Positions 1 through 64,000 of a stretch of 64,000 bases of DNA are shown here, one piece after another. Numbering within the stretch: position 1 is the stretch's first letter; the number at the start of each line of letters is the position of its first letter. Made by a program: the position numbers and the translations under genes. The DNA lies in assembly GCA_034440635.1 (NCBI GenBank), contig JAOTON010001356.1, positions 82,501 to 146,500 of the forward strand, written 5' to 3'. The notes under the pieces are model-generated. The model had not been told where the DNA came from. It ran no database searches and worked only from the letters and a program-made list of their open reading frames with translations. The DNA comes from Lepas anatifera (taxonomy: Eukaryota > Arthropoda > Thecostraca > Lepadidae).

Positions 1-1787
1 GAAATCACATCACAACATAAACAACATTCCACGATGCCATATAAAAAGAGTCATGTATCGTAGCTGGAAAGCTATCCTTATCCCCCTGATTCAAAATTGT
101 TGTCTGCTGAACAGTTATCAATAAGCAGCATCACATGTGAATTTCCACGTGAATGTGTAGGCGGAATGATCAAAGCTCTGGTTTAAACGAGAATGGACAT
201 GCTTTACTTTCGGCTGAGATGATATTTTCTTTCATAAATGTCGAACACATACGCAAAAAGATGAAATCCATCCTGATGAATAAAACCAGCTCCATTATCT
301 TTATCCATGGCACGAACGACACTGAACAGCATCTACGACAATTGTTGCACACAAGAAAATCGGCCCTTGGACCACATCATGTTCATTTACATGAACTTTT
401 TACAAAATAAAAAAGTCAGGGCATTGAAAACACACTGCATCGCCATGGAATACCAGTCCACAGCAGTATCGGAAACAAAATATATTGCTTTATCGCGCAC
501 AACCCAAAATACATCACCATCGGCGGCGACGTACAACACAGAATCTACACAACCATCTAAGAATCTGAGATCGCAAGCTTCAGAACCTGACATGCACGAG
601 CACTTAACAGCCGGAAGCTCTCTAGCAAGAGCACTTCTTCAACGGTCAAACGTTACTTCATGATACTGAGCATGGTTCGACTATTTGCAGTACCTAAAGA
701 TGTATATGATTTTTCCTTATTTCGGATTGGGCCTTGCGGTTTTATGTTTATAGCAGTGCAGGTGCAAGGAATGTATTTCTGTATATGATTTTATGTCCGG
801 ATGTGATGCGGTTTGTCCGTCAACGTAATAAGATCGATCCACAAACAGGTTAAAGTGAACATTTTGGGGAATTCACTACAGTCGGCAAAAACATAACGCT
901 TTTCTAATCGGCCAAAATCAAACTAAAAGCGGATGAAACATGGTTGCATTGGGGTAGTAACCGGACTTGACGCCTTGATCCCCCTGAACGAATCTTGGTA
1001 CAGGCATTGACCTTGAAGTCATCGGTACCCTGCCCTCCCTCGGTCACCCCGAAGTATTTCTTATCTACCAGGTCTCCTTTATCCGCCCTAAAATACCCCC
1101 CCCTGATGTGCACTCGCCCGTCGTAGCCTGTATTAATGTCATTTATTTCGAAGAACAAATTTGAGGAAAATTCAAATCAAGAGGATTTGAATTAATTCTA
1201 TTATGCCAGTAGTGGTAGTATACACTATCTACCAAACTCTTTGATAATTCGATTAATCATTTGAGTTTAGGGGCGCGCAAAACTACCAGATCATATAGTA
1301 CCCTCTCAAAACCCATTTCAAAAGTAAAAAGAAGAAACTTAATTTCACCCGTTACTTTGTTCCAAACAAATATGATGGCAATACCAAGTGTCCACTGTGA
1401 ATCAATGTGCAGCTAAAACGAACGTATCAAATATTTTGTTAGTAAGATTAAATGAAATGAAGTGCCCTTGGGAATATTTTCCTAAATGCTGAGGAATTTG
1501 AGGTAACGTTGGAGGAAAGCATAGATGAGGACCGGACAGGGCATTCAAAGTTGAGGGCTTTGCATAAAGGGATATATGAGCACACGAGTGAGACAGGGGT
1601 AAATGAGGACAGAACAGAGCCAAAGAGGGCTATGACCGAGCAGACAAAACAAGACAGGGCAAATGAATATCAGGGACCAAAATGCGTGGACAGAGCTGAA
1701 GAGCAGACGAGAGAAGGCAAACATGGCAGACGAGGGAGGACAGAGCACGAAGGCGAAAACACGATACATGCGAAATCTTAGGGAACA
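1..1787. other. No gene seen
   Basis: AT-rich, only short open frames without family features. Direct repeats around ACAGGGCAAATGA at 1520-1750 are weak. Confidence 0.6.
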
Positions 1788-2243
1788 TTAAAGGAAATGA
1801 GGCACCTTGGTCGAATCCTGTAATTTAGTGTAATTAGGCGTACTTTTAGCCGAAAATAATGAAACCACTCATGATTTCTCTGAAAATGTACAATAAGCTC
1901 AATATCTTGATTTTTAAAATACTCCTCTAGGAAAATATATAAATATCTGCCTGTAGATGATGTCATGATCTGGCAACCACTACCATACTCAAAACGCTTC
2001 AAAGGCTTCGATTGGCTGATGCTCATCGTGACGTCAGGATATGTCGTCACACCAGCAGCTCACAACAATGGACGCCTGGTGAGAGGTACATGAGGGGTAT
2101 ATTTCGGGTAGGTTTTAGTTTTTTATACGGAAATAACGAGTTCCAAGACAAATGATATATAGAGTACCGGGTTTTCCGACTTGCTTTACAGCTTGGCTAT
2201 CTCAGTTAAAATCACGTTATAGAGATGCCACATTCCCTTTAAA
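1788..2243. mobile_element. ~455-bp dispersed repeat, copy 1
   Basis: Ends TTAAAGGAAATGAGGCACC and ACATTCCCTTTAA are imperfect inverted repeats. The interior matches 36544-37003 in reverse orientation, for example GATTGGCTGATGCTCATCGT and GGTTTTCCGACTTGCTTTAC. No protein is visible, so non-autonomous. Confidence 0.75.
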
Positions 2244-4018
2244 AAGGACATAGAAGATGAACAAAGGGACATGACAACCGAAGGCGATGGGGCAAGGCAA
2301 GCGAGTGGGACTGGATGACAGACGAGAAAGGGCAGGATACGTGGAGGTTACGACACATCATCTGAGGGATACTTTAGCACGCACAAAGGACAGCGCAAAC
2401 GACAGCAAGGACATGGCAGATGAAAGAAACTCAAGGGCAGACGAGGGTGGGGGGGTGACACGACACCAATAGCTTAAGGGTGGATCTAGGGGGTTCAATC
2501 TAGCCGTGGCGCCAAAAAGCGGCAAAATAGTGCCCACTACTATCCGATTTTGATTTGTTTTCTTACAAAAACTGCTTTTTCACTATTTCACCCGGACTAT
2601 CCTCCCCAGTTTTCATTAAATTTGACTATGGATCGGTTTACTTACATTTAGGGACAAGCCTGAGCACATACAGGTAAACGAATCACACAGAAACATTGAT
2701 TTTCCACCAGTCAGAGCTGCTGCACTGCCACAGCAGCAACGTGTCGCGGGCACACCAACTGGGCGGGCGAGAGGCAATATTGCAACCCTAAGAAATGTTG
2801 CTACAAAAGGACACAAATTTCCTCCCATGATCGCAACAGCACGCTTAACAAGAAAATAGAAAGGCCCAGTCAAAATAATACTTAATACTCATAAGACCGT
2901 ATCTAATGCAGATCACCCATGATTTACAGCTCAACGTCCACGTCCGATACGTTAGTCACGGCGAGTTCTCCACGAATTGCACCAGTCGCTGTCTCTTCGG
3001 CTGCCGCCGCAACAGATTCCACCATGAAGGGGGAAGGAAACACCAGTCTTCATATCCTGAAAAAAACAGTGAATATAATCAGCAAGAGTCCCCGCGTCCC
3101 CTGGAATGCATTTCTTTGATTCTACCATAACATTGAAGTTTGATACAGAGTTATTAAAGTTATTTTCATGAAAATAGAAGTGTGAAACATAGGGACCGAA
3201 CCTTAAATCTTCTAAAAAAGACATTATCAGCAGTTTCACGATGCAATTCAAATCGGGGCCAAATTCTGGTCCAAAGGATTTAGGAAACCCGTTGGGACGA
3301 AGTGGCTAAATGTGACGGTTCAAGGGTTATTTGATGCAGAGAATTCGCTTAATGGGGGTCTGAAGTCGATTCTTAGCACGTATCGTATGGAAAGCAAGTT
3401 CTGAAATTTGATCCCGTTTTCTTTAGCCGAAAAGTGAATTACGACAATCTTATGGGGAAAGGTCATCATCATCATCATCTTTTTGTTTCTTTTACCAAAA
3501 TGACAGAAAGAGCGAAAGTGGAGGGATGAGTAGCACACAGAGCGAGCGAGCATAACAAAAAATAGGTAACAGTGAGCAACAGAAAATAAAATAACTTTTC
3601 CAGAAGACAAAGCAGCAAATACCAAAATAAATGAGTTAGCGTATTTCCAATTCAGAAAGTAGAGGTACACCGGTTTGATATTGAACATAACGCGCTAAAC
3701 AAAATAACAAAAAAGAAAAGGAAACAACAAAACAGAGCAAAGAGACAAGAGACAAAAAACACGAAATAGGCTGACATGAGACAATAAAACAAGAAAACAT
3801 ACTTACATTACTGCAACAAAACTGTTAAGACAAACTGTGAAGACATAGTGACAACGAACATGCTGGGGTCTAATTATAGCTTTCCGAATGCTCAGTTTAC
3901 CGTTTAAGTTTGTTGGTTTAAGGCCCACATATGCAGCTGAAACTAAAACTAGAAAAAAACGTAGGGATAATGGTGAAAAAACAGTTATGTGGATTTTAGA
4001 CGGTTGATGGGACTTCAA
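2244..4018. other. No gene seen
   Basis: AT-rich sequence with short frames only; nothing recognisable. Confidence 0.6.
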
Positions 4019-4560
4019 TAGGCGAGATGAGAAATATGTTGCCGACGTTGAGCATCGCCGGGACCCGCACTGCCGGGGTAGTTCTCAGCCTTCACCTCCA
4101 ACCCAAATCGCAGTTCAGACATCGCAGCATCAGCAGATATGGGCCCCAACTCGTAGAATGAGGTGTTCCCCTGACACCAAGCACCGTCGGGATCCACCCT
4201 ATTGAGGAGGTCCCGGACCCACCTCTCCAGCAGGACCGCAGCAAGGATGAATGGGTCCATCACGTGACGCTTACAACACCACCGGGCACGGTCCTATGAC
4301 AGCAGGGTAGTGAGCATCGGCATCGCCGAACCCAAACTAAGCCTTCCGACGGAGACCGCCTTCAAGTGGTGGAAGATGTGAGCCCTCGGGCCCACCGCAA
4401 CTGGTTGCCCCAGCCGCGGAAACCAAACGGCCTCCCACGTGCCCTCTCCGAGAGGGACTTGCTGGCGGCATCCCGCCACCGTCGTCGCTTTCCCAGCCTC
4501 CCGGATTTGGCAAAATCAACTTGTTTTTCTCCACCCCGGGGCTACGACATGCCCACCTTC

Positions 4561-6750
4561 GGATCCGGGTGCCGCACACGCAGCGCGGCCCCGGCCTACT
4601 AGATGAGTGATCAGCCGGCCGCGTCCTCCTCCGTGAGCGCCGGCGGAGGGGGTGATCACCGGAGGCCGCCGAGGGGACAGCACAGAAGACGGGCCCAGAA
4701 CCGACGCTACCGCCGCAACCGGCATACACGAAGTCTCCTTCACATTGTTGTCTGAAACGCCGAGGGGATCCGGGACAAAATCCCGGTACTCAAAAGCTGG
4801 CTTCGGACGGTATCCGCGGACGTCGTAGCTGTTCAGGAGGCCTAGCTTCCTGTCAAGACTGCTACCCGCATACCCGACTTCCAAACTCCGGCGTTCAACC
4901 GCAGGGCGCGAGGCAGAAGGAAAGGCGCAGCGGTCGTCAGGAATGGCGATGTGGCGTTCTACCTCCAGGCGGATCTCCACTTCGAGCCTCTGGTGGGCCG
5001 CCCTCTGGACACGGCTGACGACTCGACTGAGGTCTGCGGCGTGCGCGTCCTCGGAAAGCGTCCGCTCTTGATTTGGAACTTGTACCGGCTTCACATCAGG
5101 TCAGCGGAGAATGACGACCGTCGGGACTGATTCTCGCCCGATGCCGTCCCGCACAACGGCTACTTCGTTGTTGTCGGAGGCCTAAGCGGCCACCACCCTC
5201 TCTGGGACTCTAACATCGAGACTGCAGACCCCATGAGGCGACGATTCGATGATTGGCTGGATCGCGTCGGCTGGAACACACTTAACAGTAGAGCACCGAC
5301 GTTCCTGAGCTATCGCACTGGCAGCCGGACTGCGCCTGACGTGTGTGGCCTGCAGCTCAGAACTCGCTAGAAGGTCGTCATGGCGACTCGGCCGGGATCT
5401 CGGAAGCGACCACCTGCCAAAGTTGGTCGAGGTGCGAAGCTCGGAGTGCCCGCCTAACCGAGTCCGGAAGCAAGAGTCCACAAGGCCAACTAGAGCGCTT
5501 TTCGTGATGCCGGTGAGGCTGCCTTGTCTGAAGCGGTGCCTCCACGGGCCTCCACCAAGAAGCTCTGATCGCCTGGATCGAATCCTGCACTTCGGGCCAC
5601 ACTACAGGAGCCTCAGAACAAGGGTGCGACCTCGCATTACGGAGCTCCGTCAGCTGACTGGCCGCCACTGGGGACTCGAAGAGAGATTGCTCCGGACCGT
5701 TGCCAATGCCTACGTGCGCAGAGCCCTAGAACACACCGCGGAAGCCTGGGTTCCTGCCGCCACTGCGCCCAACGCACTTCTCTTGGAGCGAGGGAGTTGA
5801 GAGCCGCGGCACGTGTGATCACGAGGGACCTATCTCCACTCCGTCACACGCGCTGATGGTGGAGGCAGGCCTGGCTCCGGTAGCCGCCAGTTGCAAGACC
5901 CTGGCGGCGCGCTTCCTCGCGAAGTCCCTGACCCTCCCAGAAAACGACCCACTCCGAGCGGTGGGTGAAACCACAGTCCCGGCGCGCCTCTCCTCGGTTA
6001 CGGGGTGGCAGGAGCTCAGGCGCGCGGTCTGGCTCGCGGCAGGTATTACTGCCCCCGGTGAAGCCTCTGCTACCGCAGCGCCCCCCCACCCCCCCCGTTT
6101 GAGGGGATTGCATCGCCGGTGATTTTCAACCTTGATGTGGGCCAAAACATACCGGGAGGATCATCGTCCACGAAGAAGGAAGCGGCGCTCTTCCAACTGA
6201 CGGCCCTACCACAGTGTGCAATCTGAGCTTGGAGAGTGAAGGCGTCTTGAACGGCGAAGCCGGAGCATTCATCGAGGAGCCGGGTGAACGCCACGAGCTC
6301 CGAGCCCCCGCCGGCAGACTCAGCTCCAGCTTCCGTGCGGAGCTTTTCGCAATCTCGGCATCATTGCGCCTCCTTTGCGAGCTTCTGACTTGTGTGGACG
6401 ACCCCATTGTGATATGCACTGACTCCCTGTCGGTCCTGGCCTCGCTCCGTGCCAGCCCCGCAGAACAAGTCATCCCGCTCGGGGTTCAGATCTGGGAGGC
6501 CCTCTCGACCATCGCTAGAGGGAACCGGCAAGTAATTCTGCAATAGGTCCCCTCCCACTGCGGAATCCTGGGAAACGAGAGGGCAGACGCGCTTGCCAGG
6601 GAGGCCTCTGCCCTTCCCCAGAAACAGGTGCCGGTGGACGTCACCATGGTGTCCCGGGAGGATGCCAGAGCGACGAGGTCTCACTAAATCAGAGCTTGGC
6701 CCGCCGGCTGGTACCACTCACTCATGGGAGAGGAAGTCCCGCCGCCTCTG
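4561..6750 (+). pseudogene. Decayed non-LTR retrotransposon ORF2 (endonuclease, RT tail, RNase H)
   Basis: Frames broken by several stops. At 4735-5370 an endonuclease/exonuclease/phosphatase-type domain is readable: a VV-stop-NAEGIRDK start where Trp is expected, DVVAVQEA, SGHHPLWDS, and APTFLSYRTGSRTAPDV. Around 5490-5790 is an RT C-terminal stretch (LRTVANAYVRRALEHTAEAW); most of the polymerase is deleted. At 6395-6690 RNase H motifs appear (CTDSLSVLASL and VPSHCGILGNERADALA). The region 4019-4600 may be the end of its ORF1. The combination fits I/R1-type elements. Confidence 0.8.
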
Positions 6751-7229
6751 CCGGTGTGTATGTGTGTATTGGGGTTTTAGGGAGCTTTCAGCGTCTTGGC
6801 CATTTCGCGCCCATCATTATCATATTAGATTTCAACTATATACGGTCTGCAAAAGCTACTTAGAAAGAGGCTAGCATAAGTCATTGTTCAGCAAGAACAG
6901 CAGCTTAAAAAAACCGATGTGCCGAGATTCTACCTAAGTTTCCCAGCTTCTTCCGTCGTACATTTCTGATACGCACCAAGCCGTACGTGCATCCCATGCA
7001 TGTGGTGGTCTCTCCGTTCGCTCGGGATATCCGAGACCCTTGGGCGGAGAGCTGCGAACGAAAGTTGTGTTTCTGTTCATCTATGTTTCCCGGGCTCTTG
7101 GACCGGAATGCCTCTCATCACTAATAGAAGGGCGTGACACACCTTGCCAACATTTTTGATTTATCCAAAATTTTCTTAGGACCCTGCTTGCTTTATTTTA
7201 ATGGGGAACTCTTTATGCACTCTTGGCAC
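6751..7229. other. No gene seen
   Basis: Between two retrotransposon relics; no recognisable content. Confidence 0.6.
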
Positions 7230-8788
7230 TCAGATTTTCTTTCCCTTTGTGTCAAGGAAAAGGAAATCTGGTTTTGTTGTTTCTTCGTGCCGTGTTGGGG
7301 GATGCCTTTCCTGAGCTTGAACAAGGGGAAAGTCTTCGTTTAATTTCACGGGACTCTGAAATTGAGCGACCCATGCCATTTGTTTTTGGTGGCGGTGTTT
7401 GTGTCGGCGGTGACGGTGGCGGGTATGGCGGAGGCATAGGTGCAGAGTCGCTATCTGCGGGTGTTGGGATAGCGCTGCACTTTGCTCCTTTCGCAAACTG
7501 CGCCCCTTTGGTGGTGCTGAGGCAGAACGTTCCAACTGAGCAGCATCCCCCGTGTCAGGGACTGGCTGCTCCCCACTCACATCAGGCCCTGTAATCTCCC
7601 CAGAATGGTCCGCTGGTGATGCGGCGCCCGACGCAGGCAAACCTTCCTCGAGATCCGCTTGGGTGCTCTTATCCGTTGTGTGCCCACTCTGATTGTCAGG
7701 CATCAGTACTGATGGGGATTTAACAAAGTTGGCAACTGGGTCAGTCTGAACGGACTTATCAGATGTGATCCTAACTTCACCAGTCTGGGTACTGAAGTGG
7801 TTGACTGGTTGTGGCACCCGTCCACCGTAAATGCTAATGAAATCACGGACTGATATGTGCATGACATCTCGCAAGGAGGAATCAAGGTTGACGGGAGATC
7901 TCGATTGCACAGTGCCTCCCACGAGGGCATCGCGATAGGATGAGGACAGCACGGAAGCTCCCTCCATCACAGGCGGCTTGAGAGAGCCAGGCACCTCACG
8001 GCGGCTATCTCCTTGTGATACATTCTCCTTGGGAGGCCTTCCCAGAACATGCTCTTTCAGCCTTTCCCTCTCAGAGAGGAACGTGGGGCATGTGCGTGAC
8101 CACGCCTCATGGTCACCACCACATCCGACGCACTTGGGGACGCCCGCCTTGCAAACTGCTGAGCCGTGGCCTGCCATCGAGCACCTCGCACACATCTCCT
8201 GCCCTTTGCAAGTCTTGGCCACATGACCGTATCTCTGACATCGGTAGCATCGCGTGGGGTGCGGTACGTACCTACGAACGCGCACGGAAAGCCAGCCTAC
8301 ACGGATGGTTTGAGGCAGCTCCTTAGTATTGAAAGTCAGAACGAAAGTGTTTGTCGCTTCAAGCTCACCGCTCACCCTCTTACTCATTCTCCGCACGTTT
8401 TTCACCCCCTGCTCCTTCAAACCATTCAATACGTCCTGTTCTGTTGACCCAGCGAGCTCCCGATAAGAAACACACCAGCATCGCTGTTCTTTGTGGGGTG
8501 GAGAGTCACTGTTATCGGTATCGATACCAAGGTTCCTCCTTCTCCAGAGTACGACAGGCTTTTAGCCGACAGCAGACTGTACGTTTCTTCTTCTGAGGAC
8601 ATGGTGACGTCCAATTTGCTGGCGGAGTGCCGATAGACATGGGTCGTGGTTCCGAATTTAGCCAAGGCCTCGACAACCTGAAAGGGATTCATTTTCTTGC
8701 CCTCCTCTAGAGTAAGGACCAGGACCCTGGAAGAAGACTTGACCCACACAGGGATAGATGAGCCAGGCTGTTCTGGTCTAGTCCGCAC
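7230..8788 (-). pseudogene. Non-LTR retrotransposon ORF1 (Gag-like, three zinc knuckles), frameshifted
   Basis: Reads in from 8788 to about 8465, shifts frame by one base, and continues to 7230. Three CCHC-type knuckles follow: CYRCQRYGHVAKTC, CARCSMAGHGSAVC and CVGCGGDHEAWSRTC. These nucleic-acid-binding knuckles are typical of I/Jockey/R1 ORF1 proteins. The tail is rich in Ser, Asp and Thr. The orientation is opposite to the ORF2 relic at 4.6-6.7 kb, so it is a separate insertion. Confidence 0.82.
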
Positions 8789-10868
8789 GGGGGTCTAACT
8801 TCCAAACGATCCATCGTAGTGGCAGTGTAAGAGGATGAACTCACGGTGGTCTGTGTCTCCTTGCGAAGCGTTGCGTCTTGGTTAGGACACCGGGTTAGTG
8901 TCAGTTCGTTTAAGAAATATTTTAAAAACGATTACTCTTCTCATAAACGTTTCGTCTCTAGCAATGAATTTTGATGAGCTCTTTAAATTTGGGACCCTGC
9001 AGACTGGATGAAACGTAAATTTGTAAATTATGTACAAAAAGTTGTTTTTACCGATCCCGATTATTTTCGGTGTCTTTTCTCAATAACTTGCAAATTTTGG
9101 ACATGATGAAGTATTTCGCACGTCAATTCATGCATCCAGTTAAAACGAAGCAGGTGAGTCAACAATCGTCTCTGTAAAGACCAGCTCTTGATAGATATTT
9201 TGCAAAAACGACCGCAGCCTAATACCAACCAATCAGTATCGAAACGGCTGTACATACTACCTCTCTTGGATTTTGAAGATAGTCGCTTGTCGCACATTTT
9301 ATTGCGTTTGCCGGTTGTTAAAGCTTAACAGTGGTTATCTTCCGATGATGTTTTATTACCCGGATCTACCCTAAATGTGTTCACAATGTTAATAAATACG
9401 AGGTGAGAATGCATTTTTCACTTCCAATGTTTGCCGGCTGACAACTGGGGAAATCCAATCATTCAATCAAATTATCAATCATACGAATTGATTCTCTTAC
9501 TATTATCTTTATTCAGCTTATCGCATGGTCAGATTTGCGACTAAGTAATTATTTCATAAAGCTACTGCCGCTGACAGAACCGTTAAAAAACCCAGATAGC
9601 CTCCGCATAAAGTAGCGCACCCAATGGGTCCCAAGGGGTGCTCTGGTGCCTTCGTTATGGACCTGACCTCAAAATGGATGTCCGCCCTATATTTTTCTTT
9701 ACAAGAGCTTTCGAATAGTGTATAGAAACTCGATCTAACTCCTCTAGAAGCTGAGGTATTCCCGGCTTTTGCCAACCTTGTTTTGAGAACCTACATTGCT
9801 TTACATCGATTTAGAAATGACATCATAACTCGGTGACGTGACCTGACCTTGGATTGAAATTTCGTCAAGATGTATCAAATTAATGTTGGTTCGCACTTGC
9901 CACGCGGCATTGCGCTAAAGCGAGCAGATTTTCTCCCATCGCGAAAAATTAAGAGGGGGTAGAATCAACCCCCAGGCAAAAATGAGGGTTAAGAGGAAAA
10001 ACGAAATTTGGTGTGCTTGTTTGAGCCGCCTGATGAAGAGCTTCAAATTGCACCCAAAATCATTGTTCTTTCATTATTATTTATTGAGCTATGAGTTTCG
10101 TCCCGTTTTTCAGGCCTCCTGCATCACTGTGCAGTGGGCCGGCAGGGCCATGAGTCGGGACGAAGCAAAACGCAGCAGCCCTCACCCAGCGGAGACTGCG
10201 GTCCACCAGGCGCGCGCAACAGGCCGAAGTCTCGCAAATCGACGATTTCCGAAACCCCGGCCCACGTCGAGCCCGGCAAGAACTATCACAGTCCCCACCG
10301 CGAAGGGCACCGCGCCGCACGCCCGAAACATAATCCCCCTGCCCAGCTGGACCAAGCGACAGCGCCCGTAGACACTGCCGAGTAGCTAGGCCGTCCGCGG
10401 CAGCCTACGGACGGCTTACCCCCGGTTAGATCGAGATATCTGGGCCAAAGGGAGCGTGTTGGAACCCTCGGGACTGACCCACCCGAGGGGGACCTAAACA
10501 CCCCAGGATCCCGTCAACCTCGTCGCCGGGGCTCGAGATAGGCCTCGAGTGGGCGTCTTACACCCATAAAATGCCAAAGAAGGCAAATTACTGTGAGGGC
10601 GACAACTAAGGCACAAAAAGGTGACAGGAACTAACAATAATCAACAAAATAATAGAACAAAAAACATACAGGAGCTACATACTGGCAGGTGCAGGACAGA
10701 GCTGACCCGATCCAATACGGTTACCGACCAGGTAACAAAGGGCCCGTAAGGCAGCCATCAGTATCACCGCGGGCCTCATCACCAGAGCCACCGCCGACAG
10801 ATGCTGACTCTAACCGACCGAAGTCGGAAGAGGCGGCGGCCGCCGGAGGGTCAGAAATGATAAGTCCG
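8789..10868. other. No gene seen; possible retrotransposon flank
   Basis: 8.8-10.0 kb is AT-rich without features. 10.08-10.55 kb is GC-rich with Pro/Arg-rich frames and may be the 5' part of the element whose C-terminus follows. Confidence 0.5.
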
Positions 10869-11302
10869 CGGTTATGCTACGACGTGCCCTCCAGGGCTCA
10901 CTGGGGCCCCGGGCGCATCATTCCTCGTTGCTCCAATCTTTACTTGCCGGACGAATCCGGCAAGTGAATATCGGTCCCCTGAGGGGACCTCTGCCGGCTG
11001 GCAACTGGCTGGCATCGGTCGACGTCCAACAGCTGCGAGCGGGACACTGGTCCTGTTCAAGGCAGTTCCTACCTTGTCTCGGCTGGAGCCCTTCCCGAGA
11101 GTGCCAAGGGTGCAACACCATCTGCTGCCCTGCGGGAAGATGTCCCATTTGCAACGAGGAGGCAGACACGCCAGAACACGCCCTCCGGCGGTGCCCAGCC
11201 CTCATGAGAACCAGGCTGTCCATCGTGGGGAGCATTCATACCAGCCTGCCCCAGGTCCGGGGGAGCGACGTCGTGGTGGCATCCTGCATCCTGAGCAGGT
11301 GA
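10869..11302 (+). pseudogene. Non-LTR retrotransposon ORF2 C-terminus with Cys/His motif
   Basis: Encodes QLRAGHWSCSRQFL and a C-x2-C...C-x6-C-x2-C...H-type cluster (CQGCNTICCPAGRCPICNEE, then TPEHALRRCPALM). The same domain occurs on the minus strand at 55.7-56.1 kb, showing one family. The frame ends directly in the 23-bp array that follows. Confidence 0.75.
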
Positions 11303-12712
11303 GAGCTATCATCCCGAGCAAGTGAGAGCCCCAGAGTTCCGAGGGGATGAGAGTCAGCGTTCTGAGCAAGTGAGAACCCGAGTCCGGAGCAGGAGAGGGT
11401 CGGCGTCGAGAGCGTATGAGAGTCAGCGTCCCGAGCAGGTGAAAGTCGGCGTCGCAAGCGGATGGGGGTCGGCGTCCCAAGCGGATAAGAGTCGGCATTC
11501 TGAGCAGGAAGGAGTCAGCGCACCGAGCAGGTGGGAGTCAGCGTCCCGAGCATGTGAATCCGTGTCCCGAGCAGGTGAGTTCAGTGACGTAGCAAATGAG
11601 AGTCGGCGTTCAGAGCGGATGAGAGTTGGTGCCCCGAGCAGGTGAGAGTCGGTGTCGCTAGCAGATAAGAGCCAGCGTCCCGAGCAGATGAGGGTTGGCG
11701 CCCCGAGCAGGTGAGAGTCGGTTTCTGAGCAGGTGATAGCCAGCGTCCTGAACAGGTGACGGTCAGCATTCTGAGCAAGTGAGAGCCAGCGTCCCGAGCA
11801 GGTGAGATCCAGCGTCTCAGGCAGGTGAGAGCCAGAGTCCCGAGTGGATCAGAGTCGGCATCCCGAGCATGAGAGTCGGCACCCGAGCGGACAAGAGTCA
11901 GCGTCCCGAGCAGGTAAGAGTCAGGGTCCCGAGCGGGTAAGAGTTGGCGTCCTGAGCAGGTGGAAGTCGGCGTCCCAAGCGGATGGGGGTCGGCGTCCCA
12001 AGCAGGTGGAAGTCGACGTCCAGAGCAGATGAGAGTCGGCATCCCTAGCAGAGTCACCGCCTCGAGCAGGTGGGAGTCGGCGTCCTGAGCATGTGAGTCC
12101 GCGCAGGTGAGTCAGCACCCTGAGCAGGTGAGAGTCAGCGTCCCGAGCAGGTGAGGTCAGTGTCGTAGCGGATGAGAGTCGGTTCCTCAGCAGGTGAGAG
12201 CCAGCGTCCTGGACAGGTGACGGCCAGCGTCCTGAGCAAGTGAGAGCCAGCGTCCCGAGCAGGTGAGATCCAGCGTCCTAGGCTGGTGAGAGCTATCATC
12301 CCGAGCAGCTGAGAGCCAGGGTCCCGAGTGGATAAGAGTCGGCGTCCCGAGCAGGAAATAGTCAGCGTCCCGAGCAGGTGAGTCAGGGTACCGAGCCGAT
12401 GAGAGTTGGCGTCCCGAACAGGTGAAAGTCGGCGTCTCGAGCGGATGAGAGTCGGCGTTCCAAGCAGGTGGGAGTCGGCGTCCCGATCAGATGACAGTCA
12501 GCATCCCGAGCAGAGTCAACGCCTCAAGCAGGTGGGAGCCGGCGTCCTGAACATGTGAGTCCGCGCAGGTGAGTCAGCGCCCTGAGCAGGTGAGAGTCAG
12601 CATCCCGTTTAGATGAGAGCCAGTGTCCTGGTCAGGAAAGTCAGTGTGCTGGGCATGTGAGAATCAGCGTCCCCAGCAGGCAACAGCCAGCGTCCCGGGC
12701 AGGTAGATTGAG
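11293..12712 (+). repeat. ~23-bp minisatellite with donor-like motif, ~60 units
   Basis: Irregular units around GTCCCGAGCAGGTGAGAGTC. Many carry CAG followed by GTGAGA or GTGAGT, a good 5' splice consensus. It starts at the end of the retrotransposon frame (ATCCTGAGCAG, then GTGAGAGC). Confidence 0.9.
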
Positions 12713-13650
12713 ATTCAGCTCCATGCTACTCCCCGAAGCCCACTCCCCAGGCAAACAGCATTTCCCGCCGACTGCCGGTACGACCCGAGCCAACACGACC
12801 ATGAAGATGTCGATAAAGCCGAGGTCATAATCGGTCTAACGTGCAGATTATCAGCTCCATTTAGCCCGAATGGCGGAGATAAATTGGTGAGGCAGTTTAG
12901 AGGGAACGGGTCCGGGCGACGCACGATGGGGCCACACATCGGGTGCTGCAGTTATACCCGATGAAATTGACGATCGACTCAGGGCCCGCAGCCCCCGCAG
13001 CAAGCGAGCAGGTCGGCCTCCAGCCGTCCAGTGAGTGTGGCGGAGCCGCCAGATAGCGTCCGGGTCCCAGATGGGCCGGCAGCCTTCGCGAGCAGCACTG
13101 GCGATGATGGAATCATTCCCCCGGCCGCTCCGGCGGTATTCATAAACGGCTCTCTGGGCTATCAGTCGAAGGGAGCGGAGCACAGCACACTGGGATCCTG
13201 GTCGAACCCCCCCCCCGCCACCGAGATGGCAGCAGTACTGAGTTTCTCTTAGATGTAGGCGAGATGAAGGCAGTAACAGAAATAACATCAGCGTTGCTGA
13301 TCAGGTGAGGCAACAAAGAAGAGATGAGCTATAACATGAAGAGTTAAGGTGATATCATAAAAAGTAGACGCCACATGGGCTCACAAGTGTAGAAATGAGC
13401 ACCTAAGAGCCACATAAAATGATTCTGCTAGTTATCACGGTGAAGCTGAGCATCAGGCAGCCACAAAGCCATCAAGCGCACTGTGTCAAGTAAATATACT
13501 GTAGATAGACATCAAGCACACTACATCAAGCATATATACAGACGATACACATCAAGCGCACTGCATCAAGCAAATATGAAGACAAGCACAACCGTAGCTC
13601 TCGGCGTACAATCATCATAAAGCAACCGGCACAAACGTTTATATGTGAGC
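12713..13650. other. No gene seen
   Basis: GC-rich start, then short repeats of ACATCAAGC(A/G)CACT with CATCAAGCA at 13470-13580. Confidence 0.55.
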
Positions 13651-14795
<1,145 letters not shown>

Positions 14796-15230
14796 GAGAG
14801 AGATATATAGTCATTATTGGTCAGAGAGTCAGTCCAGTCATTCACAACACTCCCTGTACAAGTACTCCCTGAACTTTAATCATGGAATAAAGAAACCTGG
14901 AATGGAAGCCTCCTTAATTTCTGGGATGCTTTTGGAGGGCTCATTAAAAAGAATGGGGTAAATAAAGAAAAACATTAAAATATAGATAACAGTAAAATAT
15001 TCAACAAAAAACAGGCTTTAGAGCATGTCTTACTTCAACCGAGAGTGAACAGCCACTACTGAGGTATTATTTATCCAATATAAACCTAAATAATTGCATA
15101 ATAACCATAAAATATAAAAACAGAATGTGTGTGAGCCGTGATTCAAACCTGGAACACTAGGATTGCTAGATAAGCATTCTGCTAACTGTGCTATTGAGCA
15201 ACAAAATTACCATTATGAAGATGAAAAGTG

Positions 15231-15303
15231 CACCATGCGGGATCTGATCCCTAGACCTTTCACTCGCAAGCTGAACGCTTAACCCACTGCGCTACTGTGG
15301 TGC
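15231..15303 (-). tRNA. tRNA-like sequence, Ala(UGC)-type anticodon, possibly a SINE head
   Basis: The ends pair (GCACCAC with ATGGTGC, one mismatch). A D-arm-like AGTAGCGCAGTGGG and an anticodon arm with loop CTTGCGA (anticodon TGC) are visible. The T-loop is abnormal (ATCAGAT rather than TTCRANY), so it is more likely a pseudogene or SINE than an active tRNA. Confidence 0.4.
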
Positions 15304-16432
15304 TGAATCACACACTCTTTAAACATGTAATAATACCAGTTGAGATGCAGTATAAACGCTGTGTTCTTTGAATTATTCTGAGGTGGAATTCCAGGGATTG
15401 TGACATCGTGATATTCCCCGGATTCCAGCAGTGGAACGTTCTTTAATGAGGCTGGAATGCAGAGTAAATGGCAAGGTGTGACAGTCTCATTATTTATTTT
15501 GACTTGTGCACACCCAAATCTTTCATTTACTTTCATTTAGGTGTTATTATTAGGTTCAGATTATCCTGCAAAAACATATAATGTACCTTACAAGCAGATA
15601 AATATTAAAGTCCACAAACTTACTGTCACAAAATTCATGCATGGGCGCCGCCATCTTCAGCAGGACTGTTTTTTCCAAGGCCATACATGTTTTTTCTATT
15701 CCCACCCGTTCCGCACGGCATGACGGGAATATTCGATGTGGAATCATGGGAAAAGTTTAAGAGAACAGCTGTGATGTCACTGTTCCCAGAATTCCAGGCT
15801 GGAATATTTCAAAGAACGCACCCAAAATTCTGATTTGTCTTGCACTTTGCTGATATTTTAGATATTTCATGCCTAAAATGTGTTTTAGCAGACGCAACAC
15901 AGATAAGGCTTTCCTGAAATGCATGGTTGCTTTTCTGTGCAAGCGACAGTTTATAAGTTATGAGGCAATAAAGTCATTGGCCAGCACATCTCCCATAGAC
16001 TTCACATAAGTCCTTACCGAGCTTTACTTAGCGAAGGATTTTTTAATGTTTTAGAAAGACACCCAAAAGCGGGGAGGGTTTGTACCTATTGAAGTCTCCA
16101 TTCCAGGTATTTCTATTTCATGCTTTAAGGGTTTGAGTAACTGTTACTGGTCTTTTTCCACCAAAGTTGCTCCAATATTTCAATTATTGTCACTCACCAC
16201 CCTCCTCCCGACATTTTCAATCGACACAGGTTGATCAATTTGTTTATTTTGAAGAATATATGCAAACAGGGCGCGAAAGAAGACTGAAGCGCCATCTGCA
16301 CTAATAGAGATTACGCAGGGTATTATTTTTATCTTTCATTGGCTTACTGTCAACAATTCTGCTACTAGCTTTACCATAAAATGTTTCGAAACATAACCAC
16401 GAGTCGGCTAAACGGCTTTTGATTGGCCCTTT

Positions 16433-16473
16433 TAGGGCCTTATATCACCGCTATATGGGGATATAAGGCCCTA
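16433..16473. repeat. Perfect 14-bp inverted repeat
   Basis: TAGGGCCTTATATC and its exact reverse complement are separated by 13 nt. More GGGGATATA/TATATCCCC motifs follow to 16535, so this is probably the core of a small palindromic element. Confidence 0.7.
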
Positions 16474-18911
16474 TTTCACCTCATAGACGGGGATATAGTG
16501 CGTCGTTATATCCCCACAGTATGGTGATATAACTCGGTAGGTATGTTGCCCAAGCAACTATGTAGACGAGTCCGGCGCACTTTTTGCCTTGTGCTCTATA
16601 ACAATTTGCAACGCGTGCGGCAGCTTGTCAGCCGAGCTCCAACTTACCCCAACGCTTCCACCGCGGTGCGAACGGATTGACTTAAACACATCCCCAGCTT
16701 CCCCAGATGGACCGCCCTCGAAAAGTTCCCCGGCTTCTGATTCGTGTAAAATGGCTGAAAGCAGTTTTTTTGCTAGTGCTAGCGCCAGTGAAAATAATGA
16801 AGCAGAAGGACTACAGATATGTGAATTCAAACGATGTTAAATAGTCAACTTCTCAAATAGTCCACATTTTAATTCGACCTAGAGAACAAAGAGTCACGGC
16901 TAGAGCGTCCCCATGAATAACTATCTTAATGTTCAATGGTCAAATAGTCCACAAAGTCATAAAATCCACAGCTCAAAAGCACCACATAAGTAAAAGTAAG
17001 ACATAATGTTCGCATGTCAGAAGACCAGAAATACTGCAGCAGAGAAAGAAGGAAAATGCTTAGACTCCCTAGCAGCTGAAGATTTTCCCCAACTTTGTTG
17101 GCACGTTCGGACTTTTTCTGACCTCTGGCGAAAATCGGCACCCATTGCTAGGATTTTGCGCCCGCCTGAAATATTTTTCCGGTAAAAAAATGCGCCCCTG
17201 GTCCGGATGGCACCCCGGGAAGGCATGGACGACTCCGAGATTGCCGATCGTCGGGGGCACCTTTCCAGTTTGCGCCGCTATTTGCCTGCAAAACTCTTCA
17301 GGTGGGCGCAAAATCCTATCGGTGGGCACTGATTCTCGCATACTAGGGGGGTGGTGGGTGGGAAGCGACATTTTAGGGGGCGCAATTCAACTTTTAGGGG
17401 TTGCCGTGACCATCTCAGATGGCGCCGAGGGTCTATCTTACCCCCACCCCTAGATCGGTGTACGCGAGGTGACGGAATTAGTGAGGTGGGAGGTGACGGT
17501 ACTAGCAAGGCGGGAGGCGGGAGGCGACGGTGTTCGTGAGGCGCGAGGCGATGGATAGTTGGGGAAGGGGGAGACCATGACGCCGTAGACTGCACATCGG
17601 CTCATCGAACTTCTTCGTCGATACATCGCCGGTGTCACGTTCACGAGTATGGCGAGGACCGACTGAATCAGAGGGGGCCACCGCTGTTCCAAGGAGCCGC
17701 CGCTGGCCCGGGTTGGGCCGTCGCCGCCGCTGGTCCGGGTTGGGCCACAGTTACCCAGGCGACTACCGTTGTCGCAGGCCCAAGTGGGGAAGCCGCCGCC
17801 GCCGAATACCTTCTCACAATGCCACGACCGACAAGTTGCCCCGCAATCTCCGGTAGGCGGCCAACTCCATCGGCGATAGCTCACCAAACATACTTTTGGG
17901 TTTGTAGGTCAACATGGTGAAATGGGCAGTGTGTCAGTGAATTTAGCATGGTACAATAATGGTCAAAGCGATGTACCTCAACTTCTCACTCTTTGCATAG
18001 AATAGTACCATCCATTGTATTTGCCTGGAGTAAATGCTCAATAAATGTCAGCTGTAGATGTCTAATGTGCAAAGCCAAGCTTGCTGAAGCATGTGGGGTT
18101 GATTCACCCAGCATGTCAACCTCAAACTTTGGTTCACATCACTAGAAGCATAGGAGCTGAAAACGGGGGAGGCATCTCCCTTGATGTCCCCCAAAATTTT
18201 TGTCCCATCATCATTAATGCTGTCAGGTACTAAATATGCTCAAAATTGGCTTTCTCCAGTTAGCACCAGCTTGGGTCCGTCCACCCTGTAAAAATTATGA
18301 GACAGTGCCGCTGACTAGAAGGGGCGCCAATGTGGGGCACCAAGTGACTTGCTGTCACACAGAATTCACAAATGATGCCAAAGCCTGATACTGCACCACT
18401 TTATAGCTTGATACTTTTAAGGTATCAAAGGATGAATCCCAATAGCATGACAAAATGATCATCATCAGGAAACTCCTTTAGTTACTTTTTAGTTATTTCA
18501 GAAAACCCAGAATCTTTTTGGTAAATGAGCAATGCAACCAACAAAGCTACGCCATCTTATTATGATGAATTAGCATTATTGTCTGTGGGTATATTTTAAA
18601 AATACGGATAATCTGTACATATCCTGTATTTCATATGAAACTACCTTGCAGCCAATCAAGAAAGCCTGACCTGGCCTAAAAAGCAGATATAGCTCTATTC
18701 AAATAATAAGCAAAGTGTTTTGTATTGCTAGTTGCATAGCACATATACCCAAGCAGACCTGAGAAACCAAGATAAAATATAATTTTCCAGTTGCGCCCAC
18801 TTCGAGGTAAAAACCGCTAGCAGTCAAAACCCCATACCCTGCAATGAGGATACAGGATGTGGCCACTTAGTTTTTATTTAGGGAGATGCTCCAACTAGAA
18901 ATAAGGGGATA

Positions 18912-19260
18912 CCAATGTGCAAAGCATGGCATTTTTGACGAGATCTCGTCGGTGGGAGTGCCCTTGGAGACAGGACCGAGTGGTGCGAATTTTATCAACC
19001 TGGTGCGAATTTGCGAGGTAGTGACACTTAAACTAAACAAATAATGACTGAATGGCTATTAAGACACAGGAGGGGGCCTTATAAAAAGTCCTTAACTAAC
19101 TGACTAATGATTGAGGTAGCATTGCATTGTAGGGGTAGGAATGGGTGCATTTTTTCCCTGGTATGTGGCAAATTGGTGCGAATTTTTTGAGGCTGGTGGT
19201 GCGAGAATTTTAGATGGCTGGTGCGACTCGTCTGGCCTGCTGCCATACTTTGCAGACTGG
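18912..19260. mobile_element. hAT-like MITE, copy A (349 bp)
   Basis: Ends are inverted repeats of CCAGTSTGCAAAGTATGGCA. Flanking 8-bp sequences AGGGGATA and GGGGGAAA match at 6 of 8 positions, a decayed target duplication. Same family as 20440-20788 and 59835-60279. Confidence 0.75.
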
Positions 19261-20195
19261 GGGGGAAAATATGCAGTGGGACAAAAGTTTGGACCAAATC
19301 GTTTGTCTTAAAATGATGCTGTTCAAACACTTCACCCACAAATTTAGCACATCTCAGAATTTGGGTGGATCCACACATTAATTGTAATGACAATGCAGAA
19401 AACTTACATCATTCAATCCCAAAAATTTGGCATAATATTCACCCTGATTTACATTTAGGGATTCCTCTGCCTGTTACCCTTTGTTTAGGACATCCCTGCT
19501 CGTATGCAAGTTGGTTACCTAGGTAATTAACTTTTTATCAATGTAATTGGAAAATTGAGTAATACACGAGCCGACGTTACCCAAGTCCCTACTACTCCTT
19601 TTGTTTTAAACTTACTACACAGCTAATATACAAGCTGAGAGAAAAAACATAAGTGATTGAAGGGACTGGGGTAGCAGGAGTATAACTGATGGAAATTTCA
19701 CCCATTATATGACTTATTAAAGTTGAATTTTATTTTATTAAGAACTGCAACACTCAACACAGGCTGCCCGGCGACACTGAAGCATTGCCAGATGTGCCAG
19801 ATAATTGTAATCAATAAATTCCCAAGACTCTTGTGAAAATCCGACAAATGGCAGCAATCTTACAGTGCTACCAAAAAACCTTTCAAAAAGTCTCCCAAGA
19901 TTTAATTCACGTTGTGAAAACGGCTAGTATCATGTATTCTGAAAAATGTATGTATTGTTTACTAGTTATCACATGACTTTTACATTTTCTACCCTCAAGC
20001 TATTTAAACTTGAGCCTATACAAATCTTCAAAGACAGCAATGGCGCACAGTCACCTGTGACCGACCGACCGCTCTTCGGTCTTATTCTATTTATTTATTT
20101 AGGTTTAGTATTTGTTTAGTATTTGTTTAGGTTTAGTACCTGTTTGTATATGAAAAATGAAATGAAAAGCTGATGATGATGATGATGGTAAAATT

Positions 20196-21289
20196 TAGGG
20201 ACAGGAGTTGGAGACTCACACTTTGGAAAGGGATCTGGGAATCCTCATCGAGCCATAGTTGAGATTTCGCGAGCAGGCCTCTAGTGCGGCAGCGAAAGGA
20301 AATCAGATCGTAGCCATAATCCGTCGCTCCTTTCAGACTATCAAAAGAATAACCCTGCCCGTACTTTTCAAGGCCTTGGTTCGCCCGTTATCTACTACCC
20401 TGGTTCGCCCCCATCTCAAGTGTGGGAACTTGATCTGGGGCAGTTTGCAAAGTATGGCAGCAGGCCAGACGAGTCGCACCAGCCTTATAAAATTCTCGCA
20501 CCACCAGCCTCCAAAAATTCGCACCAATCTGCCACATACCAGGGAAAAATGCATCCATTCTTACCCCTACAATGCAATGCTACCTCAATCATTAGTCAGT
20601 TAGTTAATGACTTTTTATAAGGCCCCCTCCTGTGTCCTAATAGCCAATCAGCCATTATTTGTTTAGTTTAAGTGTCACTAACCTTGCAAATTTGCACCAG
20701 GTTGATAAAATTCGCACCACTTGGTCCTGTCTCCAAGGGCACTTGCACCGATGAGATCTCGTCGAAAATGCCATACTTTGCACACTGGGCGGAAGTTAGA
20801 ACAGGTCCAGAGCCGTGCTACTAGGCTAGTCTCCAAACTGTGACACCTATCATACACTGAACGACTGAGAGAAGATGCGACCAGAAGATGATTGAACGAG
20901 TTCAGAGGAGAGCCACAAGAATGGTCCGAAGCATTCAGCATAAACCTTACAATGAGCGTCTACAGGAGCTAGATTTTCCATCGCTCTACTATAGGAGAGG
21001 ATGTGGCGACATGATCAGGGTGTATCAAATCCTGCACACCTCCCTGGATGTTGACCCTGCCAGATTCTTCTCGGTCGATAGATCCACTCAAATAAGAGGC
21101 CACCAGCTGAAACTTATGAAACCAAGAGCTCATTCTCACTCCCAGTGTAACACGTTTGGAGTTTGTGTTGTAAACAACTGGAACAGCCTTCCCGCTGAGG
21201 TTGCCTGCGCCCCTACAAGTATTGCATTCACATCGAGGCTAGATGCTTTCTGGATCAATATCAAATATCACATCCCCGACACAGACTAA
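20196..21289 (+). pseudogene. CR1-like RT C-terminal relic, chimeric, interrupted by a MITE
   Basis: 20196-20439 reads RFREQASSAAAKGNQIVAII, TLPVLFKALVRP and HLKCGNLIWG. After the MITE come two successive tails, one broken (LEQVQSRATRLVSKL-stop) and one open (MIERVQRRATRMVRSIQHKP to VVNNWNSLPAEV, ending at 21289). VNNWNSLP is the typical end of CR1/Jockey RTs. The doubled tail suggests two elements joined. Confidence 0.8.
20440..20788. mobile_element. hAT-like MITE, copy B (349 bp), inserted in an RT relic
   Basis: Inverse orientation to copy A and the same length. Terminal inverted repeats are CAGTTTGCAAAGTATGGCA and its near complement. It interrupts a CR1-like RT frame at NLIWGS. No clear target duplication. 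Confidence 0.75.
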
Positions 21290-22057
21290 GACCGAAACAC
21301 CACACTTTCTATGGACACAGGGACATTTCTATGGATATCCTCACGCTCACAGTTCTCAGGGTGAACTGGGTTATCGCTGGTATTCCATGTAATCCTCGGC
21401 GAGACCGCTCGGGGACAGTGAGTGGTACGAAACTTGAGATACGTCCTGGTCCGAAAAACAAGGTGTATTGGAGGGCAGTTAGCATTACGGCTGGTGGTCC
21501 ACTGGCACATCTGCAGTGATCTATGTTTCTCTTCGCCTGTGTCTCTTCCGAGGATTTCCCAGTGAGATGCTGGGAGTTGGTGGGCCTCGATTATTATTAT
21601 AAATACATGTTTTGTTGACCGCAAGTCATATAACTTGGATTCATAGACATTTCCAATACCTTTTCGTTGCTTTAAAAGCATCATACAGGCTTCCGCTGCT
21701 GAGAAGACGCGGAAAGTTAGCGCGTAAGACAGCGAGTTATGACACTACTTCCGCCACAACTTAGCTGCGCACTGATGGATCCCTCCAAAAGCCGCTCCGC
21801 GTTAACTTACGCCCCAGCGCAGCTGCGCGCTGTCTATCGCGCGTCCGGATCCCCCCAGCCTAAGGCTGAAAAGCAAAGCGACATCGGAACCAATTTTAAC
21901 AAGTTGGGCTAGTGCTGCCAACTCCTCCCCTCCCCTCTCGAATACTTTTTATAGTTTTGTCCAAGTTGTTTCCAGTACAGATGTCGGAGTCGGGTCCTTC
22001 CAAACATTTTTTCTTTTCTATACACCACAATTCAAAACAAAAACAAACCCCCTCTTT

Positions 22058-22088
22058 AAAAAAAAAAAAAGGGGGGGGGGGGGGGGGG
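22058..22088. repeat. A13-G18 homopolymer block
   Basis: Thirteen A followed by eighteen G. Length is uncertain in any assembly. Confidence 0.9.
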
Positions 22089-22259
22089 AAAGTCTCACTT
22101 AAGTCACCAAGAGACTTGTCACGGAGAACCCAACCCCACCACCCGAACGACCAACGCCCAAAATGAAGGGTTGATTTAGAAGCCAAATTTAACGTCCCTC
22201 AAAGCACGGGGACGGCCGCCCGGCTCAGGTCACCCTCTCACACGTCAGTTGCCAGCCGC

Positions 22260-22391
22260 CTTCGTCAGATAAACTATTAAGCGCCGGAGCGTCTCAATGG
22301 GAACCGATCCCAAGCCTGGACATGCACTGTCACTGCATGTTTCTGAGCAGTGAGCTGGAGCCCAACACTCTACCGCCTGAGCTACGGGGGC
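22260..22391 (-). mobile_element. tRNA-derived SINE-like element
   Basis: On the minus strand GCCCCCGTAGCTCAGGCGG and TAGAGT form an A-box, and GGGATCGGTTCCC resembles a B-box about 60 nt further on. The spacing is too long for a normal tRNA, which fits a SINE head. Confidence 0.45.
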
Positions 22392-24942
22392 GGCAGTTCG
22401 GCTCCTGAGTGGGGTAGCGAAAAAGCGCAAGAATGGTTTGATAGGCCATTGAACCTATTAAGAAACTCTTCCAATAACGTTATAGCTGAGAGTAATATTG
22501 AGGTCATTAAAGGTCAAAATAGCACACTTTAGAACACTTTTCTCTAGTGTTTGGTTGAGTTACGTTAGAGCCAAAATTTAAACGTTATTCGATTCCTCTC
22601 TTTATGGCGGTTTGAATGATGTACAATATGACCATACAAGATCAAAGTATAAAAATGACATGACCTAGGGTCAGGTCAAGGTCTTCATCTAACTAAACAT
22701 AGTCAATATGCATATCACTCGACTCGTAATGACAAATTAAACATAGTGGTATCCAAATGAGAGCTCTATTGCGATTTACTGCACAGTTATTGACATAAGT
22801 CTCAAAACGTGCTTAGGTAGACCCAAATGACCTCTCAAAGGTCACAGATCAAGAATTGCAAAATGAACTTTCCGAGTGGCCTGTGATACTACGATCCCGG
22901 GAATAAGAAGTCCCTGTAAGCTTTATATACAGAAAAAGAAAAATTTTCGGAAAATTTGCGCTTTCCCCATGCATTTCCAATGGAGAGGCCATGACTCATG
23001 CCTGACCTTAGGTCAACAATGTACAAAATACCGAAATATAGTTTGTAGCCCCCGGTGAGCCCATTATATGAAAAAGGTTTCACATTGATAAATCAGCCCT
23101 GCTCCGAGTTATGCAGTCCCAAACATTTTTTTAAGTGAGGTCACTGGACCTGGCCTGGTGACCTGACCCGAGATGAACCGAACTTAAACTTTTTAGGGGA
23201 AGTTGCAGAATTGATTAATGATAAGCTGTGCCAAGTACGGTGGCGCTTGGTGCTGCCTCTTCTCCGCGACGAAGAAAAATCTGTAGGGGGCTAGTCAGCA
23301 CCCTTCGGCCCCACTGGGAGAAGGCTAAAAAGTGAAAATCTGTTGCTTAAACTCGAGAAAATGACGCATTTTTTTGCAGGATTGTCCTTATATTTGTGTC
23401 TACCGTCCAAAACCACGTGAAAAAAGTTTCGATTTCGAAAGAAGTGTTGTAACGCCCACCCTACTATGCATACATCTCACCATCCTGCAGTGTGCGAGCC
23501 GCCTACGCCTGCGGTACGATGCAGCATGCGTTCCACTTGTAAATCGCGTGGAAACCCAACTCGCAGTGTATGGCGGGCAATGGGTAGGATCCCACATGGG
23601 GTACATTTCACACGTCCCTTCGGAAACCCCTCGCTTTAGGGCTGAGGGATCATCTGGTCGTTTAGACGGTGCAGTCTGGTGCGGACACCACATTGGGTAC
23701 TCATCTCTATCCCTCCTTTTCTGTTTCCCTCTCATTCATACCACCAATATTCTGTTCGTCTTTTGCCTGCTTGTGCTAGGCTTAATTCAATTGAAAAAAA
23801 TGTGCACGGAAGCAAATGCTGCATTCCTTTGGACAAATACTGTGTACCGGTTCATGCTTGCCTGAACTGCTCGTTTACAATCTGTTCAAATTGGACCTGT
23901 AAAACTACTCTGGTTTTCTACCAGTCTGGTGTTTCCTCTTGGTTTTTGCATTCTGTCTCGTCTTCTGGACGTGTTAATCTTCCACCCATCAGTGACTTCG
24001 ATGTGGAGTCCGTTGTTCTGACTCAGCCATGTAAGAAGCATTAGAGTTGAAGTTGAAGGGCGATGGGCCTGAAGACGTTGGAAACAGTAAGGAATAGGAC
24101 GCTTCTGTTGATGAATGGACCTCGCTCGGTGGGAGCTCCAATACTACAAATGCTCCAGTGCTCACCTGTCTTCCTGACATGGGCTGAAAATCTCCAATAC
24201 GTAGTCTATCGCCCAAGGCCCAGCCACTGAGTTGCCAGCAGACTTTTCCTCAGTGTGACTATGTTGATACCGCCTGCGGTCGGGTCTCACTGCCAGGACA
24301 TGTAGAAGTTCCGCTCATCGTGGAGCCAGTTCCGGCCATTCTCCGGTATGGAATGTGAACTATCATTTGACCAGTCTAAACCTTTATCGACCTCTTAATC
24401 ATCCCCAGGGATGCCGCTCGCATTCGGCTGCTGTAATACTTATCGGCGCTGACGTTCATCAACAAATACTGTCTGGTGGTAAAGACCTTTTAACACAAAT
24501 TATGTATCAACCGCTGTGGGAGAAGCCTGTAAGAATGTTCGCTTTGATTGTCAGTAGCGTCCCCTCAAGCTGGAGCCAAGGATTCAGGTTGTGTTTACCT
24601 TTACCTTTTATGTCTTCTTTTTAGATACATGGAACTGTACCTGGACCACCAACAAATATCTTCGTGGGGAAGGTTGGGATGGGCTCTCAATTTCAACCAA
24701 GGAATATCAGCGAGTATTGCCAGCATTGTTAAGCATGGGGAATTAGTGAGCCCATATCCCAAAGCATTTTTTTTTCAAAGCGTATGAAGTTCTGAATGGT
24801 GATTTACTGACCCCTCATGCCTTTGTTGTGTTATACATTTTTATCTTCCTTGACTTTTGAAAATATTGCTTCGAGGATATTATCTATTTTATGACTGGCG
24901 AGTATGGTGTAGCAAACGACTTGATCAAATCAAATGTTAAGT

Positions 24943-24966
24943 GATCTTTCTCCTTGCTCAGGTAAG
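24943..24966 (+). promoter_or_regulatory. Consensus recursive-type splice site before exon 1
   Basis: A pyrimidine-rich tract CTTTCTCCTTGCTCAG is followed directly by GTAAGA. Acceptor and donor consensus are fused, which is the form of a ratchet point. It may instead be an ordinary acceptor of a 5' UTR/first coding exon running to 25104. Confidence 0.5.
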
Positions 24967-25020
24967 ATGCATACGAGATATTGCTTAAGGGGGTGTTGGT
25001 AGAAGTTAAAAAGTTCTATC

Positions 25021-25104
25021 ATGCCTATCCATAACCAAGAGGTGACGTCGAGTAAGAGGAAATACCATAGCTTGCCACGACACTGCAAGCCATGCAACTC
25101 TCAG
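25021..25104 (+). CDS. F-box/WD40 exon 1 (start codon)
   Basis: 28 codons from an ATG, ending CAG before a perfect GTAAGT donor. The peptide is short and basic (SSKRKYHSLPRHCKPC). The exon probably begins at 24962, after a strong pyrimidine tract and CAG, so 24962-25020 would be 5' UTR. A short upstream ORF starts at the ATG in 24967-24969. Phase 0 matches exon 2. Alternative: an internal exon with a further upstream start. Confidence 0.6.
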
Positions 25105-28100
25105 GTAAGTACTGGCTGATGTTATACACTCATCCAGAATGTCGGCACATTGCGTGTTATATTTCTAGGAGGAGTGGGGGTGTTGTAGGATTTTACATGA
25201 CTTGGCTTGAAAGCGTAATGACCTCTATTGCTTCTTCTAGGAGCTAACTAAGCCTTAAATTGTCGTGCATGATATCGTACAACTTTTAAGTGACGAGACA
25301 CCATGGCTATTGGCTCAGCTTAAATCTAAAGAATTAAGCGGAACATGTTGAATTGCGAATTGAACAGTCGTCTGTCATTCGCAAGAAGACAGGATATATA
25401 TGCTGGATCTTAGTTGTAGCAGTATATTTAGCCGAACCGCTGACGTTGGCAGATAATCTCGCCTCGACTGGTTTGTGTCCGGGACTTTCGGATCAAGCTG
25501 AGCGCCTTCCAGCTGTGGTTCCGCGAGTTTGATGACGACCAGAAGAACACCGTTCTCCAGGAACTCATGGTACTGGTCCTCTCCGCGGAAACTGGCCTAG
25601 TTCTTAGCTGCTTGATGCTCTGTATGCTGTCATTAATGAGAAAATGACAGAGAAAACAAAAATACAATTTCTTAATTATTTGTGGCATCGGTCAAGAAGC
25701 TTTTCAGATAAGATGCTCTCTTACGCGAACTTCACCTTTCGCCAATCTTGTAAATAATGTCGTTCTCGAAATTCCTCTCAACAGGAATAGTGTTGGCTAC
25801 GCTATATAGCCCTAGCAGTGAAGGCTTGGGTAAACTCCAACAGTTATTTTCACCCTGATGCCAAATTCAAGGCTGAATCCTCTCATCGGAGAAAGCATTC
25901 AAAGTTGCATAGAAAACAAGCACACCCTGTGTGTGTTTGATAACATTCCTCCGGCACCTCGTATGTGGCAGATGCATCTCTTCCGGTGTCCAGTGCGATC
26001 CTTCCAATCACTGCCCTTTCCGCTTAATACCGGGTTCTAGTTTGACAATCCGATCTCTAACTTTTTTGCTAGCATTTGCTGTCTTGATTGTCGTATTAGA
26101 GCTATGCAGGTGTGCTCATCCGTAAGTGGACAGTGGGCCTGTAACGGCCATGGGCGCGCTCTGACGAGGCCGTGCCTCCTGTTCTGCGGCTCTGACGAGG
26201 CCGTGCCTCCTGTTCTGCGGCTCTGACGTGGCCGTGCCTCCTGTTCTGCGGCTCTGACGTGGCCGTGCCTCCTGTTCTGCGGCTCTGACGTGGCCGTACC
26301 TCCTGTTCTGCGGCTCTGACGTGGCCGTGCCTCCTGTTCTGCGGCTCTGACCTGGCCGTGCCTCCCGTTCTGCGTGGCCAGGGTCTGTGCGGCCCAGCGC
26401 AGAACCACCTGCTGTCGGTGCGACTGCAGGACTCGCTGCACGAGCGCTGTCCGCCCAACTGCCAGGACCTGCTCTCTTGGCTGCCCGGCCACGTGGTACA
26501 CGCCATCCTCAGCTACCTGGACCCCGTCAGCCTGGCCAGGGCCGGCGCTGTCTGCAGGTCAGCAGTGTTGTTGTCGCCCAAAGTGAGGTGCAATTTGTGC
26601 TTTGTCTGTGTGCCCAACACCATGCGAATATGAAGTTTGTGACGGTCAATTCTGACTCTCGTTAATAATGGCGTTGTTTAATTGCTGAATATGTATTTTC
26701 TTTGGAAACATTCTAGAGTTCCACAGTCTTTCATACGAGAGTCATCGTGAGCTTCTATGCCCCTTGACACGGCAGCAGGATGGGACGTGCCCAGCTCTGT
26801 CGGCCGGTGTTTACCGCTTCTGTCTCCGTGGCGGGAGTTGACCTGTCTCCTGTGGTCGGCGCTCTGTCGGCCAGTGTTTACCGCTTCTGTCTCCCTGGCG
26901 GCGGAGTTGACCTGTCTCCTGTGGTGGGCGCTCTGTCGGCCAGCGTTTACCCGCCTCTGTCTCCGTGGCGGCGGAGTTGACCTGTCTCCTGTGGTCGGCA
27001 GGCAGTGGCGCTCTCTGGCCGGCGGCCGCGGTCTCTGGCAGCGGCTCTGCGCCCGCGCCGAGTGGCAGGTCTCCCCGGAGACGCACCAGAAGCAGCTGGA
27101 GGAGCTGACCGGTGCCGACGGCAGGGTCAACTGGAAACAGGTCGGACAGTGCTGCAGGGTAGACGCGAGCGGGAAATCGTGCTCCAGTGGCTGTGTTTTA
27201 CCATCATAATGTCGCCTTGCAGACTTGCAGGTTTCTCTGTATAAACGTCTGCGTTTTTTTTATTTTTTGTCTTGCTTCTTTTATAGTAATAGACGCAGCG
27301 GGTCTAGAGATGTGAGTGGAACTAAGGGTTTAATGTGCCCATGTATTGTAATTCAGCACCGACAGAACTGGCGCGTGTGTGCGGTGTGCGTTCACCGTGG
27401 TGAGCCGCGGCAGCTGACTGGCCGCCGCCGCCGTCAGGTGTTTATCCAGCGGTACCGGCTGCGACGCAACTGGCTGCTGGGCCACTGCCACGTGCGCACC
27501 TTCGAGGGCCACGGCCAGGGCATCTCCTGCGTCCAGTTCGACGACACGCGCATCGTCAGCGGCTCACATGACAACAGTATTAAGGTAACAGCCTCTTCAA
27601 CATCGGCTCTGACCGACCTGCATGTCGATTTCTTTTCTTTTTCTTTTTTTGTAAACCTTGAAGTGATGGTGATGCCTTTATGGTGTCTAAACTGCGATAG
27701 TGTGAGCATATCGAACGGTCCCCGGCTCCAAATGGCCTTTGTCCGGGAATTCAGCGTTTCGTAAGGCCGTCTCCAAGGCGGCCAGCAGTCGCTACTCGGT
27801 GATGGGCCGCATCACGCCGGCTACACGGAGTGGTAGTGTGGGCTAAAGCTTACTTTTTCTCATGTAGTGGAACCGGCGTTGACTCGTTGGTACTTATGGG
27901 AACTTTTCACATGGTACTGGACCAGAGTTGTGATGTATTTTTACCCATTTCCAAGGCTTTTGCATCGCAGTCCATCTTAATGCAGCAGGGGACAAGTGCG
28001 GCTGCCGACACTCTTTCCGCTCTGGAGAGGCTTATCTCTACGCAAAGCTTTGGCCGAAACGAATGTGTCTTATGCAACAGTGTTTTTCAAAACTATTTGG

Positions 28101-31100
28101 TTTACAGGGAGGATTCTAAGTAAAGGGAAAACTACTTTGTATTGAGAACAATGTGGATTTTATGACAGAACATGTCGTCAATATATAACGGTCGAAGTGT
28201 TTGAGGCGTTTTGTGAGCTTAGGTTCAGATCATTAACGGAGGGTCCCGCTGCCGTAATAGTCACGCCGACTTCCAATCTGCCATTTTTGCGTCAAATCAA
28301 TCTCAAGCCAGGAGGGACACGTGGATGTTGTCGTTTTGCAGCTCGCTACGAATTACATGGGTAAAATGTGTAATTCTTCTGCACTAGCAATACATTTTGT
28401 TCCGACCTACATTTTGTTCTGACGTACATTTTGTTCCGACGTTTTTGCCGACGTACATTTTGTTCCGACAGGTGTGGAACATCCGCACCAACTCGCCCTG
28501 GTCGGTGATGACTCTGCTGGGCCACTCCGGCACCGTCCGCTGTCTGCACCTGCTGGAGAACAGGCTGGTCTCCGGCTCCACCGACACCACCATCAAGGTG
28601 GGTCCCTCCTCCGACAGACTGGACTCTGACACCACCGTCAAGGTGGGTCCCTCCTCAGACAAACTGGACTCTGACACCACCGTCAAGGTGGGTCCCTCCT
28701 CAGACAAACTGGACTCTGACACCACCATCAAGGTGGGTCCCTCCTCCGACAGACTGGATTCTGACACCACCGTCAAGGTGGGTCCCTCCTACAAACTGGA
28801 CTCTGACACCACCATCAAGGTGGATCCCTCCTCCGACAGACTGGATTCTGACACCACCGTCAAGGTGGGTCCCTCCTCCGACAAACTGGACTCTGACACC
28901 ACCGTCAAGGTGGGTCCCTCCTCCGACAGACTGGACTCTGACACCACCGTCAAGGTGGGTCCCTCCTCAGACAAACTGGACTCTGACACCACCGTCAAGG
29001 TGGGTCCCTCCTCCGACAGACTGGACTCTGACACCACCGTCAAGGTGGGTCCCTCCTCAGACAAACTGGACTCTGACACCACCGTCAAGGTGGGTCCCTC
29101 CTCCGACAGACTGGACTCTGACACCACCGTCAAGGTGGGTCCCTCCTCAGACAAACTGGACTCTGACACCACCATCAAGGTGGGTCCCTCCTCCGACAGA
29201 CTGGACTCCGACACCACCATCAAGGTGGGTCCCTCCTCCGACAGACTGGACTCTGACACCACCATCAAGGTGGGTCCCTCCTCCGACAGACTGGATTCTG
29301 ACACCACCATCAAGGTGGGTCCCTCCTCCGACAGACTGGACTCTGACACCACCGTCAAGGTGGGTCCCTCCTCCGACAGGCTGGACTCTGACACCACCGT
29401 CAAGGTGGGTCCCTCCTCCGACAAACTGGACTCTGACACCACCATCAAGGTGGGTCCCTCCTCCGACAGACTGGACTCTGACACCACCATCAAGGTGGGT
29501 CCCTCCTCCGACAGACTGGACTCTGACACCACCATCAAGGTGGGTCCCTCCTCCGACAGACTGGACTCTGACACCACCGTCAAGGTGGGTCCCTCCTCAG
29601 ACAAACTGGACTCTGACACCACCATCAAGGTGGGTCCCTCCTCCGACAGACTGGACTCTGACACCACCGTCAAGGTGGGTCCCTCCTCAGACAAACTGGA
29701 CTCTGACACCACCATCAAGGTGGGTCCCTCCTCCGACAGACTGGACTCTGACACCACCGTCAAGGTGGGTCCCTCCTCCGACAAACTGGACTCTGACACC
29801 ACCGTCAAGGTGGGTCCCTCCTCCGACAGACTGGACTCTGGCACCACCGTCAAGGTGGGTCCCTCCTCCGACAGACTGGACTCTGACACCACCATCAAGG
29901 TGGGTCCCTCCTCCGACAGACTGGACTCTGACACCACCGTCAAGGTGGGTCCCTCCTCCGACAGACTGGACTCTGACACCACCGTCAAGGTGGGTCCCTC
30001 CTCCGACAGACTGGACTCTGACACCACCGCCAAGGTGGGTCCCTCCTCCGACAGACTGGACTCTGACACCACCGTCAAGGTGGGTCCCTCCTCCGACAGA
30101 CTGGACTCTGACACCACCGTCAAGGTGGGTCCCTCCTCAGACAAATTGGACTCTGACACCACCATCAAGGTGGGTCCACTCCAACAGCGCCGCTGGCTTC
30201 TGCAGGCCAAAAGATGTAACGCCGTAAACTTTCACGGCCGTAAGATGGTCAACTCCTCAGGCACCGCTTGTGGCCTATATAGCGTATAATAGCGATCATT
30301 TATTAACTTTGATATAGCGTTATATTGATGTGGTGATCTATTTCAGCCCCATTTATCGGTGGAACACATTCCCTTCTAACCTGTTGGAAACTGGGTTTTA
30401 TGGTTTGCTATCCTTAGCATGACAATTTTATTTACGTTTTCGGAGGAGTCAAATTAATACCGTGTGCACCGAATAGTACACTTTTATTTATTTATTTATT
30501 TATTCAGCAGGATCGCCAACAGATAAATCCAGTTCAGGTAAGTCCAGGCATTAAAGCGTATTTACAGTGGAACACATCAGACAGTATACATACTAACAAG
30601 TAATAGGTAAAAATAAAAATGAAAACAATTGAAAAGTAAAATTTGAATGGGCTTAGAAAGAGATCGCGGTAAAATTGCGGTAAAATCGCGCACCATAAAA
30701 GTAAAATAAGACGTAAAGGCCTAAAAGATGAACCAGCACGGCCAAAAGCCTCACAACCTTGCCACATATCTTATAATATGGTTTCTGTGAGTGGCCTTAC
30801 TGCCAGCAGAGCTTTACTGTTGAATTTTGACGTCATTTGCAAAAATATCGGCTTCAACATCACGGCTGAATAAAAACATGTTGAGAGCCTCGGGAGGCGA
30901 CAAAGATGCCGCTCTGTACGTGTTGACGCGTGCTCGGGGAATAACAACGTCAGGTTGCGGGCCGATCGGGCAGGCACCTGCAAGAAAAAGCGCTGAGCAG
31001 AGCAGGTACATCGAGCTTTGCACGGATTACATTTCTAGTAAAATTAAATCGTGCTGTACCCTCCGTGCAGCGGAGAAGAAATTTTGAAATGTGTTAGAAG

Positions 31101-34100
31101 ATGCTCGTAGAGAGAGAGTGCTTGTCCAGATGGAATGTGGTGGATAAGCCACGAAGAAGCTTATGTTGAACCCGATCGACCCGAACCTTGTGGGAGTCAG
31201 CCGCCCCCGCCCAGACAACGCTGCAATATTCTAAAATAGAACGCACGTTGCAGTAGTATGCAGCCGCGAGCTTTACTGTTGAATTTTGACGTCATGAGAC
31301 CGGTCTGAAAGATCGAATGAGTAATCCGAGAGATCGATTGGCCCGCTTAACTATAGTATCTACATGATTGGCAAGGTGAGTTTAGAATCGATTATGACAC
31401 CAAGATCACGAATTGTTTCAACGTGCTCCAGCACCGAGGGGCCTATAAAGTAGTTTTCCGGACGGGTGCGCGCCTGAGGGTCATCGTCAGAATTTGCATT
31501 TTGATGGATTTAGTGTTAGTCCTCACCTGACAGACCACGCTGCGAGGCGGTCAAAGTCCCCCTTCAGCAGCCGTCCATCAGATTGTGACTTAATTTTTCG
31601 AAAAATTTTGACGTCTTCGGCGTACATGAGGCAGCCGCTCTGAATGAGGTCCGGAAGGTCATTTATGTACAGAGAAAAGAGCAAAGGGGCCAGAAGGCGC
31701 CTTCAGGCACACCAGAAGTTACAGGTCTCCAATCGAAATTTTTCCGTTGACGATGACCCTCTGACGCCTATCGGAGAGGTACGAGACGAACCATGTTAGG
31801 GCTGTGTCCTGGAGATGATATGATTGTTTTAGTTTGTGAATTACGTACGTCAGTACGAATTTTGTCGTATAACTGAGGCCCCATTGTTGAATATTCAGTT
31901 TCTACGCATACTGTGGACGAAGGGCAGCTATTGGGCCTTAGCTACGTCGTTCCACCTGTTGTAGCTTTCGACAGCCCTTGAACACGTGCGCTGGAGAACA
32001 CAGGACCTGATCAGACACATCCCTTTTTACTTCTGACTTTACTACACACCAACGTCGGGGAAGTGGCGTCGGGGGGCTCCAAATTCTGTCTAGACTGATA
32101 GCTGGGCTCGAACCTGCTATCATTTGCAGCGCTGCCGGAGGTCACGTGTTTTGATCGGAACGCGCACTATCCAGCTGTTTCATCCATACCCCTCCGATGG
32201 GTTAAATTATCGCCAGGCATGACCCGATCTGACCTTTCGAAGGTATTGTTCTTACTGGCCCAGAAGCAATATTCCTGGTCTGATGTCATTTAGGCGTGTG
32301 ACCCTCTCCGCGCAGGAGCAGTGGATCTGACGTATTTCTATGGCCGGCGAGTCTGGAACCTATACGCAGGAGCTGTGTGCCGCAAAATGACCGAGGCTTT
32401 CCACACGCCCAAAAAACACCACCGAGCTGTGTGCCAATCGATTGCGAGCCATGTGATTATTTCACCATGTATTTTAACGCTGCATGCGATTTTTGGCATG
32501 CGGAAAAGCCCTGAAAAGGCCTTTAGAACAGGTGTTGGACCTCTCCACGCAGGAGCAGTGTACCTGACGTGGTCCGATGTCCGCAGTGTGGGACCTCTCC
32601 ACACAGCAGCAGTGTACCTGACGTGGTCCGATGTCCGCAGGTGTGGGACCTCTCCACGCAGGAGCAGTGTACCTGACGTGTTCCGATGTCCGCAGGTGTG
32701 GGACCTCTCCACGTAGCAGCAGTGTACCTGACGTGTTCCGATGTCCACAGGTGTGGGACCTCTCCATGCAGGAGCAGTGTACCTGACGTTTTTCGATGTC
32801 CGCAGGTGTGGGATCTCTCCACGCAGCAGCAGTGTACCTGACGTGGTCCGATGTCCTCAGGTGTGGGATCTCTCCACACAGGAGCAGTGTACCTGACGTG
32901 GTCCGATGTCCGCAGGTTTGGGACCTCTCCACGCAGCAGCAGTGTACCTGACGTGTTCCGATGTCCGCAGGTGTGGGACCTCTCCACGCAGGAGCAGTGT
33001 ACCTGACGTGTTCCGATGTCCGCAGGTGTGGGACCTCTCCACGCAGGAGCAGTGTACCTGACGTGTTCCGATGTCCGCAGGTGTGGGACCTCTCCACGCA
33101 GGAGCAGTGTACCTGACGTGTTCCGATGTCCGCAGGTGTGGGACCTCTCCACGCAGGAGCAGTGTACCTGACGTGTTCCGATGTCCGCAGGTGTGGGACC
33201 TCTCCACGCAGCAGCAGTGTACCTGACGTGTTCCGATGTCCGCAGGTGTGGGACCTCTCCACGCAGGAGCAGTGTACCTGACGTGTTCCGATGTCCGCAG
33301 GTGTGGGACCTCTCCACGCAGGAGCAGTGTACCTGACGTGTTCCGATGTCCGCAGGTGTGGGACCTCTCCACGCAGGAGCAGTGTACCTGACGTGTTCCG
33401 GTGTCCGCAGGTGTGGGACCTTTCCACGCAGGAGCAGTGTACCTGACGTGTTCCGATGTCCGCAGGTGTGGGACCTCTCCACGCAGGAGCAGTGTACCTG
33501 ACGTGTTCCGATGTCCGCAGGTGTGGGACCTCTCCACGCAGGAGCAGTGTACCTGACGTGTTCCGATGTCTGCAGGTGTGGGACCTCTCCACGCAGCAGC
33601 AGTGTACCTGACGTGTTCCGATGTCCGCAGGTGTGGGACCTCTCCACGCAGCAGCAGTGTACCTGACGTGTTCCGATGTCCGCAGGTGTGGGACCTCTCC
33701 ACGCAGCAGCAGTGTACCTGACGTGTTCCGATGTCCGCAGGTGTGGGACCTCTCCACGCAGCAGCAGTGTACCTGACGTGTTCCGATGTCCGCAGGTGTG
33801 GGACCTCTCCACGCAGCAGCAGTGTACCTGACGTGTTCCGATGTCCGCAGGTGTGGGACCTCTCCACGCAGCAGCAGTGTACCTGACGTGGTCCGATGTC
33901 CGCAGGTGTGGGACCTCTCCACGCAGCAGCAGTGTACCTGACGTGGTCCGATGTCCGCAGGTGTGGGACCTCTCCACGCAGCAGCAGTGTACCTGACGTG
34001 TTCCGATGTCCGCAGGTGTGGGACCTCTCCACGCAGCAGCAGTGTACCTGACGTGTTCCGATGTCCGCAGGTGTGGGACCTCTCCACGCAGCAGCAGTGT

Positions 34101-37100
34101 ACCTGACGTGTTCCGATGTCCGCAGGTGTGGGACCTCTCCACGCAGCAGCAGTGTACCTGACGTGTTCCGATGTCCGCAGGTGTGGGACCTCTCCACGCA
34201 GCAGCAGTGTACCTGACGTGTTCCGATGTCCGCAGGTGTGGGACCTCTCCACGCAGCAGCAGTGTACCTGACGTGTTCCGATGTCCGCAGGTGTGGGACC
34301 TCTCCACGCAGCAGCAGTGTACCTGACGTGTTCCGATGTCCGCAGGTGTGGGACCTCTCCACGCAGCAGCAGTGTACCTGACGTGTTCCGATGTCCGCAG
34401 GTGTGGGACCTCTCCACGCAGCAGCAGTGTACCTGACGTGTTCCGATGTCCGCAGGTGTGGGACCTCTCCACGCAGCAGCAGTGTACCTGACGTGTTCCG
34501 ATGTCCGCAGGTGTGGGACCTCTCCACGCAGCAGCAGTGTACCTGACGTGTTCCGATGTCCGCAGGTGTGGGACCTCTCCACGCAGCAGCAGTGTACCTG
34601 ACGTGTTCCGATGTCCGCAGGTGTGGGACCTCTCCACGCAGGAGCAGTGTACCTGACGTGTTCCGATGTCCGCAGGTGTGGGACCTCTCCACGCAGGAGC
34701 AGTGTACCTGACGTGTTCCGATGTCCGCAGGTGTGGGACCTCTCCACGCAGCAGCAGTGTACCTGACGTGTTCCGATGTCCGCAGGTGTGGGACCTCTCC
34801 ACGCAGGAGCAGTGTACCTGACGTGTTCCGATGTCCGCAGGTGTGGGACCTCTCCACGCAGGAGCAGTGTACCTGACGTGTTCCGATGTCCGCAGGTGTG
34901 GGACCTCTCCACGCAGGAGCAGTGTACCTGACGTGTTCCGATGTCCGCAGGTGTGGGACCTCTCCACGCAGGAGCAGTGTACCTGACGTGTTCCGATGTC
35001 CGCAGGTGTGGGACCTCTCCACGCAGGAGCAGTGTACCTGACGTGTTCCGATGTCCGCAGGTGTGGGACCTCTCCACGCAGGAGCAGTGTACCTGACGTG
35101 TTCCGATGTCCGCAGGTGTGGGACCTCTCCACGCAGGAGCAGTGTACCTGACGTGTTCCGATGTCCGCAGGTGTGGGACCTCTCCACACAGGAGCAGTGT
35201 ACCTGACGTGTTCCGATGTCCGCAGGTGTGGGACCTCTCCACGCAGGAGCAGTGTACCTGACGTGTTCCGATGTCCGCAGGTGTGGGACCTCTCCACGCA
35301 GGAGCAGTGTACCTGACGTGTTCCGATGTCCGCAGGTGTGGGACCTCTCCACGCAGGAGCAGTGTACCTGACGTGTTCCGGTGTCCGCAGGTGTGGGACC
35401 TCTCCACGCAGGAGCAGTGTACCTGACGTGTTCCGATGTCCGCAGGTGTGGGACCTCTCCACGCAGGAGCAGTGTACCTGACGTGTTCCGATGTCCGCAG
35501 GTGTGGGACCTCTCCACGTAGCAGCAGTGTACCTGACGTGTTCCGATGTCCGCAGGTGTGGGACCTCTCCACGCAGGAGCAGTGTACCTGACGTGTTCCG
35601 ATGTCCGCAGGTGTGGGACCTCTCCACGCAGCAGCAGTGTACCTGACGTGTTCCGATGTCCGCAGGTGTGGGACCTCTCCACGCAGCAGCAGTGTACCTG
35701 ACGTGTTCCGATGTCCGCAGGTGTGGGACCTCTCCACGCAGGAGCAGTATACCTGACGTGTTCCGATGTCCGCAGGTGTGGGACCTCTCCACGCAGGAGC
35801 AGTGTACCTGACGTGTTCCGATGTCCGCAGGTGTGGGACCTCTCCACGCAGCAGCAGTGTACCTGACGTGTTCCGGTGTCCGCAGGTGTGGGACCTCTCC
35901 AGCGTACCTGACGTGTTCCGATGTCCGCAGGTGTGGGACCTCTCCACGCAGGAACAGTGGTCGAGTATGTCGTGTAAGGTGACGATGGTGGGACACTCGG
36001 ACACCGTCCGCTGCGTGCAGGTCAGTCAGCTGTAGTACAGGTTAGTCCGATGCCGTACTGGTCAGTCCGCTGTCGTGCAGGTCAGTCCGCTGTCGTACAG
36101 GTCAGTCCGCTGTCCTACAGGTCAGTCCGATGCCGTACTGGTCAGTCCGCTGCTGTACTGGTCAGTCCGCTGTCGTACAGGTCAGTCCGATGTCGTGCAG
36201 GTTAGTCCGCTGTCGTACTGGTCAGTCCGATGCCGTACTGGTCAGTCCGCTGTCCTACTGGTCAGTCCGATGCCGTACTGGTCAGTCCGCTGTCCTACAG
36301 GTCAGTCCGATGCCGTACTGGTCAGTCCGCTGTCCTACAGGTCAGTCCGATGCCGTGCAGGTTAGTCCGCTGTCGTACTGGTCAGTCCGATGCCGCACTG
36401 GTCAGTCCGCTGTCGTGCAGGTCAGTCCGCTGTCGTACTGGTCATTTCTGATGTGTAAGGCCTAGTCGCTGTCCTGCAGTTAAGACTCCGATTATCGAAC
36501 CGAGACGTCCGCTGCCTACGGGTGGAAGGTGGATGGCTTGAAATTTAAAGGGACTGTCGCACCTGGTCACAACGTCCGATTTTAACTGAGATAGCCAAGT
36601 TGTAAAGCAGGTCGGAAAACCCGGTACTCCATATTGGTCATTTGACTTGGAACTCGAATTTCCGTAGAAAAAGCTAAAACCTACCTGACACCAGCCCCTC
36701 AGTCCCTGTCGCACGGGTGGCCATTGTTGTCAGCTGCTGGTGTGACGACAGTATGCTGACGTCACGATGAGCATCAGCCAATCGAAGCCCTTGAAGCGTT
36801 TCAAGTATGGTAATGGTTGCCAGATCGTGACATCATCCACAGTCAGATTTTTCTTTTTCTAGAGGAGTATTTTTAAAACCAATATTGAGCTTATTGTACT
36901 TTTTCAGAGAAATCATGAGTGTTTTCATTATTTTTACTAAAGTACGCCTAATTACACTAAATTCCGGGATTCGTCCAAGGTGCTAGGCTCGAACCTTTAA
37001 GGGAGCAAACGAAAGACGGCGTTTACAGGAGTGATGCTTAAAACAAAGCCGATATCACCCTCCATACAGCTCGATACTGAGTGAAAGTCCCTGCTATTTT

Positions 37101-38940
37101 TTGTCTCTCTAAGAAATGATATGCCGTGGAACCGCTCCTCCTGACCCAGTTTCATCCGACGTCACCATTCGTTCAGTAACCAACTGACCGCACTGGTTCC
37201 GCCGCTAACCTGCGGCCGTGCCTGACAGATGGACGGTGACAAGGTGGTGAGCGGCTCGTACGACCACACGCTGCGGGTCTGGTGCGTCCGCCAGGGGGCG
37301 TGCCGGGCCGTGCTGACGGGCCACACCGGCCAGATCCTCTGCCTGAGGTTTCAGCACGGGCGCCTCGTCAGCGGCGCCGCCGACAAAGCTATCAAGGTGG
37401 GTGTGCTGAGCTAAGCTGCTGAGACGTGCTAAGTTGTGGATGATGTCGATAAAAACTGTTAATACGGCGTCCCGATCGGAAGACAACGCCGTGTCAAACC
37501 ATTATCCACCAACCAAACGCTACTTTTCCTCTTATTTTCACATACTGTAGGAGCCTCTCAGGTGAAAACGTTGCAGAATACTTCTCCCTAAAGTCGGACA
37601 CGGGGTCAGACCTCTGGAGCCTCGGCCGCACCCTCTGACCGGGGTCGGCGCTGGCCTCAGGTGTGGTCGCTCTCCGCTGGCCGCTGCCTGCGTACCTTGC
37701 ACGGCCACGAGGGCGCCGTCACCACCCTGACGTTCGACGAGCAGCGCATCATCTCTGGCTCCCTCGACTGCACCATCCGGCTCTGGAGTCTCGACTCCGG
37801 CGCCCCGCTCGCCACCCTCGACTGGATCAAGAGCGAAGGGCACACCGGTCAGTTACCGCGCCATTCAACCATGCCGAGTAGGACTGGTGCATTTACTTAG
37901 GTTGTTCGTGGCGTATACTGACCTGCTGGTTTGGTTAAGTCCTGGGTCAGCTTTCTGGAAATCTTCTACTTTCGCTGATCTTATGAGTAATGACTGTTGC
38001 AATGCCTTACCTCTTACCTTGAAATTACTGGTCCCATGACTAATGATTTCCCTTTATCACGTCGAGCATGTTATTCGTTAAAAAAGTGCGTTGCCACTAG
38101 CAATGTTCGGATTTTTACCGACAAATTATTCTCATTATTCAAATTATTCTCTGTTGCGTTACCTAATTTTCACACATTCCGTCCACAACGCAGAATGACG
38201 GTATCGGTCCTTTCGGTACAGGCGTGGTGCGGTGTCGTGGGTGAATCACGCTCGTGCTCTCGGTACAGGCGTGGTTTGGTGTCTGGGTGAATGACGCCCG
38301 CGCTTTCGTCACAGGCGTGGTGCGGTGTCTGGGTGAATCACGCCCGTGCTCTCGGTACAGGCGTGGTTTGGTGTCTGGGTGAATGACGCCCGCGCTTTCG
38401 TCGCAGGCGTGGTGCGGTGTCTGGGTGAATCACGCCCGTGCTCTCGGTACAGGCGTGGTGCGGTGTCTGGGTGAATGACGCCCGCGCTTTCGTCGCAGGC
38501 GTGGTGCGGTGTCTGGGTGAATCACGCCCGTGCTCTCGGTACAGGCGTGGTGCGGTGTCTGGGTGAATGACGCCCGCGCTTTCGTCGCAGGCGTGGTGCG
38601 GTGTCTGGGTTAATGACGCCCGCGCTTTCGTCGCAGGCGTGGTGCGGTGTCTGGGTGAATGACGCCCGTGCTTTCGTCGCAGGCGTGGTGCGGTGTCCGG
38701 GTGACTGACGCCCGTGCTCTCGGTACAGGCGTGGTGCGGTGTCTGGTGGCGGACCGCTGGCGGATCGTGTCGGCGTCTGACGACAAGACGCTGAAGGTGT
38801 GGTCGCTGGAGACAGGCCGCCGACTGGTGACGCTGCGCCAGCACACGGACGGCGTCACCTGCGTACAGTTCAACGACTCCGTCATCGTCTCCGGCAGCTA
38901 CGACAAAACGGTCAAGCTCTGGGACTTCAGCGTGTGCTGA
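25021..38940 (+). CDS. F-box/WD40-repeat protein (SCF substrate receptor), 10 exons
   Basis: Exons: 25021-25104, 25453-25569, 26382-26557, 27002-27140, 27438-27584, 28472-28597, 35931-36020, 37229-37396, 37661-37847, 38729-38940. All junctions are GT/AG, phases agree, and the total of 1446 bp gives 481 residues plus TGA. Residues about 98-145 form an F-box (LSWLPGHVVHAILSYLDP, then VCRQW). From about residue 194 seven WD40 repeats follow, each with GH near the start and an SGS-D-IKVW-like end, so a closed seven-bladed propeller is expected. In this family the F-box binds Skp1 of an SCF ubiquitin ligase and the propeller binds phosphorylated substrates. Seven blades match beta-TrCP-type proteins rather than eight-bladed FBXW7, but I cannot name the orthologue. 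The start is the first ATG of exon 1, which ends in a consensus donor. Seven junctions carry tandem arrays of the splice site. Structure is confident; start and name less so. Confidence 0.88.
25453..25569 (+). CDS. F-box/WD40 exon 2
   Basis: 39 codons, acceptor TTGGCAG, donor ATG then GTACTG. It encodes KLSAFQLWFREFDDDQKN and QELM, a helical segment that precedes the F-box in F-box/WD40 proteins. It is phase 0 at both ends. Confidence 0.8.
26158..26372 (+). repeat. 31-bp tandem array at the exon 3 acceptor of the F-box/WD40 gene
   Basis: About 6.5 copies of a 31-bp unit containing GCCTCCTGTTCTGCG, the same pyrimidine tract that precedes the exon 3 acceptor (GCCTCCCGTTCTGCG). The array stops ten bases before the exon. 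Units lack a clear AG, so the amplified part is the tract rather than the whole site. Confidence 0.9.
26382..26557 (+). CDS. F-box/WD40 exon 3 (F-box start)
   Basis: Phase 0 in, phase 2 out. It encodes GLCGPAQNHLLSV, CPPNCQDLLSWLPGHVV and AILSYLDPVSLARAGAVC. The LP and LSYLD motifs mark the F-box. The acceptor is TGGCCAG; a 31-bp pyrimidine-rich array abuts it upstream. The donor is CAG before GTCAGC. Confidence 0.88.
26792..27001 (+). repeat. 67-79-bp triplicate spanning the exon 4 acceptor
   Basis: Three units beginning GCGCTCTGTCGGCC, which resembles the exon 4 start (GGCGCTCTCTGGCCGG). Each continues with the intronic stretch GACCTGTCTCCTGTGGT that precedes the true CAG. The last unit carries the functional acceptor. 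Confidence 0.85.
27002..27140 (+). CDS. F-box/WD40 exon 4 (F-box end)
   Basis: Completes an Arg codon shared with exon 3, then QWRSLAGGRGLWQRLCARAE, the C-terminal F-box helices, and a linker ending RVNWKQ. It ends in phase 0 before GTCGGA. Three ~69-bp units that include the acceptor region lie directly upstream. Confidence 0.88.
27438..27584 (+). CDS. F-box/WD40 exon 5 (WD repeat 1)
   Basis: 49 codons, phase 0 to 0: VFIQRYRLRRNWLLG, then the first WD repeat (FEGHGQGISCVQFDD to SGSHDNSIK). The NW-x-x-G segment just before blade 1 is typical of F-box/WD40 proteins. The donor is AAG before GTAACA. No array at either edge. Confidence 0.92.
28387..28471 (+). repeat. ~18-bp repeats forming the exon 6 acceptor
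   Basis: Four to five copies of TACATTTTGTTCCGAC, slightly varied. The last copy ends in the CAG acceptor of exon 6, so pyrimidine tract and splice site are one repeat unit. Confidence 0.85.
28472..28597 (+). CDS. F-box/WD40 exon 6 (WD repeat 2)
   Basis: 42 codons, phase 0 to 0, from VWNIRTNSPW to SGSTDTTIK. The acceptor is CCGACAG at the end of a short ~18-bp repeat. The donor is AAG before GTGGGT and is the first of 36 near-identical donors. Reading on past the donor stays open to 30289. Confidence 0.92.
28583..30169 (+). repeat. 45-bp array of the exon 6 donor (35 extra copies)
   Basis: From the true donor at 28598 to 30169 there are 1572 bp: 34 units of 45 bp and one of 42 bp. Each unit holds GACACCACC(A/G)TCAAG followed by GTGGGTCCCTCC, copying the last 15 exon bases plus the donor. 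No stop codon or frame-changing indel occurs, so the exon 6 frame stays open through all units. Variation is mostly Val/Ile and Arg/Lys changes or silent. It fills the start of intron 6. Confidence 0.95.
30482..30504. repeat. (TTTA)n tract
   Basis: About five TTTA units in intron 6, near the RT relic. Confidence 0.85.
30790..31860 (-). pseudogene. Non-LTR RT relic inside F-box/WD40 intron 6
   Basis: Minus strand, several frames. LINDLPDLIQSGCLMYAEDV (near 31613-31660) is the polymerase core with YAED where YADD is expected. Further on are LTLNPSKCK and YCNVRSILEYCSVVWAGAADS. Multiple stops and shifts. Confidence 0.78.
32531..35930 (+). repeat. 55-bp array of the exon 7 acceptor (~62 units)
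   Basis: From 32641 to 35885 there are exactly 59 units of 55 bp. Two slightly shorter units precede them and one 45-bp unit follows, then exon 7. Each holds TCCGATGTCCGCAG followed by GTGTGGGACCTCTCCACGCA, so it copies the acceptor and about 29 exon bases. All three minus-strand frames are open across it because of the period; this is not coding. Diverged relics reach back to about 32300. Units with CAGCAGCAG dominate 33590-34620 and CAGGAGCAG the flanks. Confidence 0.95.
35931..36020 (+). CDS. F-box/WD40 exon 7 (start of WD repeat 3)
   Basis: 30 codons, phase 0 to 0, VWDLSTQEQW to GHSDTVRCVQ. The acceptor CCGCAG is the last of about 62 copies in a 55-bp array. The donor CAG before GTCAGT is the first of a 20-bp donor array. 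I chose the last acceptor because only there does the frame avoid the TGA present in the array units. Confidence 0.92.
36021..36440 (+). repeat. 20-bp array of the exon 7 donor (21 units)
   Basis: Exactly 21 units of 20 bp. A typical unit is GTCAGTCCGCTGTCGTACAG. It combines the donor GTCAGT with a slightly altered copy of the exon 7 end (GTCCGCTGCGTGCAG), so nearly every unit offers CAG or CTG before GTCAGT or GTTAGT. Confidence 0.95.
36544..37003. mobile_element. ~455-bp dispersed repeat, copy 2, in F-box/WD40 intron 7
   Basis: Reverse complement of the 1.8-2.2 kb copy, with TTTAAAGGGACTG at one end and CGAACCTTTAAGGG at the other. It lies between the exon 7 donor array and exon 8. Confidence 0.75.
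37229..37396 (+). CDS. F-box/WD40 exon 8 (WD repeats 3-4)
   Basis: 56 codons, phase 0 to 0: MDGDKVVSGSYDHTLRVW completes blade 3, then GHTGQILCLRF to ADKAIK forms blade 4. The acceptor is CTGACAG and the donor AAG before GTGGGT. No array at either edge. Confidence 0.92.
37661..37847 (+). CDS. F-box/WD40 exon 9 (WD repeat 5)
   Basis: VWSLSAGRCLRTLHGHEGAV through SGSLDCTIRLWSL to KSEGHTG. Phase 0 in, phase 1 out. The acceptor is GCCTCAG and the donor ACCG before GTCAGT. Confidence 0.92.
38222..38728 (+). repeat. 46-bp array of the exon 10 acceptor (11 units)
   Basis: Ten units of 46 bp and one of 47 bp end at exon 10. Each starts GCGTGGTGCGGTGTCTGG, the first bases of exon 10, and ends in TCGGTACAG or TCGTCGCAG. 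The two end types largely alternate in the 5' half, suggesting a 92-bp dimer. The first acceptor copy is at 38220-38221. Confidence 0.95.
38729..38940 (+). CDS. F-box/WD40 exon 10 (WD repeats 6-7, stop)
   Basis: Completes a Gly codon, then VVRCLVADRWRIVSASDDKT (blade 6) and GVTCVQFNDSVIVSGSYDKT with KLWDFSVC and TGA (blade 7). The acceptor GGTACAG is the last of a 46-bp array of eleven units. Confidence 0.92.
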
Positions 38941-41900
38941 GACCCGCCCCACAGACAGTGCTGCTGCCTGCTTTAGCAATCTCAGTTGCATTTTTTCCGG
39001 TGCAGGGCAGCTTTCTGGGTTTTATTTTTATTGCGCAGTGCACGTTTCTAAATGAAACATTATTTTGCGTTATCTCTGTGGTGGTATTATTCTACCACGA
39101 TGTTCGTGCAATGTTAATAAGCGTGGGTTGTGTCTCAGCTTGGACGTAACACTATATCCTTCAGGTGGCGTGCTGTGCTTGATTTTTTTAGATAGGATTC
39201 ATTTTCTTTTGGTTCAGACTTATAGCTTCGTAGCCAGAGTGAAGGGATCCGAAAGGGGAGAAGAACTCCGGCACGAGGGGGGGCTACCGAATTTGGTGGC
39301 AGGAATTTGATGACAAAAATTGATCGTCGAAGCTCGTTGCCTTACTTTGGAGAATGATTTGTCTTGAATACATTAGGTCCTACCTTTTCTGTAAATAAGG
39401 TTTCTGTGTTATTCTGTATTTTGAGTTTCGCCGGATTTTGCTCATTTTCACAATTTTACCCTACGGATACATTTCGGCCTTGTGTGTTAAGATGTCGTGG
39501 CCATTGGTTCAGGCATTAAAACAAAACTGAGTTCTGTTCGGGTAAGGACGTACGTTGGCGAAAAAAAACGTGTTAGCTCATGGTTGGATAAAGAAACAAG
39601 AAGCGACAATATGCCAACTGCGGTAGCCAGTTTGACTGACCGCTGGGTAGTTCGTCCAACGCTGTTGGTGTGGCAGGTAAGCTATGCATCTTCTATTTCT
39701 GTGTCCAAGATCTTACCAACGACGATTCTGATGCTGTGTTACTTAATTGATACTGTATGAGTTACCATAATTTAAACGTTATGAGTCACTGGGTGATAAG
39801 TTTTCTCTGCTCATACCTAATTGTCAGCCGTATCGGGCGAATGTTCTCATGGCAATGTTGTGTATATTACGGAAAGGGAACTTGGGTGATGGTGGAAAGT
39901 GCCTGCTGAGGTATTGGGTGAGGTCACCGCTCCTGTCCTCTGTCTCCATCCTTGGCGAGGGAAATTAAGCTGCCATGACTGCTCTTAAAGCGTGATGACG
40001 CTATGGTTGGAATTTCCTTCTCTGTCCAGTGAGCAGAGGCTGATTGTGAGGACGGTTGTCTTGGCGTGAACGCCAGAGGAGACCTCAGAAGCACGCTGCG
40101 TGCCCTGGTCAGTTTTGTTTCCTGCGGTTAGCGTGTGCTCGGCACGGGCTGGACCGACTCGCAGCGCAGGTTAAAGCTCGCTGCGGTCTGTGCCCTCCGT
40201 GTTTACGTCGTGAATATTTATTTGCCCCATTGAGCTCGTCATGTTGGTTTGCTTTGTTTGAGCACAGCTTGTGTGTGGGAATTCGTGTGTCACGGGGCTT
40301 GTTCTCTTAGTTCGCGTGCGTTCGGTGGTTTGGATGGAGTCACGCTCATTTGGGTATTTATTTCTTTGCATTCTTTGCAGATATTTATTTGTTGGTTGTC
40401 GGGCTCCGGCACGTTGTTATAGTTTGGTTTGGCTTGCCGCGGCATCCTTTGTCCCGCCTCGCCGAGAACTTCCGGTCAGATCTGGTTCGGCCGCCTTGCC
40501 GCCGCTCTCATTAGGACGCATTCACGCAGGGGAATCTCAGCCAGGGTGGAGCGCTCAAGGGAGACGGGAGATGAGCTTCTCAGCTGTAATGGCTGGTAAT
40601 TTCGTTTGGTTTGCGAGACCGATGGCGGTCAGCCCCGAGGGAAAGAGAATTTAGATGTGCGCTGCGGCGTTATAAATGTATGGCGGAAGCCTGCAAAGTT
40701 ATCAGAACCACATGACGTTGAAAGGCGTGGTGTCTTTTGCCAGGTGCGGTCCTTCAATCATGGGATGGAGTCATCTGCTCTTCAGTCTGTAGAGGATTTT
40801 ATGTTCCCTCTTAGATTCCGTTCCTTGAGATCATTTGGTCATATTGGTCTTGTTTTCAGGAAGTCGGGAATACACCAGCATCCCCATTGCCTCACGGGGA
40901 TGAATAGGTGGAGCGATTCTCAGACCCAGTAAGCTTGAATACTAGACATTTTTGTTCTAATCATACTTTCAACTTCGGTAAATCAATGCTTCAAAAATAC
41001 GTTTGTATCGTGCACCTGAAGCCTTCGTGATAAGCCCAATTTTGCTTTAGCTGTACCCTCGGATCGTGGAATTTATACTTTTCTCGAATTTCCTTTGAGT
41101 AAGCCGAAATTTCCTTGGGTAAGCGGGGAACCTGGGCGGCGCAAACTGCAGATACTCGGCAGGGTGAAATTCAGGCTGGTGTTATGAAATTGCGTGGGCC
41201 TGAGACGAACGTGGGGAATAACTTCGGCTGGTGTGTTACCTGAGGCAGCAATAACATTGGAACGTGAATGCCGTCGGGGTGGGTTTTGGTGTTTTGTCGG
41301 GCTTGGAGGGAGGGGGGTGTCGCGAGTGTTGAAGTTGCTGGCGCTTTGTTGCGCGAATAGTGTTTCTGCAGATGTTGTGTTGAGGCCTCTTTCTCTGCCG
41401 GCGTGGAAATGTAATGGAAGGCAGTCTATGTTTTGTACAAATGCCGCTGGATTGTTTTTAATATTTTATAGGAAAACGTTTTAAATATAGCTGGAATTTG
41501 CATCACTCTTCTCGTGTACTGCGTGTTGGCATTTTTATAGCTTCGGGAATACAGGATTAAAATCCTTCTGAAATACAGTCCATTTATTGGTACAACATTA
41601 ACGACAAAACATACAATAAACATAACTCTTGTTTAGCATTAAACTCAACAGTTCGAAACTAGTCGATATCGTTGGTTAATATCCGTCAAGGCGATCGGTC
41701 ACTTAGGCCTGGAAACCCCTAAAAGCGGACACGCTGAAGAGGCGCTGTTCAACACCCACGCGTGTTACGGGGGAGAGTAGCAAACGAACACTAAACATTC
41801 AACATACACGGATCAGAGGTTGAAAGAACATTTCCAGGTATTCGAAAATCCCCCTCGGCGGGCTCAACGAAGCAATTATAAATATCAATCGGTGCAAATA

Positions 41901-43970
41901 TTAGTCTCAAGCCACCATGGACTACTAGCTTCCATTCCGGTCTGTGGAAAGACAAGAACGCTCCGTGATTAGCTTTACATCCCCAGTAATTCATCGGCGG
42001 CAAAACTAGGGGGGGGCAACGGGGCACTGCGCCGCCCGTAAAAGATGAATTTCAACACTGGCCCTATGGTATTGATTGGTAAGAAATGGGTCGAAAATTG
42101 CATGATGCCCCCTACCCTCTTATATCCGGACCCTCCGCCACCAATGATTGCGTTTCGCGCAAGGAATGCTGAGTCACCCGCCCCCAGCCAACTGAACACC
42201 ATCAGAATTGTTCCCCAAATAAACGACAGCACACGCAGCTTCCCCGGAAGCAGAGCCAAGCGTGCCCGGTGTCACGCAGCAGCTCTCAGAAAGACGCGGC
42301 GGCGCAGCTGAGCTCCAGCGGAACAGACAGCGACAGGAATTTACTCACAGCCTGGCAAACGTGAACCTAGCGGGACGGACGTATCACGAGGCGCGCCACT
42401 CCCGGCGCTAAAAGGCACACAAGTGAAGCGCGTTCTGGTGGGGCCTGGAATGCCGGCGAGTGTCTCTCCCGAGTCACACTGCAGCGCCGTGTCAACACCC
42501 GCGCAACAGCGCAGCAGGTGCTCACTGCGGCGGCCCGTGAAATGCCCCAGCTCACCCTACTGGGAACCCCAAGGCCTGGAAGGACAAGCGCTACGCTTAA
42601 CGCACACTTCGAGGAAGTTTGCAGGCGTCGGCCGTGTCTCCAGCAGGAATCGGCGCCGGCTGTACTGAGTGCGGCGGCGCGTGTCGTCAGGCCCTGCCCA
42701 TCATTCGCAAACGAGGCCAATAGTCAAACCACGGCACAGAGAAGCCTTCGAAGAGGCATCCAATACAGACAAATCCTACATCGAGCTATGCTGCGTTGCA
42801 ACTCTGGCATGCATAAACATCTGCACTCGCCCCTCATCAAACTATAAAATAGCTATCGAATAGTGTACAGATTTTCAGTTCAGTATTCCTATAATACCAG
42901 CAGCAGGACCTACAAGACCAGCAGCCCATCAATATATACCATTTTGAATGAACAGGTGCTTCAGTAGCAACTAACGCATTCTTCAATAAATAATCTTCGT
43001 CATACACTCAATAAGCTGCGAGACAAGACCGTCCGTCGCACTCCGAGCTCAGGGACGTCTGAGGCTGGTACCTTGGTTAATGTGAAAATACCATCTTACA
43101 TGACCGGTTCGTGACTAACATGTTACTGGAGTTTAAGTACATTCATTGCATGTGAGGACTGGTCTGTCAGGAAAAGACATTACCCAGCGGGGGCAAATAC
43201 GGTCCCTAAGCCAAGCCAATGATCCCGTAATTGAGTCCCAATACTTGGTACAAGGGGCGCAGAAAATACACACAACTGTGTGGGGAAATAAGTAGAAAAC
43301 TACTCACCCTACACTGAAAAATATCACAAAAGCTAGAAATCACCACACAGAGTGAAAGGAAACTAAAACGGCAGACAGACGCCGTTGAACAGTCAGCCGT
43401 AATTCATCAGTGGGCCATGTCCCTTAACTGACAGACAACAGTTGAATGCCTGGCACTGTTAGTGACTAAATGACAGGCACTAGGAGGCGCAGCCATATTG
43501 CAATAGCACCCTGATTCAGCATCAATGCAAGTCTATGGCACTACGTCGCTGTGGACTGTACCGTCCGATCGCTCGTACATACACAGAAAGCACACACAAG
43601 CCGGCTAGCACTCCAGCAAAGGGACACTTGACTAAATACTGAACTGATCTTTAATAGTACACTAAGCCCTCTCCTCTAGCTACTTTCCTATCGACGATAT
43701 ATTTAGACAGCTACATGCTGAAATGCTTTGTAGATCACCCAGTACAACGAGTTGGCCCCAGCCCATCAACTACAATATGCGGAAGCACAATATAAACTGC
43801 CAGCACCCAAAAGCTTTTGAATACGAAACATCGGCCTGGGGGCACCTGCAAGCTTGAGCTGCTGTATTTTCTGACTAGGAAGGCACTAGCGAGTCTACCC
43901 TGTCACCAAACCGAAACGTGTAAGGTAATGTAGCTGGAGGGTAGAGTGATGGCTGCCGGGGCGCGTGCTG
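38941..43970. other. Convergent intergenic region
   Basis: 3' UTRs of both genes should lie here. A candidate poly(A) signal ATTAAA for the F-box gene is at 39515-39520. For AREL1 the nearest clear AATAAA on the minus strand is near 41580. No other gene recognised. Confidence 0.45.
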
Positions 43971-44073
43971 CTAGAGGAGGCCGAAGCCCACGTTCCCCTC
44001 CCGCAGCGCCAGCAGCAGGGCACGCTCGAACTCCTCGTAGTTGTTGTGGTCAGGCAGGCAAATCTGGTTGAAG
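43971..44073 (-). CDS. AREL1: AREL1 exon 15 (catalytic Cys, stop)
   Basis: The first base completes the catalytic Cys codon TGC, followed by [19 protein letters not shown] and the C-terminal GNVGFGLL, then TAG. The acceptor is TCCCGCAG. Confidence 0.95.
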
Positions 44074-45595
44074 CTGCGGGAGGAGAGCCTGACGTCAGCT
44101 ACGTCGATGACGTGCTCACGTCAGATGTGCTCAGCCGAGAGACAGGACGCCTGGTCCACGTTAATCACTGAATTTACTCAACTAAATATCATTCTGATGC
44201 AATAAAACGATCGAATCACCGTTCGGGGGCCAGTGTATATCCACGAAACGCGGCCCGACTCCTGAGCATGAGGTACCAGGTTCGAACCTGGGGGCCCGCC
44301 GGATGCGAGGCGGATTCCCGCGTTTCTCGGTACCCTGACCCAGGCGACTACCCAATGTTTCATGACATAATCCCATGGCCGCCGGTCCTATTTTCTATGC
44401 CCCAGCAGTCGCCAGAAACTGACCAGGTGTGCGCCACGGGCAGGGCGCCGAACTCGTGGTGGCTGGAGATCTGGAAGTTGGGCAGCAGGTCGGCGAACCC
44501 GCCGGCCGGCAGCCGCGCACAGCCTGTGGTGAACTGGAGCAGCCGGGAGGTCTCCTCCGCTGCCGCCACAACAGCGGCGCGTCAGAGCACGGCCCGGCTC
44601 ACATTGGGAGAGCCACACGGCGCTCCCAGCAGTTACTACTGAACACGTAACTATTCACTTGAGCAGAAGTTACCGCTGCAGCCTGTTTATCCCCACATAC
44701 ATATTTCGGTCGCAAATACACATCGACGAAGGCTAGGTAAGTCTTCAACATTTTACCCACACGAAGCTCTTACCGGAAGCATCGACAAAAGACCCGCCCA
44801 CATCACCTCTTCCACGCCGCCGCCTGTTCCTGCAGGCGTTCGAGTTCCACCGACCTGTAAAGTTGTCCAGGGCGGTCCAGAACCACTGGATGACGTGCTG
44901 GAAGCCGGCGCTGTGGTCGGTGACGGCGTGGTGGCGTCGCAGGTCGGCCACAGAGAACTGACTGCTGCCGCACATCAGCAGCTGCCACACCACACCACGC
45001 CACACTCAGACCACCACCGTGCACGGCAGGCTGGCTCACAGGGGAGTGATCACGGCTACGGAGCGTGCCGCCGTACTACGACAGTGCACACAACAACCAA
45101 AACCATCCTCGGGACTGAGAAAGGGGACAGGAAAAGCTAAAATCAAAATAAAACCTTCGAAACTATAAAACCCACATATCTCTCCCTTCGTCAATGCAAC
45201 CAATGACAATGTTAAGCATTCAGCATTCTGTTAGTACCTGACGTGTACCACCGCACCTATTCTACAGTCTATAACGGCAGTACCTCCAGTTCGTTTTCGT
45301 CGAAGATGCTGAGCAGCTGGTCGGGCACCAGTTCGTTGAGGCCTCGCAGGAAGGCATCGACCTCGGCACGAGACCGCGTGCTGAGCCGGTACTGCGCCAG
45401 CGACTGCAGGTACTCCAGACGGTTCTCCATCGTCACCGACGTCCGCGCGCCGCCGGGCCGCAGCTCTACCGTCTGGAGGGACGGCGATCAGGTCAGGCGC
45501 AGCTCACGGACACAGGGAAGTAAGGTCAGACACAGCTCACGGACAGGGGAGTCACGCCAAACATCTCATAGACAGGAGAGTCATTCAGGCACAGC

Positions 45596-45631
<36 letters not shown>

Positions 45632-45634
45632 GAT

Positions 45635-45674
<40 letters not shown>

Positions 45675-45675
45675 C

Positions 45676-45717
<42 letters not shown>

Positions 45718-45732
45718 GAGAGAGAGAGAGAG

Positions 45733-45822
<90 letters not shown>

Positions 45823-48800
45823 GGGTCACGTTAGGTACAGCTCCATTCCACCGTCTGCATAAACAACGAAGTGAGGCACGAATCCACCGTCTGCATAAAC
45901 AAGGAAGTGAGGCACGAATCCACCGTCTGCATAAACAAGGAAGTGAGGCACGAATCCACCGTCTACATAAACATGTGGCTCTGATAGGGAAGTCAAGTAA
46001 AGATCCATCGTTCGTCAAAAAAGGAGCAACAGACCAATCGGATAGGGCCCGGGGTGTTTCTCAAAAATATTTTATGCAAGAATCGGTAACCCGAATGAAG
46101 ACCATCAGACTGACTTACAGCCTAAGTGACGAGTGTTTGAGGAGAAACCCACGTATTTGTATAAATTCGCCTCACATTTCACACAAACGAAAAGTTTCAC
46201 CTGAACATGTACACTATAAACTGGGGCAGCGTACATTTAAAACGAGCACAGGGCAGTACCTGGAGAAGGCGGCCCCGGTCATCGAACTCCTCGTCAGTGA
46301 AGGCGAGATCGAAGGCAGCCAACTCCTCGGCTGAGCAGCTCTCAATCAGCGTCACTTTGGTGCGGTAGAGCTCCCGGTCGTCCTGCTCAAAGTGCTACCA
46401 CCCAGACACCGTGACGATGGCGTGGGAGTTGAAGCGATTTACTCAATTCCGCAGATAAGCATACTCACTTCATTTGATTCAATTAATCGAGCCTTTGAGA
46501 GTTGAAAGACCACGATGCGCACACATTCAGACTCGATTCATTTTACCCTGCTTCGTCCATAAAAATATTGCCCTCAAGTCTAATAATAATAATAGTGGTC
46601 CTGCAGGATTCATCACTGTGGTTGGCGGTGTAGAAAAGAATGCTGCATGGGCGCCATATGACCCAGCTGTCGGTGCGCCCAAAAACCCCAACAATGATGA
46701 AAAGAATGCTGCAGAGCGTGCAAATCATTCACCTCCGGCATCCCACTGAGACCGGACAGACCACCAACTACGTCAACACAGTGTCTTCCTCCACTCAACT
46801 CATCGACTCTGAAACACTCCCGTCGGTTCACCAACCAGATCCAGCCAATCAGCTCACCTTGTACGTGACCCGCAGTCCAATGAGCTGCGCCAGAAACGAG
46901 CGGGAAAAGTTGGCGCGCACCAGCTGGCGGGCGGCGGCACCCTGAGAACTCTCCAGCAGACATTTGCCGGCCACCCGGCCGGCAAACTCGAAATGGCGCA
47001 GCTTCAGCGCTGGAGGGCGCCGCCAGTTCGGGTGCACCAGAGCCTGGCCACCACAGGGCGGCGTTAGAGGACAGCTCTCAGATGAGGCAAACAGAACATG
47101 CCTGCCTCTGATGGGAGGGGAAGAAGATGCGAGACACAGAGATGAGAGGGAGCGAGAGGAGAGGTCATATGATGGGCGGGAGTGGCAGACCGAGAGGTGG
47201 GGAGGTGAGGAGGAAGATAAATAGGGAATGAAAGAGATAGAGAAATGGGAAAGATGACGGAGAGGACGGGATGGAGTGGGCGAACGTGAGAATGAGTGAG
47301 CGAGTAAGAGAGCGTGAATGGGCACGAGAAATGTATCGAGGGATAACGAAATGGACAGACGATGAACATCTTGAAGACATTGCAAATTAAGAAGAAGACG
47401 AGCATCTAAATTTTACGATTACTCGAATAGCTACATGCCACTGACGTTTCGTACACTGACGTTTCGCCAATGGTCGGAGTTCGTACCTGCTGGTCCGATT
47501 CATCGAGAGGGATGAAGAGCTTGCTTCGCGGCTCGAACATCTCCTGACAGAGCAGTTCGAACCACTCGCGCCGTACGCCGCCGTAGTCGAGCGCCTCCTC
47601 GTCGTCGAACCTGCAGCACAGAGCGACGGCGAGGGTGAAGAGAGTGACGCAACTTACTGATCCACAGGTACGGCAGCAGCCACAATTTATGTTCAAAATG
47701 TTTTCATTGCATTCACTTCGTCGCCACGTCATGTCGTTTGGCCGCTTTCGTAAGGTGTCACGTCCAAACCAAATACGTCACTGTTCATCGATACCCATAC
47801 AAGATCGCGAAACCCGGGCTCAAAGAATGATACCATTAACGGGTGTCATTTCATCAATCATCATACAACTGTTGTACACAAATGGCAACAAGAGCCCTCT
47901 TAAAACCGAAAACTATGCTCAGAATGACGTTCTCCATTTCAACTGGCATTATATTTCCAGCGCCACTGGCAAAAGACCCTACCCCAAAATGAAGCATACA
48001 TATGTTTCGCCCCGCATCCTCACTTAATCTCGAAGGGCCGGGCCCAGTCGGAGGCGGAGGCTCCCCGCAGCGCGGCCATTGAGGACTCCAGCAGGGCGGC
48101 GCGGCGCACGGCTAGTGTGAGCCGGCGTCTCGCGCGGCCCCCCGACACCAGCCTCCGCTCCAGCTCGCGGTACAGGTGGCGCCGCTTGTCGGCAAACGTC
48201 TCACTGCCTCCCACGTTCCTGAGCAGGAAGTGGGCGAAGGTGGCGGCCATGGTGTCCCGATCCTTCAGCGCCAGCTCCACGGTCGGCTGGCAGCCGTCCG
48301 TCACCAGCAGAGACGGCATGCTGATGGCGTTGTTCTCGTTGCTGGGGGTCAGCCGGGTGCTGGGACACAGCCGGAACGTGAACAGCTTGCGCTGGATGAA
48401 GAAGAGCAGCGTGTCACGAACGGTGAGCTGCTTGGGCGAGACGGCGCACCAGACGTCGCGTCGTTTGTTGAGCGGCCGGCCGTCGACGGCGGTGAGCGTG
48501 GCAGAGAAGGAGACGCCGCGCGCCTCCACGTGCTTCCGCACCGCCGTCATGTTGTAGGCTGCGGGTCACGACACACTTCAGCCCGTCATCTCTCACCGAG
48601 GCGCAGAATCATGATGACACTATTGTGAATATTAAAATCGTCTGAGTGTCAATAGTATGTAACTGATCGACTTCTAGATACACTTCAAGTGAGACAATTC
48701 AAGTTGTTAAGATATTGCTTTAGTCGGTTAATGAGGGCTTTGTTCCAATCTCTACATGCAAGCTAGATATAGTAAAGTAACAGAGCATATTCCTATCAAT

Positions 48801-51800
48801 TGATAAAACACATGGTGTTTTCCTACAGCCTGAACCAGATCACAATATTAAACTTCACTATATCTAGCCTGGGGAGAACTTCTCTTACATAGTCTGTGGG
48901 GACAAAACCACTGTCTACCGAATTTCCACACATATATGGGTACATTGCCGGAAAAAATTCAAGGGCAATAGGGCGAACCCTGCGACAACCTGTATTCCAC
49001 ACTATTGATGAAATTCTACACTTGCTAGGTGTGGTGCATTTATGAGATCCAGAATCAAGTTCAGATGCGAGGACAGCTATGTGCCCGAACAGCAGCCATG
49101 CAAAAATGGTGATTCCTTGACTGCATCTCTTCTCGACTTTCACATCATTATCCACAAGATTAACTATTCATACACATTGCTTTCGCTTAGAAACTAGGCA
49201 TATCACTCTTCTGGGACACATTTGCTGGGGGAGAACGCCTGGAGCCGCGGCGTTACAGCAGCTGCACCGTTGCCTCACCACTGAGCACGATGAGGTAGAA
49301 GTCTCCGTTGCGGATGGGCTGGCCGTCGTAGGTGATCTTGGCGCGGAAGCAGCCCTCGCGAGACAACACCAGCCGCAGTCGCACCCGCCGTCCATCCAGC
49401 TCCAGCTGTTCGTACGGCAACACCGGCCGCGCCGAGTCCAGCTACGGGGAGGCAGGGTCACCGGCCGCACCAGGCCCAGAGGGGGAGGCAGGGGTCACCA
49501 GCCACACCGAGTCCAGCTACGGGGCGAGGCAGGGGTCACGGCCACACCAGGCCCAGAGGGGGAGGCAGGGGTCACCAGCCACACCGAGTCCAGCTACGGG
49601 GCGAGGCAGGGGTCACCGGCCACACCGGGCCCAGAGGGGGAGGCAGGGGTCACCGGTCACACCAGGCCCAGAGGGGGAGGCAGGGGTCACCGGCCACACC
49701 AGGCCCAGACGGGGAGGCAGGGGTCACCGGCCACACCACGCCCAGAGGGGGAGGCAGGGGTCACCGGTCACACCAGGCCCAGAGGGAGAGACAGGGGTCA
49801 TCGACCACACCAGGCCCAGAGGGAGAGGCAGGGGTCATCGACCACACCAGGCCCAGAGGGGGAGGCAGGGGTCACCGGCCACACCAGGCCCAGAGGGGAG
49901 GCAGGGGTCACCGGCCACACCAGGCCCAGACGGGGAGGCAGGGGTCACCGGCCACACCACGCCCAGAGGGGGAGGCAGGGGTCACCGGTCACACCAGGCC
50001 CAGAGGGAGAGACAGGGTCATCGACCACACCAGGCCCAGAGGGAGAGGCAGGGGTCATCGACCACACCAGGCCCAGAGGGGGAGGCAGGGGTCACCGGCC
50101 ACACCAGGCCCAGAGGGGGAGGCAGGGGTCACCGGCCACACCAGGCCCAGAGGGAGAGGCAGGGGTCACCGGTCACACCAGGCCCAGAGGGGAAGGCAGG
50201 GGCCACCGGTCACACCAGGCCCAGACGGGGAGGCAGGGGTCACCGGCTACACCACGCCCAGAGGGGGAGGCAGGGGTCACCGGCACACCAGGCCCAGAGG
50301 GCGAGGCAGGGGTCACCGGCCACACCGGGCCCAGAGGGGGAGGCAGGGGTCACCGGTCACACCAGGCCCAGAGGGGAGGCAGGGGTCATCGACCACACCA
50401 GGCCCAGAGGGGAGGCAGGGTCACCGGCCACACCAGGCCCAGAGGGGGAGGCAGGGGTCACCGGCCACACCAGGCCCAGAGGGGGAGGCAGGGGCCACCG
50501 GTCACACCAGGCCCAGAGGGGAAGGCAGGGGTCACCGGCCACACCAGACCCAGAGGGGAAGGCAGGGGTCACCGGCCGCACCAGGCCCAGAGGGGGAGGC
50601 AGGGGTCACCGGCCACACCGGGCGGGGCTGAGAGCAAGAGTCATCGTAGGTTGCCCGGCAGGCACTATAATAGTGAAAAACCTGACGATGAAAAACCTAA
50701 GTCTGATGGTGGAGGCCAGGATCAGAAGCACATTACCCCCAGCCGACAGTCCTGGTGCTATCCAAAGGAGCGCTAACTCCGTCTGGATCCGTAACAGCCC
50801 ACCACGGTCACGAAAAAGAAAAAGACCACGGCGAAAACATAACAAACATGGAGGCAAAGGGCGCAAGAGCTGTGACAATATCGCAATCCGGTGCAGTCGG
50901 TCTGACACCACACTACTTCATCAGAACAAACACAAACACAAACAACTGCACCACCCCACCAGCTACCTCGGAGACGGCGACGGCGAGCCGCGGCCGCACC
51001 TGCGGCCAGTCGGCGCGCTCGCAGCCGTTGTGGAAGCCGTCACGCATGTCCAGCAGCATGGGGTACGGCTGGCCCTGGGTCATCACCACCGTACTGCTGT
51101 GGCTGAGCACACAGCAGCAGCCGGCCTCCGGTAGATCTGCCAGACACCAGGGGGCGGTGTGACCAGGACTGACAAACACCCGATACAGTGTCCAGCCAGC
51201 GGGCTAGCACTGCCCTCAGGGCTGCTTTATGCGATCCGTGTTTATCGTTATCACGTATGTAAGAACCACCGGCGTCTAGGTATGTGAATTTTGTGACACC
51301 AGAAAACGACCTAGCTCCGCGGCCGTTACAGAAAAAACATAATGTTAACGAATTTGAGGGTGCAGTACTTCATTTTCGGGAATTCAATCCATAGCACCAT
51401 GTCTTGGTTTTTTCCTGATGCAACCTCCATTCAGACATCTAAATTCATTGAAACAAGTAAACATCTCGATATAAAAAACCAAATCATGCACAGATCCTTT
51501 TCACCCGCTTTTCCGTACCAGTTAGGATCGTCACGTGTAGACTGTGTGCCACGTGTTCAGTAATTCCTCACCAGCCAGGAAGTGTCGGGTGTAGGGACTG
51601 TGTGCCACGTGTTCAGTAATTCCTCACCAGCCAGGAAGTGTCGGTGTAGGGACTGTGTGCCACGTGTTCAGTAATTCCTCACCCGCCAGGAAGTGCCGTG
51701 TGTAGGGACTGTGTGCCACGTGTTCAGTAATTCCTCACCAGCCAGGAAGTGTCGGGTGTAGGGACTTGTGCCACGTGTTCAGTAATTCCTCACCAGCCAG

Positions 51801-54800
51801 GAAGTGTCGCGTGTAGGGACTGTGTGCACGTGTTCAGTAATTCCTCACCAGCCAGAAGTGTCGGATGTAGGGATTGTGTGTCACGTGTTCAGTAATTCAT
51901 CACCAGCCAGAAAGTGTCGGGTGTAGGGATTGTGTGTCACGTGTTCGTAATTCATCACCAGCCAGGAAACGTCGCGTGTAGGGACTTGTGCCACGTGTTC
52001 AGTAATTCCTCACCAGCCAGGAAGTGTCGCGTGTAGGGACTGTGTGCCACGTGTTCAGTAATTCCTCACCAGCCAGGAAGTGTCGGGTGTAGGGACTGTG
52101 TGCCACGTGTTCAGTAATTCCTCACCAGCCAGGAAGTGTCGGGTGTAGGGACTGTGTGCCAAGTGTTCAGTGATTCCTCACCAGCCAGGAAGTGCCGTGT
52201 GTAGGGACTGTGTGCCACGTGCCGGCCGGCCAGAGTGACGGTGATGTGGTAGACGCCGGCGGCCCGTACTGGGAAGGTGCAGGTGGCGCTGCTGCCGCGG
52301 CATTCGATAGCGCACGCCACCTGGGCATCTCCAACCCGCACGCGCACTTCCAGCGCCGAGGCACTTGCCTCCAGGCAGTAGGCACCACCATCCAGCCGCC
52401 ACGCCTGCCGGATAGGGACAACTGAATGGACTTGAGATAAGTCAAGACGATGGTGGAATAACTTTGAAAGAGCATGCCGTCCTCAAGCGTGGTACAGCAG
52501 AGGTCTCTTCACATAAATTGTGGTGAGACATTCGACAATGAGACACCAAATAAAACCAAAGGTTTTATTCACAGCAAACCTTGAAAGCATACATAGTCTG
52601 GTTTATCGAATCAGCCCAGTCAATGAGCCTTCCAGTGCCGCGTGCGGCAGTTCTTTCCCAGGTCCATTCGTGTCACCTTTTCCACTAAAAACGACATAAC
52701 ATGTTTGCACTGAGACATAGTACTGCCATTTTGTCGCTTCCTATCCACCCAAGACCAGAATATAACATCTCTGTGCTGAGTCCAGGTACCGCATCCAGTC
52801 GGGGCGGCGTCTGACCTGCACTGAGAGCGATACTGTGCCGCCGACCCTGCGCCGGTCCTGCCAGCGCAGCTGCACGCTGCAGCGCACCGTCATCTGCAGC
52901 AGCCTCTGCAGCGGCGCCGCCAGCGCGCGCCGGCCGGCCGCGTCCCGCGTCAGACGGTACACCAGGTCAGCCAGCAGCGCCGCGCTCACCGCCGCCGCCG
53001 CCCAGCCCAGCGCGCCTGCCACAGAGGCACCGGTCAGAGGGGTTCACATAGCCGCCGCCGCCCAGCCCAGCCTGACGCCTGCCACAGAGGCACCGGTCAG
53101 AGGGGTTCCCATCACGCCGCTGCCGCCGCCCAGCCCAGCGCGCCTGCCACAGGGGCACCGGTCAGAGGGGCTCAGTATCAGTACCATCCACTACAAAATC
53201 AACGGTTAGAGAACTTCTCATCAGAGAGGTTCGCTCCACAACATCGCCACGACCACCCCGTAAGACTTGTCCGAGACAAAGGGCTTACTCGTCAGATAGA
53301 TCCCCTCCACGACACCGCCATGGCCCCCGTAAGGCTTGTCTGAGACAGACCGCTGCCAGCCCTTACCCCAGCTGGTGTCGGCGGGCTCGGCCGCTGCCCG
53401 CATCTCTTCGAAGAGCTGACGCTTGAAGGAGTCCAGCTGGTCGGCGTTGGCAGCCAGCTTGGCCGTGGCTCGCACCAGGCCCGGCGACGCCTTCAGTACC
53501 AGGTCTTGCCATGCCAGCAGGTCATCCAGGCTCTCGATGTTGAGGGCGGCCAGCCTGAGCACGAATGTGGGACATCAGAAAGGAGGTCGGACGGAGAGCT
53601 CTCGTGATATGATAGGCTAGTAACAGGCTGTTCTGTTGCTAACAGAGCTTTGTAGCTCTACAAGGGTGATCCTCGAAGAAACACGAGGGAACATACATCC
53701 TGCTCAAGATGACTGGACTATATGACTAATGGCTGTGATTCAAAATTGGTAGATGCTCGAAACAAGCTAGCATGAGTTCAAGTTGAGCCCTGAGCCATAT
53801 CCACCTCCCATGAATCACACATTGCCCTATCCCTTGTTTTCCTCACATTCTACGTGGCCCAGTCCGGCATATAAATTCGCTAATACAGCCCAATCGTGAC
53901 GGCTTTAACCGTTCTCAAGTTCAACTTAAAACCAAATTGGGACAACAATATTGAATCCCAGCTGAATAAGTAGTGAAAGCAGTAAATTTAACTAGATCAC
54001 ACTATTCCTTTCCCGGAACCGCACACGCACATCATCAAAACCAGTTGATTGAAACCTTCCTTGAACCAACAATTGTTATCTGTAAAAAGGAGAAAGAATA
54101 ACTGCAAACTAACTCCACTATGTAAGTTCACAGTAGCCAATATCCATGTAATCAAAGCCAACACAAGCGTTTCTGCAAGCCACCACCAGCACTCACGTAT
54201 CAGCCTGCTGCTCCTGGCGAACCTGGACCAGCCAGAAGTTGAGGACGAGCTTGTTGTAGAGGCGGTGGGAGGCGGCCACCAGGCGCTCCCCGTCCCTCCC
54301 CGGGATGACTGGGATGGCACGCTCGTCAGCCAGGTCCAGCATTCCTCGTACCCCTGCGCGGCAGAAATACCTCACAGGCTGGCATTGGCGGACGCAGGGG
54401 GGGGGCATTTCGGCCATGCCCCCCAAAGCGCTGGAGGGGGGCAAACTATCTTTTGGCCCCCCAAACGCCGGAGAAATTTTTTGAAAAAGGTGTTTACACT
54501 AGGTCTGTAGAGCAAAAAATCTTCGCTCCCTCCCCGCCCCCCCGGAGAGCGATCATGTACTTGGAGAGATAGCTTATACTAGGTCTGTCGAGCCCTGAAA
54601 AGAAGGTGTTTACACTAGGTCTGTGGAGCAAAAAAATCGCTCCCACCCCCCCTCCCCTCAGGAGGAGAGGCAGACATGAGTTTGACCCCTCCCAAAACTC
54701 GGGTCTGCGTCCGCCCCTGCGGGCTGGCACATCTCCTCCGGCAGCCGCGCAGGCAACAGCAAGTCCCAGTATCACAAAGGAGCAGCAAGTTTGTCAATAG

Positions 54801-55068
54801 TTCAACCCGGTGTCTTTTTAAGGACGCTCAGCCTCCCAATACTGTATTCTACGCATCCATCCAAAGAAGCTAACCATCAAACAAGCATGTAGCTAGATTC
54901 TCTGCAAGATAACGCCAAAGCGGTCAAATTACCATGTTGACTGATGAGTTTGGCGTATATGGAGAGATTCTGTTCCGAGAGCCATTTGGCTACACCGGAA
55001 CTCAAGGGGGAGCTCTGAACCACCAGCTGCAGACGACGATGCACGCAAAGCAGACCCAGACCTTCATC
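43971..55068 (-). CDS. AREL1: AREL1-type HECT E3 ubiquitin ligase, 15 exons, 5' end missing
   Basis: Exons, 5' to 3': 55068-54933, 54353-54197, 53554-53367, 53015-52816, 52404-52182, 51136-50967, 49441-49279, 48558-48024, 47610-47487, 47043-46858, 46394-46260, 45472-45284, 44981-44855, 44559-44424, 44073-43971. They join in phase to 2772 bp (923 residues plus TAG). An N-terminal SAM-like helical stretch ([16 protein letters not shown]) is followed by a hydrophobic segment near residue 165 ([19 protein letters not shown]), a filamin-type Ig repeat (about 228-301) and a HECT domain (about 583-923). The catalytic Cys is residue 890, in HTCFNQICLP. In humans AREL1 ubiquitinates the IAP antagonists SMAC, HtrA2 and ARTS and restrains apoptosis; the same role here is inference. 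Human AREL1 begins at the hydrophobic segment, so this protein has an N-terminal extension. Exon 1 lacks an in-frame ATG, so an upstream exon is missing. Confidence 0.92.
44215..44355. mobile_element. Possible SINE relic in the last AREL1 intron
   Basis: Contains a perfect B-box-like palindrome CCAGGTTCGAACCTGG at about 44275-44290 but no convincing A-box. Low support. Confidence 0.25.
44424..44559 (-). CDS. AREL1: AREL1 exon 14 (HECT C-lobe)
   Basis: 44 full codons, [20 protein letters not shown] and FGALPVAHT, then TG of the catalytic Cys codon. LLQFTTG and LP-x-AHT are the classic HECT motifs before the catalytic Cys. The donor is GTCAGT. Confidence 0.95.
44855..44981 (-). CDS. AREL1: AREL1 exon 13 (HECT)
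   Basis: 42 full codons, [20 protein letters not shown] and [14 protein letters not shown]. The ELELLMCG motif is completed across the junction with exon 12. Phase 0 in, 1 out. Confidence 0.94.
45284..45472 (-). CDS. AREL1: AREL1 exon 12 (HECT)
   Basis: 63 codons, [50 protein letters not shown] and ELE. Phase 0 at both ends. The acceptor is CCTCCAG. A long (CT)n tract lies in the intron upstream on the coding strand. Confidence 0.95.
45591..45827. repeat. AREL1: (GA)n microsatellite in an AREL1 intron
   Basis: About 235 bp of GA with GATA, GGA and GACA interruptions. On the gene strand it is a long CT tract 120-350 nt upstream of the exon 12 acceptor. Confidence 0.95.
45838..45986. repeat. 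36-bp tandem repeat, ~4 copies
   Basis: Units contain CCGTCTGCATAAACAAGGAA and GTGAGGCACGAAT. It lies mid-intron between AREL1 exons 11 and 12 and does not touch an exon. Confidence 0.9.
46260..46394 (-). CDS. AREL1: AREL1 exon 11 (HECT N-lobe)
   Basis: 45 codons, [20 protein letters not shown] to [12 protein letters not shown]. The Y/H-FE-x-DD-x-E-x-Y-x-(S/T)K pattern matches the AREL1 family. Phase 0 at both ends. The donor is CAG before GTACTG. Confidence 0.93.
46858..47043 (-). CDS. AREL1: AREL1 exon 10 (HECT N-lobe)
   Basis: 62 codons, [32 protein letters not shown] and [15 protein letters not shown]. The F-x-GR-x-x-G-K-x-L motif is conserved in HECT ligases. Phase 0 at both ends. Confidence 0.95.
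47487..47610 (-). CDS. AREL1: AREL1 exon 9 (HECT N-lobe)
   Basis: 41 full codons, [20 protein letters not shown], the signature start of HECT N-lobes, then [11 protein letters not shown]. The acceptor is GCTGCAG and the donor CAG before GTACGA. Confidence 0.95.
48024..48558 (-). CDS. AREL1: AREL1 exon 8 (linker and HECT start)
   Basis: The longest exon, 177 full codons. It contains [40 protein letters not shown] and [11 protein letters not shown], all well conserved in AREL1, and the HECT entry [10 protein letters not shown]. The acceptor is CCCGCAG and the donor AA before GTGAGG. The tract is clean, with no repeat at either edge. Confidence 0.95.
49279..49441 (-). CDS. AREL1: AREL1 exon 7
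   Basis: 54 full codons, [20 protein letters not shown] to [20 protein letters not shown] and LIVLS, matching the vertebrate region with the motif I-x-N-G-x-F. The acceptor is CCCGTAG, and a 36-37-bp array derived from this boundary extends upstream. The donor is AGTG before GTGAGG. Confidence 0.9.
49445..50630 (-). repeat. AREL1: 36-37-bp array derived from the AREL1 exon 7 acceptor
   Basis: About 30 units upstream of exon 7 in gene direction. The units nearest the exon retain GTAG and CTGGACTCGG, that is acceptor plus exon start. Most others read CTCTGGGCCTGGTGTGGCC, a diverged form of the same exon start in which the AG is lost. On the plus strand the array makes a long open frame (49332-51134) that is not credible as coding. 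Confidence 0.88.
50967..51136 (-). CDS. AREL1: AREL1 exon 6
   Basis: 56 full codons, [20 protein letters not shown] to [10 protein letters not shown], including [15 protein letters not shown]. This corresponds to the second beta-rich region after the filamin repeat. The acceptor is CTGGCAG and the donor GAG before GTAGCT. Confidence 0.88.
51537..52181 (-). repeat. AREL1: 56-bp array of the AREL1 exon 5 donor (11 extra copies)
   Basis: Each unit on the gene strand contains CCCGACACTTCCTGGCTG, similar to the exon 5 end, followed by GTGAGGAATTACTGAACA. Donor copies fall about every 56 bp from 52120 to 51566. Two copies, near 51899 and 51953, have GTGATG instead of GTGAGG. Small indels occur in several units. 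Confidence 0.93.
52182..52404 (-). CDS. AREL1: AREL1 exon 5 (filamin-type Ig repeat)
   Basis: 74 full codons, [20 protein letters not shown] to [22 protein letters not shown] and RHFLA. The G-x-Y-x-I-x-V and SPY motifs are filamin-repeat hallmarks. Phase 0 in, 1 out. The donor GGCTG before GTGAGG is repeated 11 more times downstream in a 56-bp array. Confidence 0.92.
52816..53015 (-). CDS. AREL1: AREL1 exon 4 (hydrophobic segment)
   Basis: 66 full codons, [20 protein letters not shown] to [11 protein letters not shown]. The Ala-rich hydrophobic stretch matches the N-terminal membrane-type segment of vertebrate AREL1. The acceptor GTGGCAG is repeated with the exon start in a ~64-bp array upstream. 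The donor is CAG before GTCAGA. Confidence 0.88.
53016..53170 (-). repeat. AREL1: 63-65-bp repeats of the AREL1 exon 4 acceptor
   Basis: Acceptor copies lie at exon-start positions 53015, 53078 and 53143 (gene strand). Each is preceded by CCGGTGCCTCTGTGGCAG or a near match. Each extra copy is followed by GC-rich bases that copy the exon start (GGGCTGGGCGGCGGCGG). Confidence 0.85.
53367..53554 (-). CDS. AREL1: AREL1 exon 3
   Basis: 62 full codons, [20 protein letters not shown] to [10 protein letters not shown], a charged helical region. The acceptor is TGCTCAG and the donor TGGG before GTAAGG. Both split codons match their neighbours. Confidence 0.85.
54197..54353 (-). CDS. AREL1: AREL1 exon 2
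   Basis: 51 full codons: [20 protein letters not shown] to [11 protein letters not shown]. The acceptor is CGCGCAG and the donor ATAC before GTGAGT. A 337-bp hAT-type MITE sits about 30 nt upstream of this exon, between it and most of the intron. Confidence 0.85.
54385..54721. mobile_element. hAT-type MITE (337 bp) next to AREL1 exon 2
   Basis: Flanked by perfect GGCTGGCA at 54377-54384 and 54722-54729. The right end is TCTGCGTCCGCCCCTGC, which gives the hAT-like start CAGGGGCGGACGCAGA. The left end GGCGGACGCAGG matches it. The interior has two copies of GTTTACACTAGGTCTGT and G/C runs. Confidence 0.85.
54933..55068 (-). CDS. AREL1: AREL1 exon 1 found (internal; SAM-like start)
   Basis: Phase 0 in, 1 out. 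Encodes [17 protein letters not shown] and [20 protein letters not shown]. The acceptor is GTTTTCAG and the donor CATG before GTAATT. The WL-x-L-x-Y spacing resembles a SAM domain. No start codon in frame. Confidence 0.8.
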
Positions 55069-55719
55069 CTGAAAACAAGACAAATACCTTAGTGGGGCAG
55101 CGTGGTTGGTGTTTGTACTGTATTTGCAGTGTCAGCGCAGTGAACACAAGGTGTCTCTGGAATTGCAAGCTGACAGCTGTGGTAGAATGGGCCAATCCCT
55201 TCTGCAGCTTTTGTGTGTCGAGTTTTGCTGTTCGGGAGAGGCCGCTCACCTCCGGCCTCAGCTGTCTGGCGATTTTGGACCTCAACGCGATGTGGGGCGG
55301 CTCCACCTCAGCGGAGCGACTCCACCTATCTGCCTGGGGTGATGCGACGGCGCCTTGGCGGGCCGCACATCAGGACCGAGACTGGCGGCCCTGACCGACT
55401 GCGCCGCGATTCGCCGCTCGTGTCCTCTGCCGCCTGGCCGGGACCCGCCCATCTGTATTTGACGACCCCGTGATTGCTGCCGACCTGCGGGGCTCTAGCT
55501 GGTCGCTGTGTGCGGTCGCCTGCCGGCCTAGCGCTGGTGGCACCATTGCGAGGGCATCGAGCCGGTTATCCGTCGGACGGCGCCAGCGAGGGGCTCGATC
55601 CTGCGCGGCTGAGATCAGGAAGAGGAGCCTGGTCGGCTGCGGGGCTGTTGCGGACGACCGTTGTGGTGCGAGGTTGTCGCGTGGTGCACCTGTTGTTGTT
55701 GTTGTTGTTGTTATTCCCT
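55069..55719. other. No exon recognised
   Basis: Directly upstream of the first AREL1 exon found. GC-rich frames in 55.3-55.7 kb look like retrotransposon flank. The AREL1 start is not visible. Confidence 0.45.
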
Positions 55720-56400
55720 CCTGTCTCCTGGCGGAGGAGTAGCCAGATGGCACTGGAGCCACCTGTATGCGGCCGCCAGGGCCGCAACGACGTCATCACG
55801 CCGAGCCTCCTCCATGTCGATAGATATGCTGCCCGTCAGGCGATGTCGCAGCGCCATCAGGGCGGGGCACCGCAGCAGCACGTGGGCTGGCGTGTCGTTT
55901 TCCTCCCGGCAGGCCGTGCACCGACCCGCCGGGCAGCGGGGGTCGTCACACTGGGGACACTGCCGGGAGGGGTTCCGTCCGATGCGGTGGAGGTATAGGG
56001 CGGAGCCGGACCAATGACCGGCACGGAGTTGGTGGATGTCAACGGCCTCCGCCCTAGACACTCCTGATACCGACGGTGGCAGATGGGAGTTCATCAATGT
56101 TCTGTACCATCCCGGGGGGCGCTGAGACACGGTGCGTTTCCTTGCCGCCCTGGCCACTGCCTTCTGGACGGTCCTTGCGTCCACCGCAACGGTGTCCTGG
56201 GCCATCGCTGAGGCTTCGCGAGCGAGGCGGTCGGCGCGTTCGTTCCCGCGGATGTCGCAGTGCGACGGGACCCATTGGAGATATATAAGGCGGTCATCCT
56301 GAGTGAGTTCGAGGAGAAGCTGCCGTGGGGCAGCTGGACGCGTGAGGCAGGTTCGGCGCGCGGTGCAAGTTCGGTGCGTGACATCGGAGAAGTGGTGTTG
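55720..56400 (-). pseudogene. Non-LTR ORF2 remnant: RNase H end and Cys/His domain
   Basis: RNase H motif WVPSHCDIRGNERADRLA (about 56218-56275), then AEAVDIHQLRAGHWSGS and CPQCDDPRCPAGRCTACREE with HVLLRCPALM. Same family as the fragment at 10.9-11.3 kb. Frame mostly open. It lies just upstream of the known part of AREL1 on the same strand. Confidence 0.82.
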
Positions 56401-57889
56401 TGGAGGCCCGGTGCGTGGGCGGTCATGCTCCGGACGGTCGAGACAACTAGGTATATGTCGGCTCTGTCTGTCTGATGGGCATGTGTAGTCTGTGCCTGAA
56501 ACCTGTAACTGCTATCGCCGCTACGAGCCTTTTGTGCTGATGGTGGTGGCTCTGGTGTCCGGCTGGCTCTGTTGATCATGCTAGTCGCGCCTGGGTGGTT
56601 TTCACCACGTGTGGACTCTTTCAGTCATTAACTTTCTCATCAGTCATCATTTTTTGTACTTATTTGCGCTCAACATGCAACATGCTCAGCATGCTATTTT
56701 CTTGCACCCCACTCATCCACTCTTTCCAGTCTCTATTCTCCACCAGACACACACTTTTGCTTATTCGCAACGTGAGAACTAGAAGTCTGCCTACACTTTT
56801 ACACTCATATCCGCAGCCGTGCCCGCCCGGGCGCTACCTTTTAAGAGGCCTCGCGCTGAACGGGAGGGCACGGGTCCGAGATACGCGGCACCTGTCGTAT
56901 GACGGCGTCCGTCGGCCGTTATGCGCCAGTCCCACATCACCCAGCTCCAATCACCCAACAGACCTCCACTCGCGCCCTAGCTCCCCCGCCGCGTGTGGCC
57001 GTAGCGTGTGTAGGGGTGGCCGTGGGCGGTCACGGGTGAGAGATGTGTGGCGCCTGTCGTATGGCGGCATTGCGACGTCTGCTCGAACGTTTCATCTCTA
57101 TAACTCCAGCCACTTGTCATCCCTGTGACTACATGTTTGCAGTGTTTGTATGTTTACAAGAGTGCTCTTTTTTCATATACATGTACGAATTCAAATAAGG
57201 CCCATAAATAATTTTTAGGCCAAAAATGTCAACTTGATCACCTAATCAGTATGCAGAATGACCATTTTCTCATTCAAATTGACTCATTATCATTCACAAA
57301 AATATCTAACAGAAAGATCTGATCAGGCAGTGAAAGGTTAGCTGAATACCCCTGCATTAGGAAGCCACTTAAGGCCTCTGGAAGCCATTCTGCATATTAA
57401 ACTGTAGGTACTCAGCCAGTATCTGGCGTATTGAAAACATGCTGGAACCAGGGGTTGTCGAACCCTGCTTTGAAGGTGCTGCTGGAAGGTGTAAACACCA
57501 ATGACTCACTTAGTGTGAAACTGATGACCAACAAACTGTTTAACCCAGAGCAATAAAGAATGTTCAGCCACTGGAAAAGACCATCCACTTTCATCACCAT
57601 CACAATTACCATCACCATATCATCATCATCAGCTTTTTATTTCATTTTTTATGTAAAGACAGGGGACAGAAGCAAATGAAGAGACCAGCAAAAGAAGACA
57701 TGAACACAGCAAAGCAATAAGGAGCAACAGAACAGCAACTTCACAGGCACATAATATAAAACAAAAGGAAGTAAGCAACCAGTATTAGAATAGAGCATAT
57801 GTGTAACATCGGTAGAAGAAAAAACTCCCAGCAAGAAGCAGCAGCCAAGGAACGAGAAAACAAACAGAACAATTGATACAAAATAGAAA
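56401..57889. other. No gene seen
   Basis: Short frames only. A near-repeat of a GTGAGAGAT(A/G)-CGGCACCTGTCGTATG motif at 56.88 and 57.03 kb. Confidence 0.5.
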
Positions 57890-57906
57890 CCTAACCTAAC
57901 CTAACC
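57890..57906. repeat. Short (CCTAA)n tract
   Basis: About 3.4 units of CCTAA, reverse complement of the TTAGG telomere repeat common in arthropods. It is too short to be a telomere and adjoins retrotransposon tails, so it may be an element's 3' microsatellite. Confidence 0.6.
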
Positions 57907-57974
57907 AAAAACTTTTGGATTATTTGGAGGCCACTTGGCCTGCTGGCTATGGTCCCTGACGGGCTCTTGGTATA

Positions 57975-58110
57975 TGGGACTTAGCTTAGTCTTACTCAGG
58001 AACATATTCCCAAGAAGAAAGGAAGACTGTTTGATGCTCCTACTCTGAATCATTTCAAGGCGAGACTTGATGACCATTGGGTGCTCCTAAGATATGACGT
58101 TCCAGACTGA
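57975..58110 (+). pseudogene. CR1-like RT C-terminal tail
   Basis: Ends in LNHFKARLDDHW and RYDVPD before TGA at 58108-58110, the usual last residues of CR1/Jockey-type RTs. Confidence 0.65.
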
Positions 58111-58303
58111 CCATTACGATCCCGGAAATGAGCAAACTTCAATGACCTCACTCAGGCCTAGGTCCTGAGAATGACCGAGTATTGACTTCTTATACCTGAG
58201 CTCGTTAGTGAACGGAGCCAGCAGGCCATCATGGCCTCCAATTTCCGAAATCCCTAGGTAAGGTAAGGTAAGGTATGACCGCCAGTGGGAAGGTGCAGGG
58301 GGA

Positions 58304-58522
58304 CTACAAGGGGCACTCTGGGACATCAAACATGACAGGGGCCCAGTAGACATCAAGCTTGGCCTTAAACTGGTCAACGGTGTTGACACTCACCACGGAA
58401 AGAGGCAGGACGTTCCAGTCATTGACTATCCGAACACCGAAAAACATGGGACTCTGTCTCGAAACTGCATTGGGTTTCAACAGCTTCCATAGGTGACAGT
58501 GAGTGTGAGAGCCTCTATCCAA
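58304..58522 (-). pseudogene. CR1-like RT C-terminal tail
   Basis: FFGVRIVNDWNVLPLSVV and VDQFKAKLDVYW with MFDVPECPL. A second copy facing the one at 57975-58110. A short (AAGGT)n tract at 58258-58276 follows its 3' end. Confidence 0.75.
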
Positions 58523-59039
58523 TCAAAGTGGAAAAACTGAAAAATACTCTGATCAATAAGCCCATGAAGAATCTGGAACACCCTAACCATATCCCCTCAA
58601 CGATGCCTGTAGTAGAGCAAGGGAAGCCTCAGGAGATGAGATGAGATGAAAACAAGATGAATTACAGAACGGACCTAACAGAAAAACAGCACCAAAAACA
58701 CACCAATATGCAAAATAAAGTTACAAGCAAACAAAACAGGGGCAAAAACAAAAATGAACAAGGTTGAGTTATAGGTAGAGGCCCCACATATGTTGAACAT
58801 ATTAAATCTAAGAAAATCTTGAGTTAATAAAAGTAAGAACAAACATAAGAAATAAGGACAAACACCTAATCAAAGCGCAGAATATTTTCCATGAGAGTGA
58901 TAGACTCACAGAATCAGTAGGCCCTACTCCATCCGTTCACACATGAATTCATCAACATAAACTCCAAAGGCACAAACAAACAATACTTTTATAACTTACC
59001 CTTATCTTTACCCATTCCTCTCATTCTCATCGTAGATCA

Positions 59040-59173
59040 GCGGTGTTATTCTGCCGTGCAGAACACATATACTATGCCACACGCATGCGCAGTACGGTAT
59101 CTTGTAGCCCATGATACCGTACTGCGCATGCTTATAATACAATAGTATGGTTCTGCCAGTAGAATAACACGGC
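59040..59173. mobile_element. Hairpin MITE with perfect 19-bp core palindrome
   Basis: GCATGCGCAGTACGGTATC (59083-59101) and its exact complement (59113-59131) flank an 11-nt loop. Outer arms CGGTGTTATTCTGC and GTAGAATAACACGG are also inverted, so the whole 134 bp could fold on itself. Confidence 0.8.
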
Positions 59174-59834
59174 TATCAACAAGCACGCACGCGATGCGCG
59201 CTGCGATTGTGCTGCACTTTCAAAATGCGGCAGAAGTGAAGCACCCTGGGATAAAACGGCAAATAAGGTTCATTGTCACGTAATTTGATTACAAATTATT
59301 TATATTATACCAAACTAACATGTGATTTTGCAGTCATTATCCTGGGGTGTCATCTGTCTGAGTCGACGTAAATTTTGTTCTTGATGGTGCGTCACTTTTT
59401 ATTGTGTTTGTGTGTGCGTGCGGCCAAAGAGCAGAAAATTTAAATTAGGACACAGTAGTGTCTCTATTGCTTTGGACACAGTCCTCTTCGGATTGGTCTC
59501 AATGTAACTGAAACAGCGGAGACTTTCTGGTGGGATTACTTCTTGCATGCTGTGCTGCATTTTACCTTATGCCCATTGAACAATAGAGAAAGTAGGTATT
59601 GGATTGAATTAAGTACTTACCTACCTTCCGAACATGTGCTACTTACCTGTATGGTCCTTATATTTTTCACTGGTTGTTTCGTCATTAGTATCTCTTTTCT
59701 CTCAGTTGCTTCTCATCTGCATGCATCATCTTGCTTTTCTGCTTATCCTGCAATGGTTTATTCGTTGTGCTTTTTTCTCCATGTGCTGTTAATTTACTTA
59801 TGGCCAGTATATACACTTGACACCAACTCTGTTG

Positions 59835-60279
59835 CCAGTGTGCAAAGTATGGCATTTTCAACAATATCTTGTTGGTGCCAGTGCCCTTGGAGACAGGAGC
59901 AAGTGGTGCAAATTTTATCAACCTGGTGCAAATTTTTGAGATTGGTGTGAGGAAGGTTAGTTAGTTAGTTAGTTAGTTGCGGAGACAGACGTTAGGAGGC
60001 ATAGCCTGTTGAGTCTGATCTGACACTAAAGTCTGAGTTGAGTCTGAGGTGACACTAAAAACCAAACATATAATGCCTGAGTGGTTATAAAGACACAGTA
60101 GGGCGCCTTATAAAAATTCCTTAACTAAATAACCAATAAGAGAGGTAGCATTGCATTGTGTCGGTAGGAATGGGTGCATTTTTCTCACTGGTAGGCAGAT
60201 TGGTGTGAATTTTTTATGGCTGGCAGTGAGAGAATTTTAGACGGCTGGTGCGACTCGTCTGGCCTGCTTTGCAGACTAG
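59835..60279. mobile_element. hAT-like MITE, copy C (445 bp) with 8-bp target duplication
   Basis: Flanked by perfect CTCTGTTG at 59827-59834 and 60280-60287. Ends are CCAGTGTGCAAAG and CTTTGCAGACTAG. It is about 100 bp longer than copies A and B owing to internal sequence with (TTAG)n and TGAGTCTGA repeats. Confidence 0.85.
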
Positions 60280-60287
60280 CTCTGTTG

Positions 60288-61389
60288 CACTCAAACTAAT
60301 GTGTCTTCTTGTACCACTACTGCTTTTTACACAGCTGCCTACTACTGACAATAGCCTGTTCACTTGGTTGTGTCCCATGTGATGTGGGTGCTGTGCGACA
60401 GAGCTCTGCACTGTCACACCACACAGGACAATATTCACATTTAGCCATGATGCTACCTTAGATTGTTCCGGTTTCCATGCACAAGGTGATCTGGGTAGAT
60501 TGGAGAATCAGGGTACAGACATCACAGTTTCCATGGTACTGACTTGAATACAGATAGAGCTCCTATGGATAGAAGAGACTTCAATCTCAATTTTGTTCTT
60601 GTATTGCGTTGTCCTCTGACTTTCGTCCTGACAACATCTCTCCGGAGAGCTCCTGCCCTGGCCTCGCCGATATCCGCCCTTGGTTCCCGCCTAATATTTG
60701 GCGCGCTTTTGCAAAACTCGAACTCAGAAATTAAGCATGAAGATTGAATACGACTTATTAGGATACACATGCAAGATGTGTCGATAGAAAGAAGACATCA
60801 TATCAAGATTCACGATTGGGAACTTTGAATACTTTCAATTTAGTACTGGTGATCTTGTTTTCTTTCGGAGACGGTTGACTTCGTTGACTTCCCTTGTCGA
60901 GATCGTTGGTGCGCCTAGGGCGCTAGACACTCCACACAAGCTGTCATTCACATTCACGCAATTTTCACATCCAGCAGATAAATCCACATATCGCTCGGAA
61001 ATTCCACCACACGCTCTTCAGCGGCAATCAATAACACACAGGGTAACAGAGAATAACACAGCCCTATCAAGTCTCCACCATTAAACAAGCCTACCATGAT
61101 TTCTGAGTTGAACTTATTACAGATTATTCAAGAAAAGGTATCAACCAGCAGATTTACGCACAATTCACTCGGGAATTTAGAAAGGCTCCAGCAGTATTTA
61201 GAACTCAAGGTATTTTCTATTTAGTGCTGGCATCCCTGTCAAGTTAAGTTTTTAGCTTTATTCGTTGTTAAAGTATCCTGGTTTATTCCACAACACCTAG
61301 GCATAATCAGTATTAGGGGAAATTAAATATGCCAATTCAGCACTCTCCAGTCTCTTTGAGAAAAAAGTCATAGACAGAGGAAGCACTCA
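60288..61389. other. Probable 5' region of the CR1-like element
   Basis: No frame recognised. The position just upstream of ORF1 makes a 5' UTR of that element likely. Confidence 0.35.
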
Positions 61390-62852
61390 TTCGTCATCTC
61401 CGAACACAACTCCCTCAGAAGGGAGGAGCGGCGTTTCTGGCGCAGTGAAATCCTCGAAAGAGCTCGCTAGTGGCAGTGTGAATTCGTTGTTGCCCTCGCC
61501 AAACACTGGTGTTGGGGTGGTCGGAGAAAGTGTTAAACCAAATAGGTCGGGTGGTCTGAATGTTAGGGGTCTTCGCCTCGTACTTGCACAGGAGGAGGAA
61601 AGCGATATTTTCTTTGGTAAGGGTTCTGCCAGTGGGGAAAACCCCATTGGTCCTGTCACCCCTTCAGGCACTGTTGAAACAGCGATAAACTCGCTTCCCC
61701 TCGATGTGAATACGTCGCTCTCACCGACACTTGCTAAATCACAATCTGGCGGCACTGCACCTCTCTAAGTGCAAAGGGGGCCCCGGTAAAAGGTGTGCGG
61801 CCTTCTGGTGAAAAACGGCCAGCTTGGTGTAGAGTGTGACATATGCCAACATTGGTATCATGCACTGTGCCAGTCAGTTTCAAAGCCCGCATACAACGCA
61901 CTTGCAAAACACAGTGTCATTGCATTCATTTGCTCAAACTGCAAAGCCCATGCTTCCTCAAAAGGAGCCCAGGAGCATCCATCAAGCTCCAGTACAGGCA
62001 CCCAAACTGAGGGTTTCGAGATACTTAATGTGCCCTCTGTGGGAAACAAAGATGTTTCTGTTCAGGTTCTGCTTGCAGACTACAAAAATATGGATCAAGA
62101 CTGCGATTCAGTCCCTGAGTCCCGGTCAGATGGTACTGTTTCCCTAAATCAGAACATAGTCGAGATGCGAAACACACTATGGGGAAAAATAGACCAGCTT
62201 GATCATGCACTCAGGGACCACACAGCACTGGTAGCTCGCTCTATGAGGGAACAAGAGAGTCAGGCTATCGATCAGGCCAACATGCTAAAGCGGATCCTCT
62301 GCGAAGGAAACTCACAGAAAATGCTTTACTCTGAAGCACTGAAGACCTCATGTAACAAGATGGTATCAGATGTTAAAGAAAAACTGGCCAGCATGTCTCA
62401 CACTGGTACAGTTCCTGGTCCAGTGTCAGGACATGATGCCAAGTCTCTGTCAAAGGTGTTTGACAGTTTCTTGGACAAAAACAGGCGTTCCCGAAACCTT
62501 GTCATGCATAACCTTCCTGAACAATCTGGGGCTACCACACTGGAGAAGTCTCAGGCAGACATGAAGTTGTTTACTGACATGGTCAAGGAATCGCTCAACC
62601 TCATCACAAAGACTGTGCGTTCATTCAGGGCAGGGAAACCAGTATCTGGCAAGAACAGACTTCTGATAGTGACACTGGACAATGAGGAATCCAAACATGA
62701 TGTGCTGAGGATGGCTTCCCAGCTTAGGAACACAGAGAAGTGGAAGAGAGTGTTCATCACTCCTGACCTCACATACAAAGAGAGGCAGGACCAGAAAAAG
62801 CTGAGAGAAGACCTGTGGAGGCGTAAGCGAAATGGAGAGACAAACCTCACCA
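61390..62852 (+). pseudogene. CR1-like ORF1 with PHD-type finger, cut off at a TTAA
   Basis: A Ser-rich leader (61445-61768) ends in a stop. Then 61793 onward reads VECDICQHWYHALCQSV and VIAFICSNCKAH, a PHD finger (Cys4-His-Cys3) whose first Cys pair is damaged. A coiled linker follows, then NRRSRNLVMHNLPEQSG, KSLNLI-like text and ERQDQKKLREDLWRRK, as in CR1/L2 ORF1 proteins that bind element RNA. The frame runs into foreign sequence at 62853. Confidence 0.78.
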
Positions 62853-64000
62853 TTAACCCTATTTCCGGCAGGGGGCTAATATTGCCCCCTTCAGGTTTTT
62901 CGAGAATATCTCCGAAACGGCTTGCGATAGAACTTTGAAACTTCCTGACTTTTCCTAAAACTAGTACAGGCAGGTTTTCTGAAATTTTCAAGATTATATA
63001 TTTACCAGGGGCGGAGCTATGGCTGGGTTTTTGGGGAGGTTCTATCCACAAACCAAGTATTATCGTATGCGATGGGTTTTTTGTAAAAGGAAGCCGTCTC
63101 TGCTGATCCTGATACCAGTTATATGGTTTTATTATATCATTTCTTATGTGAGATGATAGTGCATTCACAATTGTCACTATTTGTATTCATCAGGGGCGGT
63201 TACAGCAGTTCAAAATGGGGGAATGTTATCAAGAAGGACTAAACGTTAGTAAGTGAGAAGACTGCTTACAGCCGTGTCAGGGCGAATACAATTGGGTATA
63301 TGAAAATTCAAAATAGTTATAACCCAATTCTAGATTACCAGAGGCGTGTCCAGTCACTACACATTTTCAAAATGTATATTCCCAGCCAGTATCACCGCCG
63401 CGACTCAATATCGTTGTATATTGAAAATGTGTTTCCAATCACCCCCACCCCCACGACGAGTCCTTGATCCGCCTATGTCACCCCCTTTCCCAGAGCTGCC
63501 ATGGGAGGGTAAAAATTATCAGAAATTAAATTTCAACAAGTCGAGGGACTAATATACTCATGCATACCATTCGCATATTGTTGGTATGTATTTTACCCCA
63601 CTGTTTTACCTTACTGCATCCGCCCCTGATGAGTTTTTCACTTTTTTCTCATTTATTTATGTGTCAAAGATGCCAAGCAGTATATGACGGCTTCTAATCT
63701 GCGTAACAAAAACTTTTTAGGTTGTATATATTTCTCCTCATAGTCCTGGTCCTGGAACTGCCATTGAATTTCGAATTTTTGCGTAACTCGAGTATATGAA
63801 AATTTTGGGTCAATTATTTGTAAAACGGATCTGGTTTTGTGAAAATCGTACAACAGAGACAAGGGTTATGGAAAATCTAAAAAATACACAAAAATTGTAT
63901 ATTTTGCACGACCTTCTCCTAAAAAATAAAAATTTTGAAATTTTCTTTTTTCAAAATAAAGTTTAGCAGCAGAGGAATCTATGGCACTTTGAATTTTCAA
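62853..64000. mobile_element. Possible piggyBac-like insertion (left end)
   Basis: TTAA at 62853-62856 is followed by CCCTATTTCCGGCAGGGGGC, where the ORF1 frame stops making sense. TTAA plus CCCT is the junction type of piggyBac elements. No matching AGGGTTAA is seen before the window ends, so the extent is unknown. AT-rich, with several CAGGGGCGG-like motifs inside. Confidence 0.4.
63191..63628. mobile_element. Possible hAT-type MITE
   Basis: Left CAGGGGCGGTTACAGCAG and right CTGCATCCGCCCCTG are similar inverted ends, like the 54.4-kb MITE. No matching target duplication. Confidence 0.4.

Follow-up and report, generated by a model that had tools for sequence, protein, structure and literature searches.

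Two genes and eleven minisatellites

The 64-kb window, that is, the whole stretch of barnacle DNA that was analysed, holds an F-box/WD40 (FBXW7-like) gene on the forward strand (25021..38940) and an AREL1 gene on the reverse strand (43971..55068). The F-box/WD40 model, which we rebuilt from sequence, has ten coding exons, with exons 1-5 at 25021-25104, 25453-25569, 26382-26557, 27002-27140, and 27438-27584, and exons 6-10 at 28472-28597, 35931-36020, 37229-37396, 37661-37847, and 38729-38940; AREL1 has 15 exons, from exon 1 (55068-54933) to exon 15 (44073-43971). Every intron of both models is GT-AG, and a single continuous frame runs over the joins apart from AREL1 exon 1, where there is a one-base frame break near a C run. 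Among the matches listed, the closest proteins are from barnacles, on which ground amphioxus was rejected as the source of the window: the F-box/WD40 protein has 87% identity to an Amphibalanus FBXW7-like protein, and the AREL1 protein has 73% identity to Pollicipes and 63% to Amphibalanus, the assignment being also matched by the AREL1 structures 6jx5/6loh. The GC3 of the gene models is 0.85-0.88, and GC content is 66% in exons and 48% in introns.

Arrays were called by TRF at a score of 50 in the span 25021-55068, with a period of 9 or more defining a minisatellite; seven overlapping rows were merged, and a (GA)n microsatellite (45596-45817) was left out of the array count. From this analysis we obtained 11 distinct minisatellites, 10 of which overlap a splice junction or stand at most 7 bp from one. 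The original prediction had placed arrays at ten junctions, and TRF recovered them all: the F-box acceptors 3, 4, 6, 7, and 10 and donors 6 and 7, and the AREL1 acceptors 4 and 7 and donor 5, i.e., seven acceptors and three donors, so that both 3' and 5' boundaries bear arrays. Ten of the 23 introns of the two genes carry them (nine hold one array, F-box intron 6 two), and about 8.5 of the 20.8 kb of intron sequence is filled in this way. Copies are arranged head to tail and number up to about 62, the longest array measuring 3.4 kb, and by coordinates all ten junction arrays grow outward into the intron.

Three arrays of the F-box/WD40 gene (forward strand) end shortly before an acceptor, namely a 31-bp array of 7.0 copies (26158..26374), 7 bp before exon 3 and without clear exon bases; a 69/70-bp array of 3.0 copies (26794..26999), 2 bp before exon 4; and a 17-bp array of 4.9 copies (28391..28469), 2 bp before exon 6, in whose unit no exon bases were seen. 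The unit at acceptor 4 probably derives from a diverged exon-4 start (gapped alignment with 38 exon nt; rank 4 of 47 exon edges). The exon 6 donor carries a 45-bp array of 35.6 copies (28583..30182), the unit of which consists of 15 exon and 30 intron nt; GT is present in 35/35 units and the exon frame is open over the whole 1.6 kb. The 55-bp array at the exon 7 acceptor (32529..35959; 62.6 copies; about 29 exon and 26 intron nt per unit) has AG in 61 of 62 units, the remaining unit having a one-base gap at the AG. Exon 7 also carries at its donor a 20-bp array of 22 copies with a higher order of 80 bp (36006..36444), whose unit has about 15 exon and 5 intron nt and shows GT in 21/22 rows, the remaining row starting with a gap. 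The exon 10 acceptor has a 46-bp array of 11.7 copies with a higher order of 92 bp (38210..38746), 18 exon and 28 intron nt per unit, and AG in 11/11 units.

Among the AREL1 arrays (reverse strand), a 62/63-bp array of 2.9 copies (52990..53174) lies at the exon 4 acceptor, with about 26 exon nt plus intron per unit and AG in both full units (2/2), and a 56-bp array of 12.3 copies with a higher order of 111 bp (51540..52221) lies at the exon 5 donor, with 40 exon and 16 intron nt per unit and GT in 11/12 rows, the remaining row being the exon end. At the exon 7 acceptor, the consensus unit of a 37-bp array of 31.8 copies (49446..50623) is without AG, and the two exon-nearest copies keep the acceptor and exon-start-like sequence (18/21 nt in the best alignment). 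The eleventh array (45847..45973; 36 bp; 3.5 copies) is inside AREL1 intron 11, 286 bp from the donor and 374 bp upstream of the exon 12 acceptor, with which it shares 10 of 11 bases (rank 2/47), a match that is not conclusive.

Arrays had been said to start exactly at an exon edge, wording that has to be given up: by TRF edges, six enter the exon by 15-40 nt and four stop 2-7 nt short of it. The companion statement, that units contain the splice site with adjoining exon bases, holds clearly for seven of the ten junction arrays (at AREL1 acceptor 7 for the two exon-nearest copies only) and probably for one (F-box acceptor 4) and fails for F-box acceptors 3 and 6, where such bases are absent or unclear; over all 11 units, exon and intron bases across the splice site are clear in seven, probable in one, and not clear in three. 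When the TRF cut-off was lowered, another six tiny repeats (period 9 or more) appeared in the gene span, of which one (44984-45014) is 2 bp from a junction, one is exon-internal, and four are elsewhere. As these repeats are mostly off the junctions, the junction pattern belongs to the stronger arrays.

Placement, composition, and modes of duplication

Uniform placement would put 1.5 of the 11 arrays within 10 bp of an exon and GC-matched placement with exons protected 3.8-5.0, versus ten observed, so that clustering beyond chance, as originally claimed, is supported within this window. The GC-matched null gives a probability of 1.3e-5 to 6.2e-4 for ten or more of the 11 arrays lying 10 bp or less from an exon, and one of 0.0024 to 0.057 for seven or more spanning a junction. 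The 10-bp criterion was used for the count of ten, and a stricter window test (exon base required, distance 0) was set aside, because four of the ten junction arrays end short of the exon. GC-rich exons beside AT-richer introns, together with selection on exons, account for part of the clustering and not for all of it; GC and exon protection leave part of the junction bias unaccounted for, and the GC-matched null is conservative, as unit GC itself results from exon spanning.

Comparison of the 11 units with one another gave only one pair with a local score of 24, and this scarcity of sharing bears out the proposed independent origin of each array. For eight of the units, the match to the rest of the window does not exceed that of their best self-shuffle out of ten, and those of F-box acceptors 3, 4, and 6 match slightly better; within the 64-kb window, the units are specific to their own boundaries and are not dispersed elements. 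Introners or transposon-derived introns were therefore rejected, because units are not common to different junctions of this window. In the three arrays with higher-order periods (80, 92, and 111 bp), identity also alternates by lag, and both features fit duplication of multi-unit blocks. A hidden-duplication test reached p<=0.05 at 11 of 46 junctions, nine of them at known arrays; of the other two, AREL1 acceptor 12 faces the displaced array and AREL1 donor 4 is a 10-nt match. F-box acceptor 3, though array-bearing, did not reach p<=0.05, and over the 46 junctions little sign of hidden duplications was seen at those free of arrays.

Signatures of particular copying mechanisms were not consistent. 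In five arrays, the exon part of the units showed no trend in similarity as the exon becomes more distant (the figures of the 20-bp array being unreliable owing to a one-base offset); for the intron part, trends appeared in two of the five and ran in opposite directions (rho 0.37, p 0.03; rho -0.37, p 0.003). With no exon-part trend and opposed intron-part trends, a polarity gradient that would mark the real junction as a repeatedly used template was rejected. Across the 11 arrays, GC skew is inconsistent (-0.24 to +0.23), the G-quadruplex motif is absent from 11/11, and hairpin z-scores range from -2.2 to +2.3 without a consistent signal; R-loop, G-quadruplex, and hairpin signatures were rejected, since none is consistent over the arrays. 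Coding-strand AT skew is negative in nine of the 11 arrays, and pyrimidine-rich intron ends would give the same.

Conceivably, the junctions of exon and intron act in their own right as duplication hotspots of this lineage, owing to transcription- or splicing-coupled breaks or to a splice-consensus motif, with composition being secondary. The excess that persists over GC-matched placement even under a conservative null, the involvement of donors (3) as well as acceptors (7), and the density of strong arrays (TRF 200 or more, without microsatellites), which by hand count is 10 in the 30.0-kb gene span versus 2 in the 34.0 kb outside, speak for such hotspots; nevertheless, we consider them unlikely, as the arrays have no consistent GC skew, G-quadruplex motif, or hairpin signal, only two genes of a window chosen for its striking look are involved, and minisatellites occur outside the genes too (eight loci at TRF 50 or more in 34 kb). 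That duplication is coupled to splice sites or to transcription, as the original prediction suggested, is not shown: these signals are inconsistent, and part of the bias comes from GC-rich exons and selection. The same eight loci, and the selection of a single window with two genes for its look, would also suit the view that minisatellites are common in the genome and that the window was chosen since its arrays happen to sit at junctions. We hold this to be very unlikely because the placement is improbable even under GC matching and because, when units were aligned to the adjoining exons, as had been proposed for checking the pattern, six of the 11 had their own exon as the best of 47 exon edges.

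Splice-site copies and the choice among them

By a small splice-site scoring matrix built from the same two genes, the copies scoring at least as high as the real site, the real site counted, were 35/36, 8/22, 9/14, 58/62, 12/12, and 2/3 in six arrays; in the 20-bp array, the real donor is stronger than most copies. As many copies are as strong as the real site, local strength alone does not mark it. The F-box/WD40 model aligns without gaps to five arthropod relatives at the array junctions, and an array-sized insertion was not found at the three AREL1 array junctions in comparison with the Pollicipes and Amphibalanus proteins, where the exon 3/4 join has a 1-residue gap beside it and a 2-3-residue gap nine residues upstream. 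Array-derived insertions were thus not seen in the five arthropod and two barnacle comparisons. Strong site copies combined with the lack of inserted units in related proteins suggest that the innermost splice sites are probably used. Where splice sites simply compete, it is often the donor closest to the 3' site, and the first acceptor beyond the branch point, that prevails; such competition would draw array copies into the mRNA, which counts against use of the innermost sites.

The splice dinucleotides are retained in nearly every copy of six arrays. The chance of this retention, taken as the product of invariant-dinucleotide fractions over the four arrays whose own site is invariant, is ~0.05 (0.02 on adding a fifth array, one in which the site itself varies), which makes selection preserving the dinucleotides in copies a weak candidate. 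Selection for in-frame units was rejected, as four of the 11 periods are multiples of three, near the one third expected. A broader proposal is that the arrays are selected, with decoy splice sites or variable intron length regulating two E3-ligase genes. Although the retained dinucleotides and the open frame of the exon-6 donor array agree with it, we find this proposal highly improbable: retention is only mildly unexpected at low divergence, 7/11 periods are not divisible by three, the AG has been lost from the consensus unit at AREL1 acceptor 7, and the Amphibalanus FBXW7-like protein is without inserted units.

Known systems and a mirage-type interpretation

Tandem duplication of AGGT-containing exon segments has reportedly produced introns in potato. 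The available part of a Drosophila study documents the same kind of intron gain (PMC2891723), which, like the barnacle arrays, involves splice-site-like segments duplicated in tandem; there, a single duplication of a proto-splice site is modelled to give a new intron, whereas the barnacle introns have serial arrays at one end. That the arrays are remnants of such intron birth is scarcely credible even though exon-derived sequence lies within the introns next to splice sites, since all but one of the ten array-bearing introns hold just one array, 192-2346 bp of unique intron sequence is left in them, and the end units of F-box intron 6 are unlike each other; intron gain by tandem duplication was rejected because, by comparison of the present array units, the donor and acceptor ends are not from the same segment. 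An assembly artefact (misplaced reads or inflated arrays), with which the frame break of AREL1 exon 1 would fit as a homopolymer error, is equally hard to credit, as units differ among themselves, three arrays have higher-order periods, and misassembly hardly yields ten different units at ten correct junctions, though lengths could still be wrong.

Turri et al. 1995 reportedly described a human interferon-induced transcript, said to be that of IFI6, in which a minisatellite gives multiple splice donor sites; donors are repeated as here, but it is a single locus and the comparison is by title. In human duplicated genes, internal tandem repeats located at exon-intron boundaries change gene structure, and, in the available part of that report, they alter exons or form novel introns in recent primate paralogs (PMC2812944), whereas the proteins related to the barnacle genes have no inserted units at the junctions.

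The nearest counterpart is found in amphioxus (Branchiostoma), in which minisatellite-like tandem duplications of exon-intron boundaries, termed mirages, are described in the accessible portions of two papers for Adh3, the globins BflGb6 and BflGb9, troponin C, and PGBD5 (PMC3087553, PMC3902484). They occur at 5' or 3' boundaries, many copies have AG/GT signals, and they are treated there as a possible general cephalochordate phenomenon (PMC3087553, PMC3902484). In the portion available of the first paper, unit length is locus-specific (10-72 bp in Adh3, 150-160 bp in the globins), two BflGb6 haplotypes have 6 and 3 units, and mirages are reported not to disturb splicing (RT-PCR), with haplotype variation and somatic instability also reported (PMC3087553). 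The earlier statement that serial expansion at junctions is not described therefore fails as a general one. The barnacle arrays resemble mirages in their boundary location, in the exon and intron bases that are clear in seven of the 11 units, in affecting donors and acceptors, and in boundary-specific units. They differ in belonging to an arthropod and not a cephalochordate, in occupying ten junctions of two adjacent genes, and in reaching 62 copies and 3.4 kb, compared with the few units of the BflGb6 haplotypes as given there; normal splicing and length variation are reported for mirages, and the barnacle comparison covers the sequence of one assembly.

On this comparison, we think it reasonably probable that the arrays are crustacean minisatellites of the mirage type, tolerated since exon definition selects the innermost pair of splice sites. 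At each junction separately, tandem duplication would have affected a short segment that crosses or adjoins an exon edge, and the array would then expand on the intron side through repeated slippage or unequal exchange. Duplications inside exons would be removed as they alter the protein, while those at junctions would be tolerated because the spliceosome, by exon definition, would pair the innermost acceptor and donor and leave the other copies in the intron. The preferred substrate appears to be GC-rich exonic DNA set among introns richer in AT, and exon edges may be the exon-rich segments that are free to expand. Whereas the sequence shows the array positions, the unit content, the splice-site copies, the lack of inserted units in related proteins, and the effect of GC matching, the copying mechanism, the use of innermost sites, and selection against exon-internal arrays are what we infer. 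The mirage-type reading is supported by the 10 of 11 arrays at junctions and the seven of 11 in which at least part of the units clearly hold exon bases; against composition and tolerance as its basis, purely intronic duplications should be as silent, yet only one of the 11 arrays is intron-internal.

The kind of array is already known from amphioxus, and its occurrence in a crustacean is new as far as the literature was searched: among the reports listed by full-text searches, none described junction arrays in crustaceans, and the passages on repeats, introns, and splicing in barnacle genome papers gave no junction repeats. With mirage anatomy present in another, distant group of animals, two questions can be tested: whether splice junctions are hotspots of duplication or simply GC-rich sites at which expansion does no harm, and by what rule the spliceosome selects one of dozens of copies matching the real site. 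Such arrays are likely to cause errors in gene annotation and in short-read assembly. It is doubtful that a barnacle process independent of amphioxus targets splice junctions as such, with exon edges genome-wide shedding arrays of functional decoy splice sites. If true, however, such a process would steadily supply new introns and exons and make introns grow, and would provide a natural test of how exon definition chooses one among dozens of equally strong sites.

Junction arrays in two convergent genes

The F-box/WD40 (FBXW7-like) gene (25021-38940, + strand, ten coding exons) and AREL1 (55068-43971, - strand, fifteen exons), the models of which were rebuilt from the sequence, are convergent genes and both carry tandem arrays. 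All introns of the two models are GT-AG, with the frame continuous over the exon joins. Across its full length, the F-box protein shares 87% identity with an Amphibalanus amphitrite FBXW7-like protein (among the best 120 of 4455 matches), and its alignment with five arthropod relatives (relatives by similarity, rather than confirmed orthologues) has no gaps at the array junctions. AREL1 returned only two matches, Pollicipes pollicipes (73% identity) and A. amphitrite (63%); the structures matched by its HECT part, 6jx5 and 6loh, are those of AREL1. The window is probably from a barnacle other than these two species. Both A. amphitrite records, AREL1 and FBXW7-like, give the same longest contig of 1,114,017 bp; the two genes are therefore probably linked there too, which suggests that their linkage is conserved in barnacles, including A. 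amphitrite. In AREL1 exon 1 (55068-54933, - strand), a one-base offset separates the ATG frame, which resembles the start of the Pollicipes protein, from the frame of the remaining exon near a run of five C, and is either a homopolymer assembly error or a true frameshift.

Using TRF (score of at least 50, seven overlapping rows merged, a (GA)n tract at 45596-45817 excluded), we found 11 minisatellites in 25021-55068, ten of which overlap a splice junction or stop no more than 7 bp from one. These are the same ten junctions named in the original prediction, i.e., F-box acceptors 3, 4, 6, 7, and 10 and donors 6 and 7, and AREL1 acceptors 4 and 7 and donor 5. The accompanying claim that the arrays start exactly at exon edges had to be corrected, as by TRF edges six include 15-40 nt of exon, whereas the other four end 2-7 nt short of it. 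The eleventh array (36 bp, 45847-45973) lies within AREL1 intron 11, at distances of 286 bp to donor 11 and 374 bp to acceptor 12. Arrays occupy 10 of the 23 introns of both genes together and make up roughly 8.5 kb of the 20.8 kb of intron sequence, or 8,760 bases when the 222-bp GA tract is counted. Lowering the TRF cut-off adds six tiny repeats in the gene span, one 2 bp from a junction, one exon-internal, and four elsewhere. The first, a 15-bp repeat in two copies (44984-45014) off the AREL1 exon 13 acceptor, is perhaps an array in its beginnings. With small corrections only, the observation of junction arrays stands.

Unit content of the arrays

Each unit was aligned to 60 exon bases at each of the 47 exon edges, and for six units the own exon was the top-ranked edge. 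At AREL1 acceptor 7 (37 bp), the consensus unit ranks second at its own exon and is without the acceptor AG; its two exon-proximal copies, however, retain the acceptor and exon-start-like sequence (18/21 nt), making three retained copies when the real junction is counted. Exon bases, which were predicted in the units of most arrays, are clear in six and, through these two copies, in a seventh; the F-box exon 4 unit has a weaker, gapped match (rank 4/47), and clear exon bases are absent from the units at F-box acceptors 3 and 6 (ranks 29 and 44 in the same alignment). The eleventh array has a 10/11 match to AREL1 acceptor 12, yet another junction scores higher. Only one pair among the 11 units (F-box acceptor 3 and AREL1 acceptor 7) attains a local score of 24, and eight of the 11, compared with the remaining window, do not outscore the best of ten shuffles, those of acceptors 3, 4, and 6 doing slightly better. 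Judged by these alignments, the units are specific to their own junctions.

In the seven arrays that were cut into units, mean pairwise identity among units is 84-97%. Higher-order periods of 80, 92, and 111 bp, together with identity that alternates by lag in the 20-bp (F-box donor 7), 45-bp (F-box donor 6), and 46-bp (F-box acceptor 10) arrays, are expected from duplication of unit blocks. In the exon part of the units, similarity follows no gradient away from the exon in any of five arrays; in the intron part, two of the five have one, in opposite senses.

Chance, composition, and precedent

All placement statistics concern one window, picked for its striking look. Under uniform placement, leaving out wholly exonic positions, 1.5 of 11 arrays are expected to reach into exon sequence or come within 10 bp of it, against the ten observed (P 1.6e-8). 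With array ends alone, a junction is found within 10, 15, and 25 bp in 4, 6, and 7 of 11 cases vs 0.7, 1.0, and 1.6 expected (P 0.003, 0.0002, and 0.0003). Since GC is 66% in exons and 62.5% in arrays but 48% in unique intron, the placement test was rerun with two ways of fitting candidate positions to the GC of each array. Expectation then rises to 3.8 and 5.0 of 11 (P for ten or more 1.3e-5 and 6.2e-4), and seven junction-spanning units are seen vs 2.8-4.3 expected (P 0.0024 to 0.057); this null is conservative because a unit spanning an exon is GC-rich for that very reason. Composition and exon protection thus account for a good part of the clustering, perhaps not all. Junctions may attract duplication, or they may be only GC-rich spots where expansion does no harm.

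A hand count of strong arrays (TRF score of at least 200, no microsatellites) gives ten for the 30.0-kb gene span, of which nine lie at junctions, vs two for the 34.0 kb outside it. Outside both gene models, a 23-bp minisatellite (11289-12607; unit containing CAGGTGAG) starts at the end of an ORF (10814-11299) that looks LINE-like by eye and has no Pfam match, and a strong 20/40-bp TRF array (13666-14748) adjoins an AG microsatellite. Two further ORFs, at 55714-56511 (- strand; RNase H match of 24.8 bits, just below the Pfam cut-off of 25.8) and 61790-62935 (+ strand; PHD-finger match of 25.1 bits, cut-off 24), are probably transposon remnants.

The phenomenon had been thought undescribed; it is not, as amphioxus has mirages, in which exon-intron boundaries are tandemly duplicated in the manner of minisatellites. 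Reported from Adh3, globin, troponin C, and PGBD5 genes, mirages vary in length, are termed unclear in origin, and have been proposed to give rise to new introns (PMC3087553, PMC3902484). By its title, a 1995 report concerns a human minisatellite supplying multiple splice donor sites, and repeats also occur at exon-intron boundaries of human duplicated genes (PMC2812944). Among the matches listed for open-licence full text (titles, abstract starts, and term counts), there was no barnacle or other crustacean report of junction repeats, and excerpts from four papers on barnacle genomes make no mention of them. The barnacle arrays are a mirage-type feature which, in comparison with amphioxus, occurs in a new and distant lineage and is densely packed.

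Splice-site copies and reading frame

The splice dinucleotide is kept in 35/35, 21/22, and 11/12 rows of the 45-, 20-, and 56-bp (AREL1 donor 5) donor arrays, and in 61/62, 11/11, and 2/2 rows of the 55-bp (F-box acceptor 7), 46-bp, and 62/63-bp (AREL1 acceptor 4) acceptor arrays; the rows without it have a gap. Sites in the six arrays, picked as GT or AG within a mismatch limit and in a few cases possibly out of register, were scored on a small matrix built from the two genes' own 23 donors and 24 acceptors. Those scoring at least as high as the real site, itself counted, number 35/36, 8/22, 9/14, 58/62, 12/12, and 2/3. As copies often equal or exceed the real site, local strength is no marker of it in most of the six. 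Position can mark it: each of the ten junction arrays extends away from its exon, which leaves the real site innermost in every case, and the innermost site is the one that exon definition, an established concept, would choose.

When the exon's own frame is read on, a stop is met inside seven of the ten junction arrays, and the frame stays open across those at F-box acceptors 4 and 6 and F-box donor 6. The donor 6 array (28583-30182) continues the exon's register without a stop over its full set of 35 units; each is 15 codons long, except for one that is 6 bases shorter. If its donors were used, 15-residue repeats in variable number would be inserted between WD40 blades.
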